A stretch of DNA of 64,000 bases from Corynebacterium ciconiae DSM 44920. GTDB taxonomy: Bacteria > Actinomycetota > Actinomycetes > Mycobacteriales > Mycobacteriaceae. The stretch is taken from the NCBI RefSeq assembly GCF_030440575.1, contig NZ_CP047189.1, positions 1,674,001-1,738,000 on the forward strand. The letters run 5' to 3'. Numbering within the stretch: position 1 is the first letter of the stretch; each line of letters begins with the position of its first letter. The notes beneath the pieces were generated by a model, which did no database searches, was not told where the DNA came from, and saw only the letters and a list, made by a program, of their open reading frames with translations. Shown here one piece after another: positions 1 to 64,000 of this stretch. The position numbers were made by a program, and so were the translations under genes.

Positions 1-488
1 AACGAGGCTGCCCCCGCCACGGCAGTGGCGGCTTCTTCTATCCCCTCCACCTCTGCAGCGAGTTCCTTCTTATCGTTATTTCCCGTCATCCAGGACGCAG
101 CGCCCACGATGAGCGCTACCACGAGGCCAATTCCGAGCCCGAGAAGAAAAGGTTTCGCGGCCATCCCGTTGCCGGAACCACCGGCCAGTGCAGCACCACT
201 GGGGCCACCGGGGCCACCGGGGCCACCCTGCCCTGGGGCGGGAGTGGCGGGCGAAGCCCACTGCTGCCCTTGCGGTGGAACTGGCTGCCCAGGGTTTCCT
301 GCCGGCTGATACCCGTCGTTACCTTGGGGTCCTTGGCTACCTGGATGGCCAGGTTGGCCCTGCGGTACTTGTTGGCCCTGCGGTACTTGTTGGCCCTGCG
401 GTGCTTGCTGGCTATACGGGCCTGGCTGGCCCTGTCGCGCGTTATGGGGCCCGTCGTCTGGACCGTTCCACGGATTCTGGGGAGGCAT
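1..488 (-). CDS. Pro/Gln/Gly-rich single-span membrane protein, N-terminal part (runs off left edge)
   Basis: Reading the minus strand from the ATG at 488 gives about 162 codons with no stop before the window edge, so this is the N-terminal part of a longer protein. An AAGGAGAG ribosome binding site lies just upstream. The first ~110 residues are a low-complexity cytoplasmic tail with three PQGQQV-type units followed by GGP repeats. A hydrophobic segment then follows (about residues 119-140, from PFLLGLGIGL), and after it a charged region (NDKKELAAEVEGIEE). This layout is common in actinobacterial membrane-anchored proteins whose functional domain follows the single span. The functional domain is outside the window, so I give no function. 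Confidence 0.75.
   Translation of the reverse strand, partial: MPPQNPWNGPDDGPHNARQGQPGPYSQQAPQGQQVPQGQQVPQGQPGHPGSQGPQGNDGYQPAGNPGQPVPPQGQQWASPATPAPGQGGPGGPGGPSGAALAGGSGNGMAAKPFLLGLGIGLVVALIVGAASWMTGNNDKKELAAEVEGIEEAATAVAGAAS
199..411. repeat. In-frame tandem repeats in the Pro/Gln/Gly-rich tail
   Basis: Three 18-bp units (358-375, 376-393, 394-411; consensus ccctgcggtacttgttgg) encode the PQGQQV repeats. A 9-bp unit (ggggccacc) is repeated three times near 199-227 and encodes GGP. The first two 18-bp units are identical, which suggests recent slippage; the third has two changes. Confidence 0.8.
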
Positions 489-747
489 GGACTCTCCTTA
501 GTGTTCTTCGGATGGTCGTGTCAGCACGCTGTGCCGGTGGCACCAACAGCCATACGGCGGTGCGTACTCTGTGCGGCGGCGAGACTAGGGATAGTTTCAG
601 CCACTAAAGCGCAGTGTAGCGCCCGTCACAGATCATCGCAGGGGATATGCCTGCCGATACTTCACGGCTGAGCGCGCGCCGCCGCGCCACTACAAAAGGA
701 AGAAGTGTCTTCAGAGAAGATCCCAGAAGTTGAGAAATGGTGAAGGG
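489..747. other. Intergenic region upstream of the left-edge gene
   Basis: About 260 bases between the start of the left-edge gene and the stop of the next minus-strand gene. It should hold the promoter of the left-edge gene. I see no RNA gene, no convincing terminator and no plausible short CDS; the plus-strand ORFs that cross it are out-of-frame readings of the repeat-rich gene. Confidence 0.4.
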
Positions 748-1149
748 TTAGGGGCGCACCTGCACGGTCCACGGGTAGCGCGCCGGTACTTCGAAGGCCC
801 GCTCGTTTTCGAGAGCGGCGGGATCGCGCGGCAGGGCGGCCGCGGGAGTGAACAGCCGTGACAGCGCCATGACAAGACCATTTAAGGAATGGGCGGGCCG
901 TTCGATCTCGAGGATCATGCGGATCACTTCGGCGTCGGCAAGCTCGATGCCGTCGTGCTGTTCGGCATAGGTATCTCGCAGGGTCTGCTCCACCCCCTCA
1001 ACGAGGGCGGGGGCGTGCTCCACAGCGCGCAGCTGCGCTTCGCCTACCTTATTGTGCTCGACGAGCCGGGAAAGAAGCAGTTCACAGCGTTGGGTGAGCT
1101 CGGGGATCTCTGCTGTGGGAACGAGACAATCGAAGATGACCTGTGCCAT
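748..1149 (-). CDS. Conserved hypothetical protein, 133 aa
   Basis: A compact, mostly helical soluble protein (MAQVIFDCLVPTAEIPE...) with no signal peptide or membrane span. I do not recognise a family. The ATG at 1149 lies 42 bases from the divergent start of the DUF4921 gene, so the two genes probably share a promoter region. The codon pattern fits the neighbourhood, and the competing plus-strand ORF over the same stretch is only the upstream extension of the DUF4921 frame. Function unknown. Confidence 0.6.
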   Translation of the reverse strand: MAQVIFDCLVPTAEIPELTQRCELLLSRLVEHNKVGEAQLRAVEHAPALVEGVEQTLRDTYAEQHDGIELADAEVIRMILEIERPAHSLNGLVMALSRLFTPAAALPRDPAALENERAFEVPARYPWTVQVRP

Positions 1150-1191
1150 GCCAGCATGCTAGCCGATGGCGCAGCTAATACGCTAGAGTTC
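1150..1191. promoter_or_regulatory. Short divergent promoter region
   Basis: The 42-base gap between two divergent starts contains TAATAC at 1176-1181, 10 bases before the ATG at 1192. This is compatible with a -10 box giving an almost leaderless transcript for the DUF4921 gene. On the other strand TATTAG overlaps the same site. This is read by eye only. Confidence 0.35.
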
Positions 1192-2526
1192 ATGAGCTCT
1201 CCTATGTATTCCCGCCCCGCCCCGCTGCAGACCATGGCGGACGGCACGATCAAGCAGATCAATCCGTTCTCCGGCACGGAGGTGTGGACGGTGCCGGGCC
1301 GTGGCAATCGACCGCTGTCGGTGCCCACGGTTGATCCCGCCCCGCTGCGTCCGGAGGATCGGGATTCCTCGTGCGCCTTTGGGGCGGCGCGCCAGCTGGA
1401 CACCCCGCCAGAGAAGTCCCGCATTGTGCGCACGGCTCAGGGGTGGGAGATCAAGCGCGGGCTGCTACCGAGTGAGCTGGATGATGATTATGCGTTTCGC
1501 CGCGTGCCGAATCTCTTCGAGATTTTGTCCTTTGATTATTGGCAGGCCAATTATGACCTCGCTATTGATGAGGACATCTCGCAGCGCATGCACACCTATC
1601 TCGCCGATCCAGCCGGGCGCGAGCATGTGCTCAACATCGTGCGCACTCGGCTGCGCGCCTCCGGCATTCCGGAAGCGGAGGTTATGGCCACCACCGAGGA
1701 GGACCTGCTGGCTAAAGCACCCGGCTATTTTGCTGGTGGGCACGATGTGATCATTGGCCGCCGCCACTTCACCGAGGATGCCACTGACACCTCGCAGTTG
1801 GCCTCGTCTGGCACTCTCAGCGTGGACGAGCACCGCGCTTTCATTCGTTTCACCGTGGACTCGATGGAGGATCTCTACCGGCATAATCGCTACGCCCCCT
1901 ATGTGGCGGTGTTCCAGAACTGGTTGAAGCCGGCGGGAGCCTCCTTCGATCACCTGCATAAGCAGCTGGTAGCCATCGATGATCGCGGCGTACAGGCCGA
2001 GAGTGAGATTCAGCGGCTGCGCTCGAATCCCAATATGTATAACGAATGGGCCGTCGATTATGCCCACCGCCACAACTTGGTGATTGCAGAGAATGATCAC
2101 GCTGTGTGCTTCGCCGGGTTTGGCCACCGCTACCCCACTTTGGAGATCTTTTCTAAGTCCGCGAGGTCTGAGCCGTGGAATCACACCGAGGATGAGCGCG
2201 ATGGCATGAGTGATCTCATCCACGCCTGTCACGCTGCCACCGGCGCGGACGTGCCCTGCAATGAGGAATGGCACCACAAGCCGATCAATCTGGACCTACC
2301 GATGCCGTGGCGCGTGATGATCAAGTGGCGCGTATCCACCCTTGCTGGCTTTGAGGGCGGCACCAAGATTTATCTCAACACCATGTCCCCCTATACAGTG
2401 CGGGACCGGGTGGTCTCCCAGCTGTATAAGCTGCGCGCTGATTCCAAGGTGGCGTCCACGCTACGCATTGCCACCGAGGTGAATCTGCGGCCGAACGCAC
2501 TGCGCTACACCCCCTCCCTGCCCTAG
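1192..2526 (+). CDS. DUF4921 family protein (GalT/HIT-like)
   Basis: About 444 aa. The sequence after the start (SAPLQTMADGTIKQINPFSG-type opening, then GRGNRPLS) matches my recollection of the DUF4921 family of actinobacteria. The frame is open further upstream to 889, but that part overlaps the divergent gene, so I chose the ATG at 1192 (1204 is also possible). Around residue 250 the protein reads ASFDHLHKQLVAID. An H-x-H-x-Q pattern of this kind is typical of the HIT superfamily, including galactose-1-phosphate uridylyltransferases, so a nucleotidyltransferase or hydrolase fold is likely. The substrate is unknown. The gene stands alone, convergent with ychF. Confidence 0.7.
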   Translation: MSSPMYSRPAPLQTMADGTIKQINPFSGTEVWTVPGRGNRPLSVPTVDPAPLRPEDRDSSCAFGAARQLDTPPEKSRIVRTAQGWEIKRGLLPSELDDDYAFRRVPNLFEILSFDYWQANYDLAIDEDISQRMHTYLADPAGREHVLNIVRTRLRASGIPEAEVMATTEEDLLAKAPGYFAGGHDVIIGRRHFTEDATDTSQLASSGTLSVDEHRAFIRFTVDSMEDLYRHNRYAPYVAVFQNWLKPAGASFDHLHKQLVAIDDRGVQAESEIQRLRSNPNMYNEWAVDYAHRHNLVIAENDHAVCFAGFGHRYPTLEIFSKSARSEPWNHTEDERDGMSDLIHACHAATGADVPCNEEWHHKPINLDLPMPWRVMIKWRVSTLAGFEGGTKIYLNTMSPYTVRDRVVSQLYKLRADSKVASTLRIATEVNLRPNALRYTPSLP

Positions 2527-2672
2527 GGGTAGCTCCCAGCGGGCCGTGCCGCCTTAGGCGTGTTCACGCCGTCCTGTCCCAGGCAAGTCGATGTTATCGT
2601 CGCGCTGGCACAGAAGCACGTGGGCTCCGATCGCTGCATCATCGCCGTAGCGAGCGCTACACACCCGTAGCT

Positions 2673-3758
2673 TTAGACGTTGAACTTAAACTCCACCACA
2701 TCGCCATCGGCCATGATGTAGTCCTTGCCCTCCTGCCGGACCTTGCCCTTGGCGCGCGCCTCGGCCATGGAGCCGGCAGCGGCTAGATCGTCGAAGGAAA
2801 CGATCTCTGCCTTGATAAAGCCCTTCTCGAAGTCGGTGTGAATGACTCCCGCAGCTTGGGGCGCGGTATCGCCCTTGTGGATAGTCCACGCGCGGGCTTC
2901 TTTCGGCCCAGCGGTGAGGTAGGTCTGCAGCCCAAGGGTCTCAAAGCCGGCGCGGGCCAAAGAGGCAAGCCCTGGCTCGTCCTGGCCCACACTTTCGAGC
3001 AACTCTGCTGCCTCTTCCTCGTCGAGCTCCAACAGCTCGGCCTCGGTCTTGGCATCGAGGAATACACAGTCCGCGGGAGCAACGAGATCGCGCAACTCCT
3101 GCTTGCGGGCATCGTCGCTCAGCACGTCCTCGTCGGCGTTAAACACGTAAAGGAAGGGCTTGGAAGTAAGGAAGTGCAGCTCGCGGAGCAGAGCAAGGTC
3201 CACTTCCCCAGCCACCGAGGCTGCGAAGAGGGTGCGGTCATCTTCGAGGATCTCTTGTGCCTTCTTCACCTCGGCCACCATCGGCGCCTTGTCTTTATCC
3301 TTCTTGGCTTCCTTCTCCAGCCGCGGCAAGGCCTTCTCGATGGTCTGCAGATCAGCCAAGATCAGCTCGGTTTCAATCACCGAAATGTCCGAGCGAGGAT
3401 CGATAGTGCCATCCACATGGATCACGTTCTCATCGGAGAAGGCGCGCACCACCTGGCAGATGGCGTCGGCTTCGCGGATATTGGCGAGGAACTTATTGCC
3501 CAAGCCCTCGCCCTCGGAAGCGCCTTTGACGATGCCGGCGATGTCCACGAAGGACACCGTAGCGGGAAGGATGCGCTCGGAGTGAAAGATCTCAGCGAGG
3601 GTCTTCAGACGGGCATCAGGCAGCTCCACCAAGCCCACATTGGGCTCGATGGTGGCGAAGGGGTAGTTCGCAGCTAGCACGTCGTTGCGGGTCAGGGCAT
3701 TAAACAGCGTGGACTTGCCCACATTGGGCAGGCCGACGATTCCAAGTGTAAGGCTCAC
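2673..3758 (-). CDS. ychF: Redox-regulated ATPase YchF
   Basis: 361 aa, full length for the Obg-related YchF/OLA1 family. The N-terminus has the P-loop GLPNVGKS (residues 9-16), a [18 protein letters not shown]3 region, and NADE in place of the usual NKxD. The NxxE form is the reason YchF prefers ATP over GTP. The C-terminal TGS domain is present ([20 protein letters not shown] and [21 protein letters not shown]). The family binds ribosomes and is linked to stress responses and translation quality. The gene is monocistronic, convergent with the DUF4921 gene and divergent from the AI-2E gene. Confidence 0.95.
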
Positions 3759-3863
3759 GAGGCCTAATCCTAACAGCCGCCCAGCTCGGCTTCGGTGAGG
3801 TGTGCGGGGATAAAGAATGCCCTGAGATGAACTCAGGTCTCATGGTTTCGCCCGAGAGGTTTT

Positions 3864-5300
3864 TTGGGCAAGATAAAGAATGTGAGCACATCCACTAATG
3901 ACGGCAGCGATTCCGCCCACCCACACGATGAATCGGCTACGAGCCGCGCGGATAACCCCACGCCCCTCGACGATGACGCATCGAGCACCTTCGAGGAGCT
4001 GGAGTCCGATCCCACTGATCGCTCCGACGTGATCTCGGAATTGATCAAAGATTTCGCCTGGTGGTGCGTACGCATCCTCATCATCTTCGCCACCGCGCTA
4101 GGTGCCGGCTGGCTTGTGACTCAATTCTGGCAGGGACTGCTCCCCCTCATCCTCGCTCTGCTCGTAGCCTCGGTGCTGGTTGGCCCAACCAAGAAGCTAC
4201 GTGCCCTCGGAGTACCGGCGGGGTTGGCGGCCATTGTGGTTTTGCTGTGTGCTGTGGCGATTCTCGCGGCGATCATTTCCTTCATCGCCCCGTCGATGAT
4301 TCGACAGTCGCAAACCCTCTATCTTCAAACCCTCGAAGCGGTGCAACGTTTTCAGTTGTGGCTCCAGGGCCCGCCGTTAAACCTGCGGGAGCAAGATCTC
4401 ACCGAGGCCTTCCAGTCCGGCACGAAGTGGTTGCAAGAACAATCCGGCAATATCGCCGGTGAACTTTTCGCTGGGCTTGGTGCTGCGGCATCCGTCATGC
4501 TCACCTTGGTGGTCGTCTTGGTGCTGACCTTCTTCTTCCTCAAAGATGGCGACCGTTTCTTGCCCTGGATGCGCAGTTTCACCGGGCGGCGCATGGGCTG
4601 GCACCTCACCGAGCTGCTTACCCGCATTTGGGTCACGCTCTCTGGCTACATCCGCGTGCAGGCGGTGGTCTCGTTTATCGATGCCTTCTTCATCGGCCTA
4701 GGACTAGTGGTGGTGGGCGTTCCGCTCGCCCTCGCGCTAGCTGTTTTGACATTCCTGGCGGGCTTTATCCCCATCGTGGGCGCCTTTGTTGCCGGTGCGC
4801 TTGCCGTGGTGGTTGCCTTGGTCTCGCTCGGTATCAAGCAGGCGATCATCATCCTGCTCATCGTGCTCGCAGTCCAGCAGCTCGAGGGCAATGTGTTGCA
4901 GCCGATGCTGCAGTCAAAGGCAATGAACCTTCACCCTGTGATCGTGCTGGTGTCTGTCACCATCGGCGGCAGCTTGTTCAGCATCATCGGTGCTTTCCTT
5001 GCCGTCCCCTTCGCCGCCACCGTGGCTGTGATCCTGCGCTATATCTCGGACGTGGTGGCCCTACGCTCTGGGGAGAAACGCGCCGAGGACATCACGTTTA
5101 TGACCCAGCAGGGCTCGATCTCGGGTAAACACACCGAGGAAGAGGCCCGCGAACGGCGCACCCGCTTGCTCACACTTCCCCTGCGTTTCACCACCGACAC
5201 CAGGCGCGAGGGCACCGAGCAGCGCAGCGGTAGCGCAGTCTCGTTTAAAGAAACACCCAATCTCATCGCACACTTATTCGATAATCGCCGTAAGAAGTAA
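3864..5300 (+). CDS. AI-2E family transporter (UPF0118-type membrane protein)
   Basis: About 478 aa. A charged, Ser/Asp-rich N-terminal tail of ~65 residues is followed by the hydrophobic core of the AI-2E/PerM family: a helical pair near residues 75-115, a long amphipathic stretch (residues ~140-205), then four to five spans including FLAGFIPIVGAFVAGALAVV and IGGSLFSIIGAFLAVPFAA. The C-terminal ~80 residues are a polar tail. The TTG at 3864 is preceded by GAGAGGT; a GTG at 3882 is an alternative start. Family members export small molecules or ions (AI-2, Na+/Li+ with H+), but the substrate cannot be read from sequence. Confidence 0.85.
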   Translation: MGKIKNVSTSTNDGSDSAHPHDESATSRADNPTPLDDDASSTFEELESDPTDRSDVISELIKDFAWWCVRILIIFATALGAGWLVTQFWQGLLPLILALLVASVLVGPTKKLRALGVPAGLAAIVVLLCAVAILAAIISFIAPSMIRQSQTLYLQTLEAVQRFQLWLQGPPLNLREQDLTEAFQSGTKWLQEQSGNIAGELFAGLGAAASVMLTLVVVLVLTFFFLKDGDRFLPWMRSFTGRRMGWHLTELLTRIWVTLSGYIRVQAVVSFIDAFFIGLGLVVVGVPLALALAVLTFLAGFIPIVGAFVAGALAVVVALVSLGIKQAIIILLIVLAVQQLEGNVLQPMLQSKAMNLHPVIVLVSVTIGGSLFSIIGAFLAVPFAATVAVILRYISDVVALRSGEKRAEDITFMTQQGSISGKHTEEEARERRTRLLTLPLRFTTDTRREGTEQRSGSAVSFKETPNLIAHLFDNRRKK

Positions 5301-5338
5301 CAAAAAGGGGTCCGGCTCAGTCTCTACAGTGGTGAGCC

Positions 5339-6520
5339 ATGAATAGCTTCGCCGCGCTCCTGCTTGCTCTCATTGCCTTGGTTGTTGGCCTCGTCTTGGG
5401 CTGGATAGCCCGCGGAGCCCTCAGTGCAGAGACTCTCAGCGGCGAAAACCCAGCCCATTCCGCTGGTAGCCGCGAGCTCGAGTCTGCGGATGCACACCAG
5501 CCTGGGCTTAGCCCTGCCCCCGCCTCCCTCGAGCCTCAGCTCGCCCCCATTCACGCCACCATGTCTGCGTTGAGTGAGCATGTGAGTCAGATGGAGCGTC
5601 GACAAGCGCAAGCCCATGCTGAATTCAACAGCCACCTGCACACAATGCTGCGCACCTCGGCGAGACTGTCGGACCACACCTCCAAACTGGTCACCGCACT
5701 GCAGAATCCCACGGTGAGGGGACGATGGGGAGAGGTGCAATTGGAGCGGGTGGTAGAGCTAGCCGGGATGGTCAAACACGTGGATTTTGATACTCAAACC
5801 ACCACCAGCGCTAACGGCAGCCGAGTCCGCCCGGACATGGTTATCCACCTTTCCGGTGGCCGGCACATCGTGGTCGATGCCAAGGCGCCCTACAGCGCCT
5901 ATCTCGATGCCCTCGAAACCACAGATCCGGAAGAACACGCCGGCTACCTAAGGCGCCATGCCCACCTTCTCCGGAGCCACGTCACGGCCCTGTCGAGCAA
6001 GGAGTATCAGTCGGCGTTTCAGCCCACACCCGAGTTTGTGGTGCTCTTTGTCCCGGCGGATCCTTTCCTCGATGCCGCCCTCGGTGCCGATCCAGAGCTT
6101 TTGGAGTACGCCTTCTCCCGTGACATCGTGCTTGCCACCCCTTCTACTTTGATGGCGTTGCTACGCACCGTGGCTTTGGGATGGCAGCACTACGAGGTTT
6201 CTGAACAAGCGGCTGCGATCCAACAGGTGGGCGATGAGCTATACCGGCGCTTAGGCACCATGACGGAGCATTTCGCCCGAATGGGCGCCAGCCTAGAGAA
6301 ATCGGTGGACACCTACAACGCCGCCATGGCTTCTCTCGACTCCCGAGTGCTCGTGAGCGCTCGCAAACTTAAGGAGACCTATGGCCTCGGCGGATCATCG
6401 CGGGCGGTCTCTGCCCCACACGAGATCCGCACCTCCCCCGCCCCGCCACGGCATGCAGCTCAACAGGATTATCCTCGTGCGCAGGGGTTGCGTGGAACAA
6501 ACAGCGGCTTGACAGACTAA
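5339..6520 (+). CDS. rmuC: DNA recombination protein RmuC homolog
   Basis: 393 aa. One N-terminal membrane span (ALLLALIALVVGLVLGWIA), then a helical segment (residues ~60-125) expected to be coiled coil. The RmuC nuclease-like domain follows, with GRWGEVQLERVVELAGM, the acidic VVDAKAPYSAYLDAL and FVPADPFLDAAL. The family limits DNA inversions and is a predicted PD-(D/E)xK-like endonuclease; the Asp-x-Lys of VVDAKAP fits that core. The start ATG lies 38 bases after the AI-2E stop, so the two genes may be co-transcribed. The C-terminal ~50 residues are a disordered tail. Confidence 0.9.
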   Translation: MNSFAALLLALIALVVGLVLGWIARGALSAETLSGENPAHSAGSRELESADAHQPGLSPAPASLEPQLAPIHATMSALSEHVSQMERRQAQAHAEFNSHLHTMLRTSARLSDHTSKLVTALQNPTVRGRWGEVQLERVVELAGMVKHVDFDTQTTTSANGSRVRPDMVIHLSGGRHIVVDAKAPYSAYLDALETTDPEEHAGYLRRHAHLLRSHVTALSSKEYQSAFQPTPEFVVLFVPADPFLDAALGADPELLEYAFSRDIVLATPSTLMALLRTVALGWQHYEVSEQAAAIQQVGDELYRRLGTMTEHFARMGASLEKSVDTYNAAMASLDSRVLVSARKLKETYGLGGSSRAVSAPHEIRTSPAPPRHAAQQDYPRAQGLRGTNSGLTD

Positions 6521-6607
6521 AACTGGTGACTCAGAGAAGCCTGAGCGCAACGGGGTGGCGGTGTCTCTCGTGGATTAACACGTGGTGAATGGGTAAGATA
6601 TCGGTTC

Positions 6608-7948
6608 GTGCCAACCCAGCCACGACATAATCCCTCAGCCCACCGCCACTCTTCACCGCGCGGTGGTTTTTCGGGTTTGCCCACGTGGTCATCCACATCG
6701 ATCCTGCTTGCGTCCATCGTGACTGGGCTCGTGATCAGCCTCAACCAGCACACATTGGGCACGCTCTACCTCATGGCTTTCGCCATCGGCGCCCTTGTCA
6801 CTGTGCTGCTCGTGGAACCTCGTGGCCTGACCCTCACCGTGGCGCAAATTCCGGTGATCTTCGGTATTGCGACTCCATTCGCCGCGCTCATGCTGAACAA
6901 ATCCAATTCGCTCAGCGGTGGCGACGGGCGTTTGTCCAAGACAGAGCTCTTGACTCTGATCTACCCCTTGGCGCAGTTCTTCCCCACCCTCATCGTGGTG
7001 ACACTCAGCGTCATCGCCGTAGCGGTGCTGCGCTATCTGCATCATCGTCGAAACAACATAAAACTCGAGCGCAAGCTCAGCGCCCAGCGCAAACGAGCTA
7101 GCGACTCCGATCGCCGTAATCTCACCACCACCGCACGCGCCCGCGAGGCGGCGAACCGATCTCGCCGCTACCGCGGCGAGTCCGGCAGCTCGGAAGTGAC
7201 GGTAGAGGATCTGCTCAAACGCAGCCGTTCGGATCTAATGGAGCCCGAGGAGCGGATCGCCCCTCGCGAGCCTCATCCGCCGCGGGAACAGCGGGAAGCC
7301 CACTCGCCGCGGGAACAGCGCGAGCCCCGCCACCCGGAGCCGCCGCGCCGCGGACATGATGCCGAGGAGATCCGCTCTCCGCGCGTGCCCCGCCCCCACG
7401 CTCCGAGCCCTCAGCACCCGACTGGCTATAACGTCAGCGATCTTGACGAGGCCGCTACTCACGGTTCGCACCGTGCCCACTCGGAGCCGCGCCCAGCCCC
7501 CTCGCGCCGGCCCCACCCTGGAGAGCGCAAGGACAGCCCAGCCCGCGGGGATGCGCAGCTGCATCGTACCCGCCGCGTCCGCCGCCCGGACCACGAGAAT
7601 CGCTTCCGTCGCCTCGAGCGCGAAGAACGCGGCCGCAGCGACTCTGCCCGCTCTTCCCGAATCAGCCGGGAACCCCGCGCCTCCCGCGACTTCAGCACGA
7701 CCCGGCAGGATGAGCTGCGCCCTAGGCCGCATTCTGAGGGCTACCGCTCCGAACAGCGGGGGGTCCACAATGCGCAGCGACACCCGCGCGTTCAGCGCGA
7801 CCCTCAAGGCCCGCGCGAACCACGCAACCCCCGTGCCTCCCGTAGCCCTCGGGGCGCGCGCCGCGAGGTGCGCCGTGATTCCTTTACTGTTCGGCCTGAG
7901 GACGCGGATTCCTATGGCTTTCGCACTCACCCGCCGAGGGAGCGCTAG
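6608..7948 (+). CDS. DUF6542 membrane protein with a long Arg/Pro-rich tail
   Basis: 446 aa, GTG start. The N-terminal ~140 residues contain four predicted spans (around SILLASIVTGLVISL, LMAFAIGALVTVLLV, QIPVIFGIATPFAAL and FFPTLIVVTLSVIAVAVL), typical of the DUF6542 family of corynebacteria. The remaining ~300 residues are strikingly rich in Arg, Pro, Glu and Ser, with imperfect repeats such as PPREQREAHSPREQRE, and should be disordered and strongly basic in the cytoplasm. I infer a scaffold or nucleic-acid/envelope-proximal role from composition only. The long overlapping minus-strand ORF is a compositional shadow. Confidence 0.75.
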   Translation: MPTQPRHNPSAHRHSSPRGGFSGLPTWSSTSILLASIVTGLVISLNQHTLGTLYLMAFAIGALVTVLLVEPRGLTLTVAQIPVIFGIATPFAALMLNKSNSLSGGDGRLSKTELLTLIYPLAQFFPTLIVVTLSVIAVAVLRYLHHRRNNIKLERKLSAQRKRASDSDRRNLTTTARAREAANRSRRYRGESGSSEVTVEDLLKRSRSDLMEPEERIAPREPHPPREQREAHSPREQREPRHPEPPRRGHDAEEIRSPRVPRPHAPSPQHPTGYNVSDLDEAATHGSHRAHSEPRPAPSRRPHPGERKDSPARGDAQLHRTRRVRRPDHENRFRRLEREERGRSDSARSSRISREPRASRDFSTTRQDELRPRPHSEGYRSEQRGVHNAQRHPRVQRDPQGPREPRNPRASRSPRGARREVRRDSFTVRPEDADSYGFRTHPPRER

Positions 7949-8040
7949 GCGGATCTCACTAGCGCTAGCTCGTCCCCTATTCACCACAGTGCCCGCACCA
8001 CCGACCCGTGTGCGGGAGGGGCGCAGTGCCGACAGGCACG

Positions 8041-8089
8041 ACAATGGGCGCCGCCCGTTCGCTACTCAAGCGGAGGCGGCGCCCGTTGT
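8041..8089. terminator. Bidirectional hairpin between DUF6542 gene and ispH
   Basis: A 15-bp stem: acaatgggcgccgcc (8041-8055) pairs with ggcggcgcccgttgt (8075-8089) with a single G-T wobble and a 19-base loop. It lies between two convergent genes and ends 15 bases before the ispH stop. No strong T-run follows on either side, so it may act through stability alone. Confidence 0.6.
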
Positions 8090-8103
8090 GGTCTACTCAA
8101 GCC

Positions 8104-9105
8104 TTAGCGCTTCTGGGTGCGATCGCTGGGGCGCAGTACCCGCGGCAGGGAGAAAACGATCTTTTCCTGCGCGGTGGTGACTTCTTCGGCATCTCCAAAA
8201 CCGAACTGGGCGAGGTGCTCTACAACGTGCTGAACCAGGATCTCCGGCACGGAGGCACCGGAGGTGATACCGACGGTGTTCACACCCTCCAGCCAGGCCG
8301 GGTCGATCTGGTGGGCATAGTCCACCAGGTAGGAGTGTGCGGCGCCGGCATCGAGTGCTACTTCCACGAGCCGCTTGGAGTTGGAGGAGTTCTGGGAGCC
8401 AACAACGATGATGAGCTCAGCCTGCTCCGCTACCTTTTTCACCGCCACTTGGCGATTCTGGGTGGCATAGCAGATGTCATCACTCGGCGGATTCTCTAGG
8501 TTGTCATACACCTCGTGGAGCTTGTCCACGATCTCCATGGTCTCATCGACTGAAAGGGTGGTTTGGGACAACCAGATGAGTTTTTCTTCGTGCAAGAACT
8601 CGGGCAGGGTGTTGATGCCTTCGAGCCCATCGACAAGGTGCACCACATCGGGAGCCTCCCCCGCGGTGCCTTCCACTTCCTCGTGCCCCTCGTGGCCAAT
8701 GAGGATAATGTGATAGCCCGATTTGGCGAAGCGCTTGACCTCGTTGTGCACCTTAGTCACCAACGGGCAGGTGGCATCGATGGTGTCGTGATTGCGTTCC
8801 GCGGCCGCGGCGTGCACCGCCGGGGACACACCATGGGCGGAGAACACCAGATGCGCATTCGGCGGAACCTCATCGGTGTCGTCGACAAAGATCGCACCTG
8901 CTTTAGCCAGGGTGTCGACCACGTATTTGTTGTGCACAATCTCTTTGCGCACATACACCGGGGCGCCGTATTTTTCGAGGGCGCGCTCGACGGTTTCTAC
9001 TGCCCGATCCACGCCTGCGCAATAACCGCGCGGCGAGGCCAGCAGGATTTTCTTCGTGCCAGTAGCGTCAGTGGTCGTCGCAGTGGAGATAGCAGGTGTG
9101 CTCAT
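8104..9105 (-). CDS. ispH: 4-hydroxy-3-methylbut-2-enyl diphosphate reductase
   Basis: 333 aa. This is the last enzyme of the MEP isoprenoid pathway; it reduces HMBPP to IPP and DMAPP using a [4Fe-4S] cluster. The three cluster cysteines are visible in [23 protein letters not shown] and [11 protein letters not shown], together with the HGVSP and TSGASVPE motifs. The ATG at 9105 has no clear Shine-Dalgarno and the transcript may be leaderless. It is divergent from xseA with 184 bases between the starts, the usual arrangement in this group. Confidence 0.96.
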
Positions 9106-9289
9106 GCGCTCAACAGTACTTGCCTACCGCACATCCACACCACACAGCCCATCCTTGCCCGCTACACTGGTTGTTTGTTCTTTCCCTCGCCGCAGCATCC
9201 CGTTGTCGTTGATGTGGCCCCAGATAGGGCTGTCCACGAGGTGGATGTGCGGAGAGGTGACGTCGATAAGCGTGTATGCAAAGAGGACT

Positions 9290-10534
9290 ATGAATCAACA
9301 AGCGGCAAGCTCGGCGGAGAGCCCATGGTCCGTGAGTCTGTTGAACTCCAAGGTCAAAGGCTGGATTCAACGGCTGGGACATGTGTGGGTGGAGGGCGAG
9401 CTCGCGCAGATGAGCACCAAACCGAGCTGGAAACTGTCCTATCTCACCCTCCGAGATGTGGAAAAGGAAACCTCGGTGCAGCTGACGGTACCTACCCAGA
9501 TGGTGCTCGGGCACGAGCCGCCTCTAAGCACCGGAGATCGGGTGGTGTGCTACGCCCGTCCTGCGTTTTATGAAGGGCGCGGCTCGTTTTCGCTGTGGGT
9601 CACGGAGATTCGTCACGTGGGTATCGGCGAGCTTCTGGCGCGTGTCGCTCAGCTGCGAGAAAGCCTGCAGCGCGAGGGCCTTTTCGCCCCGGAGCGCAAG
9701 CAGGTGCTGCCCTTCCTGCCCAATCGGATCGGGTTGATTACCGGCCGCGGCTCAGCAGCAGAGCGTGATGTGCTGGCGGTGTCGAAGGACCGCTGGCCGG
9801 AGGTGGATTACCGGGTGATCAACACCGCGGTGCAGGGCTCGCGTGCGGTCCCGGAAATCATTGATGCGCTGCAGGTTCTCGACGCGGATGAGAGCGTGGA
9901 CGTGATCATCATTGCCCGTGGTGGAGGGTCGGTAGAGGATCTTCTGCCTTTTTCCGAGGAGGCTTTGCAGCGAGCGGTGGCCGCCGCGCACACTCCGGTG
10001 GTGTCCGCGATCGGGCACGAACCGGACACCCCGATCCTCGATAACGTAGCTGACCTGCGTGCCGCCACCCCCACCGATGCCGCGAAGCGGGTGGTGCCCG
10101 ATGTGGTGGCTGAGCGCGAGCTGCTGTCTGAGGCGACCACCCGCTTGGCGCAGGCGCTACGCGGCTGGGTGGCCCGCCAGGAGGAGGCGTTGCAGGCGCT
10201 GCGCAGCCGGCCCGCCTTGGCCGATCCCTATCTGCCCATCACTCAGCGTTCTGAGCAGATCAGCCAAGCCCGTGATCGGATTCGTCGCACCATAGAGCAT
10301 GGCCTTGCCCGCGCCGAGACTCAGACCGCCAGCCTTCGCGCCCAGGTGGCGGCACTCGGCCCGGCAGCTACCTTGGCGCGCGGCTACGCGGTGGTGCAGG
10401 CGCTGCCTCGGGATGGCTCGGATCCAGAGGTAATTACCTCCATTGCGCAGGCTGGTCCCGCCACCAACATGCGCATCCGGGTGGCCGATGGCTCGATCGC
10501 CGCGGTGTCCATGCAGACTTTCGCCAAAGACTAA
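9290..10534 (+). CDS. xseA: Exodeoxyribonuclease VII large subunit
   Basis: About 414 aa from the ATG at 9290, which follows AAGAGG. The frame is open upstream to 9056, but that extension runs into ispH and is not family-like. The N-terminal OB-fold reads [14 protein letters not shown] and YLTLRD. The catalytic domain has [15 protein letters not shown] and [16 protein letters not shown] followed by [14 protein letters not shown] long helical region follows. With XseB it degrades single-stranded DNA in both directions. xseB follows 18 bases downstream in the same operon. Confidence 0.95.
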
Positions 10535-10552
10535 CAACTCAAGGAGTACCCC

Positions 10553-10795
10553 ATGTCCAACCCCAACACCTACGGCCACGGCACCCCGAATGAAGACAGC
10601 TTCACTCCCATTGAGGAGCTCAATTATGAGGCCGCCCGCGATGAGCTCATCGAGATCGTGCGCATCCTCGAGCTGGGTCAGATGTCGCTCGATGAGTCAC
10701 TGACCTATTGGGAACGCGGAGAGGCCCTCGCCAAACGCTGCGAACAGCAATTGGCGGGGGCCCGCAAGAAAGTAGAAGACGCGCTCTCTGAATAG
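10553..10795 (+). CDS. xseB: Exodeoxyribonuclease VII small subunit
   Basis: 80 aa. The core [44 protein letters not shown], seen from residue ~23, is the signature of the small subunit, which coats the helical arm of XseA. Its ATG follows AAGGAG and lies 18 bases after xseA. The gene ends 7 bases before the convergent DUF4245 gene. Confidence 0.95.
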
Positions 10796-10802
10796 CGCCG
10801 CA

Positions 10803-11384
10803 CTAGGGCTTGTCGACGTCCACCTCAATCGGCTTGGCCTCAGCAAAAGCCTGGGCGAGTTCAGCAAAGTCATCTGCATCCGCGCTCCCGGCGAGAACGA
10901 TGCGCACATCACCCAGGTCAGCACCCCAAAGATCGCGTGAATGGCGATCCTCCTTGGTGTAAGTGGTGAAGTCCATGCCGGCCACGCTGGTCGGCTCACC
11001 TTTAGTCTTCAGCCCAGAGTCATTGGCCCGCAGGGCGTCATCGAGGGGCTGATCAGTTTGCATGAGCTGCAGATAGGCGCCCTCTTTAGTCACCCAGCCT
11101 TGGATTACTGCCGGCTGGCCATTGACGCTGCCTCGGCGCGCCGAATTGGTGATCCACCCCTCGGGATCGGCGGGCTGACGCAGCGGAAAGTCCACCGCCC
11201 TGGCTTCCATGTGCAGCACCGTCGACGCGTCGACTTCTTGCACTGGGCCGTTCTCGGGAGTGCCGGTGTTAAACGTGCACAGTCCAGTAAACGCCACCGA
11301 TATAGCCGCGATACCCATGATCACCAGAAGGGTCATGCCGATATCTCGGCTGTCTTGGAACAACTTGGGTTTTTCGCTCGCCAC
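10803..11384 (-). CDS. DUF4245 domain protein, membrane anchored
   Basis: About 193 aa if the GTG at 11384 is the start; the open frame continues to 11552, but that would run into the glpX upstream region. After a short cytoplasmic part (EKPKLFQDSRDIG) there is one membrane span (MTLLVIMGIAAISVAFTGL). The extracytoplasmic domain follows, with PLRQPADPEGWITNSARRG and an ending that includes SRDLWGADLGDVRIVLAGSAD, typical of DUF4245. The domain is widespread in actinobacteria and has no known function. It sits between xseB and glpX, its usual corynebacterial place. Confidence 0.8.
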   Translation of the reverse strand: MASEKPKLFQDSRDIGMTLLVIMGIAAISVAFTGLCTFNTGTPENGPVQEVDASTVLHMEARAVDFPLRQPADPEGWITNSARRGSVNGQPAVIQGWVTKEGAYLQLMQTDQPLDDALRANDSGLKTKGEPTSVAGMDFTTYTKEDRHSRDLWGADLGDVRIVLAGSADADDFAELAQAFAEAKPIEVDVDKP

Positions 11385-11603
11385 GGGCTCAAGTATGGCA
11401 GAGAGCTCACGCCCACTCCCAATTAGCTCACTGGCCGCATGTCCGGTTGGGCATGACAGGCGCCACATAGCCCCTTTTCGGGTGCATAAATCGCCGCGCG
11501 GAGCGGATAAGAGTGCAAGAATAGACCTTGTGGGTTGCGCCGGTATGTCCAACCTCGCTGATCGGGCGCGGACTGCTGCTTCCCACGCTCACCTAACCGG
11601 TAT

Positions 11604-11621
11604 CTCACATGAAGATGTGAG
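11604..11621. promoter_or_regulatory. Small hairpin/dyad in the glpX leader
   Basis: A perfect 7-bp dyad, CTCACAT-gaag-ATGTGAG, ends 35 bases before the glpX ATG. The half-sites are in the order TCACA...TGTGA, the reverse of a CRP/GlxR site, so I read it as a leader hairpin or a site for another dimeric regulator. Confidence 0.4.
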
Positions 11622-11656
11622 CGAAGCGCTACTTGCCTGCAGGAGGCTATACACCT

Positions 11657-12664
11657 ATGTCTAACCACTCTTTGGAGATCCCCGATCGTAACCTAGCGTT
11701 GGAACTCGTTCGCGTGACTGAGGCGGCCGCGCTGGCGTCGGGCCGCTGGGTGGGTCGCGGCCAGAAGAAGAAGGGCGACGGCGCCGCCGTGGACGCCATG
11801 CGCAAGCTCATCAACTCCGTGCAGATGCGCGGCGTGGTGATTATCGGTGAGGGTGAGAAGGACGAAGCCCCCATGCTCTTCAATGGGGAAAAGGTGGGCA
11901 CCGGCGAGGGACCTGAGGTGGATATCGCCGTGGATCCGGTGGATGGCACCACGCTGATGGCTGAGGGCCGCCCCAACGCGATCGCTGTGCTTGCCGCCGC
12001 CGAAAGCGGCACCATGTACGATCCTTCCGCGGTGTTCTACATGAAGAAGATCGCCGTGGGCCCGGAGGCTGCTGGCACCATCGACATCGAGGCACCGGCC
12101 AAGCACAATATTCACGCCGTAGCCAAGGCCAAGGGGATTGATCCCACCAACGTCACCGTGGTGGTGCTGGACCGCCCGCGCCACGCCGATCTGATCAAGG
12201 AGATCCGCGAGGCCGGTGCCAAGGTGCGGCTGATCCGCGACGGCGATGTGGCCGGTGCTGTGGCCGCCGCCCAAGACACCAACTCCGTGGACATCATGAT
12301 GGGCACCGGCGGCACCCCCGAGGGCATCATCACCGCCTGCGCCATGAAGTGCATGGGTGGCGAAATCCAGGGCATCCTGGCCCCCACCGATGACGCCGAG
12401 GTACAAAAAGCCAAGGATGCTGGCTTGGATCTAGACACCGTGCTGACCACCAATGATCTCGTCTCCTCGGACAACTGCTTCTTTGTGGCCACCGGCGTGA
12501 CCAATGGCGACATGCTGCGCGGTGTGAGCTACCGCCGCAACGGCGCCACCACCCGTTCGCTCGTGATGCGCTCGAAGTCCGGTACCATCCGTTTCATCGA
12601 GTCCACTCACCAGCTGGCCAAGCTGCAGGAGTACTCCGTGGTGGATTACACCAAGCTGGACTAA
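11657..12664 (+). CDS. glpX: Fructose-1,6-bisphosphatase class II
   Basis: About 335 aa from the ATG at 11657, chosen because AGGAGG lies at 11641-11646; a TTG at 11633 is less likely. It hydrolyses fructose-1,6-bisphosphate in gluconeogenesis. Visible family motifs are [34 protein letters not shown] (acidic metal-binding residues) and [14 protein letters not shown]. This is the sole gluconeogenic FBPase type in corynebacteria. The gene is divergent from the DUF4245 gene and monocistronic. Confidence 0.95.
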
Positions 12665-12924
12665 CAGCTTCTTCTCCTGGCCCCGTCCCCTCGTTGTGTG
12701 GGGCCGGGGCCAAAGCCTTTGCTCGGACAGAACCTTCTGAGACGTTGCATGCTGCCTGCGCTGCCGAGGCATCGGCGTGGCAGCGGCCTGCCAGCAGCGT
12801 GGCGTCCGCGTGGCATCGGCTCGGCCCAGCACATAACAACCGCCACCGCCTAGCCCTGTTGTGGGCAGACGGTGGCTGTTGGGTTTCTACCGCGACTGTC
12901 TTTTCGCCGCGAACGGCTATGTGC
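12665..12924. other. Intergenic region between glpX and betB with imperfect hairpins
   Basis: Between the two convergent genes there are two G/C-rich imperfect inverted repeats: ggcccc/ggggcc near 12679-12712, and gccaccg/cggtggc near 12842-12879. The second lies just after the betB stop on the minus strand and could terminate it. No T-run is obvious. The stretch between carries short repeats of gcatcggc/cgtggc and no convincing gene. Confidence 0.35.
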
Positions 12925-14505
12925 CTACTGGGCGAACCAGTTGGTCACAGCCGGGGCGATGTTGTGGTAGACGTGCTTCTTCTCCTGGTACTCCTCCAGG
13001 CCGGTCGGGCCGAGCTCACGGCCAATGCCGGACTGCTTCATTCCGCCCCACTCGGCTTGCGGCAGGTAGGGGTGGAAATCGTTGATCCAGATCGTGCCGT
13101 GGCGCATGCCGCGGGCCACCCGCTCGGCGCGGCCAGCGTTGCTGGTCCATACCGCGCCCGCGAGACCATAGGTGGTGTCGTTCGCGATGCGGATGGCTTC
13201 CTCCTCGGTGGAGAAGGTTTCGATCGTGGCCACTGGGCCGAAGCCCTCGTCGTGCACGCAGTCCATGCTCTGGTCGCAGCCGCTGATGATGGTCGGCAGA
13301 TAGAAGTAGCCCTCGGCCAGGTTGGTCTCACCGGTGCCGTTGCCGGCGGAGGAATCCTCCGCGGTGGCGCGGCGACCGCCGCAGGCGATGGTTGCGCCCT
13401 GCTCCTTGGCGCGATCAACATAGGCGGCCACCTTGTTCAGGTGGTCTTCCGAGATGAGCGCACCGGTCTCTGCCGCCTCGTCGCGGGGGCCGCCTAGCTT
13501 GATGGCGCAGGCGCGCGAGACGAGCGCCTCGATGAAGCGCTCGGCGATGGACTCTTCCACAATGATGCGGGCACCAGCGGAGCACACCTGGCCCGAGTGC
13601 ACGAATGCACCGTTGAGGGCATTGTCCACGGCGGCGTCAAAGTCAGCATCCGCGAAGATCACGTTCGGGTTCTTGCCACCAAGCTCAAGGGCAATGTTCT
13701 TGATGGTTTCCGCGGCGTTGCGGGCGATGAGCTTACCGGTCTGGAGACCGCCGGTGAACGACACCATATCCACATCAGGGCTCTGGGAGAGCGGATTGCC
13801 GCAGGTGGCGCCAGCGCCGGTGACGAGGTTGGCCACACCGTCGGGAAGCCCCTGCTCACGCAGGACTGCCATGAGCAGCATCGCGGTGTGCGGGGTGAGC
13901 TCTGCGGGCTTGAGCACGAAGCTGTTGCCGGCGGCCAGCGCAGGGGCCACCTTCCAAGCCACCTGCAGCAGCGGGTAGTTCCACGGGGTGATCAAACCGC
14001 ACACACCGATGGGCTCCACATCCACCCGCGAGCGAACATTCTCATCGCCCGGATCCACCACGCGGCCCGCGTCGTGCTGTGCCAGGGTGCCGAAGTATTC
14101 GAAGCTGGAGATGATGTCATCCATATCCGCCTCGGCCTCGCTCACGCGCTTGCCGGTGTCGGCTGCCTCGGCGCGAGCGAAGGTGTCTTTATTGTCGGAA
14201 ATCGCGGCGGCGACGCGCAGCAAGAGCTTTCCGCGTTCCACGGCGGGCACTTGGCTCCACACCTGTGCGTCAAAGCTGGCGCGGGCGGCGGCAATGGCGC
14301 GCTCGGTGTCTTCGTCAGAAGCCTCCGAGACGGTGCCTACTACGCAGCCGTCCGCGGGGCAGCTGATTGTGCGGGTCTGCCCATCGGCTGCGGGTTGCCA
14401 CTGGCCGCCGATAAACAGCGATGCCGGCCCCTCAGCACCGTGCACACCGTCGAGCAAGGTGCAGGTGGTGGGGTCAAATACGGGCTCGGACGAGCGTGTA
14501 GCCAC
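12925..14505 (-). CDS. betB: Betaine-aldehyde dehydrogenase
   Basis: About 526 aa from the GTG at 14505, which is preceded by AGAAGGAGAG; the frame is open further upstream but without a ribosome site. It is an NAD(P)-dependent aldehyde dehydrogenase that converts betaine aldehyde to glycine betaine. Catalytic Cys is in HSGQVCSAGARI and catalytic Glu in ALELGGKNPN; the cofactor site TPWNYPLLQVAWKVAPALA is intact. Family and neighbours (choline transporter and choline dehydrogenase) together give the substrate. It is transcribed after betT on the minus strand, about 150 bases downstream. Confidence 0.92.
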   Translation of the reverse strand: MATRSSEPVFDPTTCTLLDGVHGAEGPASLFIGGQWQPAADGQTRTISCPADGCVVGTVSEASDEDTERAIAAARASFDAQVWSQVPAVERGKLLLRVAAAISDNKDTFARAEAADTGKRVSEAEADMDDIISSFEYFGTLAQHDAGRVVDPGDENVRSRVDVEPIGVCGLITPWNYPLLQVAWKVAPALAAGNSFVLKPAELTPHTAMLLMAVLREQGLPDGVANLVTGAGATCGNPLSQSPDVDMVSFTGGLQTGKLIARNAAETIKNIALELGGKNPNVIFADADFDAAVDNALNGAFVHSGQVCSAGARIIVEESIAERFIEALVSRACAIKLGGPRDEAAETGALISEDHLNKVAAYVDRAKEQGATIACGGRRATAEDSSAGNGTGETNLAEGYFYLPTIISGCDQSMDCVHDEGFGPVATIETFSTEEEAIRIANDTTYGLAGAVWTSNAGRAERVARGMRHGTIWINDFHPYLPQAEWGGMKQSGIGRELGPTGLEEYQEKKHVYHNIAPAVTNWFAQ

Positions 14506-14655
14506 GTCGAACACTCTCCTTCTTTCAACAACAAGACAATGGTTAGCTAGTGATTTTTTGCCAACAGTCCACGTTACCCGTTTCACAGTGAATGCGGGAC
14601 GACGCCCACCGCTGGCCCTTTTTTTGTGCAGCACACAGGCCACACCGCGCGGTGC

Positions 14656-16815
14656 TTAGTTCTCTTCCCACACTCGGGAAGGAGCCGCCCCATCAGAGAC
14701 ATCGGTGTTTCCGCGGTTGCCGGCCTGCATGTGCAAGAACTCCAGGTGTCGTTCAAACAGATCCAACACACTGTTGAGCAGCTGCTCCTCGCTGTAGCCA
14801 TAGACGTCATAGCCGAGCGAGCCCTGCAGGTCATGCACTTCCAGGCGGTAGTATTCCTGATCCTCGGCGGTGGCCTTGCCCGCATAGGAGGGCACCTCGC
14901 TCACCACCGGATAGATCTGGAAACGGAAGTCCTTCTCATCGCCGAAGCCGACCGTGAGATCCAGCTGGCTCACCTCGCAATCGGGCACCTCGGAGTACAA
15001 AAGCAGGGTGTCGAAGCCTAGGTGGCGGATTTCTTGGGCCACCTTCTCCATTGCGGGCTTGGCCACATCCAGCATGTAGCTTTGGGCGTCGTCCGCGGAG
15101 GGCCAGTTGATGGCGCGCTCGAGGCGTCCCTGCCAGCCGCCGCGGCTACGCAGGCGCCCCGACATCGCCGAGTGAATAGCCACCATGCGCGCCTCAGACT
15201 TATAGGCCTCAATGCGCAGGGACTTCCACAGGCTGTACATGATCAAATAGATCACCACGGTAAAGGGCAGGCCCATCACGATGGTGGCGTTTTGCACTGT
15301 CACCACGCCATCGATAGCCAGCAGAACGAGGGTGAGCACACCGACGATCACCGACCACACGATGCGCGACCACGTGGGGCCGTCTTGGCGGCTGTTTTCG
15401 ATCTTGGAGGTGAAGTTAGACAGCACCAACGCACCCGAGTCCGCCGAGGTGATGTAGAGCAGCAGGCCCACTGCGGTGACCAGCACCACCAGGATCATGC
15501 CTGCAGGATAGGACTGAATGAGGTCATAGAATCCGCGTTGTGGTTCTTCCATGGCCACGGCACCGAATTCATCATCCCCGCCTATGATGCGGTCGAGCGC
15601 GGAGTTGCCGAAGAAGCTCATCCACATCACGATGAACAAGAACGGGATGGTGAGTGTACCGAAGACGAACTGGCGAATGGTGCGTCCGCGGGAGATGCGG
15701 GCAAGGAACAAGCCCACGAAGGGAGCCCACGCCACCCACCAGGCCCAGAAGAACAGGGTCCAGGAGGCGAGCCAATCGCGGGTGGCCTGCGGGGTTTCCG
15801 AGAAGGAATACGTATCGAGGGTCCAGTCCACGAAGTTGGCGGCGTAGTCGCCCACATTCATCACAAGGGAATCAAAGAGGAAGGCCGTGCGGCCGGTGAA
15901 GACCACAAAGAACATGAGCACCAGGGCGATGATCACGTTCAACTCGCTCAAACGCTTGATGCCACGGTCCACGCCGGAGACCGCGGAGATCGTGGCCACA
16001 GACACGGCCACCACCACGAGGATGATCTGGGCGGTAGGCCCTTCCTCGATGCCGAAGACCATCTTCAATCCGTAGTTGAGCTGCACCACACCGATACCGA
16101 GGGAGGCCGCGATACCAAAGACAGTGCCCAAGGTGGCTGCAATGTCCACAGAGTGCCCGATGGGCCCGTGAATCCGCTTGCCGATCAGCGGATAGAGCGC
16201 ACTGCGCAAGGCCAGGGGCATATTGAGGCGGTAGGCGAAATAGCCGAAGGCCATGCCCATGAGCGCGTACAGCGCCCAGCCGCTGATGCCGTAGTGGAAG
16301 AGCGCAAACACCACAGCGTCTTCGGCTGCCTGGCGAGTTTCGGCGTCCCCCACCGGCGGGTTGTAGTACATGGTCACCGGTTCGGCAACGGCGAAGAAGA
16401 TCAGGTCCACGCCGATGCCGGCGGCGAAGAGCATCGCCGACCAAGAGAAGAGACCGAACTGTGGCCGCGAATGATCGGGGCCGAGACGCACGGTGCCGGT
16501 GCGCGCGAGCGCGATCACCAACACGAACACCACGGCCGCGGTAGCGGTGAGGATATAGAACCAGCCCAGATTCACGGAGATCCACGAGGTGATGCTGCCC
16601 AAGGCAGCGTTCGCCGAGTTAGGCGTGAGGGCCGCCCAGAGGACCATGGCGAACACGCCGATCACGGAGATGGCGAACACCGGTTTATTCACTTGAGGCT
16701 TCTCTGCTGCGACGCGATCGCCGGAGGTATTCACAGCGGCGGGCGCGTCTTGAGTTTCAGCGTGTGGCTGCTCGTCACTTCTTTCTTTGTTTGTTGAGGT
16801 GGGCTCGAAGCTCAC
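14656..16815 (-). CDS. betT: BCCT family choline transporter, BetT type
   Basis: 719 aa, GTG start with AAGGATG upstream. After a ~50-residue hydrophilic N-terminus come 12 predicted spans with BCCT hallmarks: GWALYALMGMAFGYFAYR, the aromatic FFWAWWVAWAPFVGLFLARIS and SGVDRGIKRLSELN. The C-terminal ~200 residues (from ~520) form a soluble domain, as in BetT-type choline carriers, where it senses osmotic stress. Role: sodium- or proton-coupled choline uptake feeding betaine synthesis. It is divergent from betA. Confidence 0.9.
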   Translation of the reverse strand: MSFEPTSTNKERSDEQPHAETQDAPAAVNTSGDRVAAEKPQVNKPVFAISVIGVFAMVLWAALTPNSANAALGSITSWISVNLGWFYILTATAAVVFVLVIALARTGTVRLGPDHSRPQFGLFSWSAMLFAAGIGVDLIFFAVAEPVTMYYNPPVGDAETRQAAEDAVVFALFHYGISGWALYALMGMAFGYFAYRLNMPLALRSALYPLIGKRIHGPIGHSVDIAATLGTVFGIAASLGIGVVQLNYGLKMVFGIEEGPTAQIILVVVAVSVATISAVSGVDRGIKRLSELNVIIALVLMFFVVFTGRTAFLFDSLVMNVGDYAANFVDWTLDTYSFSETPQATRDWLASWTLFFWAWWVAWAPFVGLFLARISRGRTIRQFVFGTLTIPFLFIVMWMSFFGNSALDRIIGGDDEFGAVAMEEPQRGFYDLIQSYPAGMILVVLVTAVGLLLYITSADSGALVLSNFTSKIENSRQDGPTWSRIVWSVIVGVLTLVLLAIDGVVTVQNATIVMGLPFTVVIYLIMYSLWKSLRIEAYKSEARMVAIHSAMSGRLRSRGGWQGRLERAINWPSADDAQSYMLDVAKPAMEKVAQEIRHLGFDTLLLYSEVPDCEVSQLDLTVGFGDEKDFRFQIYPVVSEVPSYAGKATAEDQEYYRLEVHDLQGSLGYDVYGYSEEQLLNSVLDLFERHLEFLHMQAGNRGNTDVSDGAAPSRVWEEN

Positions 16816-17120
16816 GCTCTCACATCCTTAAATTTGTGTTTGTCGACGCACATATATAAGGAAGGGTGCCGTGCGTGAGCACCCTTCGCCAACTTTCGAG
16901 GGTGCATTAAAGGCTGCGAGAAAACAACTAGCCAAACCCCCTGATTGAGGTGGGTACACATCCCATGCGTGCGGTTTTTGAACCTCGTTACCGCAGCGTA
17001 GGGTCGGGGAATAGGAAATCAATGATTGCTCGGTGGCTTAAGCCTCCCGGGGGTCATTACGATTGTTTCGGTATCTTTTGTGCAATTGTCACAAGTTTGT
17101 CATGAGGAGGATCTATAACC
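16816..17120. promoter_or_regulatory. Divergent betT/betA control region
   Basis: 305 bases between the starts of betT and betA. It holds a 9-bp hairpin (gaagggtgc 16861-16869 with gcacccttc 16879-16887) inside the likely betT leader, and a dyad TTGTG-N7-CACAA (17078-17094) about 27 bases before the betA start. The dyad resembles a CRP/GlxR-type site but its spacing is one base short of the usual N6 between TGTGA and TCACA. No BetI gene is nearby. AGGAGG at 17105-17110 serves betA. Confidence 0.5.
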
Positions 17121-18917
17121 TTGGGTTTTACCGACAGCCTTAAGAGCGGTGTAAAGAAGCGGCTCGGGCTCGCTGAGGACAGCGTGGAGTTCGTGCAGGA
17201 AAAGCGGCGCGACGTGATCGTGGTGGGCGGCGGCTCCGCCGGCTCCGTGGTGGCGGCACGCCTCAGCGAGGACGCCGAGACCGATGTGTTGGTTCTGGAA
17301 GCGGGCCGTATGGACTCGCTGTGGGACCTCTACGTGCACATGCCGGCTGCGTTTTCCTTCCCGATCGGAAACAAGCACTATGACTGGCAGTACGAGTCCG
17401 ATCCTGAGCCGGAGATGAACGACCGGCGCATCTACCACGCCCGCGGCAAGGTCGTGGGTGGCTCCAGCTCGATCAACGGCATGATCTTCCAGCGCGGTAA
17501 CCCGCTGGATTACGAGAAGTGGGCCGACTCCGAAGGTATGCAGGACTGGGACTACGCCCACTGCCTGCCCTACTTCAACCGCATGGAAACCGCCTTGGCT
17601 GCCGACGACGATGATCCTCGCCGTGGCCACAATGGTCCGCTGAAGCTCACCCGCGGCCCGGCCCAGTCGCCGCTGTTCCAGGCTTTCTTCCGTTCTGTGA
17701 AGGAAGCCGGCTACACGCTGACCAATGACGTCAACGGCTACCGCCAGGAGGGCTTTGCCCCCTTCGACCGCAACATTGTGGGCGGCACTCGCCAGTCGGC
17801 GGCCCGCGCCTACCTACACCCCGCCCTCAAGCGCGAGAACCTCGAGCTGCGCACCCGCGCCTTCACCCGCCGCGTGCTCTTCGAGGGCACCAAGGCTGTG
17901 GGTGTGGAGTACGAGTGGAAGGGCCAGACTCGCCGCGTCTACGCCGACAAGGTGATCTTGAGCGGCGGTGCCATCAACACCCCGCAGCTGCTGCAGCTCT
18001 CCGGTGTGGGCCCGTCCGATCTTCTTAAGGAGCACGGCATCGATGTGGTCTCTGCGCTTCCTGGCGTAGGCGCTAACCTGCAGGATCACCTCGAGGTGTA
18101 TGTGCAGTACAACGTGACCAAGCCGGTGTCGATCATGCCGGCGTTGAAGATGTGGAAGCGCCCCTTCATTGGTGCGCAGTGGCTGTTTGCCAAGAAGGGA
18201 CCGGTGTCCTCTTCTCACTTCGAGGCTGGTGGCTTCGCCCGATCGAACGACAACGAGGCCTACCCCAACCTCATGTTCCACTTCTTGCCGGCGGCAATCC
18301 GTTACGACGGCACCACCTCCGGTGCCGCCCACGGTTTCCAGTTCCACGTGGGCCCGATGTACTCGGATGCCCGCGGCCATGTGCGCATCACCAGCACCGA
18401 TCCGCACGCCAAGCCCAGCATGCTGTTCAACTATCTGAGCACCGAGCAGGACAAGCGCGAGTGGGTTGAGGCCATCCGCGTAGCCCGCGAGCTGCTGGAC
18501 ACCGATGCCATGCGCGAATACACCGATGGCGAGATCTCCCCCGGCCCGTCGGTACAGACCGACGAGGAGATCCTGGAATGGGTCCGCAACGATGGCGAGA
18601 CCGCCCTGCACCCCTCCTGCACTGCCAAGCTGGGCCCGTCCTCCGACGAGATGGCTGTGGTGGATCCGAAGTCCATGCAGGTGCACGGCACCGAGGGGCT
18701 GTATGTGGTGGATGCTTCGGTGATGCCTGGCATCACCAATGGCAACATCTACGCCCCGACCATCATGATCGCGGAGAAGGCCTCCGATCTGATCGCTGGT
18801 CGCCAGCCGCTGGCCCCCAATAACGCTCCGTTCTACCGGGCTAACTCGGACATGCCGCTCTATGCGGAGGGCGAGGAAGCCAAGGACCACACGGAAGCTC
18901 CCCGCGGCGGGATCTAA
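17121..18917 (+). CDS. betA: Choline dehydrogenase (GMC oxidoreductase)
   Basis: 598 aa from a TTG at 17121, preceded by GAGGAGG at 17104-17110. It is a flavoenzyme oxidising choline to betaine aldehyde. The FAD Rossmann motif reads [15 protein letters not shown], the GMC signature is [13 protein letters not shown], and the C-terminal catalytic part has HPSCTAKLG and [12 protein letters not shown] with the active His/Asn. A ~25-residue leader precedes the FAD motif, slightly longer than in the E. coli enzyme. It is divergent from betT and followed by a strong terminator. Confidence 0.92.
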
Positions 18918-18930
18918 TAGCCGCGAGATG

Positions 18931-18968
18931 GCGTCGATAAGCATGCACACGCTTATCGACGCTTTTTT
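18931..18968 (+). terminator. Terminator built from two inverted copies of the GCGTCGATAAGC motif
   Basis: GCGTCGATAAGC (18931-18942) is followed after 8 bases by its exact reverse complement (18951-18962) and then TTTTTT. This is a textbook factor-independent terminator for betA, and its stem is exactly the 12-mer that recurs elsewhere in the window. It lies 13 bases after the betA stop and just before the convergent ABC gene. Confidence 0.85.
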
Positions 18969-18981
18969 CGTGCCGCAACGC

Positions 18982-21354
18982 CTAGGAATCCACGCACCAG
19001 CGGCTCACGTCGACCACGTGGTCTGCCCGCTGGAGCACCAGGGGATCGTGAGTGACCGCAAGCACCGTTGTCCCCTTCTCCACGACTGCCGAAAGCAGAT
19101 CGACAACCTCGGCGGTATGCCGGGTGTCGAGACCAGTGGTGGGCTCATCCACCACCAGAATGGGCCGGCCGGCGGCGAGAGCACGGGCAATGCTGGCGCG
19201 CTGGCGCTGCCCGCCCGAGCATGCGGCTGGCTTGTGATCCTCCACCGCGCTCAGCCGCACCGAGGCAAGCAGCTCGTCCGCATATGCCTGCGGAAGCGGG
19301 TGCCCGCCACAGACCGCGGCGCGCCGGATCTGGTGGCGCAAGCTAAACATGGGATGCAAGGCTTGAGAGGCATCTTGGGCAGCATAGGCGCACTCCTCGC
19401 GAATCGGGCCGGGACCGAGAAGCCCCAAGATATAACGGATGAGCGTGGTTTTCCCGCAGCCGCTCGGGCCGCTCAGCACGGCGAAGCTGCCGGCGGGCAC
19501 ACGGAAGTGGACGTCGTGGAGAAGCAGCTCTCCCTTCGCCGTGTACACCTCCATGCCCTGCACGCTCAGGCCACCATGATCCTGGAACACAGTGCCCTGC
19601 CCCGCATCCCGGCGCGGCGACACCTCAGCGGAACCGCTGCTCGCATGCGGTGGGTGTTCTTCCTGCTCTGCGGTGTCTTCGCAGGGCAGTTCAGCCACGG
19701 TTGAGGGCCTGATGATGGTGCGTGTGTCCTGTTCTTCCACCACCACAACCTGATCGCACACTCGCCGCAGGAAGTCGGGGTCGTGGCTACTGAGAACAAT
19801 GGCGGCCCCGCGGGCTGCCGCATCCTCGAGCACGCGCGCCACCGCATCCACGGCGGCAGCATCAAGACCAGTAGTGGGCTCGTCCAAGACGAGAATCTCT
19901 GGCGCATGGGCCAGGGCACGCACTAATGCCAAGCGAGTGCACTGCCCGCCGGACATGCGCGCCAAGGAGTCAAACTTCTCCGGATCGAGGCGCACGCTCT
20001 GGGCAACGGCATTCACCGCTTCCCTATCGATCGCCCGCCGAGGACGGCCGTCTCGAATAATCGACCATTGGGAACGAGCCGTATCCACGGTGGTGACCGC
20101 GTCTTGCTCGACGAGACCGCAATGCTCGCGGCGCCAGCGTCGCCACCACCTATCGCTGTGCTCGCTTGCGTGCGTATCAGTGGGAAAGCGCCTACCGCCC
20201 AGCCACACCTGCCCCGTAACCTGCAGGGCGGGTGCGGGACAGGCCGCGAGCAGCGAGAGCAGCGTGGATTTTCCACTGCCAGAAGCACCGCTGATCCCTA
20301 GGATCTCGCCCGGTTGGACGCACAAGGACTGCACCTCGATGGGCGTGGAGCCCGGATATGCCATGCGTAGCTGCTCCACCGCGATGCGCGCACCGAGCGC
20401 GGTCGGGTGTGCTGCCGCAGGCCCGTGTTCTGGCGCCGCGGTGGCGGCGGTGGCCGCGGTGTTGGTTCCACGACGCTGCGAGGTGTGCCCAGAGCGCAGC
20501 GTCGGCGGCTGCACGGCATTGACCAGCACATCGAAAAACAAGACGACGACGAGTAGCAGCGCAACGATAGCGCAGGTCGGGGCAATAACCGCTGCTGGAT
20601 TCAGTATGACCCCGGAGAGGTTTTCTCGGATCATGAGCGCCCAGTCCGCCGTGGGGGCCGTGGGCCCCAGCCCGAGGATATGAACGCTCACCATCAACTG
20701 CATCGCAGCCAGACACCGTACTGCGGCATCGGCGCCGATGAGCGGAAATAACGCCGGCACCATCTCCCGGAGAGCGATAGCGACGGTGCTTTCACCGCGC
20801 ACCCGGGCCGATTCGATGAAGCCGGCGGTCGTCAGCGGCGCCGCCGCCGCGCTGAGCTGGCGCATGCCCTGCGGCACTCCCAGCAACAACATGGCCGCTG
20901 ACACCGCGATCCACGCCGGAAAGATACTCGCCGCCGCAAGCACCACCACCATTGCCGGGATCGCTAACAGGGATGTGGACAGACGGTTGGCCACCCTTCT
21001 CCACCGCGGGCGTTGCACGGCGAGAAGGGACAGCACAGTGATGCAGAGGGTGGTCACAGCACCAATCGGCAGCGCCACCAAAAGCCGAGCACCGCCTGCC
21101 AATAATCGCTGTCCCACGTCACGGCCCAAGGCGTCGGCGCCCAGCAGTCCCACCTCTTGGTCATAGGGAAACGACACTGGGTGCACCGTATCGCCGGCCC
21201 GCACTGGGCCGTAGAGCACCAGCGCGCACACCAGCGCCATCAGCAGGCTGACTACTACAGCTGCGATCTGCGTTCCAGGCCACAGCCTGCTGCGGCGGGA
21301 CTCGGTGCCAACCACGTTGGTGCGTGGCTGCTGCCGCATTCGTATCCGGCTCAT
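18982..21354 (-). CDS. Three-in-one oligopeptide/nickel-type ABC importer: permease-ATPase-ATPase fusion
   Basis: 790 aa combining what are normally three genes. Residues ~25-285 are a DppC-like permease (LLGADALGRDVGQRLLAGG, then five or six spans with FIESARVRGEST as the EAA loop). Residues ~320-540 are a first ATPase (Walker A GASGSGKST 356-364, MSGGQ, Walker B ILVLDEPTTGLD). Residues ~600-790 are a second ATPase (GPSGCGKTT, CSGGQRQR, ILVVDEPTTGLD). Both sites look intact. The ATG overlaps the stop of the next permease gene by 4 bases (ATGA). With the SBP and DppB-like genes it forms a complete importer, which its position next to the NRPS/PKS genes suggests takes up the metallophore. The arrangement recalls the ddp genes beside sid genes in C. 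diphtheriae (from memory). Confidence 0.85.
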   Translation of the reverse strand: MSRIRMRQQPRTNVVGTESRRSRLWPGTQIAAVVVSLLMALVCALVLYGPVRAGDTVHPVSFPYDQEVGLLGADALGRDVGQRLLAGGARLLVALPIGAVTTLCITVLSLLAVQRPRWRRVANRLSTSLLAIPAMVVVLAAASIFPAWIAVSAAMLLLGVPQGMRQLSAAAAPLTTAGFIESARVRGESTVAIALREMVPALFPLIGADAAVRCLAAMQLMVSVHILGLGPTAPTADWALMIRENLSGVILNPAAVIAPTCAIVALLLVVVLFFDVLVNAVQPPTLRSGHTSQRRGTNTAATAATAAPEHGPAAAHPTALGARIAVEQLRMAYPGSTPIEVQSLCVQPGEILGISGASGSGKSTLLSLLAACPAPALQVTGQVWLGGRRFPTDTHASEHSDRWWRRWRREHCGLVEQDAVTTVDTARSQWSIIRDGRPRRAIDREAVNAVAQSVRLDPEKFDSLARMSGGQCTRLALVRALAHAPEILVLDEPTTGLDAAAVDAVARVLEDAAARGAAIVLSSHDPDFLRRVCDQVVVVEEQDTRTIIRPSTVAELPCEDTAEQEEHPPHASSGSAEVSPRRDAGQGTVFQDHGGLSVQGMEVYTAKGELLLHDVHFRVPAGSFAVLSGPSGCGKTTLIRYILGLLGPGPIREECAYAAQDASQALHPMFSLRHQIRRAAVCGGHPLPQAYADELLASVRLSAVEDHKPAACSGGQRQRASIARALAAGRPILVVDEPTTGLDTRHTAEVVDLLSAVVEKGTTVLAVTHDPLVLQRADHVVDVSRWCVDS

Positions 21355-22337
21355 CGCTTCACCCGCCTCTCCAGGGCAACGCTGAGCACATCAGCGCTGG
21401 TGTAGACCACGACGGCGATGCAGGACAGCACCAGGGCGATTCCCTGCACCACCGGCATGTCGCGTGCCCCGAGGGCGCTGGCGAGCAGCCCGCCCACACC
21501 GGGATAATTCAGTAGTGCTTCCACCACCACACCAGCTCCCAGCAGTCCGACGGCACCAATCGCCGCGGTGTGCAGCACCACGGGTGCCATCCGGATCGCC
21601 ACACAACGCCACAGCCGCTGCAGCAACGGCATGCCGCGACGCTGGGCCGAGACATACAGTGGCAAAGCGAGCAGCTCCTCTGCGGGGCCGCGCAGGATCC
21701 GCGCCACCCAGGCAGCCACGGGGATGGCCAGCCCGAGCACCGGGAGTACGAGCTGCTCGGGCGATCCCCACGGTGATTCCCCGAGGGGGATCATGGTCAC
21801 AGCCGGAAGAAGCCGCCACTTCACCGCGAAAAGCAGGACAAGTAGCACGACCACAATGGCCTCCGGGATCGCAGCGCAGGCCGCGACGAAGGCGCTAAGC
21901 ACAAAAGCGCTCGGGCGACCGCGCAGCACAGCCTGAATCAATGCCCCACCGATGCCGAAAGTCATCGCCAAGATCCACGCGGGCAGCACGATGGCAGATG
22001 AGGCCCCCAATCGATGAGTGACAGTACTGAACACATCGGTGCCCCCGATCCAACTCGTTCCCAAATCGAGCTGCAGGGCGCTCCACCACCAGCTAGCCAG
22101 CCGGTACAGCACCGGCTGGTCGAGGTCATAGTGGGTGCGCAGGCGCTCCGCGGCATCTTGGTTCGCCCCAGCGAGCTGGGAGGCGAAGTCTCCAGGAAGC
22201 CACGCAGTAATCAAGAACACGACGCTCACAACGACCAGCAAGGTCACAAGTGCAGAGCCCATATTGCTCAGCACACGGCTCATCACCGCTGCACCTTTCG
22301 GCGCCCTGCTATCGGCGGTGGGTGGGGCTTTTTTCAT
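21351..22337 (-). CDS. ABC transporter permease, DppB/OppB type
   Basis: 328 aa, six predicted spans. Family marks are the first span VTLLVVVSVVFLITAWLPGDFA, the periplasmic YDLDQPVLYRLASWWWSALQLDLGTSW typical of DppB, and the EAA-type loop (YVSAQRRGMPLLQRLWR). It partners with the DppC-like half of the downstream fusion. The frame opens at 22337, but an internal ATG at residue 19 (MSRVLSNMGSA) looks closer to the family start. It overlaps the downstream gene by 4 bases and lies 44 bases after the SBP gene, so the three form one operon. Confidence 0.88.
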   Translation of the reverse strand: MKKAPPTADSRAPKGAAVMSRVLSNMGSALVTLLVVVSVVFLITAWLPGDFASQLAGANQDAAERLRTHYDLDQPVLYRLASWWWSALQLDLGTSWIGGTDVFSTVTHRLGASSAIVLPAWILAMTFGIGGALIQAVLRGRPSAFVLSAFVAACAAIPEAIVVVLLVLLFAVKWRLLPAVTMIPLGESPWGSPEQLVLPVLGLAIPVAAWVARILRGPAEELLALPLYVSAQRRGMPLLQRLWRCVAIRMAPVVLHTAAIGAVGLLGAGVVVEALLNYPGVGGLLASALGARDMPVVQGIALVLSCIAVVVYTSADVLSVALERRVKR

Positions 22338-22381
22338 CGCGGCTCCTGATTAGCTGACTAGCTGATTAGCGTGGTTCGGAA

Positions 22382-23920
22382 TTAGGCGGTTTCGACCCCG
22401 TCGAGGGTGTAGCGGGCAGAGCCATCCCGCCAGCCGCTGACTCCTTCTGCCATGCAGTCCAAGCCGCTGCCGAAGCCCCACACGACCCAGCCGCCTTCTT
22501 CTGCCATACGGTGGTGCAGCTTGCCGAGGGCCTCGTTACGCTCCTTTTCATCCTGGATGCTCATAGCGTCAGCGAAGTCCTTGTCGAACTGCGGGTTTTT
22601 GAAGCCCGTCTCAGAGAAAGGAGAGGAGGAGAGCACCGTCTGGCGCACGGTCACCGCAAAAGGAGTGTTGGTGTACATGCCCACAGTGAAGGGCTCCACC
22701 GTGTAAGCGGTGGACCAATAGGTATCAGGGGCGTGCTCCTCGATCGTGACGCGAATGCCCGCCTCTTCCAGTTGCGCCGCGGCAACCGTGGCAGTGGTCA
22801 TCATCCCCGGATAGGACTGCGTGCTGTGCAGAGTCAGATCCAGGCCGTCCGGGTGTCCCGCCTCGGCAAGCAACTTCTTGGCCTTCTCCACATCGCGCTT
22901 GATGGGGGTGACATCCTTCGGCACCGAGGGATCATTGTGCTTGATCATGTCATAGCCCACGGACCCATAGCCGAGGAAGACTTGCTCGACGAGCTTCTCA
23001 CGGTCAAGAGCAAGCTTGATAGCATCTCGCACTTCTTTCTTGTCGAAGGGCGCGGTATCAACACGCAGCAGCAGCGGATAAGTCTCGTAGCCAGGCCGCT
23101 GGCGGATGGTGTAGCCGGACTGCTGCTCGAGCGACTTCGCGGCGGCAGGGGCGAGCGAGGAAGCAACCATCACCGCACCGGTGGATACGGCATTGGCCAT
23201 CGCTTGAGGATCGCTGAAGCCGTTAATCTCTACTCGCTGGGCACGGGTATCACTTCCCCACCAGTGCTCATTGGGGCTCAGCACAGCATTGGTGCCCTCC
23301 AAGGCATCCTGAACGAACGGTCCCGATGCTATGGGCGAATCGAATTCGGCAGTCCCGTCCTTCACCACGAGGATGAAACCGGCAAGCATTCGCGGCAGCT
23401 CCGCATCCGGCTCGAACGTCGCAAGCTCAATAGTGAAATCGTCCACGATGCGAGAGGACTGAATGTCCACGGTGCCCAAGCGCACACCGTTTTGTTCCTT
23501 CATCTCGTCGATCCGTTTGAGGCTGTAGAACACATCCTGAGCGGTGAGCGGAGAGCCGTCTGCGAAGTGAGCGTCATCGCGAAGATCGAACACCCAGCGG
23601 GTGGAATCCTCATTCGGGGTCCACTTTGTGGCAAGACGCGGTACCAGGTTTTCATCGTCGCTGAGCAGCAGCTGATCGTACACGCAGCTGAGGCGGAACC
23701 AATCGGACTCGGAGAACAGCGAGCCATGGGGGTCAATGGAGGCTTGGCTGCCTGCAGCAACGGAGGCGAAAGTCAGGGTCGCGTCAGCGGAATCGGCGGC
23801 ACCGGAGGACGAGGACTGTGCACTGCTGCTGTCGCCGTTATTAGAGCCACAGGCTGCTAGTACGGCCCCAGCGATGGTTAAGCCGGTGACAGAGAGGAAT
23901 CGGCGGCGGTTCATTGCCAT
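22382..23920 (-). CDS. ABC transporter substrate-binding lipoprotein, peptide/nickel/opine type
   Basis: 512 aa. The N-terminus MAMNRRRFLSVTGLTIAGAVLAACGS has an RRRFL motif, so Tat-like export is possible, and a lipobox ending LAAC, so it should be a membrane-anchored lipoprotein. The mature part is an SBP family 5 protein: DPHGSLFSESDWFRLSCVYDQLL, then DGSPLTAQDVFYSLKRID and VRDAIKLALDREKLV. Family 5 proteins bind peptides, nickel chelates or opine metallophores. Context favours a metallophore. TAGGAGA lies upstream of the ATG at 23920. The gene starts 90 bases after the PKS stop. Confidence 0.88.
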   Translation of the reverse strand: MAMNRRRFLSVTGLTIAGAVLAACGSNNGDSSSAQSSSSGAADSADATLTFASVAAGSQASIDPHGSLFSESDWFRLSCVYDQLLLSDDENLVPRLATKWTPNEDSTRWVFDLRDDAHFADGSPLTAQDVFYSLKRIDEMKEQNGVRLGTVDIQSSRIVDDFTIELATFEPDAELPRMLAGFILVVKDGTAEFDSPIASGPFVQDALEGTNAVLSPNEHWWGSDTRAQRVEINGFSDPQAMANAVSTGAVMVASSLAPAAAKSLEQQSGYTIRQRPGYETYPLLLRVDTAPFDKKEVRDAIKLALDREKLVEQVFLGYGSVGYDMIKHNDPSVPKDVTPIKRDVEKAKKLLAEAGHPDGLDLTLHSTQSYPGMMTTATVAAAQLEEAGIRVTIEEHAPDTYWSTAYTVEPFTVGMYTNTPFAVTVRQTVLSSSPFSETGFKNPQFDKDFADAMSIQDEKERNEALGKLHHRMAEEGGWVVWGFGSGLDCMAEGVSGWRDGSARYTLDGVETA

Positions 23921-23942
23921 GTCAGTCTCCTATGAGAGTGGG

Positions 23943-23962
23943 CTTTCGCGCTCGGGCGAAAG
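23943..23962 (-). promoter_or_regulatory. Hairpin between the PKS/NRPS stop and the importer operon
   Basis: A 7-bp stem (ctttcgc 23943-23949, gcgaaag 23956-23962) with a 6-base loop lies in the 90-base gap, 23 bases before the SBP start. There is no T-run after it. It could be an RNA processing or stability element that gives the importer a different expression level from the synthetase. Confidence 0.35.
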
Positions 23963-24010
23963 GATGGGTGATGAGAGGGATGGAATGTGCTAGGCACGAT
24001 CAGCACCCCA

Positions 24011-27000
24011 TCAGGGAGGCTTATCGCCTTCTTCAGCTGCGGCGGCGCGCGAGCACCGCGAGCGTCCCGTGGTGTGGATTCCCGTGGTGTGGTTACGCAA
24101 CGCCTGCGAGAGCAGCGTGGCCACTCGGACCACCTGTGGTTGTCGAAGAATCGAATAGTGGTGTGCTGGCACGCCATGTACCTCGAAGGGGCCATCGATC
24201 CAAGAATCCCACCCGAGATGCTCCTCCGTGCAGTCGTCGACCCCCATACCCTCCCCGCTGTTTCGGGGGGAGCGCTGATCCGCCCGCACCAGAAGAACAG
24301 CTACTTCTTGGTCCAACGGGTGCGCATGATGATCATAAAGCGCGTGAATATGGCGAGAAAATATGTCGTTTCGCACTTGTAGCGCCTTCGGGGACACGTC
24401 TACACCGTGCGCTTCGAGTTTTTCGCACAACGTGTCTACATCGGAGTCGGGGCCGCTATCACCGTCGAGACCAAGATAGGCTTCGATAGAACGCAGCTGC
24501 CGCAACATCATGCGATTGTCGCTACACTCCTGGCGCTCTTCTTCGCTCAGAGACAGCGCTTCGCCTTGTTTGAGAATATCGATAATTCTTTCTGGAGAAT
24601 TAGAATCCAACATCCACACAAGATCAACCGAATCCCCTTGCTTGCGAAGAGCACACGCGATTTCGTGAGCCAATGTTCCTCCCATTGACCAACCGCCAAT
24701 CGTGTAGGGACCATCCGGTGATATTTCTTTTATTAAACTATAGTAAAGATCAACCATCTCGTCGATACTCGCGCCGAGAACGTCGTGTCCGGCAATCTCC
24801 GGATCCATAATCGCAACGCATGGACGATCCGTTTCTAGGCGCCTCGCTAATTCTAGATAGCACAATGCATCGCCGCCAGAGGGGTGAATGAAAAATATTG
24901 GCCTTCCCTCGCCGCGGGTGAGATGCAGACAACAGTCTCGAACCACACTCGCGATATCAATCTCTTTTACCCGAGCCGACTCTGTAGACGCTTTGTGTGA
25001 ATCTGCGGCGCTTTCATCGCCGTCGGAGGTTCCTCCTTCCCCCTGCACAGCAGCAGATATATACGCCTGCGCCAGTCCTTCCCGAGTGGGGTGCGCAAAA
25101 AACTCTGGGGCTACTTCTGCCATTGATAGCCGGCGGCTATCCACGCACTCCAGCCCTGTGGAACACAACCTTTGTATAAGTTGCACGGCCAGCAAGGAAT
25201 CGCCTCCGCCCCTAAAGAAGTGTTCTTCGCTTGCAATAGGAACGAGCTCGTTCCACAGCCTTTCAATGCACCTCTCTAGCTCAGCGGAGATCTCACGCAC
25301 GTGCTTCTGCGGTGAGTTATGAGAATTCTCATTCTCCCCTGCCGTGAGATAATCGCTCAGAGCCATGCGCTCTTGAGGGATCTCGACAGTTTTGTGCCAT
25401 GCGGACTCGCTGCCTAGCTCCAATAAGAGCTCGTATACTTGATCGAGAATCAACGATGGCACATCCCCAAACCGCTCCGGGAGAGCGGCCATGGACAACA
25501 CACATTCCCCGTAGAGCTCGAAACAACGCAGTTCAAGCTCCACCTGAGGCGTGCGAACCTGCTGGAAGTACTCCGAGATATCTATCGTTCCCAAAGGGCC
25601 AGCATTGGTGCTCAAGTCACCGCCCAACGCTGCGTCCATTCCGAGTGTGGACTGGAATACAATCGGCGCCACGGATCGCGCTCGGCCCATGTCCTTCAAC
25701 AGCATTCGGCTGATGTCCACTGCGCTTATGAGGTTGTGGGACAAGCACTCACCAGATTGAGCAGCAATTGACCGTGCCACTTCTCGTATCGTCGGCTGCG
25801 CGCCAGAGGAATCATTCCTCCCAAGTTCGAGGGACACTAAAGCTGTGCGCGAGAAGGGTCCCATCAGGTCCATCACATCCGGGTGTATGCCGTGTCGATT
25901 GTGCTGCAGCGTATTAAGTAGCATCGCACCACGGTGAGTGCACTCTGCTAAAGCAAGCGCGAAAGCCGTCATTGCTGCTGTGGTAGCAGTAACACCTTCT
26001 CTGCGTGCCCGTTGGCAGATGCGTGACCACGTCTCTGCAGAAATCCTGCGTTCTAGCATGAGCATCGACCCAGCGCTGTTAGTCACAGTGGCAGGAGCAT
26101 CTGCGGGGTTAAGCACTGGAGGCGCAGGAAGAGTGGGAAGCCGTTCGCTCCACCATTGCCGGTCCGTATCCACGGCATCTTGTTCATACTCCTGCACAGA
26201 AAGCGCGTAATCCGCAAAAGTAATGTCGAGTTCAGGTAGCGGCTCTTCACTACACAGTGCCTTCAGGAGAGCCCGGTCAAATAGTGACGCAGACCAGCCG
26301 TCGAGAACGAGGAGGCTGGAGGAGACGAGGAAGCGACCATGACCGCCAGGCAGAAGTAGTGCCCCTACTATCGCTGTAGCTCCACCGTTTACTGGATTTG
26401 GCCCTTGGTGAGTCATAGTGTGGCGGTGCCGCTGCAGGGCCGCCTCGAGTTCTTCCGGCGCAGTCAGCCCACGCATATCGACAACACGCACCTCCACGCA
26501 TGAATCGATAACGTCCGCCGACGTTGGCCGGAAATATTGGAGTGAGTCTTCATCAATACTCACACGCAGCATTGGGTGCGCCACAGCCACACGGCGACAG
26601 GCAGAACGCAGGATTCTCGTCACCTCCGCTGGGTCGTTGATCTGCATATTCCACAGCGGAACGTCGGTATAGACGTGCGCGGTCGGATACGACACGTCGA
26701 GCGCCTGCGTCTGCCCCACAAAATATGCCTGTTGGAGAGACATCAGCGGGAAGCGCTGCTGAGGATCGGCACGCTTGAGCTCGATGCTGGCTTGGCCCTC
26801 GGGGTGCTCTGCTGGGGACGGTGCGAGCAGCTGTGCGAGCTTGTCCACGACCTCGTTAACGGTGACATCCGCCCTCATCAGGGGCGCCGGAAGGGTGCAC
26901 CCCAACTGGGATTTCAGCGTGTTCGCGATACGAACGGCCAAAAGTGAGTCTCCACCGATATCGAGGAGGGTGGAGTCTCGTTGAATGGACTCGGCAGGCA

Positions 27001-30000
27001 CGCCTACAAGGTCGGCCCAAGCCTGACGCACGACCGCTACAAGATCCGTGGCATCGCCGCTGAGCTGTTCCTCCTCCGCAACCGAGGATGTCGGCTCATC
27101 CGCCGCGGTGTTCTTAGACGAGGAGGATTCGAGCCGGTCCTGATTATGCTGCTGGCCATCCTGAGCTTGCTGCGCTGTGATGTCGGTGGTGCCGCCGAGG
27201 ATCCGAAGATACTTCTCGAAGAAGATTTCCGCTTCATCGATGTCCACGACGTCAGCAACATCCCATTGCAGTACAAGCTCACCGCGATGGAAGAATGCCT
27301 GATGATCCAGCCACACCTGCGGAGTTTGGGAGATACCGGTGACATACTCGCCCAGCCAACTGTGGTCGTGGTCTTGTTCGAAGTCGACCATGCTGGTGAA
27401 TACCACCGGAACACTGACGACGTGTCCCCGCGCACGAGACAGCGCATGAAGCACTTCCACTCCGGACATTGCGCGATGATCCAAGGCATCAAAAAGTTCT
27501 CGGTTGATCGCTCTCAGTCGATCGTCCTGCAACGCTTCTCCAGCATCAGCGTGACTACGCAGGAGCAGCATGGAGGAGAATTCCCCGACCACGGAGTCGA
27601 CCTGCTCTGCCCATTCGGCTGGAAGCGCACTTCGGCGATCAAAATGGGTCACCGAGACAGCAATATCTTCTTGCCCTGCATAATCGTGAAGTACGTAGGC
27701 ATAAGCACTGAGTAGCAGGCTGGTGAGCGACACTCCCGCTTGCTGAGCACGCTGACGCAGCTCTGCCAGAGCGTGGCCCTGAACACGGCCACTCAATCGC
27801 GTGAAGCGAGGCGCACCATGAGCGGGATGGCGCGCAATAGCAGGTGCGTCAGGGAATCCGTCGAGCTGAGAGTCCCAATATTCGCGGGCACGCCGACGCT
27901 GTGCCGTCTCACCCGGTTGGCTGGCGTGGAAACGCTGAATGTCCTCAAATGTCAAAGGCAGCGGCTCCAGAGCTACCTCGGGGTGCTCGTAGTAGTGCTG
28001 CACACAGGAGTCGACGATGAGCCATGATGCGGAATCAACCATGAGCACATCGACCGCGATCATTACATGATCGCCGGCATCGGTGCGCACAATTTCCACC
28101 AACACTGGGAAGTCCACGGCGGGATCAGACACCCGGCGCGAAACGCGCTCTCGGGTGCGTTCCACGAGCCTACGCTGCGTCTCAGCCGAGGTGGCTCGTG
28201 CATCATGCACGTCGATCGTGGGGGCTCGGCGATCACGAATGCACTGCTCTCCGCTTTCCACGATGACAGCGCGCAGCATGGGATGGTGTGCCACTGTGGC
28301 ATCCCATGCCGCCTGATACCGAGCGATATCGAGCTCCTGCACACGGTACTCGAGGTAGAACTGGCACGCCACCCCACCAAGTTCATAGCCATCACCTCGG
28401 CCCACCCAGTAGGCATGCTGAATACGCGTCAACGGAAATGGTTCGTGAGCAGTGCCAAGGGTGTAAGCCACAGCTTCCGTGGGGGCCGGCTCCGGAGCAT
28501 GAGCGTCGCGCTTATCGACGCTATGTTCCCCGTGGTCGAGGTGGTCTGCGAAGGTCCGTACCGTTGGATAATCGAGAAGATCGCGCAGCCGGGCGTGTAT
28601 TCCGTGCCGCTGTTGCAACAATGAGAGCACTCGGGTCGCGAGGAGCGAGTGCCCGCCCGCGGCGAAGAAATCGGTGTCTAGATTGAGGTCACGTGCACCT
28701 AGAACCTCCGCCCACACTTCTGCTACTGCGCGTTGCTGAGTTGTCCATAATGCAGCTTCTTCTTGCTGCTCCACGCACGCTGGTGTAGTAGATCGACGCG
28801 TGACCAACGTACGGGAGCGAGCGTTGAGCTCACCAGCAGATAGCGCGAAGTGTAATCCGGTATCAGACCTACTTTCTTCCCGCATAACCTTGTCAATGAC
28901 ATTCAAAGCATCATCGATATCGATAGCGTGACGCAAAGAGACTTCCGAGGCGGCGTTGTTTTCCTCTTCACTTCCCAGCCGGAAACGATCGAAGTCGATC
29001 ACTGTCCACCCTCGGGCGGAAGCACAGGTATCAATGAAGGCACTGGCGGCAACGTATCCACCGAGCCCGAAACCACCGATAGTTACTGCTGCGGAGGACA
29101 TCACGAGGACACGTGGGCTACTGCCGCTGTCTTGAATGGCTGTGGCCAGGCATTCAAGACCTGCAATCTTGGCCGACATGACGCGGCTGAGCCCGTCCTC
29201 ATCCATCTCTTCAAAGGTGAGCAGATCAATCTCCGCCGGAGCGAAAATGCACACGTCGTAATCCTCGTGAGCCAATATCTCCTGCACCCTGGATTCATCG
29301 GTGACATCTGCGGCTTCCCACCGCAACTCCCCGGCAGCGATCGCCGCGGCCAGCCGGCCTTGATGTCCCTGTGCGGCCGGCGCCGTACGCGAGCACACCG
29401 TTACCTCGTGGCCGTGGCTAACTAGGTGCAGACACACGTTGCTACCGACACGGCCTGTGCCACCAAGCACTAATACCTGCAGCGCTGGAGCCGGCGTTGC
29501 AGCGCCGTCGGTGTGCGTGTCCTGGTGCAGCACAGCATCCAACGCTGGATTATCTTCGGCACTAACCCAGCTTCGTTGGAGCAGCACGCCACCGCGCAGC
29601 GCATAGTGGAATCCACCGCTCGCACTGCGGTTGAGCATCCTCGCGAGAAGATGTGGGTGTGCCTGGGTTCCCAGCGGTTCCTCGAGATCCACGGTGGCCC
29701 AAGCAATCCCGCCATGCTCCTGAGCGAATACTCGAGCGGCCGCTATCGTGGCCGCACGATGGGCTTCGGGGCTGTCTGCGGAAGTTACCGCGGCGCTGGC
29801 GTGCGAGACAACGAGCAGCGCTGGCCCACCCTTCTGAGACTCTGATGGCTGGCTCCATAGATTGTGCAGTTCAACGTAGGCCATGAGCTCCTCTCGCACC
29901 CGATCGAGTGCGGGCGCAGTGTTCTGCGTGGACAGCAGCGTTGGGAAGAACACCACACCATCGAGGTCGGCCCACGATGCGTGGTCCTGTGCGCCATAGT

Positions 30001-32905
30001 CCACCCACTGCACACTCGGATCGAGTGTGGCAGCCTGGTGGCGAGCCTCAGGGGGCCAATAAGCGAACACGTACGAGCGTTCGGTGTCCTCAGCCTCGGG
30101 CGTATCGACCAAGCAGTACTTGGGGATGTGGGCCTGAACCGTGCGTGATCGGCGACTGGTCTGGGTGCTGCTGTGGCTCGGTTTCACCGTCGGGGTGCGT
30201 CGATAAGAAAACCCCATCTCTGCCACTAATTGGGGAGCAAAGCCCTCGTCTGTGACGAGTTCGGAGGCTGCAGAGTCGCGGCCGGCCGCCCACACATGTC
30301 CGCGCACCAGCTGGTGTGGAGTAACACCTGGGTTCTGCTGTGCTGGGGCAAGACTGAGACTCGCCTTGCAGATGGGCCTCCGAGCGACCATTTTCGCAAG
30401 CCCCAAACCGGGCCCAATATGGCAGGCGAGCACACCGTCATATCCTTGGCACTCGAGTGCGTCGATGGCTGTGTCCACCGCCGCATCGAAACGCACAGGC
30501 TGGCGCAAATGCTGCACCCAATACTCGGGCTCAATCTTCTCCCCAGCACCGTGGACCTGCGTGTCGAGACAGCTCACCATGGTTACTTGCCCAATAGGTG
30601 ATCCAACAGTGGTGGCTACCTCGCGAAACGCCGCCAGTTCTCCTTCGATGAGCCGGGAATGGCTGGCTGCTGCAATACCGACATTTCGGGTCGTTGCGCC
30701 CGCTTCTTCCACAGCGTGTCGAAGCACAGCGATGTCCCGACGCGGTCCACTCAGCACCACGGCATTGGGCGCATTTATTGCAGCGATATCGCAGGCCTGA
30801 AACGCTGCGCTAACAGAAGCGTCGGTGGCGGAGTCACGACAGAGTTCCTCTAGGGCTGTCGCGCTTAGCCCCACGCTGAGCATCTCTCCTTCTGGTGCGT
30901 TCTCCATCGCTCGTGCACGGGCGCACACCAGAGAGACGGCGTCATCAACCGAGAGCGTGCCTGCGATCGTTGCCGCAGCATACTCGCCGGCACTATGACC
31001 AAGCATCACGTCCGGCATGATCCCTTCCGCCTGTGCGGCACGGGCAAGCGAGACGCTGTATGCGTAGAGAGAAGCCAAGAGGAGAAGGGGCGCAACAGGC
31101 TCATGCTGGGCCTGCTCGGCAGCAATATCCTCAGTCAAAAATGCGAGACAATCTGTGCCGGTTTTCTCGTGAAAGCGCTGGCACAAGTCATGCAGGTGCG
31201 TCCAGAATTCTTGCTCACCGGCTTGCCCTAGCTCGGCACGGTGTAGCCCCACTGCAGCTCCCCGCAGTGGCACACCAGCACCGGGGAATACCCACAGTAG
31301 GGCGGGGTTATTCCCACTATCCACAATGGTGGGCTCGGCGATGGCATCGTCGTGGGTATCGGATGCACGTGCACGCAACTGGGAAAGGGAATAGACCGCC
31401 CGATAGCGTCGCTGCAGTCGATGCACGGCCAGCATCCCAGCGAGTTGAGGGCCGCAATCAGGATGCGCAGCGAGAGTGATTCCCACACATCGCGCCATGT
31501 CTCGCACGCTGTCTGCGGTATGCGAACTGAGCAAAAATAGAGGATCTTCCTGCGGTTTCAAAGAAACGTTGTCCCGCTCCGCCGCAAAGTTTTGCACCGG
31601 CGTGCAGCGCTCATCATATCCGGCGATAACGTGGCAATTCACGCCTCCGATGCCCAGTGCACTTACTCCTGCCCACCGTTGCGCTGCATCCCACGTACGC
31701 GGGGAAGAAAGGAGCTTTAGGTTCTTTGTGCGCGCAAGCGATGGGTGCGGAGAATTCGCGGTGTGCGCAGGCGGCTGAATACCAGTAGCCGCGGCCTGAA
31801 TCGAAGCAATGAGGCTAGCGATGCCCGCTGCACTATCAGTGTGACCGATGTGGGCTTTGATCGAACATAGAGGGAGGTCATCGTCGTGACGTTGCCCGTA
31901 TGCTTGAGAAAAGGCCGCAATCTCTACGTCGTCGCCTAACACCGTAGCTGTGCCGTGACCGTGCAACAGCCCAATATCTTGTGTTTCAAGACCGGAGACT
32001 GCCAAAGCTTCTTCAATGGCGGCGACGTGCCCTTCTACTGATGGGGCGCTAAAACTGGCTCGGCCATACCTACCATCATTAGTTACAGCGGAGCCTGCGA
32101 TCATTCCCAGCACGGGCTGGTTCGCACGCAGCGCGTCTGTCGTTCGCCGCAATACAATAACGCCCGCGCCCTGGGTGAACACGGTTCCATCGGCGTCACT
32201 GCCATAGGAGTGGGTAAAGCCAGACGGCGAGTATGGCCCATCAGGAACAGCGACATAGCCGCTCAGATGCGCCCCCACGTCTTTCAGGCTCACGCCAACG
32301 ACGATGGCGGTATCACACTCATGCACGTGCAAGCTATTGAAAGCTTGATGAACAGCAACCAAAGACGATGCACATGTTGCGCCGATACTCATCGTTGGAC
32401 CAGTGAGGTTGTACCGGTACGCAATGCGTAGAGGCAGATAATCCGCAACGTTGCGGGAGTGCAGTTCGAGGCTGCGGACAGGATCCGTGCCGCCCCTCGG
32501 ATCGAAATCATTAGAAAGGTTGTCGTGGAGATATACCGATTCTGCGCAGGAAGAAAAAACACCGGTAACTCCCCACTCTTCTTCCCCTGTGAAACCGGCA
32601 AGATCAAGCGCTTCACCAACCAATTCCATCGCCAGCAACATTTGCGGGTCGGTGGACTGCGCGGCGCTCTCACTCAATCCGAGTGCCTCAACATCGAATG
32701 CGTCCATGTGGCTGAGATCGCCGACGACGGGAACAAAATGCGGATGGCGATGTAGTGCGGAGGCAGCTGCGTCCCGCGACGGTGTGCGGCGACCATAGCC
32801 GAATTCACCGTCTAATTGGAGGCCAAGGAGTTGCGCTGGGGTGTCGGCACCGGGGTACCTGCACGTCATAGATACGACGGCGATAGCGGAGTTAGCCCGA
32901 GTCAC
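24011..32905 (-). CDS. PKS/NRPS hybrid megasynthase, HMWP1-like: KS-AT-KR-ACP-Cy-PCP-Cy-PCP-TE
   Basis: About 2964 aa. I take the GTG at 32905 as start: it has AAGGAGGA upstream and overlaps the methyltransferase stop (GTGA). Domains, numbered from that start: ketosynthase 5-440 (Cys178 in GATCASSL, His of HGHGTAT and KAHIGH); acyltransferase 536-855 (Ser638 in GHSAGEY; specificity motif reads AASH, neither clear malonyl nor methylmalonyl); ketoreductase ~925-1365 (GGTGRVG, Ser1271, Tyr1284); ACP (Ser1420); heterocyclisation domain 1490-1905 with intact DVLMVDSAS; PCP (Ser1987); second Cy-like domain 2050-2500 with SLLVLDGWS, first Asp lost; PCP (Ser2570); thioesterase ~2667-2936 (GWSMGG Ser2740, His2915/2916). 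There is no A domain, so cysteine must be loaded in trans by the NRPS. It extends a chain by a ketide and up to two cysteines, then releases it. Confidence 0.93.
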   Translation of the reverse strand: MTRANSAIAVVSMTCRYPGADTPAQLLGLQLDGEFGYGRRTPSRDAAASALHRHPHFVPVVGDLSHMDAFDVEALGLSESAAQSTDPQMLLAMELVGEALDLAGFTGEEEWGVTGVFSSCAESVYLHDNLSNDFDPRGGTDPVRSLELHSRNVADYLPLRIAYRYNLTGPTMSIGATCASSLVAVHQAFNSLHVHECDTAIVVGVSLKDVGAHLSGYVAVPDGPYSPSGFTHSYGSDADGTVFTQGAGVIVLRRTTDALRANQPVLGMIAGSAVTNDGRYGRASFSAPSVEGHVAAIEEALAVSGLETQDIGLLHGHGTATVLGDDVEIAAFSQAYGQRHDDDLPLCSIKAHIGHTDSAAGIASLIASIQAAATGIQPPAHTANSPHPSLARTKNLKLLSSPRTWDAAQRWAGVSALGIGGVNCHVIAGYDERCTPVQNFAAERDNVSLKPQEDPLFLLSSHTADSVRDMARCVGITLAAHPDCGPQLAGMLAVHRLQRRYRAVYSLSQLRARASDTHDDAIAEPTIVDSGNNPALLWVFPGAGVPLRGAAVGLHRAELGQAGEQEFWTHLHDLCQRFHEKTGTDCLAFLTEDIAAEQAQHEPVAPLLLLASLYAYSVSLARAAQAEGIMPDVMLGHSAGEYAAATIAGTLSVDDAVSLVCARARAMENAPEGEMLSVGLSATALEELCRDSATDASVSAAFQACDIAAINAPNAVVLSGPRRDIAVLRHAVEEAGATTRNVGIAAASHSRLIEGELAAFREVATTVGSPIGQVTMVSCLDTQVHGAGEKIEPEYWVQHLRQPVRFDAAVDTAIDALECQGYDGVLACHIGPGLGLAKMVARRPICKASLSLAPAQQNPGVTPHQLVRGHVWAAGRDSAASELVTDEGFAPQLVAEMGFSYRRTPTVKPSHSSTQTSRRSRTVQAHIPKYCLVDTPEAEDTERSYVFAYWPPEARHQAATLDPSVQWVDYGAQDHASWADLDGVVFFPTLLSTQNTAPALDRVREELMAYVELHNLWSQPSESQKGGPALLVVSHASAAVTSADSPEAHRAATIAAARVFAQEHGGIAWATVDLEEPLGTQAHPHLLARMLNRSASGGFHYALRGGVLLQRSWVSAEDNPALDAVLHQDTHTDGAATPAPALQVLVLGGTGRVGSNVCLHLVSHGHEVTVCSRTAPAAQGHQGRLAAAIAAGELRWEAADVTDESRVQEILAHEDYDVCIFAPAEIDLLTFEEMDEDGLSRVMSAKIAGLECLATAIQDSGSSPRVLVMSSAAVTIGGFGLGGYVAASAFIDTCASARGWTVIDFDRFRLGSEEENNAASEVSLRHAIDIDDALNVIDKVMREESRSDTGLHFALSAGELNARSRTLVTRRSTTPACVEQQEEAALWTTQQRAVAEVWAEVLGARDLNLDTDFFAAGGHSLLATRVLSLLQQRHGIHARLRDLLDYPTVRTFADHLDHGEHSVDKRDAHAPEPAPTEAVAYTLGTAHEPFPLTRIQHAYWVGRGDGYELGGVACQFYLEYRVQELDIARYQAAWDATVAHHPMLRAVIVESGEQCIRDRRAPTIDVHDARATSAETQRRLVERTRERVSRRVSDPAVDFPVLVEIVRTDAGDHVMIAVDVLMVDSASWLIVDSCVQHYYEHPEVALEPLPLTFEDIQRFHASQPGETAQRRRAREYWDSQLDGFPDAPAIARHPAHGAPRFTRLSGRVQGHALAELRQRAQQAGVSLTSLLLSAYAYVLHDYAGQEDIAVSVTHFDRRSALPAEWAEQVDSVVGEFSSMLLLRSHADAGEALQDDRLRAINRELFDALDHRAMSGVEVLHALSRARGHVVSVPVVFTSMVDFEQDHDHSWLGEYVTGISQTPQVWLDHQAFFHRGELVLQWDVADVVDIDEAEIFFEKYLRILGGTTDITAQQAQDGQQHNQDRLESSSSKNTAADEPTSSVAEEEQLSGDATDLVAVVRQAWADLVGVPAESIQRDSTLLDIGGDSLLAVRIANTLKSQLGCTLPAPLMRADVTVNEVVDKLAQLLAPSPAEHPEGQASIELKRADPQQRFPLMSLQQAYFVGQTQALDVSYPTAHVYTDVPLWNMQINDPAEVTRILRSACRRVAVAHPMLRVSIDEDSLQYFRPTSADVIDSCVEVRVVDMRGLTAPEELEAALQRHRHTMTHQGPNPVNGGATAIVGALLLPGGHGRFLVSSSLLVLDGWSASLFDRALLKALCSEEPLPELDITFADYALSVQEYEQDAVDTDRQWWSERLPTLPAPPVLNPADAPATVTNSAGSMLMLERRISAETWSRICQRARREGVTATTAAMTAFALALAECTHRGAMLLNTLQHNRHGIHPDVMDLMGPFSRTALVSLELGRNDSSGAQPTIREVARSIAAQSGECLSHNLISAVDISRMLLKDMGRARSVAPIVFQSTLGMDAALGGDLSTNAGPLGTIDISEYFQQVRTPQVELELRCFELYGECVLSMAALPERFGDVPSLILDQVYELLLELGSESAWHKTVEIPQERMALSDYLTAGENENSHNSPQKHVREISAELERCIERLWNELVPIASEEHFFRGGGDSLLAVQLIQRLCSTGLECVDSRRLSMAEVAPEFFAHPTREGLAQAYISAAVQGEGGTSDGDESAADSHKASTESARVKEIDIASVVRDCCLHLTRGEGRPIFFIHPSGGDALCYLELARRLETDRPCVAIMDPEIAGHDVLGASIDEMVDLYYSLIKEISPDGPYTIGGWSMGGTLAHEIACALRKQGDSVDLVWMLDSNSPERIIDILKQGEALSLSEEERQECSDNRMMLRQLRSIEAYLGLDGDSGPDSDVDTLCEKLEAHGVDVSPKALQVRNDIFSRHIHALYDHHAHPLDQEVAVLLVRADQRSPRNSGEGMGVDDCTEEHLGWDSWIDGPFEVHGVPAHHYSILRQPQVVRVATLLSQALRNHTTGIHTTGRSRCSRAAAAEEGDKPP

Positions 32906-34026
32906 GAGACTGATTCCTCCTTGATGAGCTCTAGGCTGAATTGGTCCAGCCATTCTAGGGGGTGGTGTTTTTCTGGGTACCGGCTTTTAACGGTGAGACC
33001 CGCTGCAGTGGCTGCCTCTACCCATTCCTCACGGTTGAGAAAAATGCGTCCGCTGCTTCCGCGGGCATCCTGAAATTCTTGGCGCGGCCCACTCGGATCT
33101 GGCGCCATAAGAAACCTCATCGAGATCTGCAGGGGAAGATGTTCTGTTCCTGTCTCGATGAGATACATGCTCCCGTTCGGCCGCAGATGTTCGGATAGCT
33201 CCGAGAGCAGTTGCACAGGCCTTAGTGCGTTATGTGCAACGTTTCCACAGGCGATTACATCGAACCCCGAGCCTGTATGGAGAGAATCCAAAGCCTCACC
33301 AGGGGCATCATTGATATCGACGATACCGAAGTTCATACTGGGCCGTCCTGCGTAGCGTAGCTTTGCACGGTGCAGAAACCACCGCGAGACATCGCTAAAG
33401 GTGTAGTCCACGTGTGCGTTCCGGAGTGCATCAAGAACTGGGTCAGTGAGTGCGCCTGTACCCGCACCTATCTCTGCCACGGCGAGCCTGGATGGGCAGC
33501 GCGCTGCGCGGGCAGCGAGCTCGGACGCCACGTTGGTATTGATGGCACTACTAATTGGGTTGTTCTGATACATAGCCGAGGCGGCACTGAGTGCATCGTT
33601 GTCAAAAAGTATCTGTCGCACGGTGTTTTCTCCCACAATGAGCGACTCGAGTTCGGCATCACAGGTAGAGAAAAATGCGTCAAGATTCTTTTGATTGTCG
33701 ATGGTGCTCTCGTCCCACCCAGCTTCGGAAAGTAGCTCCTCGCCACGCACGCGGACTTCGGACCAGGAACATGACTGGGGCACATCACCGGCGTCCTGTG
33801 CAAGCAATTCCCTCCATCGTTTCTGCTGGACGTCGGGGTTCGAGGTGATGCTTTCCCAGCGGCGCAGAATCGGTGTGAGGTGCGCCGGTACGTGAGCGTA
33901 ATCGACTTTCCTCAGCGCTCGAGATATCGAGCCATATGCGGCCTGCTCGCGGTAGACATGGTGCACTTTTAACGCGTAGACGCGCCCAGCTGTGAGATCA
34001 GGGGAGACTGTATCCATGCTAGTCAT
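32902..34026 (-). CDS. Stand-alone SAM-dependent methyltransferase of PKS cMT type
   Basis: 374 aa. Motif I is VAEIGAGTGALTDPVL (residues ~190-205), followed by YTFSDVSRWFLHRAK, GFDVIACGNVAHNAL and LRPNGSMYLIETGT, the order seen in carbon methyltransferase domains of polyketide and siderophore synthases. The N-terminal ~170 residues resemble the linker that precedes such domains. In yersiniabactin HMWP1 the equivalent lies inside the protein between AT and KR. Here that slot of the megasynthase is empty and the enzyme is separate. It overlaps both neighbours by 4 bases (ATGA with the ABC gene, GTGA with the megasynthase), so the three should be made in fixed ratio. Likely role: C-methylation of the ACP-bound ketide in trans. 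Confidence 0.85.
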   Translation of the reverse strand: MTSMDTVSPDLTAGRVYALKVHHVYREQAAYGSISRALRKVDYAHVPAHLTPILRRWESITSNPDVQQKRWRELLAQDAGDVPQSCSWSEVRVRGEELLSEAGWDESTIDNQKNLDAFFSTCDAELESLIVGENTVRQILFDNDALSAASAMYQNNPISSAINTNVASELAARAARCPSRLAVAEIGAGTGALTDPVLDALRNAHVDYTFSDVSRWFLHRAKLRYAGRPSMNFGIVDINDAPGEALDSLHTGSGFDVIACGNVAHNALRPVQLLSELSEHLRPNGSMYLIETGTEHLPLQISMRFLMAPDPSGPRQEFQDARGSSGRIFLNREEWVEAATAAGLTVKSRYPEKHHPLEWLDQFSLELIKEESVS

Positions 34027-35789
34027 GACCGGCTATCCTCTCCCCGCTCCGCAGAAGACGAGTGCATCGCTTGGAATGTGGAACAGCGCGACAGCAGTTC
34101 GCTGTAGGTGCCGGCATCGACGATGCGTCCAGAATCCATGACGACGATGCAGTCGGCTGACACGACTGTGCTCAACCGGTGTGCCGCCATCACAACGGTG
34201 GAATCTTGCCGCAGCTTCTCGATGGCCTGCATGATGATCCGCTGCTGGAAAGCATCGAGCGCGGAGGTGACCTCATCAAGCAACACCACGGGTGCTTGTT
34301 TGAGTAGAGCGCGGGCGATGGCCACACGCTGTCTTTCTCCACCCGAGAGCCGCTCGCCGCCTTCGCCCACTACGGTGTCAACGCCATCCTCAAGATACCG
34401 CGCGAGATCCTCTACCCCGCAGATGTCCATGACGTGCTCGATCTCTGTAGCGCTAGCGCTGGGTCGAGCAAGGGCAATGTTGTCACGAATACTGGTATTG
34501 AGCAGGTAGGTGTCCTGAAAAACCACGCTGACGTGGGTGGAAATATCCTCGATGCTCATCCCGCGTACATCCCGCCCCATAAGGTGCACTGTTCCGGAAT
34601 CAACATCCCCGAAGCGCACCAGCAGGGAGAGCAGGGTGGTTTTCCCGGATCCGGAAGCGCCGACAACCGCAACTAGACCCGGCCCATCGAAGTCCAAGGA
34701 GAGGTCATCGACTCCAGAGGTGGAGTTCGGGTAGTGCATGCTCGCGTGTTCCAGCGAGAACGCCGCGGGCTTTCCCGTCTCGGGGTTGAGCTTGGGTGGC
34801 TGAGCAGCACGCTCAGGGTCCTGCTGTAGTTGTGGGGTAGCGAAGAAATCCAGCAGCCGCTGCACTGCGTTCCGGGCCATGCGCAACGCTGCTGCGAGTT
34901 CAGCAACACCGCGTAAAGGTTCGATACACCTCAACAGCAGCAGAATATTCAGCACAATTGCTATACCGCTTTGCTCGCTGCGTACCCCGTGCACAACCGC
35001 CACCACCAGGCTCAGCGCAATGGTGAGCTGCACCATGAAGGCGAATACAGTCACGCCTGGCAGGACCAAGCGGATCATGCGTGCGGTGTCGTCGCGAACG
35101 CGATCGAGTGCGGTATCGATGCGCTGCCGGCCGAAGCTTTGGGCAGAAGCCAAGCGCAGAGTCGGTTGCAGCCGAGCAAACTCGATCACCGCGCTAGCGG
35201 CTAGTTCTTGGGCTTCATGCAAACGACCGTCGCTGGCGGCCACCATAGCGCGCCCCCATACTGCCGCACCCCAACAGAAAAGCAAGAGCACCCAGAGGAT
35301 CCCTCCTAGGAGGAGGTCACGCGATGTCAGCAGCACTGCCAAGGAACACGGCACGATCACCGCTGGAATGAGGCGCGGGAGAAGATGCGCTGGAATCGAC
35401 ATAGCCTGCATCACGTCCCCCGTGGTCAGGGTCGCGAGATCGCCCCTGCGGTCCGTGCAGAACCAGCCATAAGGAAGCGAGATAAGAGTGCGACGCACCC
35501 GCTCTAATAGTCCTTCGGCCAAGGAATATCCTGCGCCCCTACTCGCCATGACGCCCAGGCTGGAGACGATCACCCAGGCTGCGGCTAGCAGAAACGCCGG
35601 CCACAGCGGAGCGTCCTCGGTCAGTGCCACGGTGGCCATGAATATTGCCGCGACCTCCAACAGGCTGGCAGCGGCTACCACGCCGATCGATATCCCGACG
35701 CGGCGGCGATCACGAGCGTCAAGAGAGAGCACCAGCCCGCGAAATGTGGACCGTCCTGCGGCACTCGAATGTGTGCTGTGAGTACTCAT
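34023..35789 (-). CDS. Half-size ABC transporter (TMD-NBD), YbtP/YbtQ or IrtAB-like, first of pair
   Basis: About 588 aa from the ATG at 35789; the frame extends to 35810 but that start overlaps the upstream gene. An N-terminal six-helix exporter-fold domain (~20-310) is followed by an ATPase with Walker A GASGSGKTT, signature LSGGERQR, Walker B VVLLDEVTSALD and switch His in AAHRLST. Pairs of such half-transporters lie in the yersiniabactin (YbtPQ) and mycobactin (IrtAB) loci, where they import the iron-loaded siderophore despite the exporter fold. Sequence alone does not fix direction. It forms a heterodimer candidate with the next protein and overlaps the methyltransferase by 4 bases. Confidence 0.88.
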   Translation of the reverse strand: MSTHSTHSSAAGRSTFRGLVLSLDARDRRRVGISIGVVAAASLLEVAAIFMATVALTEDAPLWPAFLLAAAWVIVSSLGVMASRGAGYSLAEGLLERVRRTLISLPYGWFCTDRRGDLATLTTGDVMQAMSIPAHLLPRLIPAVIVPCSLAVLLTSRDLLLGGILWVLLLFCWGAAVWGRAMVAASDGRLHEAQELAASAVIEFARLQPTLRLASAQSFGRQRIDTALDRVRDDTARMIRLVLPGVTVFAFMVQLTIALSLVVAVVHGVRSEQSGIAIVLNILLLLRCIEPLRGVAELAAALRMARNAVQRLLDFFATPQLQQDPERAAQPPKLNPETGKPAAFSLEHASMHYPNSTSGVDDLSLDFDGPGLVAVVGASGSGKTTLLSLLVRFGDVDSGTVHLMGRDVRGMSIEDISTHVSVVFQDTYLLNTSIRDNIALARPSASATEIEHVMDICGVEDLARYLEDGVDTVVGEGGERLSGGERQRVAIARALLKQAPVVLLDEVTSALDAFQQRIIMQAIEKLRQDSTVVMAAHRLSTVVSADCIVVMDSGRIVDAGTYSELLSRCSTFQAMHSSSAERGEDSRS

Positions 35790-35796
35790 CGCGGAC

Positions 35797-37554
35797 CTAC
35801 AACCCCACACAGAGCTGGCTGAATACCGAGTCGCGCTGGGCGCATAAGTCCGCCGGACTACCGTGTTCGACGATGCTGCCGCGGTCCATCACCCACACCT
35901 GTTGCGCTTGTGTGGCAAAGGTGAGTCGGTGGTCAATCCTGATAATGGTGACTCCTTGTTGGTGGTGTTCTTCCAACCCCTGATCGATGCGTCGCTCGCC
36001 GAGCACATCAACTGCAGCGGTAGGTTCGTCGAGAATGAGCACGGGCTTTCGCTGGTAGAGAGCACGGGCAAGAGTGAGCCTTTGCCGTTCGCCGCCACTA
36101 AAAGAGGCTTCCCGGCCAAGAATGGTGTTCGTGCTCTCCGGCAGGGCGTGTACCCGCTCATCGAGTTGCGCCTGCTGCAGACAGGAATCGATGCGGGTGC
36201 TGACTGCGTCGCGCCCCATGGTGACGTTGTCTGCGATGCTCGCCTGCAAAATTCCTGGGTGTTGACCCACGAAGGCGACATACGTACCGATTGCCCCCAG
36301 CGGTAGTTGCGTCATCCTCACCGCTCCCGAGGGCGCATGGATGATGATGTCGCCCTCATCGATGGAATACAGCCCCGCGAGGACCTGGGCGAGTGTTGAT
36401 TTTCCGCCTCCTGAGGGGCCAACTAGGGCCACGCTTTCCCCGCGATGGATGACCCCACTTACTCCGTTGAGGACGCGATGTCCCTGCCGCGAACAACTCA
36501 CCTCGCGCAGTTCGATGGACTCCCAGTCTTCCGGCCACTGGCTGTGTGCGCTGTGAGTCTCATCGCGGGGGCGGTCCGTTGCGCGTTCTCCCATCACCGC
36601 GTCTAAGCGTTGCGCTGCGGCTAGCCCGGCGCTGATATGTTGTGCGGCATAGGCCAGCGGCAAAATGGGAGCTCCCACCATCGGCGCGAGCAAGGCGGCA
36701 TAGGCGATCGCCGCGGTGCCGACGTCGAACAGCAGCCCAGCTCCAATTGCGATCACAAAAGCGGGCACGGGGCTCAGGAGGATCTCCGCCGCCGTCATTT
36801 TGCGTCCCACATCCATCGCCCACGCGTGGACGAAACGGCTATAGCGCGTCGCGGCCTTCCGGAATTGATCGGCAGATGCCGTCTCATCGTCAACAGTGAA
36901 AAAGACTTTCGAGACTGCGACACCTTCCACGGCAGCGACACTTGCACTGTCGAGGGCGGACACATGTGCGAAATACTCGTCCATCTTTGCCATCGCAGTG
37001 CGCCCGTGATGGAGCTGAATGCCGGCGCCCATCAGAGCCGGAACACAGGCAATAAGTCCCGCCTGTGGGGAAAAAACCGCCAGGGCGATCAGGGCGAGTA
37101 CTGGCGTGAGAATCGAGGCGACGGCGTCGATAAGCGCATGCGCAACGACGTTGTGTAGGGCCCCAACATCATCTGTGAGCATTCGTTTCACTGCCGCTGA
37201 GTCTTTTTCAGCGAACTCGTCCATGGGCTGGATTTGCAGATAATCGGCGATATCCCCGCGCAGCTCACGCTGGAGAAAAGTGTCGGCCAGGTGGCTCACC
37301 GTGGTCGCCGCGCCCAAAAAGATCGCTTGGCCGAGGAATCCGAGGATGGCGCCTATCAACAGCGGCCACGGAAGGAACCCCGTTCCGAGGTCAGTGACCA
37401 GCCATCCAGCCACTGCTGCGGTGCAGAGCATTCCCGCCACAGCACTGAACGAGGACAGCGCCTGCAAGACCGAAGCGAACAGCAAACGGCGACGGATTGG
37501 GGCCACGATGCGCATAAAAACTCCATATTCTAAGCGCTCTTCTGGGCTGCTCAT
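35797..37554 (-). CDS. Half-size ABC transporter (TMD-NBD), second of pair
   Basis: About 585 aa from ATG 37554 (MSSPEERLEYG); upstream in-frame starts at 37578/37575 are equally possible, because the GGAGGG site sits 14 bases before 37554. Six-helix TMD (~20-310), then ATPase with Walker A GPSGGGKST, signature FSGGERQR, Walker B VLILDEPTAAVD and His in IDHRLTF. It is the first gene of the minus-strand operon that runs through the second half-transporter, methyltransferase and megasynthase, and is divergent from the NRPS gene. Its stop is 7 bases before the next start. Confidence 0.87.
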   Translation of the reverse strand: MSSPEERLEYGVFMRIVAPIRRRLLFASVLQALSSFSAVAGMLCTAAVAGWLVTDLGTGFLPWPLLIGAILGFLGQAIFLGAATTVSHLADTFLQRELRGDIADYLQIQPMDEFAEKDSAAVKRMLTDDVGALHNVVAHALIDAVASILTPVLALIALAVFSPQAGLIACVPALMGAGIQLHHGRTAMAKMDEYFAHVSALDSASVAAVEGVAVSKVFFTVDDETASADQFRKAATRYSRFVHAWAMDVGRKMTAAEILLSPVPAFVIAIGAGLLFDVGTAAIAYAALLAPMVGAPILPLAYAAQHISAGLAAAQRLDAVMGERATDRPRDETHSAHSQWPEDWESIELREVSCSRQGHRVLNGVSGVIHRGESVALVGPSGGGKSTLAQVLAGLYSIDEGDIIIHAPSGAVRMTQLPLGAIGTYVAFVGQHPGILQASIADNVTMGRDAVSTRIDSCLQQAQLDERVHALPESTNTILGREASFSGGERQRLTLARALYQRKPVLILDEPTAAVDVLGERRIDQGLEEHHQQGVTIIRIDHRLTFATQAQQVWVMDRGSIVEHGSPADLCAQRDSVFSQLCVGL

Positions 37555-37644
37555 CGTGAATCTTTTTCCCTCCATCACGCTTCATCGCACACAACGCTGT
37601 ACGAAGCCTAGGCAACCTTCAATCTTTGAGGTAAAAATCTAACT
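37555..37644. promoter_or_regulatory. Divergent promoter region of the metallophore locus
   Basis: About 66-90 bases separate the start of the transporter/megasynthase operon from the NRPS start. One shared control point for both arms is expected. The stretch gaagcctaggcaaccttc (37602-37619) has a right half (CAACCTT) like a DtxR/IdeR iron box, but the left half does not match, so I do not call an iron box. GAGGT at 37628-37632 is the only ribosome-site candidate for the NRPS, with a long spacing. Confidence 0.5.
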
Positions 37645-40600
37645 ATGAATTCCCCAATTGGCAACGTTACCCATTACGGGTTGCGGTCTCTGCTCGCTGT
37701 CCTCGACAGTGCGCACCTCACTGAGGACGTTGGCACACTGCCCAATCCCGAACTTGTGACATTGCGTGATTGCGGAGTCACATCGTTTCAGGCCCTTAAA
37801 ATACAACAAACCTTGCGCGAGGACTTAGGAATACAGGTCCCACTCAGCGAACTTCTGGGCACACTCACCTTGGGCGAAATTGCACGCCGCTACCACCCCC
37901 AAATGGGAGCAGGCTCCAGCGCTCAGGGGCAGGCCGAAGATTCCTCAACCTTTTCTCGCTCTGCGGACGCTGCCGAAGAGATGCCACTCACCGCCCTTCA
38001 GACTGCGTATTGGGTTGGGCGCTCCCACGAGTTTGAACTTGGTGGGGTGGGGTCCCATTGGTTCAACGAGTACATCCTCGATATCGATGCCATCACCCGC
38101 AGTCCCGCAGCCCGATATCTCTTAGATGATGCGCCAGATACAACCCCAGCTGAACTCGCAATTGAGGTCCTTGACGTTGCCTTTCGTAGAGTGCTCGCCG
38201 CAGAAATCACTCTGCGTAGTGCGGTCACAGCCGAGGGGCGCCTGCGGGAGGCAGTGATCGACTGCCGCGATTATCGGATTGAACGCGTCGACCTCCGTGC
38301 GAGCGATCAGCACACTGCGCAGGAGCGCATGACGATGCTGCGTCACAGCCATTCGCACCTTGTCTTCGACCCGATGCGCTGGCCGATGTTCGCGATCACA
38401 GCGGTCCTCTTGCCTGACCACAGCGTGCATCTTTTACTCAGCACGGATGCAGTTCTTCTCGACTATGCGTCTTTTACCGCCCTACTCACACGCTGGAAGG
38501 AGGCAGTGTATATGCCGTTTTCCGAAATGAGCGCTCACGATACATTTCGCCAGCCCTCTCCCCTGCCGGAGTCGCACGATGCCCAGGCATGGTGGGAGAA
38601 ACAAAAACTTAATCCCCCACCCACCTTGGCTGTCGCTCCACAGGACGCCGCAGACACCACTACTCGATACCAGCGCCGCATTGATGGGAAGACGTGGGCG
38701 CAGATTGTGGAGCAGTGTGAACGTCACCACGTCTCTCCCACGGGATTGCTCTTGACGGTATACGCAGTGATCTTAGATAGATTCCGAGTAAACGATGAGG
38801 ATTTCTCCATTAACCTCACCGTCTATGACCGCCCTCCGGGACAATCGGATGTCATTGGCGACTTCAGCAGCAATGCCATCTGTGATGTTCCTACGTTGAA
38901 CTACACGGCTCCTGCAGAGCGCACGATTAAAAACATCACCGATCGGCTGTGGGAGTGCGTTGATCACCGCGCCTACCCTGCCAGCGCCGAACGCAAGCGT
39001 CGGAAGCTGCACGAACAGGCTTCGCCTTTTAGTGCAACTGATCCCATCGTGTTCACCTCTACTCTCGGCGTAGGAACAACTGATGCCGAGGAGTGGCTTG
39101 GGAACAAGCAGCTCGGATTGTCTCAAACTCCGCAGGTTTTGGTCGATCATCTCGTATTCACCGCAAGTGATGACCTCGTGCTCGTATGGGATGTGCGCGA
39201 CGGAGAATGGCCAGAGGACATGTGGACGAGCTTCGCAGATTCTTCTCTCCGAGCACTTTCCCAATTCGCCACGAGCGATACATGGGAGCGGCCGAGTCTA
39301 GGGTGGATGCCCTTCCACATCGAGATGGATGCCCCGGCAAATGCCGGTGTCCCCGAGGACGACGGTCTGCTCCATACTCCTTGGATGCGAGCCGCCAAGC
39401 GCTATCCAGAGCGTCCCGCAATCATCACTACTAGCGCTACCGTGACGCATAGAGAGCTAGAAGAGCGCGTCTCCGCACTGCGCACGACCCTTGACACCCA
39501 GGTCACTGCTGGTGATCGTGTCATCATCGCTATGCCAAAGTCAGCCGCTCAAGTAGTCTCGGCGCTGGCGGTATGCGCCAGCGGCGCGGCCTATGTGCCC
39601 GTAGACCCCGCGTGGCCAGCAGCTCGAATCGAGGCAGTCGTGAAGCGGGCGACACCATCGACGCTCCTCACTCTGTCCGATGAATCCGAAGCTCTCCGCG
39701 CCCTGGCAGAGACCTATTCGCTGAGCCAGATCACGCTCCGCCACGACGGGACGCTGGACACCAGCTGCGGCCCTGTCCTAAAGGAAGAACACCCCCTAGC
39801 ACCAGCGCCGCGCCACACCAGCCCCGACGATCTGGCCTACATCATCTTTACCTCGGGTTCCACCGGAGAGCCCAAAGGTGTCGCAATCGAGCACCGTCAA
39901 GCCCGGGTAACTATTGATGACGTTAACGACCGATTCACTATCACCGCAGAGGACAGCGTCTTGGGGGTGTCGTCTCTCAGCTTCGATCTTTCTGTATACG
40001 ACGTGTTTGGGATGCTCGGTGTAGGAGGATGCGTGATCCTTCCAGATCCCCACCAAGCCATTGACCCCACCTACTTGGCCACGCTCATAGAGAAGCACGG
40101 GAGCACAGTGTGGAATTCCGCTCCTGCCACATTCGAGCTCGTCATCGATGCACTAGAGACCACCCCTCAGCCACCGTCTATTCGCAGCCTGCGGCATGTA
40201 CTTCTCTCTGGTGACTGGCTTCCCATCACGCTGCCCACGCGCATGTGGTCCCTCAGTCCCGACACCTATATTCATAGCCTTGGTGGCGCGACCGAAGCGG
40301 CTATCTGGTCCATTACCTATCCCATTACAGCGGTGCACGAGTCGTGGACGAGTATTCCCTATGGCCGTGCCCTCCGTGGCCAAGAGTTCTTGGTGCTTGA
40401 TGAAAACGGCCTGCCCTGCCGGGTGGACCAACCCGGAGAGCTACACATTGGTGGGCACGGAGTGGCCCGCGGCTACCTAGCGGATGAAGAAAAAACGAAC
40501 GACCGCTTCATCATTCATCCCGTGCTGCAACGACGTTTCTACCGCACAGGCGATATCGGTAAATGGCGGAGTGATTCCACCATCGAATTCTTAGGTCGAA

Positions 40601-43449
40601 ATGATCGCCAAGTGAAAATTAATGGTTTCCGTATCGAACTTGGCGACGTCGAAGCAGCACTGCAACGCATGCCCAATGTTCGCGGTGCTGTCGTCACCGC
40701 AGTCCGCGGACCAGACAATCGGCAAAGGCTGATCGCCTATGTTGCGCAACATGACAACTCAGCGGCCTCTGACTATTACCAGCAGCTCAAGGACTCGCTG
40801 CCCAACTACATGGTGCCGCACCGCATCGTCACACTAGACGCCCTGCCGTTGACCGACAATGGAAAGGTTGATTTCTCCGCGCTACCCGATCCCTTCAGCA
40901 CCTCCCGAAAGAAAAATACGGCGCCAACTCAGCGCTCCTCCACAGGAGAGGCGGCCACGGGGAGCGAAAAGGAATCGCCTGCCCCCGCAGAGAGCAACCT
41001 CAGCACGGCGACCGCGGTGGATAGCGCAGCCCACCACGCCCCACGACCTATCAGTACGGCGGAAGAGACAGAAGAACAGAGCGAAAGCCCAGCTTTCGCC
41101 GATGCAGTGCATGCATTCATTTCTGCCCGTACTGACCAAGAGCACTGGAAGAACCTGCCTTTACTCGCTCTGGGTTTTGACAGCATCAGCCTCGTCCAGC
41201 TGGCGTTGCTCATTGAGGAGCACACCGGAACACGCCCCTCGCTCACGACGTTGACGAAGGCTGAAACGACAGGAGCTCTCTTAGACTCTCTCAGAAGTAC
41301 TTCCTCTGAGACTGACAGGACGACTCCAGAGGATGCACCACTCCCTCGCCATTCGCCCGACAGCCCCTCACAACAACCATCAATGGTGGACTCATACCCA
41401 GAGCTCAGTGGCCTTTACTCGCATTCCTCGAACAGCGAGCAGGTGGAGGAAGGGACGCAACGCGGCCAGACGAGGGCACCACTGTCGGTACGTATGCACC
41501 GTATTGCTGATGCTTTAGCACGCATCGAAGAGTGTGTTTCTGCTGTCGATCAGCTAGAGCAACTCCTTGGTCTCAAGAGCGCGGAGAATCCGCAGACATC
41601 TTATCGGACTGCGTGTACCCCCGCGCCGCAGAGCACGATGACGGAGTTGGTAAATGTGGACGACGCCGCGCTCGACGCTAACGGTGGAACAACTCTTCCC
41701 AGTACGGCGCCTGTAGACGATCATGACGCTGACGACTGTGATGTGCCGTTTAACGAGATGCAACTTGCTTATTTCATCGGCCGTCAAACTCCGTTTTATG
41801 GTGCCAAAACAGCAGCTCACTACTACACAGAAATTCACTGTTCGGAGCTAGACCCGCAACGGCTCCAAGCGGCGTGCACACGCACGGTAGACGTCTTCGA
41901 TTGCCTTAAGCTGTACGCAACGGCCAACGCAACGGCCCGCCGCGACCCTGATGCTGAAATCGATGTCGCTACCCTTGATCTCAGCGATTTCTCCGAAAGC
42001 GAACAACAGCACCGACTCTCGGAGATTCGCGACGAGCGTGCGACTCGGGTTCTTGACTCTGGGCACGCGCCTTTGATTGAGGTTCTTGCCGTCCACACCG
42101 GTCACAGACAGTGGCGAGTGATTGTCGATGTGGATCTCTTGTTCTTCGATGCGCCCACTGCCCTACGCATCACCCGTGTCATCGAGCAGGAGTATCTGCA
42201 GCCTGGGTGCACACGGGAATGGGATCGTGTCCCCCTCCCAGCCGCTGCTGCTCCCATTCGGCAGGCGGAACCGGGAGCACCCATTGCGCCCTCACCGGCC
42301 CTGCCACTCACCGCTGTCGGTGCCGCTTCCGACCCAGCAGACCCACACCACCCTGCGGGAAGCCGCCACTGTTGGCACAGGCTACGCCATGTTGTACCGG
42401 CCCATCTGGCCTCCACATTGGAGGAGGACGCGATGCACCACTCTGCCTCAATGACCCAGTACATCATCTGGTGCGTCGCCCAGACCCTTTCCCCCGATGA
42501 GGACTGCAGTCTCATTGTGACGACAAATCCTGCAGCTATCACGGATCCTGATGGCCCAGCAGGAGAGCTCACCCATACCGCAGTACTGACGGTGCCGTGT
42601 AGCCAAGGCGAAGCGGCAGCGAAGTCGGGATTGCATACGCAGTATTGGGAGAGCATGGATGCGAGAATCAACTCGCCACACGGCAAGGCGCATGGCAATA
42701 ATCAACTGCGCGCTGCCAGAAACGCCGGCGTGGCTATGCCCGTCGTTGCAGTATCGAGCGCGTTAGGCAGCGCCCCTGGTGACGCCTCGCAGCTGCTCAG
42801 CGTGCTCGGCGAGACCGTCTATGCGATCTCTCAAACCCCTGGGATATTGCTCGATGTTCAAGCATTCCGTACAGAGGAAAACGGAAATCTAGTTATTAAC
42901 TGGGATTTTGATTCCACTGTCGTCGACGCATCTGACTTAAGTCGTCTCTTCAATAAATTCCTCTCGCTGCTGAATCGCTCAAACACCAAGATAAAGTCCA
43001 ATCACAGCCAGTTTGGTACTCAACGGTATCCTGACTCTGCAGCTGTAAGGAAGCTTGTTCACTCCACACTCAGCGACATCGCAAATCTCGACGATCTTGA
43101 TCCACAACGTCCCTTTTTCGAGCAATCCATCACATCGCTGGACCTGGTTGCAGCGCAGCAAAGATTGCACGCACTGGGTATGAACGTCACAGTGGTAGAC
43201 CTACTCACCAACCCCACAGTCGATGCGCTTGTATCGAAGATTGTCGAGTCTTCTGCGGAATCCGAATCCTACCCACCAACTGATGCTCAGCTCGCCGATG
43301 CAGAAACTGCGAACAATCACACGGTCACTACCGAAAGCCCTAGTCGAACAAAGCACGAAATTCAGCAGACGCCCCTACCTGGGAGCCCCTCGCGTAGGGC
43401 CCGCGGGCACCGGCGTGCCGCTATCCTTGCGAGCTATCACGATGCATAA
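37645..43449 (+). CDS. NRPS, HMWP2-like: carrier-Cy-A(Cys)-PCP-Cy-PCP
   Basis: 1934 aa. Domains in order: an N-terminal carrier (~10-85, Ser47 in DCGVTSFQ) that should hold the starter; heterocyclisation domain ~112-545 with intact DAVLLDYAS (268-276) and SQTPQV; adenylation domain ~575-1085 (FTSGSTGEPKG, GELHIGG, YRTGD, Lys1074 in NGKVD); PCP (Ser1180 in LGFDSIS); a linker of ~180 residues; second Cy domain ~1365-1780 with DLLFFDAPT (Thr for Ser) and an Ala/Pro-rich insert at ~1530-1570; C-terminal carrier (Ser1831 in SITSLDL). The adenylation pocket read by eye is D781 L782 Y785 N824 L853 S855 L879 I887 W888, the known cysteine code. The order equals yersiniabactin HMWP2 apart from its methyltransferase insert. 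It should make a bis-thiazoline intermediate and pass it to the PKS hybrid. Confidence 0.92.
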   Translation: MNSPIGNVTHYGLRSLLAVLDSAHLTEDVGTLPNPELVTLRDCGVTSFQALKIQQTLREDLGIQVPLSELLGTLTLGEIARRYHPQMGAGSSAQGQAEDSSTFSRSADAAEEMPLTALQTAYWVGRSHEFELGGVGSHWFNEYILDIDAITRSPAARYLLDDAPDTTPAELAIEVLDVAFRRVLAAEITLRSAVTAEGRLREAVIDCRDYRIERVDLRASDQHTAQERMTMLRHSHSHLVFDPMRWPMFAITAVLLPDHSVHLLLSTDAVLLDYASFTALLTRWKEAVYMPFSEMSAHDTFRQPSPLPESHDAQAWWEKQKLNPPPTLAVAPQDAADTTTRYQRRIDGKTWAQIVEQCERHHVSPTGLLLTVYAVILDRFRVNDEDFSINLTVYDRPPGQSDVIGDFSSNAICDVPTLNYTAPAERTIKNITDRLWECVDHRAYPASAERKRRKLHEQASPFSATDPIVFTSTLGVGTTDAEEWLGNKQLGLSQTPQVLVDHLVFTASDDLVLVWDVRDGEWPEDMWTSFADSSLRALSQFATSDTWERPSLGWMPFHIEMDAPANAGVPEDDGLLHTPWMRAAKRYPERPAIITTSATVTHRELEERVSALRTTLDTQVTAGDRVIIAMPKSAAQVVSALAVCASGAAYVPVDPAWPAARIEAVVKRATPSTLLTLSDESEALRALAETYSLSQITLRHDGTLDTSCGPVLKEEHPLAPAPRHTSPDDLAYIIFTSGSTGEPKGVAIEHRQARVTIDDVNDRFTITAEDSVLGVSSLSFDLSVYDVFGMLGVGGCVILPDPHQAIDPTYLATLIEKHGSTVWNSAPATFELVIDALETTPQPPSIRSLRHVLLSGDWLPITLPTRMWSLSPDTYIHSLGGATEAAIWSITYPITAVHESWTSIPYGRALRGQEFLVLDENGLPCRVDQPGELHIGGHGVARGYLADEEKTNDRFIIHPVLQRRFYRTGDIGKWRSDSTIEFLGRNDRQVKINGFRIELGDVEAALQRMPNVRGAVVTAVRGPDNRQRLIAYVAQHDNSAASDYYQQLKDSLPNYMVPHRIVTLDALPLTDNGKVDFSALPDPFSTSRKKNTAPTQRSSTGEAATGSEKESPAPAESNLSTATAVDSAAHHAPRPISTAEETEEQSESPAFADAVHAFISARTDQEHWKNLPLLALGFDSISLVQLALLIEEHTGTRPSLTTLTKAETTGALLDSLRSTSSETDRTTPEDAPLPRHSPDSPSQQPSMVDSYPELSGLYSHSSNSEQVEEGTQRGQTRAPLSVRMHRIADALARIEECVSAVDQLEQLLGLKSAENPQTSYRTACTPAPQSTMTELVNVDDAALDANGGTTLPSTAPVDDHDADDCDVPFNEMQLAYFIGRQTPFYGAKTAAHYYTEIHCSELDPQRLQAACTRTVDVFDCLKLYATANATARRDPDAEIDVATLDLSDFSESEQQHRLSEIRDERATRVLDSGHAPLIEVLAVHTGHRQWRVIVDVDLLFFDAPTALRITRVIEQEYLQPGCTREWDRVPLPAAAAPIRQAEPGAPIAPSPALPLTAVGAASDPADPHHPAGSRHCWHRLRHVVPAHLASTLEEDAMHHSASMTQYIIWCVAQTLSPDEDCSLIVTTNPAAITDPDGPAGELTHTAVLTVPCSQGEAAAKSGLHTQYWESMDARINSPHGKAHGNNQLRAARNAGVAMPVVAVSSALGSAPGDASQLLSVLGETVYAISQTPGILLDVQAFRTEENGNLVINWDFDSTVVDASDLSRLFNKFLSLLNRSNTKIKSNHSQFGTQRYPDSAAVRKLVHSTLSDIANLDDLDPQRPFFEQSITSLDLVAAQQRLHALGMNVTVVDLLTNPTVDALVSKIVESSAESESYPPTDAQLADAETANNHTVTTESPSRTKHEIQQTPLPGSPSRRARGHRRAAILASYHDA

Positions 43450-43527
43450 ACTCCAACCACTCATAGGCGAGGACGAAGCTCGTATGCCTACGATGAACAC
43501 CGCACTCACGCCATGGAGGTAAAAACG

Positions 43528-44565
43528 ATGACCAACCCCACTTCCCTGCCTTTAGTTGATGCCGAGGTGATCGTAGTAGGAGGTGGCGGCGCTGGAGCGA
43601 CGGCCGCGTTGCTTTTGGGTCGGCAGCGGCGAATGACCATCCACATCGATAAGGGCGACTATCGCAATGCCCCCTCCCCTGCCATTAATATGCTCGCCGC
43701 CAGCAATGGCATCTCCCCCTCTGACTACATGGCGAATGCCCGGGCGGCTCTTCGCGAGCTCGACACTGTTGTTGCTGTTCGCGAGCAGGTTCGTTCCGCC
43801 CGCACTCTTACCGCCCGAACAGACGACGGCCAAGACGTAGAGGCAGTCGAGGTCACCCTCGCTGGCGGCCGTGTGATCGTCGCCCAGCGCCTCATTCTCG
43901 CCACCGGCCAGCATGATCACCCCAATGTGCTGCCCGGCGCCGCCGAGTTATGGGGCACTGGGGTGCTGCATTGTCCCTACTGCCACGGCTACGAGGCTAA
44001 GGATTCAGCCATCGCGGTCGTTCACATCCAGCGACCCGGTGCCCCGATGGCTGGGCTACTTGCCTGCTATCAGGCGCTCTATCTGCGCCAACGTCTTAGC
44101 GATCGCGTCACCCTTATCACCGAGGAACTCCCACCCGCAGAGCATCGCAGCGCTCTCGAGTCACTAGGAGTGCGAATAATTCACGCCCGCACCCAGCGCA
44201 TACACGCAGGAGAGAGCTCTGGGTGTGTGTTGCGTACCGAGCCCCTCAGCCCATCCTCGGAGGATCAGGCAACCGAGGAATATCACCTCGATCATGTCTT
44301 CTTCCACGCCCCTACCAGCGCCAGCCTTGATCTCAGCGCTGATCTCGAACTGGAGACCCAGGGCCCCTTTGTGCTGGTCGACGCCCAGCAGCGCACCAGC
44401 AATCCCTTGGTCTTCGCCGCGGGAGACACCGCGGTCCTGCGCGGCACTGCCCAGCCATTGACTTTTGTGGCGCAAGCCCAGGCCCAAGGTCAGGCTGCCG
44501 CGCTGTGGGCGGATCAGGATTTGTTTTTCGCCCACCCGCACACGCCGGCGTTTCCTAGCAGTTAA
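43528..44565 (+). CDS. FAD-dependent pyridine nucleotide-disulfide oxidoreductase with CPYC motif (dithiol-oxidase-like)
   Basis: About 345 aa from ATG 43528, preceded by GGAGGT at 43515-43520. The N-terminal FAD motif is VVGGGGAGATAALLLGR. The redox pair is CPYC (Cys149, Cys152) in LHCPYCHGYE, and the C-terminal FAD site LVFAAGDTA is present. CxxCHG-type proteins include the dithiol oxidases that form disulfides in gliotoxin, holomycin and romidepsin (GliT, HlmI, DepH), but the group also contains uncharacterised actinobacterial thioredoxin-reductase-like proteins. It starts 78 bases after the NRPS stop on the same strand, so co-expression with a cysteine-activating NRPS is likely. A role on the thiol product is inference. 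Confidence 0.8.
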   Translation: MTNPTSLPLVDAEVIVVGGGGAGATAALLLGRQRRMTIHIDKGDYRNAPSPAINMLAASNGISPSDYMANARAALRELDTVVAVREQVRSARTLTARTDDGQDVEAVEVTLAGGRVIVAQRLILATGQHDHPNVLPGAAELWGTGVLHCPYCHGYEAKDSAIAVVHIQRPGAPMAGLLACYQALYLRQRLSDRVTLITEELPPAEHRSALESLGVRIIHARTQRIHAGESSGCVLRTEPLSPSSEDQATEEYHLDHVFFHAPTSASLDLSADLELETQGPFVLVDAQQRTSNPLVFAAGDTAVLRGTAQPLTFVAQAQAQGQAAALWADQDLFFAHPHTPAFPSS

Positions 44566-44577
44566 GGCGCAGCTGGT

Positions 44578-46017
44578 TTAGCTGGCCACTGCATAAAGCC
44601 GGAGAGTGATCTCCCATTCGGCGGGCCCGAGCTGCACAAAGTCGAGGATGCTGTGGCCATTCTCCGCTGCCCACGAGGGGATGGCATCGGTGGCCTGGGT
44701 GCAGTCGAAGACAATGCTGATCACATCACCAGGTTCTAAGGTGGCGACTGCGTTTTTCAGCTTGAGCAGCGGGAAGGGGCAGACATCGCCGCGGCTGTCG
44801 AGGCTGTAGCGCCCCTCGCCGAGTGCACGCACCTCGCGGCTAGGCGCCGTGGTCTCGAGGCCGAGATCGATTGCTTGGAAGCTGGGCGCGGGCCGGGTAG
44901 CAAGTGCGGTGGTGCCGCGGTTGGCGTCGACAAGCGATGCAGACGGCAGCTGGTCGGTGCTGTCATTGAGGGTGGGCTGATCCTGTGCGGGGGCCGAGCC
45001 GCGTGTCGACGGGGCTAGGTAGAACTTGGCTGCCAGCCACACCCCGAGCGTGGTGAAGGCCAGTGCGATCCAACCTTGGTAGCTAAATAGGCTCGTCTGC
45101 ACCATGCCGTTTCCGACGGTGCAACCGCCGGCCCAGCTGGCGCCGATTCCCATGAACACGCCGCCGATGAGGGAGGCCACTGCGGTGCGACTATCGGGAA
45201 CGCGGACGCGGAATTCGCCGGTGCTCAGCGCCGCGACAAGCGAGCCGGCGAGAATTCCCAGCACCAGTAGCGCACCCCAATCGAGGAAGCTGCTCTCACC
45301 GGTGACGAGGTAGTTCACCACATTCTTTGATGGGGTGGTAATACCCAGGCCGTCATTGCGCCCGGCTGCCGCAGACAGCGGCCATGCCACCACGCCAATC
45401 ACACCGACCAACACCGCTGCACGGTAGAGCGGAATGGGCGCCGCGAAGCGAGAGCCCACTGCCGTTGCAGTCTGCTGAGGGCGCGGTTGCGGCTGGTTCT
45501 GGGCGGATGCTGTGTAGCGCCAGGCCAGCACAGCTGTTCCCAGGCTAAGGCCGAGGATAAAAACCCAGGTATTGATTCCGGTGTCGGCGGCAATGGAGAC
45601 GTGCTCTGTCTGGATGCTTCGACCCCAGTCGTTCAGCCCGGTGAGGGCGCCGGTTTTCATGGCCGCAGCACTGAGCGCATAGGCGATAAGCGCAATCCAC
45701 GAGCCCACAAGCCCTTCCCCGGCGCGATACCACGTACCCGAGGCGCAGCCGCCAGCAAGGACGATGCCGATGCCGAAGAGCAAGCTGCCGCCGATCACCG
45801 CCAGCGGGGCGAAGGGGTCGAACTCGGGCTGGATGATGCCCAAGCTGGTGAGGAGCTGCACTCCGATCGCTTGGATGCTGATCACGATGAGCAGGGCGGT
45901 GAAGGGGCGCATGGTGCGCCGAAGATAAATGTCGCGCAGAAAGCCGGTGACGCAGAAGCGCCCGCGCTGGAGAACAGCGCCAAGAACCGTGCCCAGTGCG
46001 AGGCCGGTGATAATCAT
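44578..46017 (-). CDS. YeeE/YedE (TsuA-type) sulfur transporter fused to a TusA/TsuB domain
   Basis: About 479 aa from ATG 46017 (MIITGLALGTVLG), preceded by AGGGGA; the longer frame to 46128 lacks family similarity. It has about nine or ten spans with the YeeE hallmark cysteines in QRGRFCVTG, LAGGCASGTWYRAGEG and WAGGCTVGNG. The C-terminal ~75 residues are a TusA-like sulfur carrier (SLDSRGDVCPFPLLKLKNAV, with the CPxP-type cysteine). In bacteria TsuA imports thiosulfate with help of TsuB, a separate TusA-like protein; here they are fused. It converges on the flavoprotein gene (12 bases apart). A link to cysteine supply for the NRPS is plausible but unproven. Confidence 0.85.
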   Translation of the reverse strand: MIITGLALGTVLGAVLQRGRFCVTGFLRDIYLRRTMRPFTALLIVISIQAIGVQLLTSLGIIQPEFDPFAPLAVIGGSLLFGIGIVLAGGCASGTWYRAGEGLVGSWIALIAYALSAAAMKTGALTGLNDWGRSIQTEHVSIAADTGINTWVFILGLSLGTAVLAWRYTASAQNQPQPRPQQTATAVGSRFAAPIPLYRAAVLVGVIGVVAWPLSAAAGRNDGLGITTPSKNVVNYLVTGESSFLDWGALLVLGILAGSLVAALSTGEFRVRVPDSRTAVASLIGGVFMGIGASWAGGCTVGNGMVQTSLFSYQGWIALAFTTLGVWLAAKFYLAPSTRGSAPAQDQPTLNDSTDQLPSASLVDANRGTTALATRPAPSFQAIDLGLETTAPSREVRALGEGRYSLDSRGDVCPFPLLKLKNAVATLEPGDVISIVFDCTQATDAIPSWAAENGHSILDFVQLGPAEWEITLRLYAVAS

Positions 46018-46355
46018 GCGAAATCCCCTGTGTCTTTCACTCGTGTGCGGTGTGGGCCGCACGGCGGATGTGGTGGCTGGTGCCCCTGCCGGATGCCCAA
46101 AGGATTCGGCGAGGAACACCACCCACAATAGACAGTCCTGTCTGCAATAACTAAACCGCTCTGTCTTTAAGTGAATAAGCTCACATTAGCTCGGGGGATT
46201 CTTGGCAGCCACAGCCCTACCCGCGACTGAAAAATCAGTCATACTTAAAAGCAGTGCCTACCCCGCTTCGTGCACCGCAGAACAACGCTGCGGCCTTCGG
46301 CGGTGGGCAATGTGCACGACTGACACACTGTCACCAACTTTTTAAGGTGGTTTAT

Positions 46356-47750
46356 ATGACCGAGTACCGCATCGAACACGACACCATGGGCGAAGTGAAG
46401 GTGCCCGTTGACGCTCTGTGGCGCGCACAGACTCAGCGCGCTGTGCAGAACTTCCCGATCTCTGGCCGTGGTCTCGAGTCCGCGCAGATCCGCGCTATGG
46501 GCCTGCTGAAGGCAGCCTGCGCCCAGGTGAATAAGGATTCTGGGGCGCTCGACGCCGAAAAGGCCGAAGCGATCATCGCCGCGGCAAAGGAGATCGCCGC
46601 GGGCAAGCACGACGCCGAGTTCCCCATCGATGTGTTCCAGACTGGTTCCGGTACCTCCTCGAACATGAACACCAACGAGGTCATTGCCTCCATCGCTAAG
46701 AACAACGGCGTCGAGGTGCACCCCAATGACCACGTGAACATGGGCCAGTCCTCGAACGATACCTTCCCCACCGCCACCCACGTGGCCTCCACCGAGGCAG
46801 CCGTGAAGGACCTCATTCCGGGCCTGAAGGTGCTGCAGGATTCCCTGGAGAAGAAGGCACAGGAGTGGGAAGAGGTAGTCAAGTCCGGCCGCACCCACCT
46901 CATGGATGCCGTTCCGGTCACCCTGGGCCAAGAGTTTTCTGGTTATGCCCGTCAGATCGCTGCCGGCATCGAGCGTATCGAGGCCACCCTACCCCGCTTG
47001 GGTGAGCTGCCGATTGGCGGCACCGCCGTGGGCACCGGCCTGAACACCCCTGCCGATTTCGGCGAGAAGGTCACCGCCGAGCTGGTGAAGCTCACCGGCG
47101 TCGAGGAGCTGCGCGAGTGCGTGAATCACTTCGAGGCTCAGGCCAACCGCGATGGCCTGGTGGAGTTCTCCGGGGCGATGCGCACCATCGCCGTGTCCTT
47201 CACCAAGATCGCCAACGATATCCGCTGGATGGGTTCCGGTCCGCTCACCGGGCTGGCTGAGATTCACCTGCCAGATCTGCAGCCGGGCTCGTCGATCATG
47301 CCGGGCAAGGTCAACCCGGTGCTGTGCGAAACCGCCACCCAGGTGGCCGCCCAGGTGATCGGCAATGACGCCGCGGTTGCTTTCGGCGGCGCCCAGGGCG
47401 CCTTCGAGCTCAACGTGTTCATCCCGATGATGGCCCGCAACGTCCTCGAATCCGCCCGCCTGCTGGCGAACACCGCTCGGGTGTTCGCGGAGAAGCTGGT
47501 GGATGGCATCGAGCCGAATGTGGAGCGGATGCAGACTCTGGCCGAATCCTCGCCGTCCATCGTCACCCCGCTGAACTCCGCTATCGGCTACGAGGCTGCC
47601 GCTAAGGTGGCCAAGACCGCGTTGAAGCAGGGCACCACGATCCGCCAGACCGTGATTGATCTCGGCTATGTTGATGGCGAGAACCTCACCGAGGAGGAGC
47701 TGGACCGTCGCCTGAACGTGCTGGATATGTGCAACACTGATCGCGACTAA
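46356..47750 (+). CDS. fumC: Class II fumarate hydratase
   Basis: 464 aa from ATG 46356, with AAGGTGG six bases upstream; the frame is open to 46254 but without a site. It interconverts fumarate and malate in the TCA cycle as a cytosolic homotetramer. The signature [12 protein letters not shown] is intact, with [16 protein letters not shown] and [13 protein letters not shown] substrate loops. It is monocistronic and occupies the usual corynebacterial core position between the pxp/glyA side and the glpX side. Confidence 0.95.
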
Positions 47751-47789
47751 TCCCAACACACCTTAAGTTATCTAGGTGACCACGGCACA

Positions 47790-47813
47790 GGCGCGCCTCG
47801 CAATGGGCGCGCC
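47790..47813 (+). terminator. G/C-rich hairpin after fumC
   Basis: Two copies of ggcgcgcc (47790-47797 and 47806-47813), each self-complementary, form an 8-bp stem with an 8-base loop about 40 bases after the fumC stop. Only a weak T-rich stretch follows (ttcgtgcattt). Confidence 0.45.
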
Positions 47814-47871
47814 TTCGTGCATTTGTGCCCAGCTGCACCTCACCCCATGGCGAAAGAAATGAGGCTGACGC

Positions 47872-48633
47872 ATGCACCACTGCCCCACGATCGATCTCAA
47901 TGCAGACCTAGGAGAAAGCTTCGGGCACTACCAGGTGGGCGATGATTCCGCGCTGCTCGAGATTATTAGCAGCGCCAATGTGGCCTGCGGGGTGCACGCC
48001 GGCGATCCGGAGGTGCTGCTGCATACTCTTCGCTTAGCCGCGGACAAGAAGGTGCGCGTGGGAGCGCATCCTGGCTACCGCGACCTCCAGGGGTTTGGCC
48101 GGCGCGCCATGGCCTATACCCCCGAGCAGCTCTATGCCGAACTGGTGTATCAGATCGGCGCAGTGCAGGCCGCAGCAACCGCCGTGGGCATCGAGGTGGA
48201 GTATGTGAAACCTCATGGCGCGATGTATAACACTATCGCTATCGACAAGCCGCTCGCTGATGCTGTGTGTGCGGCTGTGCGGGACGTGGATTCTTCCTTG
48301 GCCTTGATGTGTTTGGCCGGCGCGCCGATCACCCAATGGGCCATGGATGCCGGGCTGAGCGTGATACGTGAAGCCTTCGCTGATCGACGCTACACCCCCG
48401 ATGCTCGCCTTGCCCCGCGCGGAACTGCAGGTGCGGTTATTACTGATCCTGCCGCCGCCAGCGCGCAGGCGACAGCAATAGCCGCAGGCCAGCCGATCCG
48501 CGCTATCGACGGTAGCGAGATCCACATCGAGGCAGATTCCCTCTGCGTGCACGGCGATAGCCCGGCAGCCGTTGCCCTGGCCCGCTGCATTCGCCGCAGC
48601 ATTGAGGATGCCGGTATGCAGGTGCGAGCGTGA
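47872..48633 (+). CDS. pxpA: 5-oxoprolinase subunit PxpA (LamB/YcsF family)
   Basis: 253 aa. The family marks IDLNADLGESFGHY, SANVACGVHAGDP, VGAHPGYRDLQGFGRR and VKPHGAMYN are all present. PxpA with PxpB and PxpC forms the ATP-dependent bacterial 5-oxoprolinase that hydrolyses pyroglutamate to glutamate. The GTG of pxpB overlaps its stop (GTGA), so the subunits are translationally coupled. A GAGG element lies before the ATG. Confidence 0.92.
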   Translation: MHHCPTIDLNADLGESFGHYQVGDDSALLEIISSANVACGVHAGDPEVLLHTLRLAADKKVRVGAHPGYRDLQGFGRRAMAYTPEQLYAELVYQIGAVQAAATAVGIEVEYVKPHGAMYNTIAIDKPLADAVCAAVRDVDSSLALMCLAGAPITQWAMDAGLSVIREAFADRRYTPDARLAPRGTAGAVITDPAAASAQATAIAAGQPIRAIDGSEIHIEADSLCVHGDSPAAVALARCIRRSIEDAGMQVRA

Positions 48634-49265
48634 ATATTCTTCCGTGCGGCGACAGCGCCATCCTTCTTGATGTCAGTGACTCCGCCACGCCCCGCGAGAC
48701 GGTCGCCGCTGCCCACCACAGCCTGAAAGCTCTCGATCACCCCGGCATCATCGATGTGGTGCCCGCGGCCACCACCGTGCTTCTTCATCTTGACCCCCGG
48801 CTATTCAGCGTCTCCGAGGCCACCGCGCTGTGCCACCAGCTCCCACTGGCGTCCACTGCCCCCATCGCCACCGGATCTGAGATCATAATCCCCGTGCGCT
48901 ATGACGGCCCGGACATCGCAGAGGTCGCAGCCCAGCTGGGCATACAGCCCGCCGATGTGGCCATTTGGCATAGTTCGAGGCCGTGGCATGCAGCCTTTGG
49001 CGGCTTCGCGCCTGGGTTTTGTTATCTCGTCAATGATGAGCAGGACGCACACGACATAGCCCGAAAGTCCACACCACGCCCGCGAATACCAGCCGGTTCC
49101 GTGGCGGTGGCGGGTGGTTTTTCTGCGGTCTATCCCGCTGAGTCGCCAGGAGGATGGCAGCTTATAGGCAGCACAACGGCCACGATGTGGTGCACCGATC
49201 GCAGCCAACCGGCGCTTGTCATGCCCGGCGATAGGGTGCGCTTTGTCCCTACGGAGAAGCAATGA
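48630..49265 (+). CDS. pxpB: 5-oxoprolinase subunit PxpB (KipI/allophanate hydrolase subunit 1 family)
   Basis: 211 aa, GTG start. The family pattern is visible in LPCGDSAILLDV at the N-terminus, WHSSRPWHAAFGGFAPGFCYL in the middle and IPAGSVAVAGGFSAVYPAESPGGWQLIG near the C-terminus. It pairs with PxpC as the ATP-using part of the complex. It is overlapped at both ends by its operon partners (GTGA and ATGA). Confidence 0.92.
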   Translation: MNILPCGDSAILLDVSDSATPRETVAAAHHSLKALDHPGIIDVVPAATTVLLHLDPRLFSVSEATALCHQLPLASTAPIATGSEIIIPVRYDGPDIAEVAAQLGIQPADVAIWHSSRPWHAAFGGFAPGFCYLVNDEQDAHDIARKSTPRPRIPAGSVAVAGGFSAVYPAESPGGWQLIGSTTATMWCTDRSQPALVMPGDRVRFVPTEKQ

Positions 49266-50146
49266 GCTGCACCTTTGATCTCTGCTCCCCTGGGGCGCTG
49301 GCGCTGATTGAAGATTGCGGGAGATTCGGCTACGCCAGCGTGGGGGTGAGCCAGTCCGGGGTGTTTGACCGCCGTGCTGCAGCGCAGGCCAATCACGCTG
49401 TGGGTAATCATCGATCAGCCGCGGTAATCGAGCTGCTTGGCGGCGGCTTCAGCATGCGCGCTCGGGACGCGGCGATGGTGGTGCTCACCGGCACGATCGC
49501 GGATGTGCTCATCCATACCTCCCGCGGCATGCGCACCCACAGCACCTATGAGGTACTTGACCTTTCGGCTGGTGACATCCTCGAGGTGGCCACGCCCCGA
49601 GCGGGCCTGCGATCTTATGTTGCTGTGCGGGGCGGCTGGGATGTGGCGCACACGCTGGGCTCAGCCAGCCACGATGTGCTATCCGGGATGGGCCCCGCTC
49701 CCCTAGCAGAGGCGGATGTGCTCACCGTTGGCCACGCCTATGAGGATCCAGCTTGGTGGCCACGGCTGCGGCGGCTGCCCGTCTCGAGCCCTACTAGCGA
49801 GATCGCAGCACTGACTCTCACCCCTGGACCCCGCGATGACTGGTTCGATACCGCCACTATGGGCCTGCTGCTGAGCCAGCGCTACACCGTTACCGCCGAG
49901 TCCAACCGAGTGGGTGTGCGCCTGTGTGGCGATACTGCCCTGCAGCGCTGCCGCACTGGGGAGTTACCCAGCGAGGGGATGGTGCGCGGCAGCATTCAAA
50001 TCCCGCCGAATGGCCAGCCGGTGATCTTCGGTCCCGACCATCCCGTCACCGGCGGCTATCCCGTGATCGCGGTACTCACACGCGCCAGCACCGACCGGCT
50101 AGCTCAGCTCGCCCCGGGCGATTCCGTGCACTTCGCCCTGTGCTGA
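49262..50146 (+). CDS. pxpC: 5-oxoprolinase subunit PxpC (KipA/allophanate hydrolase subunit 2 family)
   Basis: 294 aa. Typical start ALALIEDCGRFGYASVGVSQSG and middle YVAVRGGWDVAHTLGSASHD. The C-terminal biotin-dependent-carboxylase-like half has SNRVGVRLCG, SEGMVRGSIQIPPNGQPVIFGPDHPVTGGYP. It completes the pyroglutamate-hydrolysing complex. The ATG overlaps the pxpB stop. Confidence 0.92.
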   Translation: MSCTFDLCSPGALALIEDCGRFGYASVGVSQSGVFDRRAAAQANHAVGNHRSAAVIELLGGGFSMRARDAAMVVLTGTIADVLIHTSRGMRTHSTYEVLDLSAGDILEVATPRAGLRSYVAVRGGWDVAHTLGSASHDVLSGMGPAPLAEADVLTVGHAYEDPAWWPRLRRLPVSSPTSEIAALTLTPGPRDDWFDTATMGLLLSQRYTVTAESNRVGVRLCGDTALQRCRTGELPSEGMVRGSIQIPPNGQPVIFGPDHPVTGGYPVIAVLTRASTDRLAQLAPGDSVHFALC

Positions 50147-50264
50147 CAGCACAGACGCTGCGATCATTCTCACCATCAGGGGATCAGGTGTGCGCAGCTC
50201 ACACCCGCGATTGTCCAGCACATACGGGTCGAGCTGGGCGAATAGCAGGATGGAGCCCGGGTGG

Positions 50265-50280
50265 GCGTCGATAAGCATGC
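50265..50280 (+). repeat. Intergenic copy of the GCGTCGATAAGC motif (extended 16-mer)
   Basis: GCGTCGATAAGCATGC at 50265-50280 is identical over 16 bases to 18931-18946, 31 kb away. It lies between pxpC and the tetR gene. Other exact or one-mismatch copies are at 9260, 18951 (reverse), 28510 (reverse), 37124, 53418 (reverse), 58423 and 60068. Confidence 0.75.
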
Positions 50281-50312
50281 AAGCCATCCCACCTCGCCAG
50301 CAAAATGCGCGC

Positions 50313-50337
50313 AGTGCAAGTTTGCACCCAGTGCACT
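50313..50337. promoter_or_regulatory. Candidate TetR operator upstream of the efflux operon
   Basis: A perfect dyad GTGCAA-gt-TTGCAC (50314-50327) is nested with a second pairing agtgca (50313-50318) / tgcact (50332-50337). It ends 20 bases before the GTG start of the tetR gene, the expected place for autoregulation by a TetR dimer. The mRNA leader must be short; no Shine-Dalgarno is seen. Confidence 0.6.
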
Positions 50338-50357
50338 TTCGGCGTTAGATTGCTGGC

Positions 50358-52651
<2,294 letters not shown>

Positions 52652-52688
52652 CCCCACCGAGGCGCCGAGCTCATCCATCAAGGAAGAC

Positions 52689-52736
52689 CACAGGCGTCCA
52701 CCGGCGCCTTTTCGTGGCCGCCGGTGGGCGCCTGTG
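52689..52736. terminator. Strong bidirectional terminator hairpin
   Basis: An 18-bp stem (52689-52706 with 52719-52736; cacaggcgtccaccggcg on the left arm) has one G-T wobble and a 12-base loop. It lies between the convergent MFS and GNAT genes. Confidence 0.75.
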
Positions 52737-52753
52737 TTGCGAGTAGCTATCTC

Positions 52754-53350
52754 TTAGGTCTCGGGCGCGTAGTCCTCGTGATCAAGCCGGTCCAGGGTTT
52801 CGTGGGTGTGATTGTCTGGGTCATAATCCTCAGGCTTGTCCAGCAGCCGCTCGTACAAATCCACGTTGCGCCACTGGCCTTTGAGCTCCCCGTAGGTCAT
52901 GCGTCCCATGTGATGCATGGTGCCCACCCGCTCGAAACCGCGGGATTCGTGCAACCGCTTTGAACCTTCGTTCTCGGGGAAGATCCACGCGTGCAGCGAC
53001 CAATAGTCCAAGCTATTGCACACCTCGATGAGCTTATCCATCAACGCCCCAGCAATACCTCGCCCGACAGCGTCTTTGCCCACGTAGATCGAGTTTTCCA
53101 CCACGCCGTAGTACACAGAGCGCGAGGAGGCCGGCGCCCCAGAAACCCAACCGAGCACCTTCTCATCGTTGTCTTTTTCGACCGCGACAAAGCAGGTTTT
53201 CAGCAGCTTCTTCTGCGCGAATTCCTCCCAAGTAGGACCGCTGGTCTCGAAGGAGGCGTGACCGCTGTCGAGCCCGTGCTCATAGATTGCACGGGCCTGC
53301 GGATAGTCGGCCTTCGTCATCGGCCGGATACGGAAATCTCGCTGTGCCAT
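52754..53350 (-). CDS. GNAT family N-acetyltransferase (phosphinothricin acetyltransferase-like)
   Basis: 198 aa. The order FRIRPMTKADYPQARAIYEHGL, then HASFETSGPTWEEF, VLGWVSGAPASSR and SIYVGKDAVGRGIAGALMDKLIE matches PAT/Bar-like enzymes. The acetyl-CoA loop is VGRGIAG, and the later NEGSKRLHESRGFERVGTMHHMG is also typical. Members acetylate methionine sulfoximine, sulfone or phosphinothricin; the natural substrate here is unknown. The C-terminal ~30 residues are very acidic. Confidence 0.88.
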   Translation of the reverse strand: MAQRDFRIRPMTKADYPQARAIYEHGLDSGHASFETSGPTWEEFAQKKLLKTCFVAVEKDNDEKVLGWVSGAPASSRSVYYGVVENSIYVGKDAVGRGIAGALMDKLIEVCNSLDYWSLHAWIFPENEGSKRLHESRGFERVGTMHHMGRMTYGELKGQWRNVDLYERLLDKPEDYDPDNHTHETLDRLDHEDYAPET

Positions 53351-53417
53351 GCGGACTATCTTCTCTCATTGCAGATTTACCCTGCAACATATGCCCATGA
53401 GCACGCAGTTCCCCTAG

Positions 53418-53429
53418 GCTTATCGACGC
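53418..53429 (-). repeat. GCGTCGATAAGC motif supplying a stop codon
   Basis: On the minus strand the exact 12-mer overlaps the end of the LysR-like gene, and the TAA inside it is that gene's stop codon (read CGT CGA TAA). Confidence 0.7.
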
Positions 53430-54115
53430 CGCCTCGCACGCCGTCCACCCTTAGTCTTGCCCGCGGCCGCCGTGCGTTGTCCCCGCCGCTGCTGTTTGGC
53501 GAGTGTTTTCTCCCGCGCTGAACGCTTGTTGCGTGTCTCCCCTGCCGGCTCGGTGCGGGTGCTACGCGGGGTGCGCCCACGGGTAATGCCCACAAACTCT
53601 TGGATCTCTTCGCAATCGCTGTCTTTCCTCCACACGACAGCGATCGTGGTGGGCCTGCCGTCGCGATAGTCGCGGTGGGCACAGGATTTCACATTGAACG
53701 AGCGCAAAAGTGGCCGCGGGGCGATAGCCACGCCCACATTGGCGCCGACCACATCGAGCGCCTGCTTGACCGCGGCCACATCCACCACGCCCTGCTCGTC
53801 GGGGGCGTTGATGGTGATTATCTCCTCGGCGATATCCTCAGCTGAGATCTCCTCGAGCAGTGTGAGCTCAGAATCCACCGGCACCGCAACCCCAGGCTGC
53901 TCCTGGTAGAGGGTGACCACGTGGTAGGAGTCGAGATGGTCGAGGGAGGTGGCGTCGACAAGCCGCGCGAGCGCTACCGTGGCCTCGCCGGAATCGATGT
54001 CCGCGAGCGCATCATAAGTTTCGAAGGAACGGAACGTAATGTCGGTGCGGTCCCGCATCCGAGCAAACCATTTGCCAGGCGCAGTGCCCTTGACGTACGA
54101 GATCACGAGTTCCAT
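53420..54115 (-). CDS. LysR-type effector-binding domain protein without a DNA-binding domain
   Basis: About 231 aa from ATG 54115 (54121 also possible); the frame is open to 54211 but overlaps the divergent gene. MELVISYVKGTAPGKWFARM opens a periplasmic-binding-like fold as in LysR effector domains, with ITFRSFETYDALADIDSGEATVAL. There is no N-terminal winged helix. The last ~60 residues are strongly basic (ending RRARRRR). The basic tail could bind nucleic acid, which is inference. It is divergent from the DUF5997 gene with only ~25 bases between the starts, so the two should share a promoter. Confidence 0.75.
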   Translation of the reverse strand: MELVISYVKGTAPGKWFARMRDRTDITFRSFETYDALADIDSGEATVALARLVDATSLDHLDSYHVVTLYQEQPGVAVPVDSELTLLEEISAEDIAEEIITINAPDEQGVVDVAAVKQALDVVGANVGVAIAPRPLLRSFNVKSCAHRDYRDGRPTTIAVVWRKDSDCEEIQEFVGITRGRTPRSTRTEPAGETRNKRSAREKTLAKQQRRGQRTAAAGKTKGGRRARRRR

Positions 54116-54140
54116 GGGCATAAATGCTACCGTGAAGCCT

Positions 54141-54506
54141 GTGAACGAAGAATCTGCACGCACCCCCATCGAGCCCTCCGGCACCGCTATGAAGCCGGAG
54201 ACCGCCGCCAAGAAATTGGGAATCTACTTCCCCGCCTGCCCAGAGGAGTTCCGCACCACCGCGATCACGCACGCGGAGCTGAAGGCCCTGCGCACCAACC
54301 CGCCCGAGTGGCTCACTGAGCTGCGCGCTCACGGCCCCCACCCGCGTCCCGTGGTGGCCGACAAACTCGGTATCACCATCGCCGCCCTCAAACGCAACGA
54401 GATGGATGTGCCCATGACCACTGCCGCCATCGACGAGCTCATCTCCGCCATGCCTTCCTGGCTGGCCGAAGAGCGCGAGAAGTTCCAAGAAAACAAGAAC
54501 TCCTAA
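54141..54506 (+). CDS. DUF5997 family protein
   Basis: About 121 aa from the GTG at 54141; an ATG at 54189 (MKPETAAKKLGIYFPACPEEF) is an alternative. The sequence KLGIYFPACPEEFRTTAITHAELKAL and RPVVADKLGITIAALKRNEM matches my recollection of the actinobacterial DUF5997 family. The second half looks like a helix-turn-helix (VVADKLGITIAALKRN), so DNA binding is possible. Function unknown. It is divergent from the LysR-like gene. Confidence 0.75.
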   Translation: MNEESARTPIEPSGTAMKPETAAKKLGIYFPACPEEFRTTAITHAELKALRTNPPEWLTELRAHGPHPRPVVADKLGITIAALKRNEMDVPMTTAAIDELISAMPSWLAEEREKFQENKNS

Positions 54507-54512
54507 AACACC

Positions 54513-54558
54513 CAACCACCATCGTCTCCGCAGCTGAATGCCGAGCCGATGGTGGTTG
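54513..54558. terminator. Bidirectional terminator between DUF5997 gene and glyA
   Basis: A 12-bp perfect stem: caaccaccatcg (54513-54524) with cgatggtggttg (54547-54558). On the plus strand tttgtgtg follows; on the minus strand a GGTGTTTT run follows. It sits between two convergent genes. Confidence 0.8.
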
Positions 54559-54569
54559 TTTGTGTGCGC

Positions 54570-55868
54570 CTAGGCGAGCTTCCACTCCTCGAGGCCGTCG
54601 TAGAGCGGGTACTGCGCAGCGAGGGCATCGACACGCTTACGCAGCGCCGCAACATCGGCGTTCTTAGCAGCAGCGAGAGCGGTGGCGATAATGTCTGCCA
54701 CCTCGGTGAAGGCAGCGGCGTCGAAACCGCGGGTCGCCAGCGCCGGGGTGCCGATACGCAGACCCGAGGTGACCATCGGCGGGCGCGGATCAAAGGGCAC
54801 AGCATTACGGTTGACGGTGATGCCCACCTCGTGCAGGAGATCCTCGGCCTCTTGGCCGTTGAGTTCGGAGTTACGCAGATCCACCAACACCAGGTGCACA
54901 TCGGTGCCGCCGGTGAGCACATCCACACCTGCCGCGGCGCAATCCTCGCTCATCAGACGCTCAGCTAGGATCTTCGCCCCCTCGATGGTGCGGGCCTGGC
55001 GATCCTTGAACTCCTCAGTTTGGGCCACCTTGAAGGTCACTGCCTTCGCGGCGATAGCGTGCATCAGCGGCCCGCCCTGCTGTCCCGGGAAGACAGCGCT
55101 GTTGAGTTTCTTGGCGTAGTCCTGCTTGGCCAAGATCACCCCAGAGCGCGGCCCGCCCAAGGTCTTGTGCACCGTCGAGGACACCACGTCAGCGTGCGGC
55201 ACCGGGCTCGGGTGCAGCCCAGCCGCCACCAAGCCCGCGAAGTGGGCCATATCCACCCACAGCTTCGCCCCCACCTCATCAGCAATCTCGCGGAAGGCCT
55301 TAAAGTCCTGGTGGCGCGGGTAGGCGGACCAGCCACCAATGATCACATCCGGACGCTCCGCCAGCGCCTGCTCGCGCACCTTATCCATATCCACGCGGAA
55401 GGTCTGAGGATCCACCTCATAGGCGGCCACCTCGTAGAGCTTGCCGGAGAAATTCAGCTTCATCCCGTGGGTGAGGTGACCACCGTGGGCCAAAGACAGG
55501 CCCATGATTTTATCGCCCGGATTGGCCAGGGCCATGAGCACCGCGGCATTCGCCTGCGCCCCCGAGTGCGGCTGCACATTCGCGAACTCAGCACCAAAAA
55601 GCTTCTTCACCCGCTCGCGGGCAAGATCCTCGATGACATCCACGTGCTCGCAGCCGCCATAGTAACGACGCCCCGGGTAGCCCTCCGCGTACTTATTAGT
55701 CAGCACCGAGCCTTGGGCCTGCAGCACCGCGCGAGGCACGAAATTCTCCGAGGCAATCATTTCCAAGGTGTCGCGCTGTCGACCCAGCTCGCCGCCGATC
55801 GCGGCAGCCACATCGGGATCGAGCTCGGCAAGCGACTGGTAGCGGATATCCGAGGTGTTCTCGCTCAT
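54570..55868 (-). CDS. glyA: Serine hydroxymethyltransferase
   Basis: 432 aa, full length. A PLP enzyme converting serine and tetrahydrofolate to glycine and methylene-THF. The PLP lysine is in [48 protein letters not shown] and [10 protein letters not shown] are the usual substrate and cofactor motifs. AAGGA lies before the ATG at 55868. It is divergent from coaA, as in other corynebacteria. No glycine riboswitch is visible upstream. Confidence 0.96.
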
Positions 55869-56069
55869 GAAGGTCCTTCCCTATCACGGTGGTAGAGCGG
55901 CAGCGAGGAGGCGTCGACAAGCAAGCCCTGCCGCGAACGTACTGTAACCGTAGCTAACTCTCGGGGCGAGACTAAAGCCACATACACCTTGTACCCTACC
56001 CCCGATCACACCAACAGACAGCGGGGTTAAAGTTTTAGCCTCGCAAGCCCAGAAGGCACAATAGAGGCT

Positions 56070-56996
56070 ATGGTCCGCGCCAACGACTCCAGCCCCTACC
56101 TCGACTTCGACCGCAACTCATGGCGCACGCTGCGTAAATCCATGCCGCAGGTGTTGACGGAAAAAGAAGTCATTCAGCTGCGCGGCATCGGAGAATCCAT
56201 CAACCTGGACGAAGTCGCCGAAGTCTACCTCCCGCTCTCGCGACTGATCCACCTGCAAGTCGCCGCTAGACAGCGCCTCCACCAAGCCACCGCGGAGTTC
56301 GTCGACGCGCCCTTTACCCCCGTGCCCTACATCATCGGCGTCGCTGGATCCGTCGCCGTCGGCAAATCCACCACCGCACGTCTGCTCCAAGTACTCCTCT
56401 CCCGCTGGGACAGCCACCCCAGAGTGGACCTTGTGACCACCGACGGCTTCCTCTACCCCAGCGCCGAACTCCACCGCCGTGGCCTCATGAGCCGCAAAGG
56501 ATTCCCCGAGTCCTACGACCGACGCGCCCTGCTACGCTTCGTCACCGACGTCAAAGCCGGCAAACCCCTTGTCCAAGCACCCGTCTACTCCCACACCCTG
56601 TACGACCGCGTGCCCGGTGAGACCATCAACATCGAACGCCCCGACATCGTCATCCTCGAAGGGCTCAACGTCCTTCAAACCTCCCCCACCCTCATGGTCA
56701 GCGACCTCTTCGACTTCTCCGTCTACGTCGACGCCGCCACCGAACACATCGAAAGCTGGTACATCGAGCGCTTTCTCAAACTGCGCCACTCAGCCTTCCA
56801 ACAACCCAACGCCCACTTCTCCCACTACGCCAACCTCGACGACAACTCCGCCCGCGACGTCGCCCGCGAAATCTGGCAATCCGTGAACCTGCCCAACCTC
56901 GTCGAAAACATCCTGCCCACCCGGGTGCGGGCGTCGCTGGTGCTGCGGAAAAACATCGATCATTCCATCCAGCGGGTGCGGATGCGCAAACTATGA
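56070..56996 (+). CDS. coaA: Type I pantothenate kinase
   Basis: 308 aa. It catalyses the first step of CoA synthesis from pantothenate. The P-loop is [12 protein letters not shown] (residues ~92-103), followed by [19 protein letters not shown] and VYSHTLYD, all hallmarks of prokaryotic type I kinases. The TGA stop is part of a GACAGCGAT repeat (ctatgacagcgat). The leader between glyA and coaA is ~200 bases; the ribosome site (GAGG) is very close to the ATG, so the call of the exact start is moderate. Confidence 0.94.
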
Positions 56997-57020
56997 CAGC
57001 GATGCCGATATGAACAATGT

Positions 57021-57539
57021 TCACCTGGCGGCGGTTGAGGCACGCTGCAGCCAGGCTTCGATCGGATCCAACTCCGCGAAATCGATACGCGAGATGTCCT
57101 TGCCATAGCCATCAAGAAGCTCCTGCTCCGCCACACTCAACGAGGTCTTGGCGCGCAGCACCTTCGTGAGCGTCCACAAAGCCGCCCGGTGCACCCGAGA
57201 AATCTCCGAATAGGCCAGACGGCCCGGCAAATAGAAACGCTCAATACTCGCACACTCCAGCACCCCCAACAGCTGGTCCTTCGCTCGGGCCTGCGACAGC
57301 GGGGTCATACCCACCGCAGCGAAAGCAACAGGCACGCCCTGGTGCGCCACTGAGCGGGCAAGATCGACGCCACGAAACTGCCCCGCATAGTTCGGCGACA
57401 CGATCACCACTGGGCCGCGATGAGGGGGCTGGGAGGTGGCGTCGTCAAGCGTGATGCACGAGGCACCAACCCGGGCGGCGAGCTCGCGGGCGTAGCGCTC
57501 CGTGGAACCATACGTGGACGAAAAGACGATCGCTGTCAT
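57021..57539 (-). CDS. Flavodoxin-like protein
   Basis: 172 aa. The N-terminal FMN-phosphate loop reads VFSSTYGSTERYARELAARVG, with later VIVSPNYAGQFRGVDLARSV and AFAAVGMTPLSQARAKDQLLG, typical of flavodoxin-domain (HemG-like) proteins. Partner enzyme unknown. The ATG starts 3 bases after the isoprenyl transferase stop, so the two are co-translated. The start codon lies in a GACAGCGAT repeat (ATGACAGCGATC). Confidence 0.8.
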   Translation of the reverse strand: MTAIVFSSTYGSTERYARELAARVGASCITLDDATSQPPHRGPVVIVSPNYAGQFRGVDLARSVAHQGVPVAFAAVGMTPLSQARAKDQLLGVLECASIERFYLPGRLAYSEISRVHRAALWTLTKVLRAKTSLSVAEQELLDGYGKDISRIDFAELDPIEAWLQRASTAAR

Positions 57540-57542
57540 GCG

Positions 57543-58334
57543 CTACTTACCGAAACGACGCGAGCGCGAAGAATACTCACGCAGCGCCCGCAAAAAATCA
57601 ATACGGCGAAAAGCCGGCCAATACGTATCAGTGAACCAAATCTCCGAATAGGCGGCCTGCCACAACAAAAAGCCCGACAGGCGCTGCTCGCCAGAAGTAC
57701 GAATCACCAAATCCGGATCCGGCTGGCCCTTCGTATACAGATGAGTAGAAATCGCATCCACAGTGACAGCATCCGCAAGAGATTCCGCCGGGGTATCTTG
57801 CGCCAATTCATCACGAATCAACGCCTGGACAGCATCCACAATCTCCTGGCGGCCCCCATAGCCAACCGCAACATTGACTACCACGCCCGAATGCTCCGAG
57901 GTGCACGACTCAGCCTCCCCCAAAGCCTCAGACAGCGAATCAGGCAACAACTCCGTATGGCCGACCAACCGCACCCGACAATTAATATCCGGATCCGACA
58001 ACTCGCGCGCCACATCCGCCAAAATCTCAAACAGCTGCTCCAACTCCGCCGAAGACCGAGCCAAATTCTCAGTACTCAGCAGATACACCGTCACCAAGGT
58101 GATCCCCAGCTCGTCCGCCCACTGCACCATCTCGGCGATCTTCTGGGCCCCCACCCGATGGCCATGGCTTACATCCGAAAAACCCGCCTCACGGGCCCAA
58201 CGACGATTACCATCCGCCATCACCGCGATGTGCTTCGGCAGACGGGCCCCACGCAGCTCCTTCGTGATGCGCCGAACATCCCGCTCTAGGCGCTTCTCGT
58301 AGAGCGGGTACAAAACCTTCGGCAGAATCCTCAC
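57543..58334 (-). CDS. Short-chain Z-isoprenyl diphosphate synthase (UppS family)
   Basis: 263 aa, GTG start. The cis-prenyltransferase signatures are all present: HIAVMADGNRRWA with catalytic Asp, GHRVGAQKI, LLSTENLARS and DLVIRTSGEQRLSGFLLWQAAYSEIWF. Corynebacteria have two such enzymes; the one near coaA and mca corresponds by position to the short-chain Z-farnesyl type that feeds decaprenyl-phosphate synthesis for arabinogalactan. The assignment to short chain rests on position and recollection. Confidence 0.9.
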   Translation of the reverse strand: MRILPKVLYPLYEKRLERDVRRITKELRGARLPKHIAVMADGNRRWAREAGFSDVSHGHRVGAQKIAEMVQWADELGITLVTVYLLSTENLARSSAELEQLFEILADVARELSDPDINCRVRLVGHTELLPDSLSEALGEAESCTSEHSGVVVNVAVGYGGRQEIVDAVQALIRDELAQDTPAESLADAVTVDAISTHLYTKGQPDPDLVIRTSGEQRLSGFLLWQAAYSEIWFTDTYWPAFRRIDFLRALREYSSRSRRFGK

Positions 58335-58352
58335 AAACCATTAGCTTATCCC

Positions 58353-58394
58353 CACTAGACAGCGATCGCGATTTTCCGCGCCCGCTGTCTAGTG
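58353..58394. repeat. Perfect inverted repeat containing CTAGACAGCG
   Basis: CACTAGACAGCG (58353-58364) and its exact reverse complement (58383-58394) enclose an 18-base loop. It lies 19 bases upstream of the isoprenyl transferase start and directly next to the following terminator. The arms are a copy of the GACAGCGAT-type repeat; a further CTAGACAGCG occurs at 59122. Confidence 0.75.
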
Positions 58395-58420
58395 AAAAAC
58401 CCGCTGCGGTGGGCAGCGGG
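58395..58420 (-). terminator. Terminator of the mca / small membrane protein operon
   Basis: On the minus strand CCCGCTGC-ccacc-GCAGCGGG is followed directly by TTTTT: an 8-bp G/C stem with a T-run, 24 bases after the stop of the 90-aa gene. Confidence 0.85.
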
Positions 58421-58422
58421 TG

Positions 58423-58434
58423 GCGTCGATAAGC
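58423..58434 (+). repeat. Intergenic copy of the GCGTCGATAAGC motif
   Basis: Exact 12-mer, 3 bases from the terminator stem and 10 bases from the stop of the 90-aa gene. A gacagacagc stretch follows immediately, so both repeat families meet here. Confidence 0.7.
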
Positions 58435-58443
58435 GACAGACAG

Positions 58444-58716
58444 CTAAAACCAAGTGCGCTTCGCCTGGTCGTAGAGGCCGGCCTCCTTCAGGGCCTTATC
58501 GACGGCTTCCGTGTCGAACACATCGAGGCCATTGTCCTCCGCGAAACGCTGACGGCGGTTCAGCCGGGCGATACGACGCGACAGACGCCAGCCAATGAAC
58601 AACACCGCCACCAGCGCCACAACCACCACGAACAGGCCAATCGGCGACGCCTTACCAAAATCAGGGCCAAGCGGGCCCTCCAGCTGGTCGGCCTGCGCGA
58701 GAATCTCATACAGCAC
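58444..58716 (-). CDS. Small membrane protein, 90 aa
   Basis: One membrane span in the middle (IGLFVVVVALVAVLFIGWRL), then a basic stretch (SRRIARLNRRQRF) and a short polar C-terminus. This small protein lies 5 bases after mca and is probably co-transcribed with it. I recognise it as conserved beside mca in corynebacteria but know no function. Confidence 0.75.
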   Translation of the reverse strand: MLYEILAQADQLEGPLGPDFGKASPIGLFVVVVALVAVLFIGWRLSRRIARLNRRQRFAEDNGLDVFDTEAVDKALKEAGLYDQAKRTWF

Positions 58717-58721
58717 GTCAG

Positions 58722-59696
58722 TTAATCCTTATCGATCCCAGCGAACAAATCGTCCTCTGGTAGTTCAGTCTTCACCCTCGTACGGGCCAATTCAAATTCC
58801 TCCGTCGGCCACAACTCGCGCTGCAACTCCACCGGAGTAGCGAAAAACGTGCCCGCCGGATCAATCTGCGTCGCATGAGCCCGCAACGCATCATCGCGCT
58901 GCTCAAAATACTCCGCGGCATGCACCTGAGTGGTCACACGCGCCAACGTATCGCCCTGATCAGAACGCAAACGATCCAAAAAGCCACCATACGGCGAGGG
59001 GCGGCCCTCCGCGACCAGACGATCATGGAACATCTGCAAACGCTGGCGAATAAATCCGTGCGTGTAATACAGCTTCAGTGGCGTCCAGGGCTCGCCCACC
59101 TCCGGATAGAAGCTCTCATCACTAGACAGCGCCCACGCTTTCATCGACACTTCATGGACCTTTAGATGATCCGGGTGCGGATAACCACCGTTCTCGTCAT
59201 AAGTAATAATCACGTGCGGCTTGAAATCACGCACCACCCGCACCACCTCACGGGTAACCTCATCGCTGTCAGCGAGGGCGAAGCACCCCTCGGGCAGCGG
59301 CGGCAAAGGATCGCCCTCCGGCAAACCCGAATCCTCATAGCCCAACCACACGTGCGAGGTACCCAAAGCACGCATCGCCGACGCCATCTCCTCGCGACGC
59401 ACCTCAGCCATGTTCTCCAACACGCCTGGGCGATCCATGTTCGGGTTCAAAATGCTGCCCCGCTCACCACCGGTGCACGTCAACACCAGCACCTCAGCGC
59501 CCTCATCGACATAACGGGCCATCGTGGCCGCACCCTTACTCGACTCATCATCCGGGTGGGCATGGATAGCCAAAAGACGCAAACCCGCCTTCGTACCAGA
59601 CCGGCCCGCCGAGCTAGCACCACCACGAGCCTGCTCGAGTGCGGAGTCCGAATACATAGTCACGTGACAGTCACTCCCATAAACGTTGACAGACAT
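58722..59696 (-). CDS. mca: Mycothiol S-conjugate amidase
   Basis: About 324 aa from ATG 59696; starts at 59729, 59705 and 59657 are also in frame and none has a clear ribosome site. It is a zinc hydrolase cleaving mycothiol conjugates to mercapturates. The zinc motif AIHAHPDDESSKGAATMARY is followed by VLTCTGGERGSILNP and the third ligand region NGGYPHPDHLKVHE. This gene marks the organism as a mycothiol producer. Confidence 0.92.
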   Translation of the reverse strand: MSVNVYGSDCHVTMYSDSALEQARGGASSAGRSGTKAGLRLLAIHAHPDDESSKGAATMARYVDEGAEVLVLTCTGGERGSILNPNMDRPGVLENMAEVRREEMASAMRALGTSHVWLGYEDSGLPEGDPLPPLPEGCFALADSDEVTREVVRVVRDFKPHVIITYDENGGYPHPDHLKVHEVSMKAWALSSDESFYPEVGEPWTPLKLYYTHGFIRQRLQMFHDRLVAEGRPSPYGGFLDRLRSDQGDTLARVTTQVHAAEYFEQRDDALRAHATQIDPAGTFFATPVELQRELWPTEEFELARTRVKTELPEDDLFAGIDKD

Positions 59697-59820
59697 TACA
59701 TTCATTCGCCTGCGCACAAGCGCGGGCATCCCACCATCGTAATAGCTGAAGCCAGCAAGCTAGAATGACAGCGATCAACGTTTTCACACAAAGGTCTCCC
59801 CACACCCCAGAAAGCACGCC

Positions 59821-60270
59821 ATGCCCACCCCCACGTCGCAACCGCGCAACCGCAGCACCGAGCCCACCGCAACCTATGACAGCGATCGCGGAACGATCTC
59901 CGGAAAGCTCATCGCTGTCGGCGCTGTCATCTTCGCGATCGTGGCCGTGGTGGTGATCGTGCAGTACTTCAACAAGCTGCAGGCGGGAAGTGTCGATGGG
60001 CAGGTCACCAAGTATGAGCGGGTCGAGGACAACCTGATAACGGCGACGGTGGATATCACGCGAGATGACGTCGATAAGCCTGCATACTGCATAGTGACAG
60101 CGATGAACTACGACGCCGTGGAAGTCGGGCGGCGCGAAATCTACATCCCCGCTGGCGGAGAACGCACCACCCGGCACGACACCAGCATCACCACCCGCGA
60201 CATCCCCGTCGTCGCCGATCTCTACGGATGCTCCAACACCATCCCTGACTACCTGAAAGGCGACAGCTAG
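59821..60270 (+). CDS. DUF4307 membrane protein
   Basis: 149 aa. A hydrophilic N-terminus of ~30 residues is followed by one span (LIAVGAVIFAIVAVVVIVQYF), then an extracytoplasmic beta-rich domain (VSRVEDNLITATVDITRDD-like, with CIVTAMNYDAVEVGRREIYIPAG), typical of DUF4307. Function unknown; it lies between mca and greA as in related genomes. The gene carries three GACAGCGAT repeats and one ACGTCGATAAGC. Confidence 0.8.
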   Translation: MPTPTSQPRNRSTEPTATYDSDRGTISGKLIAVGAVIFAIVAVVVIVQYFNKLQAGSVDGQVTKYERVEDNLITATVDITRDDVDKPAYCIVTAMNYDAVEVGRREIYIPAGGERTTRHDTSITTRDIPVVADLYGCSNTIPDYLKGDS

Positions 60271-60361
60271 GGCGTCTGATACTATGGCGACCTAGAATTT
60301 CTCGCTGACAGCGATGCACCCCCACCCACCACCCAACGACGGGAAGGTATAAAGGCTAACT

Positions 60362-60886
60362 ATGTCTGACGCCCGAAAGCAGTACATCACCCCGGAAACC
60401 AAGGCGAAGCTCGAAGCCGAACTCAACGAGCTCATCGCGCACCGCCCCGTCGTCGCCGCCGAAATCAACGAGCGACGCGAAGAAGGCGACCTCAAAGAAA
60501 ACGCCGGCTACGACGCCGCCCGCGAGATGCAGGACCAAGAAGAAGCCCGCATCAAGCAGATCTCCGAAATCCTCGCCAACGCCACCACCGAGCGCTCCGC
60601 AGTCGAAGAAGGCGTCGCCAACGTCGGCTCCGTCGTGCACGTCTACTACAACGGCGACGAAAACGACAAAGAAACCTTCCTCATCGGCACCCGCGCCGCC
60701 GCCAGCGAAAACCCCGACCTCGAAACCTACTCCGAGCAGTCCCCCCTCGGCGCCGCAGTCCTCGGCGCATCCGAAGGCGAAACCCGCGAATACACCGCAC
60801 CCTCAGGGGCAAGCATCAGCGTCACCGTGATCTCCGCCGAGCCGTACAACTCCGAAAAGTACGCCACCCTGCGCAACCAACGCTGA
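60362..60886 (+). CDS. greA: Transcription elongation factor GreA
   Basis: 174 aa. It rescues backtracked RNA polymerase by stimulating transcript cleavage. The N-terminal coiled coil holds ITPETKAKLEAELNELIAHRPVVAAEINERREEGDLKENAGYDAAREMQ with the acidic tip (D and E of EEGDLKENA), and the C-terminal FKBP-like domain ends SPLGAAVLGASEGETREYTAPSG. The start follows GGGAAGGTATAAAGGCTAACT. The stop overlaps a GACAGCGAT repeat. Confidence 0.94.
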   Translation: MSDARKQYITPETKAKLEAELNELIAHRPVVAAEINERREEGDLKENAGYDAAREMQDQEEARIKQISEILANATTERSAVEEGVANVGSVVHVYYNGDENDKETFLIGTRAAASENPDLETYSEQSPLGAAVLGASEGETREYTAPSGASISVTVISAEPYNSEKYATLRNQR

Positions 60887-60904
60887 CAGCGATCCACTTT
60901 TCCC

Positions 60905-61360
60905 ATGCGCTCAACGATCCTCGCGATCGCAGCACTCAGCTCTGCGATCGCGCTTTCGGCGTGCACGCCGAGCCTGGAACAGGACTCTCCACGTAAAATC
61001 ACCACCCCAGACAGCGATGCGATTCCCGCGAACCTTCCGCGATACATCGACTGCGTTTCTTCCCCGGAGGTTAGGCCCGAACGGATTTCGCTCAATTGCG
61101 CTACAGACAGCGATTACGTTGACGAAATCACGTGGGATGAATGGCTCATAGACAGCGCTTCCGGAACAGCGACACTGCACACCGCGTCGCTGTCTAATCA
61201 GACGAAGAAGCGTTCTGGTTCCAATAAGGCGAAGGACACGAAGACTGACTCCACCAAGACAGCGAAGCGCGTCGCTGTCACTCTGGGGGATCCAGTGCGT
61301 ACGCCGTTTGGTGTGGCTTTCACATCGCTGTCTATTGATGGCGAAGAACAATCTCCTTAG
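60905..61360 (+). CDS. Hypothetical lipoprotein, 151 aa
   Basis: The N-terminus MRSTILAIAALSSAIALSACTPS is a signal peptide with lipobox LSAC, so the mature protein should be membrane anchored outside the cell. Four further cysteines are absent except two (YIDCVSS and LNCATD), which could form a disulfide. A Lys/Ser/Thr-rich stretch (SNQTKKRSGSNKAKDTKTDSTKTAKR) precedes the C-terminal strand-like part. No family recognised. Several codons of DSD or LS are written by GACAGCGAT-type repeats, which is unusual. It may be co-transcribed with greA, 18 bases upstream. Confidence 0.7.
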   Translation: MRSTILAIAALSSAIALSACTPSLEQDSPRKITTPDSDAIPANLPRYIDCVSSPEVRPERISLNCATDSDYVDEITWDEWLIDSASGTATLHTASLSNQTKKRSGSNKAKDTKTDSTKTAKRVAVTLGDPVRTPFGVAFTSLSIDGEEQSP

Positions 61361-61384
61361 CTTGCTCCCCTACCACGACCCCTA

Positions 61385-61411
61385 GCCTGGGCACCTTAAC
61401 GGCGGCCAGGC
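61385..61411 (+). terminator. Possible weak terminator after the lipoprotein gene
   Basis: gcctgg (61385-61390) pairs with ccaggc (61406-61411) followed by atttgtgttg, 24 bases after the lipoprotein stop and between convergent genes. The stem is short. Confidence 0.3.
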
Positions 61412-61440
61412 ATTTGTGTTGTGGGCGTGGGGTTTTGTTT

Positions 61441-62868
61441 TTAGGGGTCGTCGTCGGGTGGGGCCGCACTGTCGGGCCAGGGTTGGCGGCGGATTTTGGC
61501 GGCGGCTGATTGCTGGGAGAAGGTGCTGTGGTTGAAGCGCTTCTCTGGGTTGGGATTATCGGGTGTTGCGGCCTTGGTGTGGTAAACGATGCCGCTGTTG
61601 GGGTCTCGTTCGGCGTGATATCTGTGCGGATGGATGCCGCTGTCGTCGGTGTCGGAATGGTGTTGCGGGCACATCAGTGTGAGGTTGTCGAGGTCTGTTG
61701 GACCGCCGCGGGAGAAAGGATCAATGTGGTGGACGTGGCACGCTGTCACCGGTTGGTTGCAGCCGGGGTGGGAGCAGACCAGCTCGGTGGCGAACAGGGC
61801 GATGCGTTGGGCGACGTCGGCGAAGCGTTTGTCGGTGCGGAGGGACTTGATGCGGCCGGAGGTGGCGTCGTGAAGCGCGACATGCCCCGAGGTATCAATG
61901 CCGAGGAAGGCGAGATCGACGGCAGAGAGTTGGATGCCGCAGGTGGTGTGGAAGAGGGCGTTGGCGCCGGCGCGCGGTGGGAGCTCTAGGTCTTTCGCCG
62001 ACAGCGATACGACAACGTGCGTGAGTGGGTGTGTGGGTTCGTGTGCTGTGGGCTGGCGGCCGAGGATGGTGAAGAGGGCGTCGGCGAGGCGCTGGCGTTT
62101 GGTGCGGTGGCAGGTGCTGTCGGCGCGTAGCGGACGCGCGGTGGATTGGGCGACGTCGAGTTGGGTTTTGAGCAGCGCCAGGGCGTAGGGCGGGATATAG
62201 CCGCCGATGCGGGCACCGCCATCGCTGTCTTGAGGGCCGATGAAGAATCCGCGGTTGCGGTGGGCGCGCAGGGTGTCGCGGGGCAGCTCGTCGTTGCGTT
62301 GGTTGACCTGGCTGATGACGAAGGCCTTGAGGTCCTCGACGCTGCAGTGGGCGGCGCGTTCGACAGCGCGAAGACGAATTGTCTCGCGCGGGATCGCGGA
62401 CTTGGAGCGGAGGCATTTAAGGCCGCGCTCGATGGTGAGGCGCTGCTCGGCGGTGAGGCCATGGCGGTTGGCAAGGGTACGGGCAGTGGCGCGGATGCGC
62501 TCAGCTTCTTCCCGCCGCCTAGTGACAGCGACGCTGCTTTCGCCTTCGGTGGCGGGATCATCGACGACGCTGTCATACCAGCCGCGGCCTTGGGCGCGGA
62601 GATCCTTCGCCTTAGCTTTGGACCAGCCGTAGGACTCGGTGAGATACAGCGTGGACTTGTTAGAACCGCATAGCTCGGTAGTGCTACACGTATCTGCGGC
62701 TCGAGCTAGCTCGAGTTCGAATCGGGCCAGGGCGGTGAGAACCGACTTGATACGGTCGCGATTTTCGTGAACCGTGGCGAGAGCTATGTCGCCGGATTCG
62801 AGTCCGGCCGAGTGCTCTTCTAGCCATAGCGCCGCGCTGTCTAGCACGTGCGTATCCCCCGAGTACAT
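61441..62868 (-). CDS. DUF222 / HNH endonuclease-motif protein (13E12 repeat family)
   Basis: 475 aa. The N-terminal and middle part (~60-330) is the DUF222 domain (GWSKAKAKDLRAQGRGWYD, RGLKCLRSKSAIPRETIRLRAVERAAH, GGARIGGYIPPYALALLKTQLD). The C-terminal HNH motif reads CHVHHIDPFSRGGPTDLDNLTLMCPQHH, with Cys pairs CSHPGC and CPQHH for a zinc site. Such genes are multicopy in corynebacteria and mycobacteria (REP13E12 relatives), often near mobile DNA. Nuclease activity is predicted but I know no proven role. It carries several GACAGCGAT repeats. Confidence 0.85.
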   Translation of the reverse strand: MYSGDTHVLDSAALWLEEHSAGLESGDIALATVHENRDRIKSVLTALARFELELARAADTCSTTELCGSNKSTLYLTESYGWSKAKAKDLRAQGRGWYDSVVDDPATEGESSVAVTRRREEAERIRATARTLANRHGLTAEQRLTIERGLKCLRSKSAIPRETIRLRAVERAAHCSVEDLKAFVISQVNQRNDELPRDTLRAHRNRGFFIGPQDSDGGARIGGYIPPYALALLKTQLDVAQSTARPLRADSTCHRTKRQRLADALFTILGRQPTAHEPTHPLTHVVVSLSAKDLELPPRAGANALFHTTCGIQLSAVDLAFLGIDTSGHVALHDATSGRIKSLRTDKRFADVAQRIALFATELVCSHPGCNQPVTACHVHHIDPFSRGGPTDLDNLTLMCPQHHSDTDDSGIHPHRYHAERDPNSGIVYHTKAATPDNPNPEKRFNHSTFSQQSAAAKIRRQPWPDSAAPPDDDP

Positions 62869-63328
62869 TGGCTTGTTCCCCCGAATAAGTCAGTACTGCG
62901 TTGCGTTTACCTGACCAACCCTAACCTCCTTCCTACTCGCCACGCTCGCTAACTGTGCACGTCTCGGTGGGCATCGCTGCCCAGCATAGAGCGTCGGAAT
63001 GAGCTATGGCCGGGGCGCAGGTGAGCTATGGTGAAAGTGCGCCGCTTGCCTCGCGCCGCGTGCCGCCCACCGCGTGCCGCCCGCAGTGCGCCGCGCGCAG
63101 CAGTGCCTCACGCAGTGCCGTGCACGGTGCCGCAGAGCGCAGCGCCTACGCACTAAACGAACTAAAACTCGGCGCAGCGCCCCAGCGCCCAACCACACAG
63201 CAACGCAGCCAGGCCAGTAACACCCCAACCCAACCGCCCCGGCACGACCCACTGCTGGGCAAAGAAAAACCCACAACCGACATCGCTGTCTGTTGTGGGT
63301 TGTCCTACCCCAATCTCAGATTGAGACC
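62869..63328. other. 460-base intergenic region, G/C-rich with degenerate repeats
   Basis: Upstream of the DUF222 gene and downstream of the Bax-inhibitor gene. Around 63040-63150 it has degenerate repeats of gtgccgccc and cagtgc, including the 10-base palindrome ccgtgcacgg. Open frames crossing it are compositional and not family-like. No tRNA or structured RNA is recognised apart from the terminator at its right end. Confidence 0.4.
63261..63305 (-). terminator. Terminator of the Bax-inhibitor gene with a repeat in its loop
   Basis: On the minus strand AACCCACAA (63293-63301 on plus) pairs with TTGTGGGTT (63268-63276) followed by TTTCTTT. The 16-base loop contains GACAGCGATGTC, a copy of the GACAGCGAT repeat. 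It lies 24 bases after the gene's stop. Confidence 0.8.
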
Positions 63329-64000
63329 CTAGTTCCGGAAGTAGGACAGCAGGCGCAGAATCTCGGTGTAGAGCCACACGAGGGTGACGGCCAGTCCGAG
63401 GGCAACGCCCCAGGCCATTTTCGCGGGGGCGCCTTGGCGCACGAGCTGGTCGGCCATGTTGAAGTCGTTGAGGAAGGAGAATGCGGCGAGGCCGATGCAC
63501 ACGAGGGAGAACACGATGGCGAGCGGGCCGCCGTCGGTGAGCGGGTTGCTGCCGGTGAACATGTAGAGCAGCAGGTTGCCGATGGACAGCACGACTACGC
63601 CGATGATGGCGCCGGTCATGACGCGCTGGAATTTGGGCGTGACTTTGACGGCCCCAGTTTTGTACACGTAGAGCATGCCGATGAAGACGCCGACGGTGCC
63701 GAGGACGGCTTGGCCGATCATGACGGCGGCGTTGGTATCGGCGACCACCATGTTGGCGAACATGAAGGAGATGCCGCCGACGAAGAGGCCTTCGAAGGCC
63801 GCGTAGGTGAGGGTGATAGGCGCCGAGCCGTATTTCTTACCGAAGGCGCCGACCAGAACGGTGATTAGACCACCGATGGCGCCGATGCCTGCGAGCATCA
63901 TTGCGATGCCGGGGTTGGAGACGCCGATGGCGTAAGTGATGATGGCGCCGACGATGATCACGCCGAGCGTCATGCCGGTTTTGGCGATCACGTCGTCTAC
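63329..64000 (-). CDS. Bax inhibitor-1 / YccA family membrane protein (runs off right edge)
   Basis: The frame is open through the window edge (VDDVIAKTG reads in frame before the first internal Met), so the N-terminus lies outside. Seven hydrophobic segments are visible, including LTVIVVGAIITYAIGV-like opening, ALTYAAFEGLFVGGISFMFA, and the C-terminal WGVALGLAVTLVWLYTEILRLLSYFRN ending typical of the family. Members are multi-span proteins linked to calcium leak or envelope stress; the role in actinobacteria is unknown. Confidence 0.85.
   Translation of the reverse strand, partial: VDDVIAKTGMTLGVIIVGAIITYAIGVSNPGIAMMLAGIGAIGGLITVLVGAFGKKYGSAPITLTYAAFEGLFVGGISFMFANMVVADTNAAVMIGQAVLGTVGVFIGMLYVYKTGAVKVTPKFQRVMTGAIIGVVVLSIGNLLLYMFTGSNPLTDGGPLAIVFSLVCIGLAAFSFLNDFNMADQLVRQGAPAKMAWGVALGLAVTLVWLYTEILRLLSYFRN

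Follow-up and report, generated by a model that had tools for sequence, protein, structure and literature searches.

Nine genes fill positions 18982-44565 of the window, the 64,000-nucleotide stretch of Corynebacterium ciconiae DSM 44920 that was analyzed. On a tentative reading, which we hold as plausible but a little short of probable, they encode a largely self-contained, salicylate-free system for a cysteine-derived thiazoline metallophore. The locus would be a divergent member of the sidAB-cdtPQ-nik2 group and, judged by its family, of the zinc type. The gene set was found in several actinobacterial genera, and the family resembles a low-zinc growth locus of C. diphtheriae. The ORF list and the Pfam matches confirmed that the locus is real, with the ends given in a preliminary description, and its interpretation as a yersiniabactin-like thiazoline metallophore locus without starter genes was upheld.

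Gene content and domain organization

The window contained 137 ORFs of at least 120 aa, mostly overlapping one another, and 39 of them were Pfam-scanned. An Rfam scan of the window gave no match. Two minus-strand ORFs (17814-18950 and 17100-17630) were rejected as operon members; they overlap a plus-strand GMC oxidoreductase gene and have no Pfam match.

Table 1. Features of the locus and the evidence for their assignment (positions counted from the first nucleotide of the window).
Feature	Position	Strand	Evidence
Opp/Nik-type permease fused to ABC ATPase domains, DdpC-DdpD-like	18982..21354	-	Pfam BPD_transp_1 110-280; ABC_tran, two stretches
Opp/Nik-type permease, DdpB-like	21351..22337	-	Pfam BPD_transp_1; NCBIfam best Opp2B, under cut-off
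NikA/OppA-type solute-binding protein, DdpA-like	22382..23920	-	Pfam SBP_bac_5, E 6.5e-70; NikA/OppA-type PDB matches
PKS-NRPS hybrid KS-AT-KR-ACP-Cy3-PCP3-Cy4-PCP4-TE, 2980 aa	24011..32953	-	Pfam; motifs in 15 hybrids
Terminal thioesterase with GGWSMGG	24125..24904	-	Pfam Thioesterase 2684-2943; motif
Cy4 domain of extra module	25394..26749 (boundaries approximate)	-	Pfam Condensation, 56.7 bits
Stand-alone PKS-type C-methyltransferase	32902..34026	-	Pfam Methyltransf_12; best PDB match CurJ, E 2.1e-16
ABC half-transporter, YbtQ/IrtB-like	34023..35810	-	PDB matches
ABC half-transporter, YbtP/IrtA-like	35797..37578	-	PDB matches
Divergent promoter, 66 bp	37579..37644	.	No convincing Zur/DtxR site
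NRPS CP0-Cy1-A(Cys)-PCP1-Cy2-PCP2, 1934 aa	37645..43449	+	Pfam, motifs
N-terminal carrier CP0, intact Ser (GVTSF)	37687..37899 (boundaries approximate)	+	Motif
Thioredoxin-reductase-like flavoprotein, dithiol-oxidase type, CPYCHG	43513..44565	+	PDB matches, motifs

Pfam supported three carriers, one A domain and Cy1 in the NRPS. Cy2 fell under the cut-off (12.9 bits) and was assigned by motifs and alignment with relatives; with this domain included, the HMWP2 order without its methyltransferase insert (CP-Cy-A-PCP-Cy-PCP) was found as previously described. The A-domain letters DLYNLSLIW are, we presume, the cysteine code of HMWP2, and the pattern DL.N.SLIW was present in 18/18 NRPSs compared, a set that includes two pairs of close relatives. 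The CP0 serine was also retained in all 18, so this carrier is probably in use.

The hybrid had been likened to HMWP1, which we take to be KS-AT-MT-KR-ACP-Cy-MT-PCP-TE with two MT domains. This likeness was off by one module: the hybrid has an additional Cy4-PCP4 and no internal methyltransferase domain, so both MT domains are missing. PCP4 was just under the Pfam cut-off and was assigned by its GGGDSL motif. A CurJ-like methyltransferase is encoded by its own gene adjoining the hybrid and presumably works in trans; homologues lie immediately upstream of the hybrid in six non-Corynebacterium loci. In Cy4 of the window, Ser replaces the first Asp of DxxxxDxxS and Glu replaces the Asp of TPQVxLD. 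The first Asp was missing in 15/15 hybrids and the second acid was Glu in 9/15. The second Asp is kept in C. halotolerans, G217, G228 and three Nocardia, so a loss of ring closure may not hold generally.

Among PDB half-transporter chains, the two half-transporters matched IrtA/IrtB, the mycobactin importer, best and then YbtP (6p6i_A, 160 bits) and YbtQ (6p6i_B, 200 bits), and two-lobed eukaryotic ABCB chains outscored both pairs in the same lists. As judged by these matches, they are consistent with a YbtPQ-type inner-membrane importer pair, and their described place between NRPS and hybrid was correct. The NikA/Opp-type importer (18982-23920) and the flavoprotein, neither mentioned in the preliminary description, are also part of the locus. 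The solute-binding protein is a probable metallophore receptor. Homologues of the permease-ATPase, 93% and 48% identical, occupy the equivalent place in the genomes G124 and 13CS0277, respectively.

Starter unit of the assembly line

In agreement with the preliminary description, the 39 Pfam-scanned window ORFs contained neither a chorismate enzyme nor a separate ligase, and they likewise lacked a thiazolinyl reductase and a PPTase. The genome of the organism is complete (one contig, 2,584,365 bases) and was searched as a whole. None of its three chorismate-binding proteins exceeded the salicylate synthase cut-off, none of its twelve AMP-binding proteins matched the DHB-AMP ligase model at E<=1e-60, and thiazolinyl reductase (TIGR01761) had no match at E<=1e-5. 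TIGR01761 was found in 0/8 genomes tested, G000 included, and an E. coli control gave a positive signal. Therefore, the usual starter enzymes are not encoded elsewhere in this genome, and neither salicylate synthase nor salicylate-AMP ligase of the yersiniabactin pathway was found at these cut-offs. Outside the locus the genome encodes two members of the PPTase family, one of them an Sfp-type PPTase. An isochorismate synthase (L003) had no siderophore genes alongside within 3.8 kb of surrounding sequence, and the ORF beside it, judged from its first residues, is presumably glutamyl-tRNA synthetase.

Comparable results were obtained with other carriers of the locus. Strong aryl-AMP ligase matches (>500 bits) were missing in 9/17 locus-carrying genomes. 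No strong match was obtained in G124, Propioniferax, Aeromicrobium, Glycomyces, Dietzia or Streptomyces sp. ACA25, and the same holds for those candidates of Williamsia and Rhodococcus sp. 1168 that were scored. Every first-look candidate was scored in seven of the nine, and 47/55 and 47/101 were scored in G206 and G213. Salicylate synthase exceeded its cut-off in 2/17 genomes, on contigs other than that of the hybrid. Roughly 8 kb from its NRPS, next to another NRPS of the form A-PCP-TE, the genome 13CS0277 has a strong aryl-AMP ligase (575 bits) together with a match resembling isochorismate synthase, and both could serve the assembly line there.

The earlier proposal that CP0 is charged from elsewhere, or with a different starter, was therefore divided: charging by the usual aryl-acid enzymes was not supported, and a different starter fits. 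The simplest one would be cysteine from the A domain of the locus itself. An unlikely alternative that still carries some weight is that a general ligase of the cell (FadD32-type or other FadD-like) supplies CP0 with a starter other than cysteine, which would give an acyl-capped thiazoline metallophore. Eight AMP-binding proteins of the genome best matched fatty-acid or acyl-CoA/AMP ligase models, some under the curated cut-off, and a FadD32-type fatty acyl-AMP ligase among them scored above its own; in addition, the CP0 motifs (G[VIML][DET]S) are unlike the GGDSL found in the carriers of the hybrid. However, no such ligase was seen in the locus flanks examined, although a PPTase gene adjoins the cluster in Propioniferax, Glycomyces and Aeromicrobium, whose flank ORF lists contained no ligase as judged from first residues and comparison with window genes. 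An acyl-capped product would moreover carry at most one free thiol, so the conserved dithiol oxidase would have no intramolecular substrate. That CP0, with its ArCP-like position, receives salicylate or 2,3-dihydroxybenzoate as an aryl acid from outside the cell appears very unlikely. The precedent is equibactin of Streptococcus equi (eqb), which is yersiniabactin-like and without salicylate synthase, as in the window, and whose overproducing strain required added salicylate in defined medium; dihydroxybenzoate-type genes also lie nearby in 13CS0277. However, the equibactin genes include an aryl-AMP ligase (EqbD), a reductase (EqbF), a TE (EqbB) and a PPTase (EqbC), with the TE serine of EqbG lost (PMC3672683), whereas the complete window genome gave no DHB-AMP ligase match at E<=1e-60, and the other genomes named above gave no strong match among the candidates scored.

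Relatives and possible zinc-type regulation

According to the parts of the published accounts available, the C. diphtheriae locus consists of sidAB-cdtPQ and dip2162-2165, is repressed by zinc/Zur and iron/DtxR, and has no known product (PMC6711530, PMC12445094, PMC13001254); it is one of six loci that support low-zinc growth (PMC12445094). The window has every component of the sidAB/nik2 arrangement as described: one NRPS, one PKS hybrid, an importer of the NikA type and a YbtPQ-like pair, grouped about a divergent promoter. The sid/ddp genes had been named as the nearest relative, and the published gene set agrees with this; the likeness comes from that description, the C. diphtheriae locus being missing among the 80 related loci listed. 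Unlike the C. diphtheriae locus, the window has no convincing site for Zur or DtxR, and it has methyltransferase and oxidase genes that the accounts, as available in part, do not name. The gene order of C. halotolerans and G228 fits the C. diphtheriae description, whereas the window lies in another branch of the tree; the NRPSs of these two genomes are nearly identical to each other and only about 30% identical to that of the window.

The likeness to yersiniabactin includes the NRPS order, the cysteine A domain, the PKS step, the terminal TE and the YbtPQ-like pair. In contrast, salicylate synthase, ligase and thiazolinyl reductase were not found, and the extra Cy-PCP, the separate methyltransferase, the Opp/Nik importer and the dithiol-oxidase-like gene go beyond yersiniabactin. 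Coelibactin, an NRPS metallophore under Zur control (PMC6103462), and sorangibactin, an NRPS metallophore with an N-terminal phenol, were likened by partial descriptions only.

Strong Zur-like sites occur across the family, but the window lacks one, and so do its two closest relatives. Over the promoters of 16 loci, the summed best score was 342.6 against 150.4 +/- 19.8 for 1000 column-permuted matrices, none of which reached 342.6, and in 11/16 loci the site was matched by at most 9/1000 permuted matrices. These promoter regions were set by visual judgement and made narrower following an initial inspection, and that of Williamsia was the region between oxidase and methyltransferase. Five further loci, four with transporter and oxidase genes and one with a lone oxidase gene, had Zur-like sites at <=1/1000 in 5/5 cases, in promoter regions fixed after their best sites were printed. 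The loci are related and do not represent 21 independent cases, and Nocardia and Rhodococcus loci (L062, L066, L069, L078, L081 and others) were excluded. Promoter scores replaced an initial statistic, the locus-best site in the promoter, after the permuted control; this statistic was non-discriminating in the 16 loci (12/16 vs permuted mean 8.7, max 14) and gave 5/5 vs permuted mean 1.9, max 5 in the other five.

In the window, the best Zur candidate (37656-37676, score 12.8) lies inside the NRPS start; it was not accepted, 54/1000 permuted matrices scoring as well; the corresponding numbers were 82 for G124 and 912 for 13CS0277. A DtxR candidate common to G124 (37603-37621, score 7.3) was rejected as well, with 204/1000 permuted matrices as good. 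The stretch GAAGCCTAGGCAACC of the promoter is common to the window and G124. The preliminary description had not chosen a metal. In light of these results, zinc is pointed to as the usual metal of the locus family, and the window promoter gives no indication.

The flavoprotein and a proposed pathway

The best named PDB matches of the flavoprotein were 4ntd (presumably HlmI), DepH and GliT. The CxxCH motif was present in 16/16 aligned oxidases, the GxGxxA of the second nucleotide site was unrecognisable, and the AlphaFold2 model had a mean pLDDT of 84.2. By motif, the protein fits a natural-product dithiol oxidase, which is TrxR-like with CxxC and without an NADPH site. HlmI, DepH, GliT and DnoP are likewise flavoproteins with CxxC, and the published accounts, in the parts available, place none of them in a metallophore uptake locus. 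DnoP of P. aeruginosa, a DepH-group dithiol oxidase, is induced upon zinc starvation (PMC11317636).

Oxidase homologues at E<=1e-20 were found in at least 96/242 Corynebacterium genomes, and the enzyme was therefore discarded as an exclusive marker of the locus. None was seen near three Nocardia and two Rhodococcus related-synthetase loci (flanks to about 10 kb).

It is unlikely that the oxidase, like DnoP, protects the cell from dithiol zinc chelators of foreign origin, unrelated to metallophore thiols and co-regulated with the metallophore because both belong to zinc starvation. DnoP itself is an instance of such a defence, and G242, which gave no hybrid match, has a lone oxidase gene immediately preceded by a Zur-like site. 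However, the gene lies within the importer or synthetase cluster in the 16 aligned loci and in G062, G120, G160 and G150. A decaying or silent relic is scarcely probable. In Propioniferax no more than a TE remnant is left of the hybrid, which indicates that loss occurs within the family, and the window promoter would suit silence, but all nine window genes are open, 79-98% identical over near-full length in G124, and retain their catalytic motifs.

In the preferred cysteine-based reading, the sole A domain would activate cysteine and load it onto PCP1 and PCP2 and, acting in trans, also onto PCP3 and PCP4. It would also load CP0, the simplest view because no other acid-activating enzyme accompanies the locus, and the chain would begin with a free cysteine. 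Cy1 and Cy2 would form two thiazolines, the PKS would contribute a reduced C2 unit methylated in trans, and Cy3 would form a third thiazoline. Cy4, with two conserved Cy-type acids lost or changed, probably attaches the final cysteine without ring closure, and the TE would free the product as an acid. Such a product would bear two free thiols and thus be a substrate suited to a dithiol oxidase. The metal complex would be re-imported by the NikA-type importer and/or the YbtPQ/IrtAB-like pair. The disulfide may be formed during synthesis or export or, more likely, upon handling of the imported complex, because genomes that lack the synthetase still keep the oxidase together with the importer.

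Iron can be removed from a carrier by reduction, whereas zinc cannot. The oxidase hints at free-thiol chemistry and at a possible answer to zinc removal from a zincophore. A more specific and rather unlikely proposal is a dithiol zincophore, made by a line with one A domain and no starter enzyme out of five cysteines plus a methylated C2 unit, whose two zinc-binding thiols would be shut into a disulfide in the cytoplasm by the importer-linked flavoenzyme, freeing the zinc.

Three Corynebacterium genomes (G062, G120 and G160) had the YbtPQ-like pair, the oxidase, DdpABCD and a Zur-like site, with no hybrid match. Such loci, with transporter and oxidase but no synthetase, point to the metallophore as a possible shared good. 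Their carriers would be non-producing relatives that import the complex.

Gene layout and assembly-line domains

The C. ciconiae genome is complete in one contig of 2,584,365 bases, and the window corresponds to bases 1674001-1738000. ORF calls and Pfam placed nine genes in 18982-44565, transcribed from a divergent promoter. The flanking genes are ordinary. A BCCT transporter, an aldehyde dehydrogenase and a GMC oxidoreductase border the locus at one end; at the other end are genes for a sulfur transporter and a fumarase-type lyase. The sulfur transporter adjoins the oxidase gene also in genomes G124 and 13CS0277, and it could serve as cysteine supply for the assembly line. Further along lies a gene row that we take to resemble 5-oxoprolinase operons.

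Features of the predicted metallophore locus, its flank and related loci
Feature	Position	Strand and place	Remark
Divergent promoter	37579-37644		Minus-strand and plus-strand gene sets start from here
YbtP/IrtA-like, then YbtQ/IrtB-like half-transporter		Minus, first from promoter	Sequence comparison
PKS-type C-methyltransferase		Minus, after half-transporters	CurJ is the best solved relative
Hybrid synthase	24011-32953	Minus, after methyltransferase	
NikA/OppA-type binding protein, permease, permease fused to ABC ATPase domains		Minus, after hybrid	
NRPS	37645-43449	Plus	
Thioredoxin-reductase-like flavoprotein	43513-44565	Plus	
Weak Zur-like palindrome AATTGGCAACGTTACCCATTA	37656-37676		Barely inside the NRPS start
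TusA-domain sulfur transporter	44578-46128		
LamB/YcsF and carboxyltransferase-domain genes	47872-50146		Consecutive genes
Catechol-type siderophore genes, 13CS0277	L049:16245-17957 and L163:461-4450		One relative, about 8 kb off the locus
Flavoprotein gene, genome G242	L189:7193-8170		Zur-like site directly upstream
TE remnant, Propioniferax innocua	G202:C2:477120-477329	Before ddpA	Sole hybrid match

The domain order was CP0-Cy1-A-PCP1-Cy2-PCP2 in the NRPS and KS-AT-KR-ACP-Cy3-PCP3-Cy4-PCP4-TE in the hybrid. Cy2 was not carried by Pfam (12.9 bits) and PCP4 weakly (17.8 bits); both were assigned from motifs and alignment. Motifs were compared among 18 NRPS and 15 hybrids from related loci. 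All 18 NRPS retained the CP0 serine and the A-domain code DL.N.SLIW (DLYNLSLIW in the window), which we take to be the HMWP2 cysteine code. The Cy motifs of Cy1 to Cy3 were retained with variations; for example, the first Asp of Cy1 is Glu in C. halotolerans and genome G228, and the last Ser of Cy2 is Thr in the window and Gly in several others. The PCP1-Cy2 stretch was missing from the three Nocardia NRPS in the 18-NRPS alignment.

Cy4 deviated in all 15 hybrids. The first Asp of DxxxxDxxS was Ser in 14 and Gly in one, and the Asp of TPQVxLD was Glu in nine and Asp in six. By sequence, Cy4 is still a Cy domain, with EpoB as its best match. The occurrence of Cy4-PCP4 in every hybrid compared indicates that this extra module is a common feature of these hybrids, and the preliminary description of the hybrid as following HMWP1 needs correction on this point.

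Starter enzymes and the predicted product

The same description had the N-terminal carrier charged by something encoded elsewhere, or with a different starter. In the complete genome, no salicylate synthase scored above the cut-off and no strong aryl-acid ligase was found; the chorismate-binding proteins were PabAB-like, TrpE and isochorismate synthase. Across the 17 genomes with the locus, the salicylate synthase model passed its cut-off in two, both from Nocardia, where the match lay on a different contig from the hybrid. The curated cut-off of the DHB-AMP ligase model was exceeded in none of the 17. Strong ligase matches (>500 bits) occurred in eight and were not found in nine (G000, which is C. 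ciconiae, G124, G202, G204, G205, G206, G212, G213 and G214), where 47 of 55 first-look candidates were scored for G206 and 47 of 101 for G213, and several of the 17 genomes are draft assemblies.

In 13CS0277, the strong aryl-AMP ligase is about 8 kb away from the locus NRPS. It neighbours an isochorismate-synthase-like match and an A-PCP-TE NRPS, and this cluster looks like a separate catechol siderophore. For the other seven genomes with a strong ligase, ligase and hybrid were on different contigs in six; the seventh, N. speluncae, fell outside the contig count. Besides the NRPS, the C. ciconiae genome encodes eleven AMP-binding proteins. Their best NCBIfam models were fatty-acid or acyl ligases in eight cases (one FadD32-type), o-succinylbenzoate ligase in one and a Pls/PosA-type NRPS in one, and the AMP-binding protein L044 matched no NCBIfam family at E<=1e-50. 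Thiazolinyl reductase was found in none of eight genomes tested, with E. coli as positive control. One Sfp-type PPTase and a second PPTase-family protein are encoded elsewhere in the genome. According to passages of PMC3672683, the equibactin cluster likewise lacks a salicylate synthase but retains the ligase, reductase, TE and PPTase.

Given the single A domain, the conserved CP0 and the lack of a ligase among the proteins scored, cysteine also as the starter on CP0 would be the simplest account. If Cy4 leaves its ring open, the product would be Cys-thiazoline-thiazoline-CH(OH)-C(Me)n-thiazoline-Cys, carrying two free thiols, an amine, an alcohol, a carboxylate and three ring nitrogens. For this form, with cysteine as starter and the last ring open, the predicted [M+H]+ values were calculated as 524.0583, 538.0739 and 552.0896 with zero, one and two methyl groups; the disulfide would be 2.0157 lighter, and closure of the last ring would take off 18.0106. 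Because of its two thiols, such a product would offer a dithiol oxidase an intramolecular substrate.

The flavoprotein and its association with the importer

The best solved relatives of the flavoprotein were 4ntd (93 bits), DepH (82-83), the uncharacterised oxidoreductase 3fbs (82) and GliT (69). Lower matches were 4fk1, a putative thioredoxin reductase (58), and the uncharacterised 7br0 (45), and other thioredoxin reductase entries reached at most 42.5 bits. 4ntd was deposited under the name thioredoxin reductase and is presumably HlmI. The motif HC[PA][YF]CHG was present in all 16 loci aligned, and the GxGxxA of the second nucleotide site was unrecognisable in them. Passages of PMC11317636 describe DnoP of P. 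aeruginosa as a zinc-starvation-induced member of the DepH group with activity on gliotoxin and holomycin; its natural substrate is called uncertain by the authors. DnoP as portrayed there is a precedent linking dithiol oxidases to zinc. Searches of open-licence papers on metallophores associated with dithiol oxidases, and on zincophore NRPS in Actinobacteria, gave no title on this locus family.

The flavoprotein gene was in the locus for 12 of the 15 hybrids and was not seen beside the other three, all from Nocardia, in the stretch compared. In the MAG G115 it follows ddpD on a separate contig, probably the continuation of the synthetase contig. That the flavoprotein is exclusive to the locus was ruled out by matches at E<=1e-20 in at least 96 of 242 Corynebacterium genomes. 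Matches exceeded 150 bits in twelve, seven of which have the synthetase.

Three genomes, G062, G120 and G160 (loci L188, L190 and L193), carry the half-transporter pair, the flavoprotein, DdpABCD and a Zur-like site. They had no hybrid match, and their best NRPS match covered the A domain only (two best candidates per genome scored). These strains are possible users of another species' metallophore. G150 carries the flavoprotein alongside DdpABCD, a half-transporter and other NRPS genes, and the flavoprotein gene of G242 had no importer in the 15 kb compared. Across these genomes, the flavoprotein thus tends to be retained next to the importer when the synthetic genes are missing. Its persistence there leads us to favour a role after uptake; the oxidase might, for example, release zinc by oxidizing the ligand.

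Distribution and metal control

Loci that combine the NRPS with a half-transporter pair, an Opp/Nik importer and the flavoprotein were seen in two branches of Corynebacterium and in Propioniferax, Aeromicrobium, Glycomyces, Saccharothrix, Amycolatopsis and Streptomyces. Part of the set was seen in the stretches compared of Williamsia, Dietzia and a Rhodococcus MAG. The hybrid gene is immediately preceded by the methyltransferase gene in Aeromicrobium, Glycomyces, Streptomyces ACA25, Williamsia, Saccharothrix and Amycolatopsis, and a PPTase gene adjoins the cluster in Propioniferax, Glycomyces and Aeromicrobium. Propioniferax innocua keeps the NRPS, transporters and oxidase beside its TE remnant.

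The collection scan, which is not a census, gave at least 80 loci. Among the 80 listed, the flavoprotein (>70 bits) was in 11, each with a locus-type NRPS, and ddpA/B importer genes were in nine. Two of these, the related Rhodococcus loci L078 and L081, have a rearranged hybrid and no oxidase in the flanks compared. The C-terminal half of the hybrid had matches at E<=1e-60 in 10 of 242 Corynebacterium genomes, seven of them this kind of locus. The remaining three (G036, G168 and G224) matched at residues 6-511 only; G036 proved on inspection to be another NRPS locus, and the G168 and G224 frames match it in length. The midpoint-rooted NRPS tree put the window in one group (100/99) together with G124, 13CS0277, Propioniferax and Glycomyces, and C. 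halotolerans, G228 and G115 in another with Dietzia and Rhodococcus (100/100). These two groupings suggest that Corynebacterium has two separately acquired locus types.

For C. diphtheriae, passages of PMC6711530 and PMC13001254 describe sidAB-cdtPQ and dip2162-2165 as zinc- and iron-repressed, with predicted Zur sites, a reported DtxR site and a product that is not known. According to PMC12445094, retaining any one of six loci, sid included, gave better low-zinc growth than lacking all.

A Zur matrix was built by combining the S. coelicolor consensus core with three C. glutamicum sites that are reported to be bound in vitro, all as given in passages of PMC2823685. Divergent promoters were scored with it against 1000 column-permuted matrices preserving the A+T bias. 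The position of each locus's best Zur site did not discriminate as a statistic, and promoter scores were used. Summed over 16 NRPS loci, the score was 342.6 versus 150.4 +/- 19.8, and none of the 1000 permuted matrices scored as high. Zur-like sites were individually at or below 9/1000 in 11 of the 16 loci. In the other five, the permuted matrices scoring equal or better numbered 54 (window), 82 (G124), 912 (13CS0277), 100 (G217) and 50 (Rhodococcus MAG). High scores across the family, with weak ones in the window, G124 and 13CS0277, suggest that the family is probably zinc-controlled and that the window's branch has probably lost or changed this control. The zinc assignment, as read from promoters, is thus at family level, and the window's own promoter names no metal.

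The palindrome near the NRPS start of the window is similar in G124 and not above the permuted control. Four loci with transporters and oxidase and one lone oxidase gene all had Zur-like sites at or below 1/1000, in regions chosen after the sites were seen. DtxR sites showed no excess across the 16 loci (332/1000 permuted); single good DtxR-like sites were present in G228 (5/1000) and G150 (0/1000).
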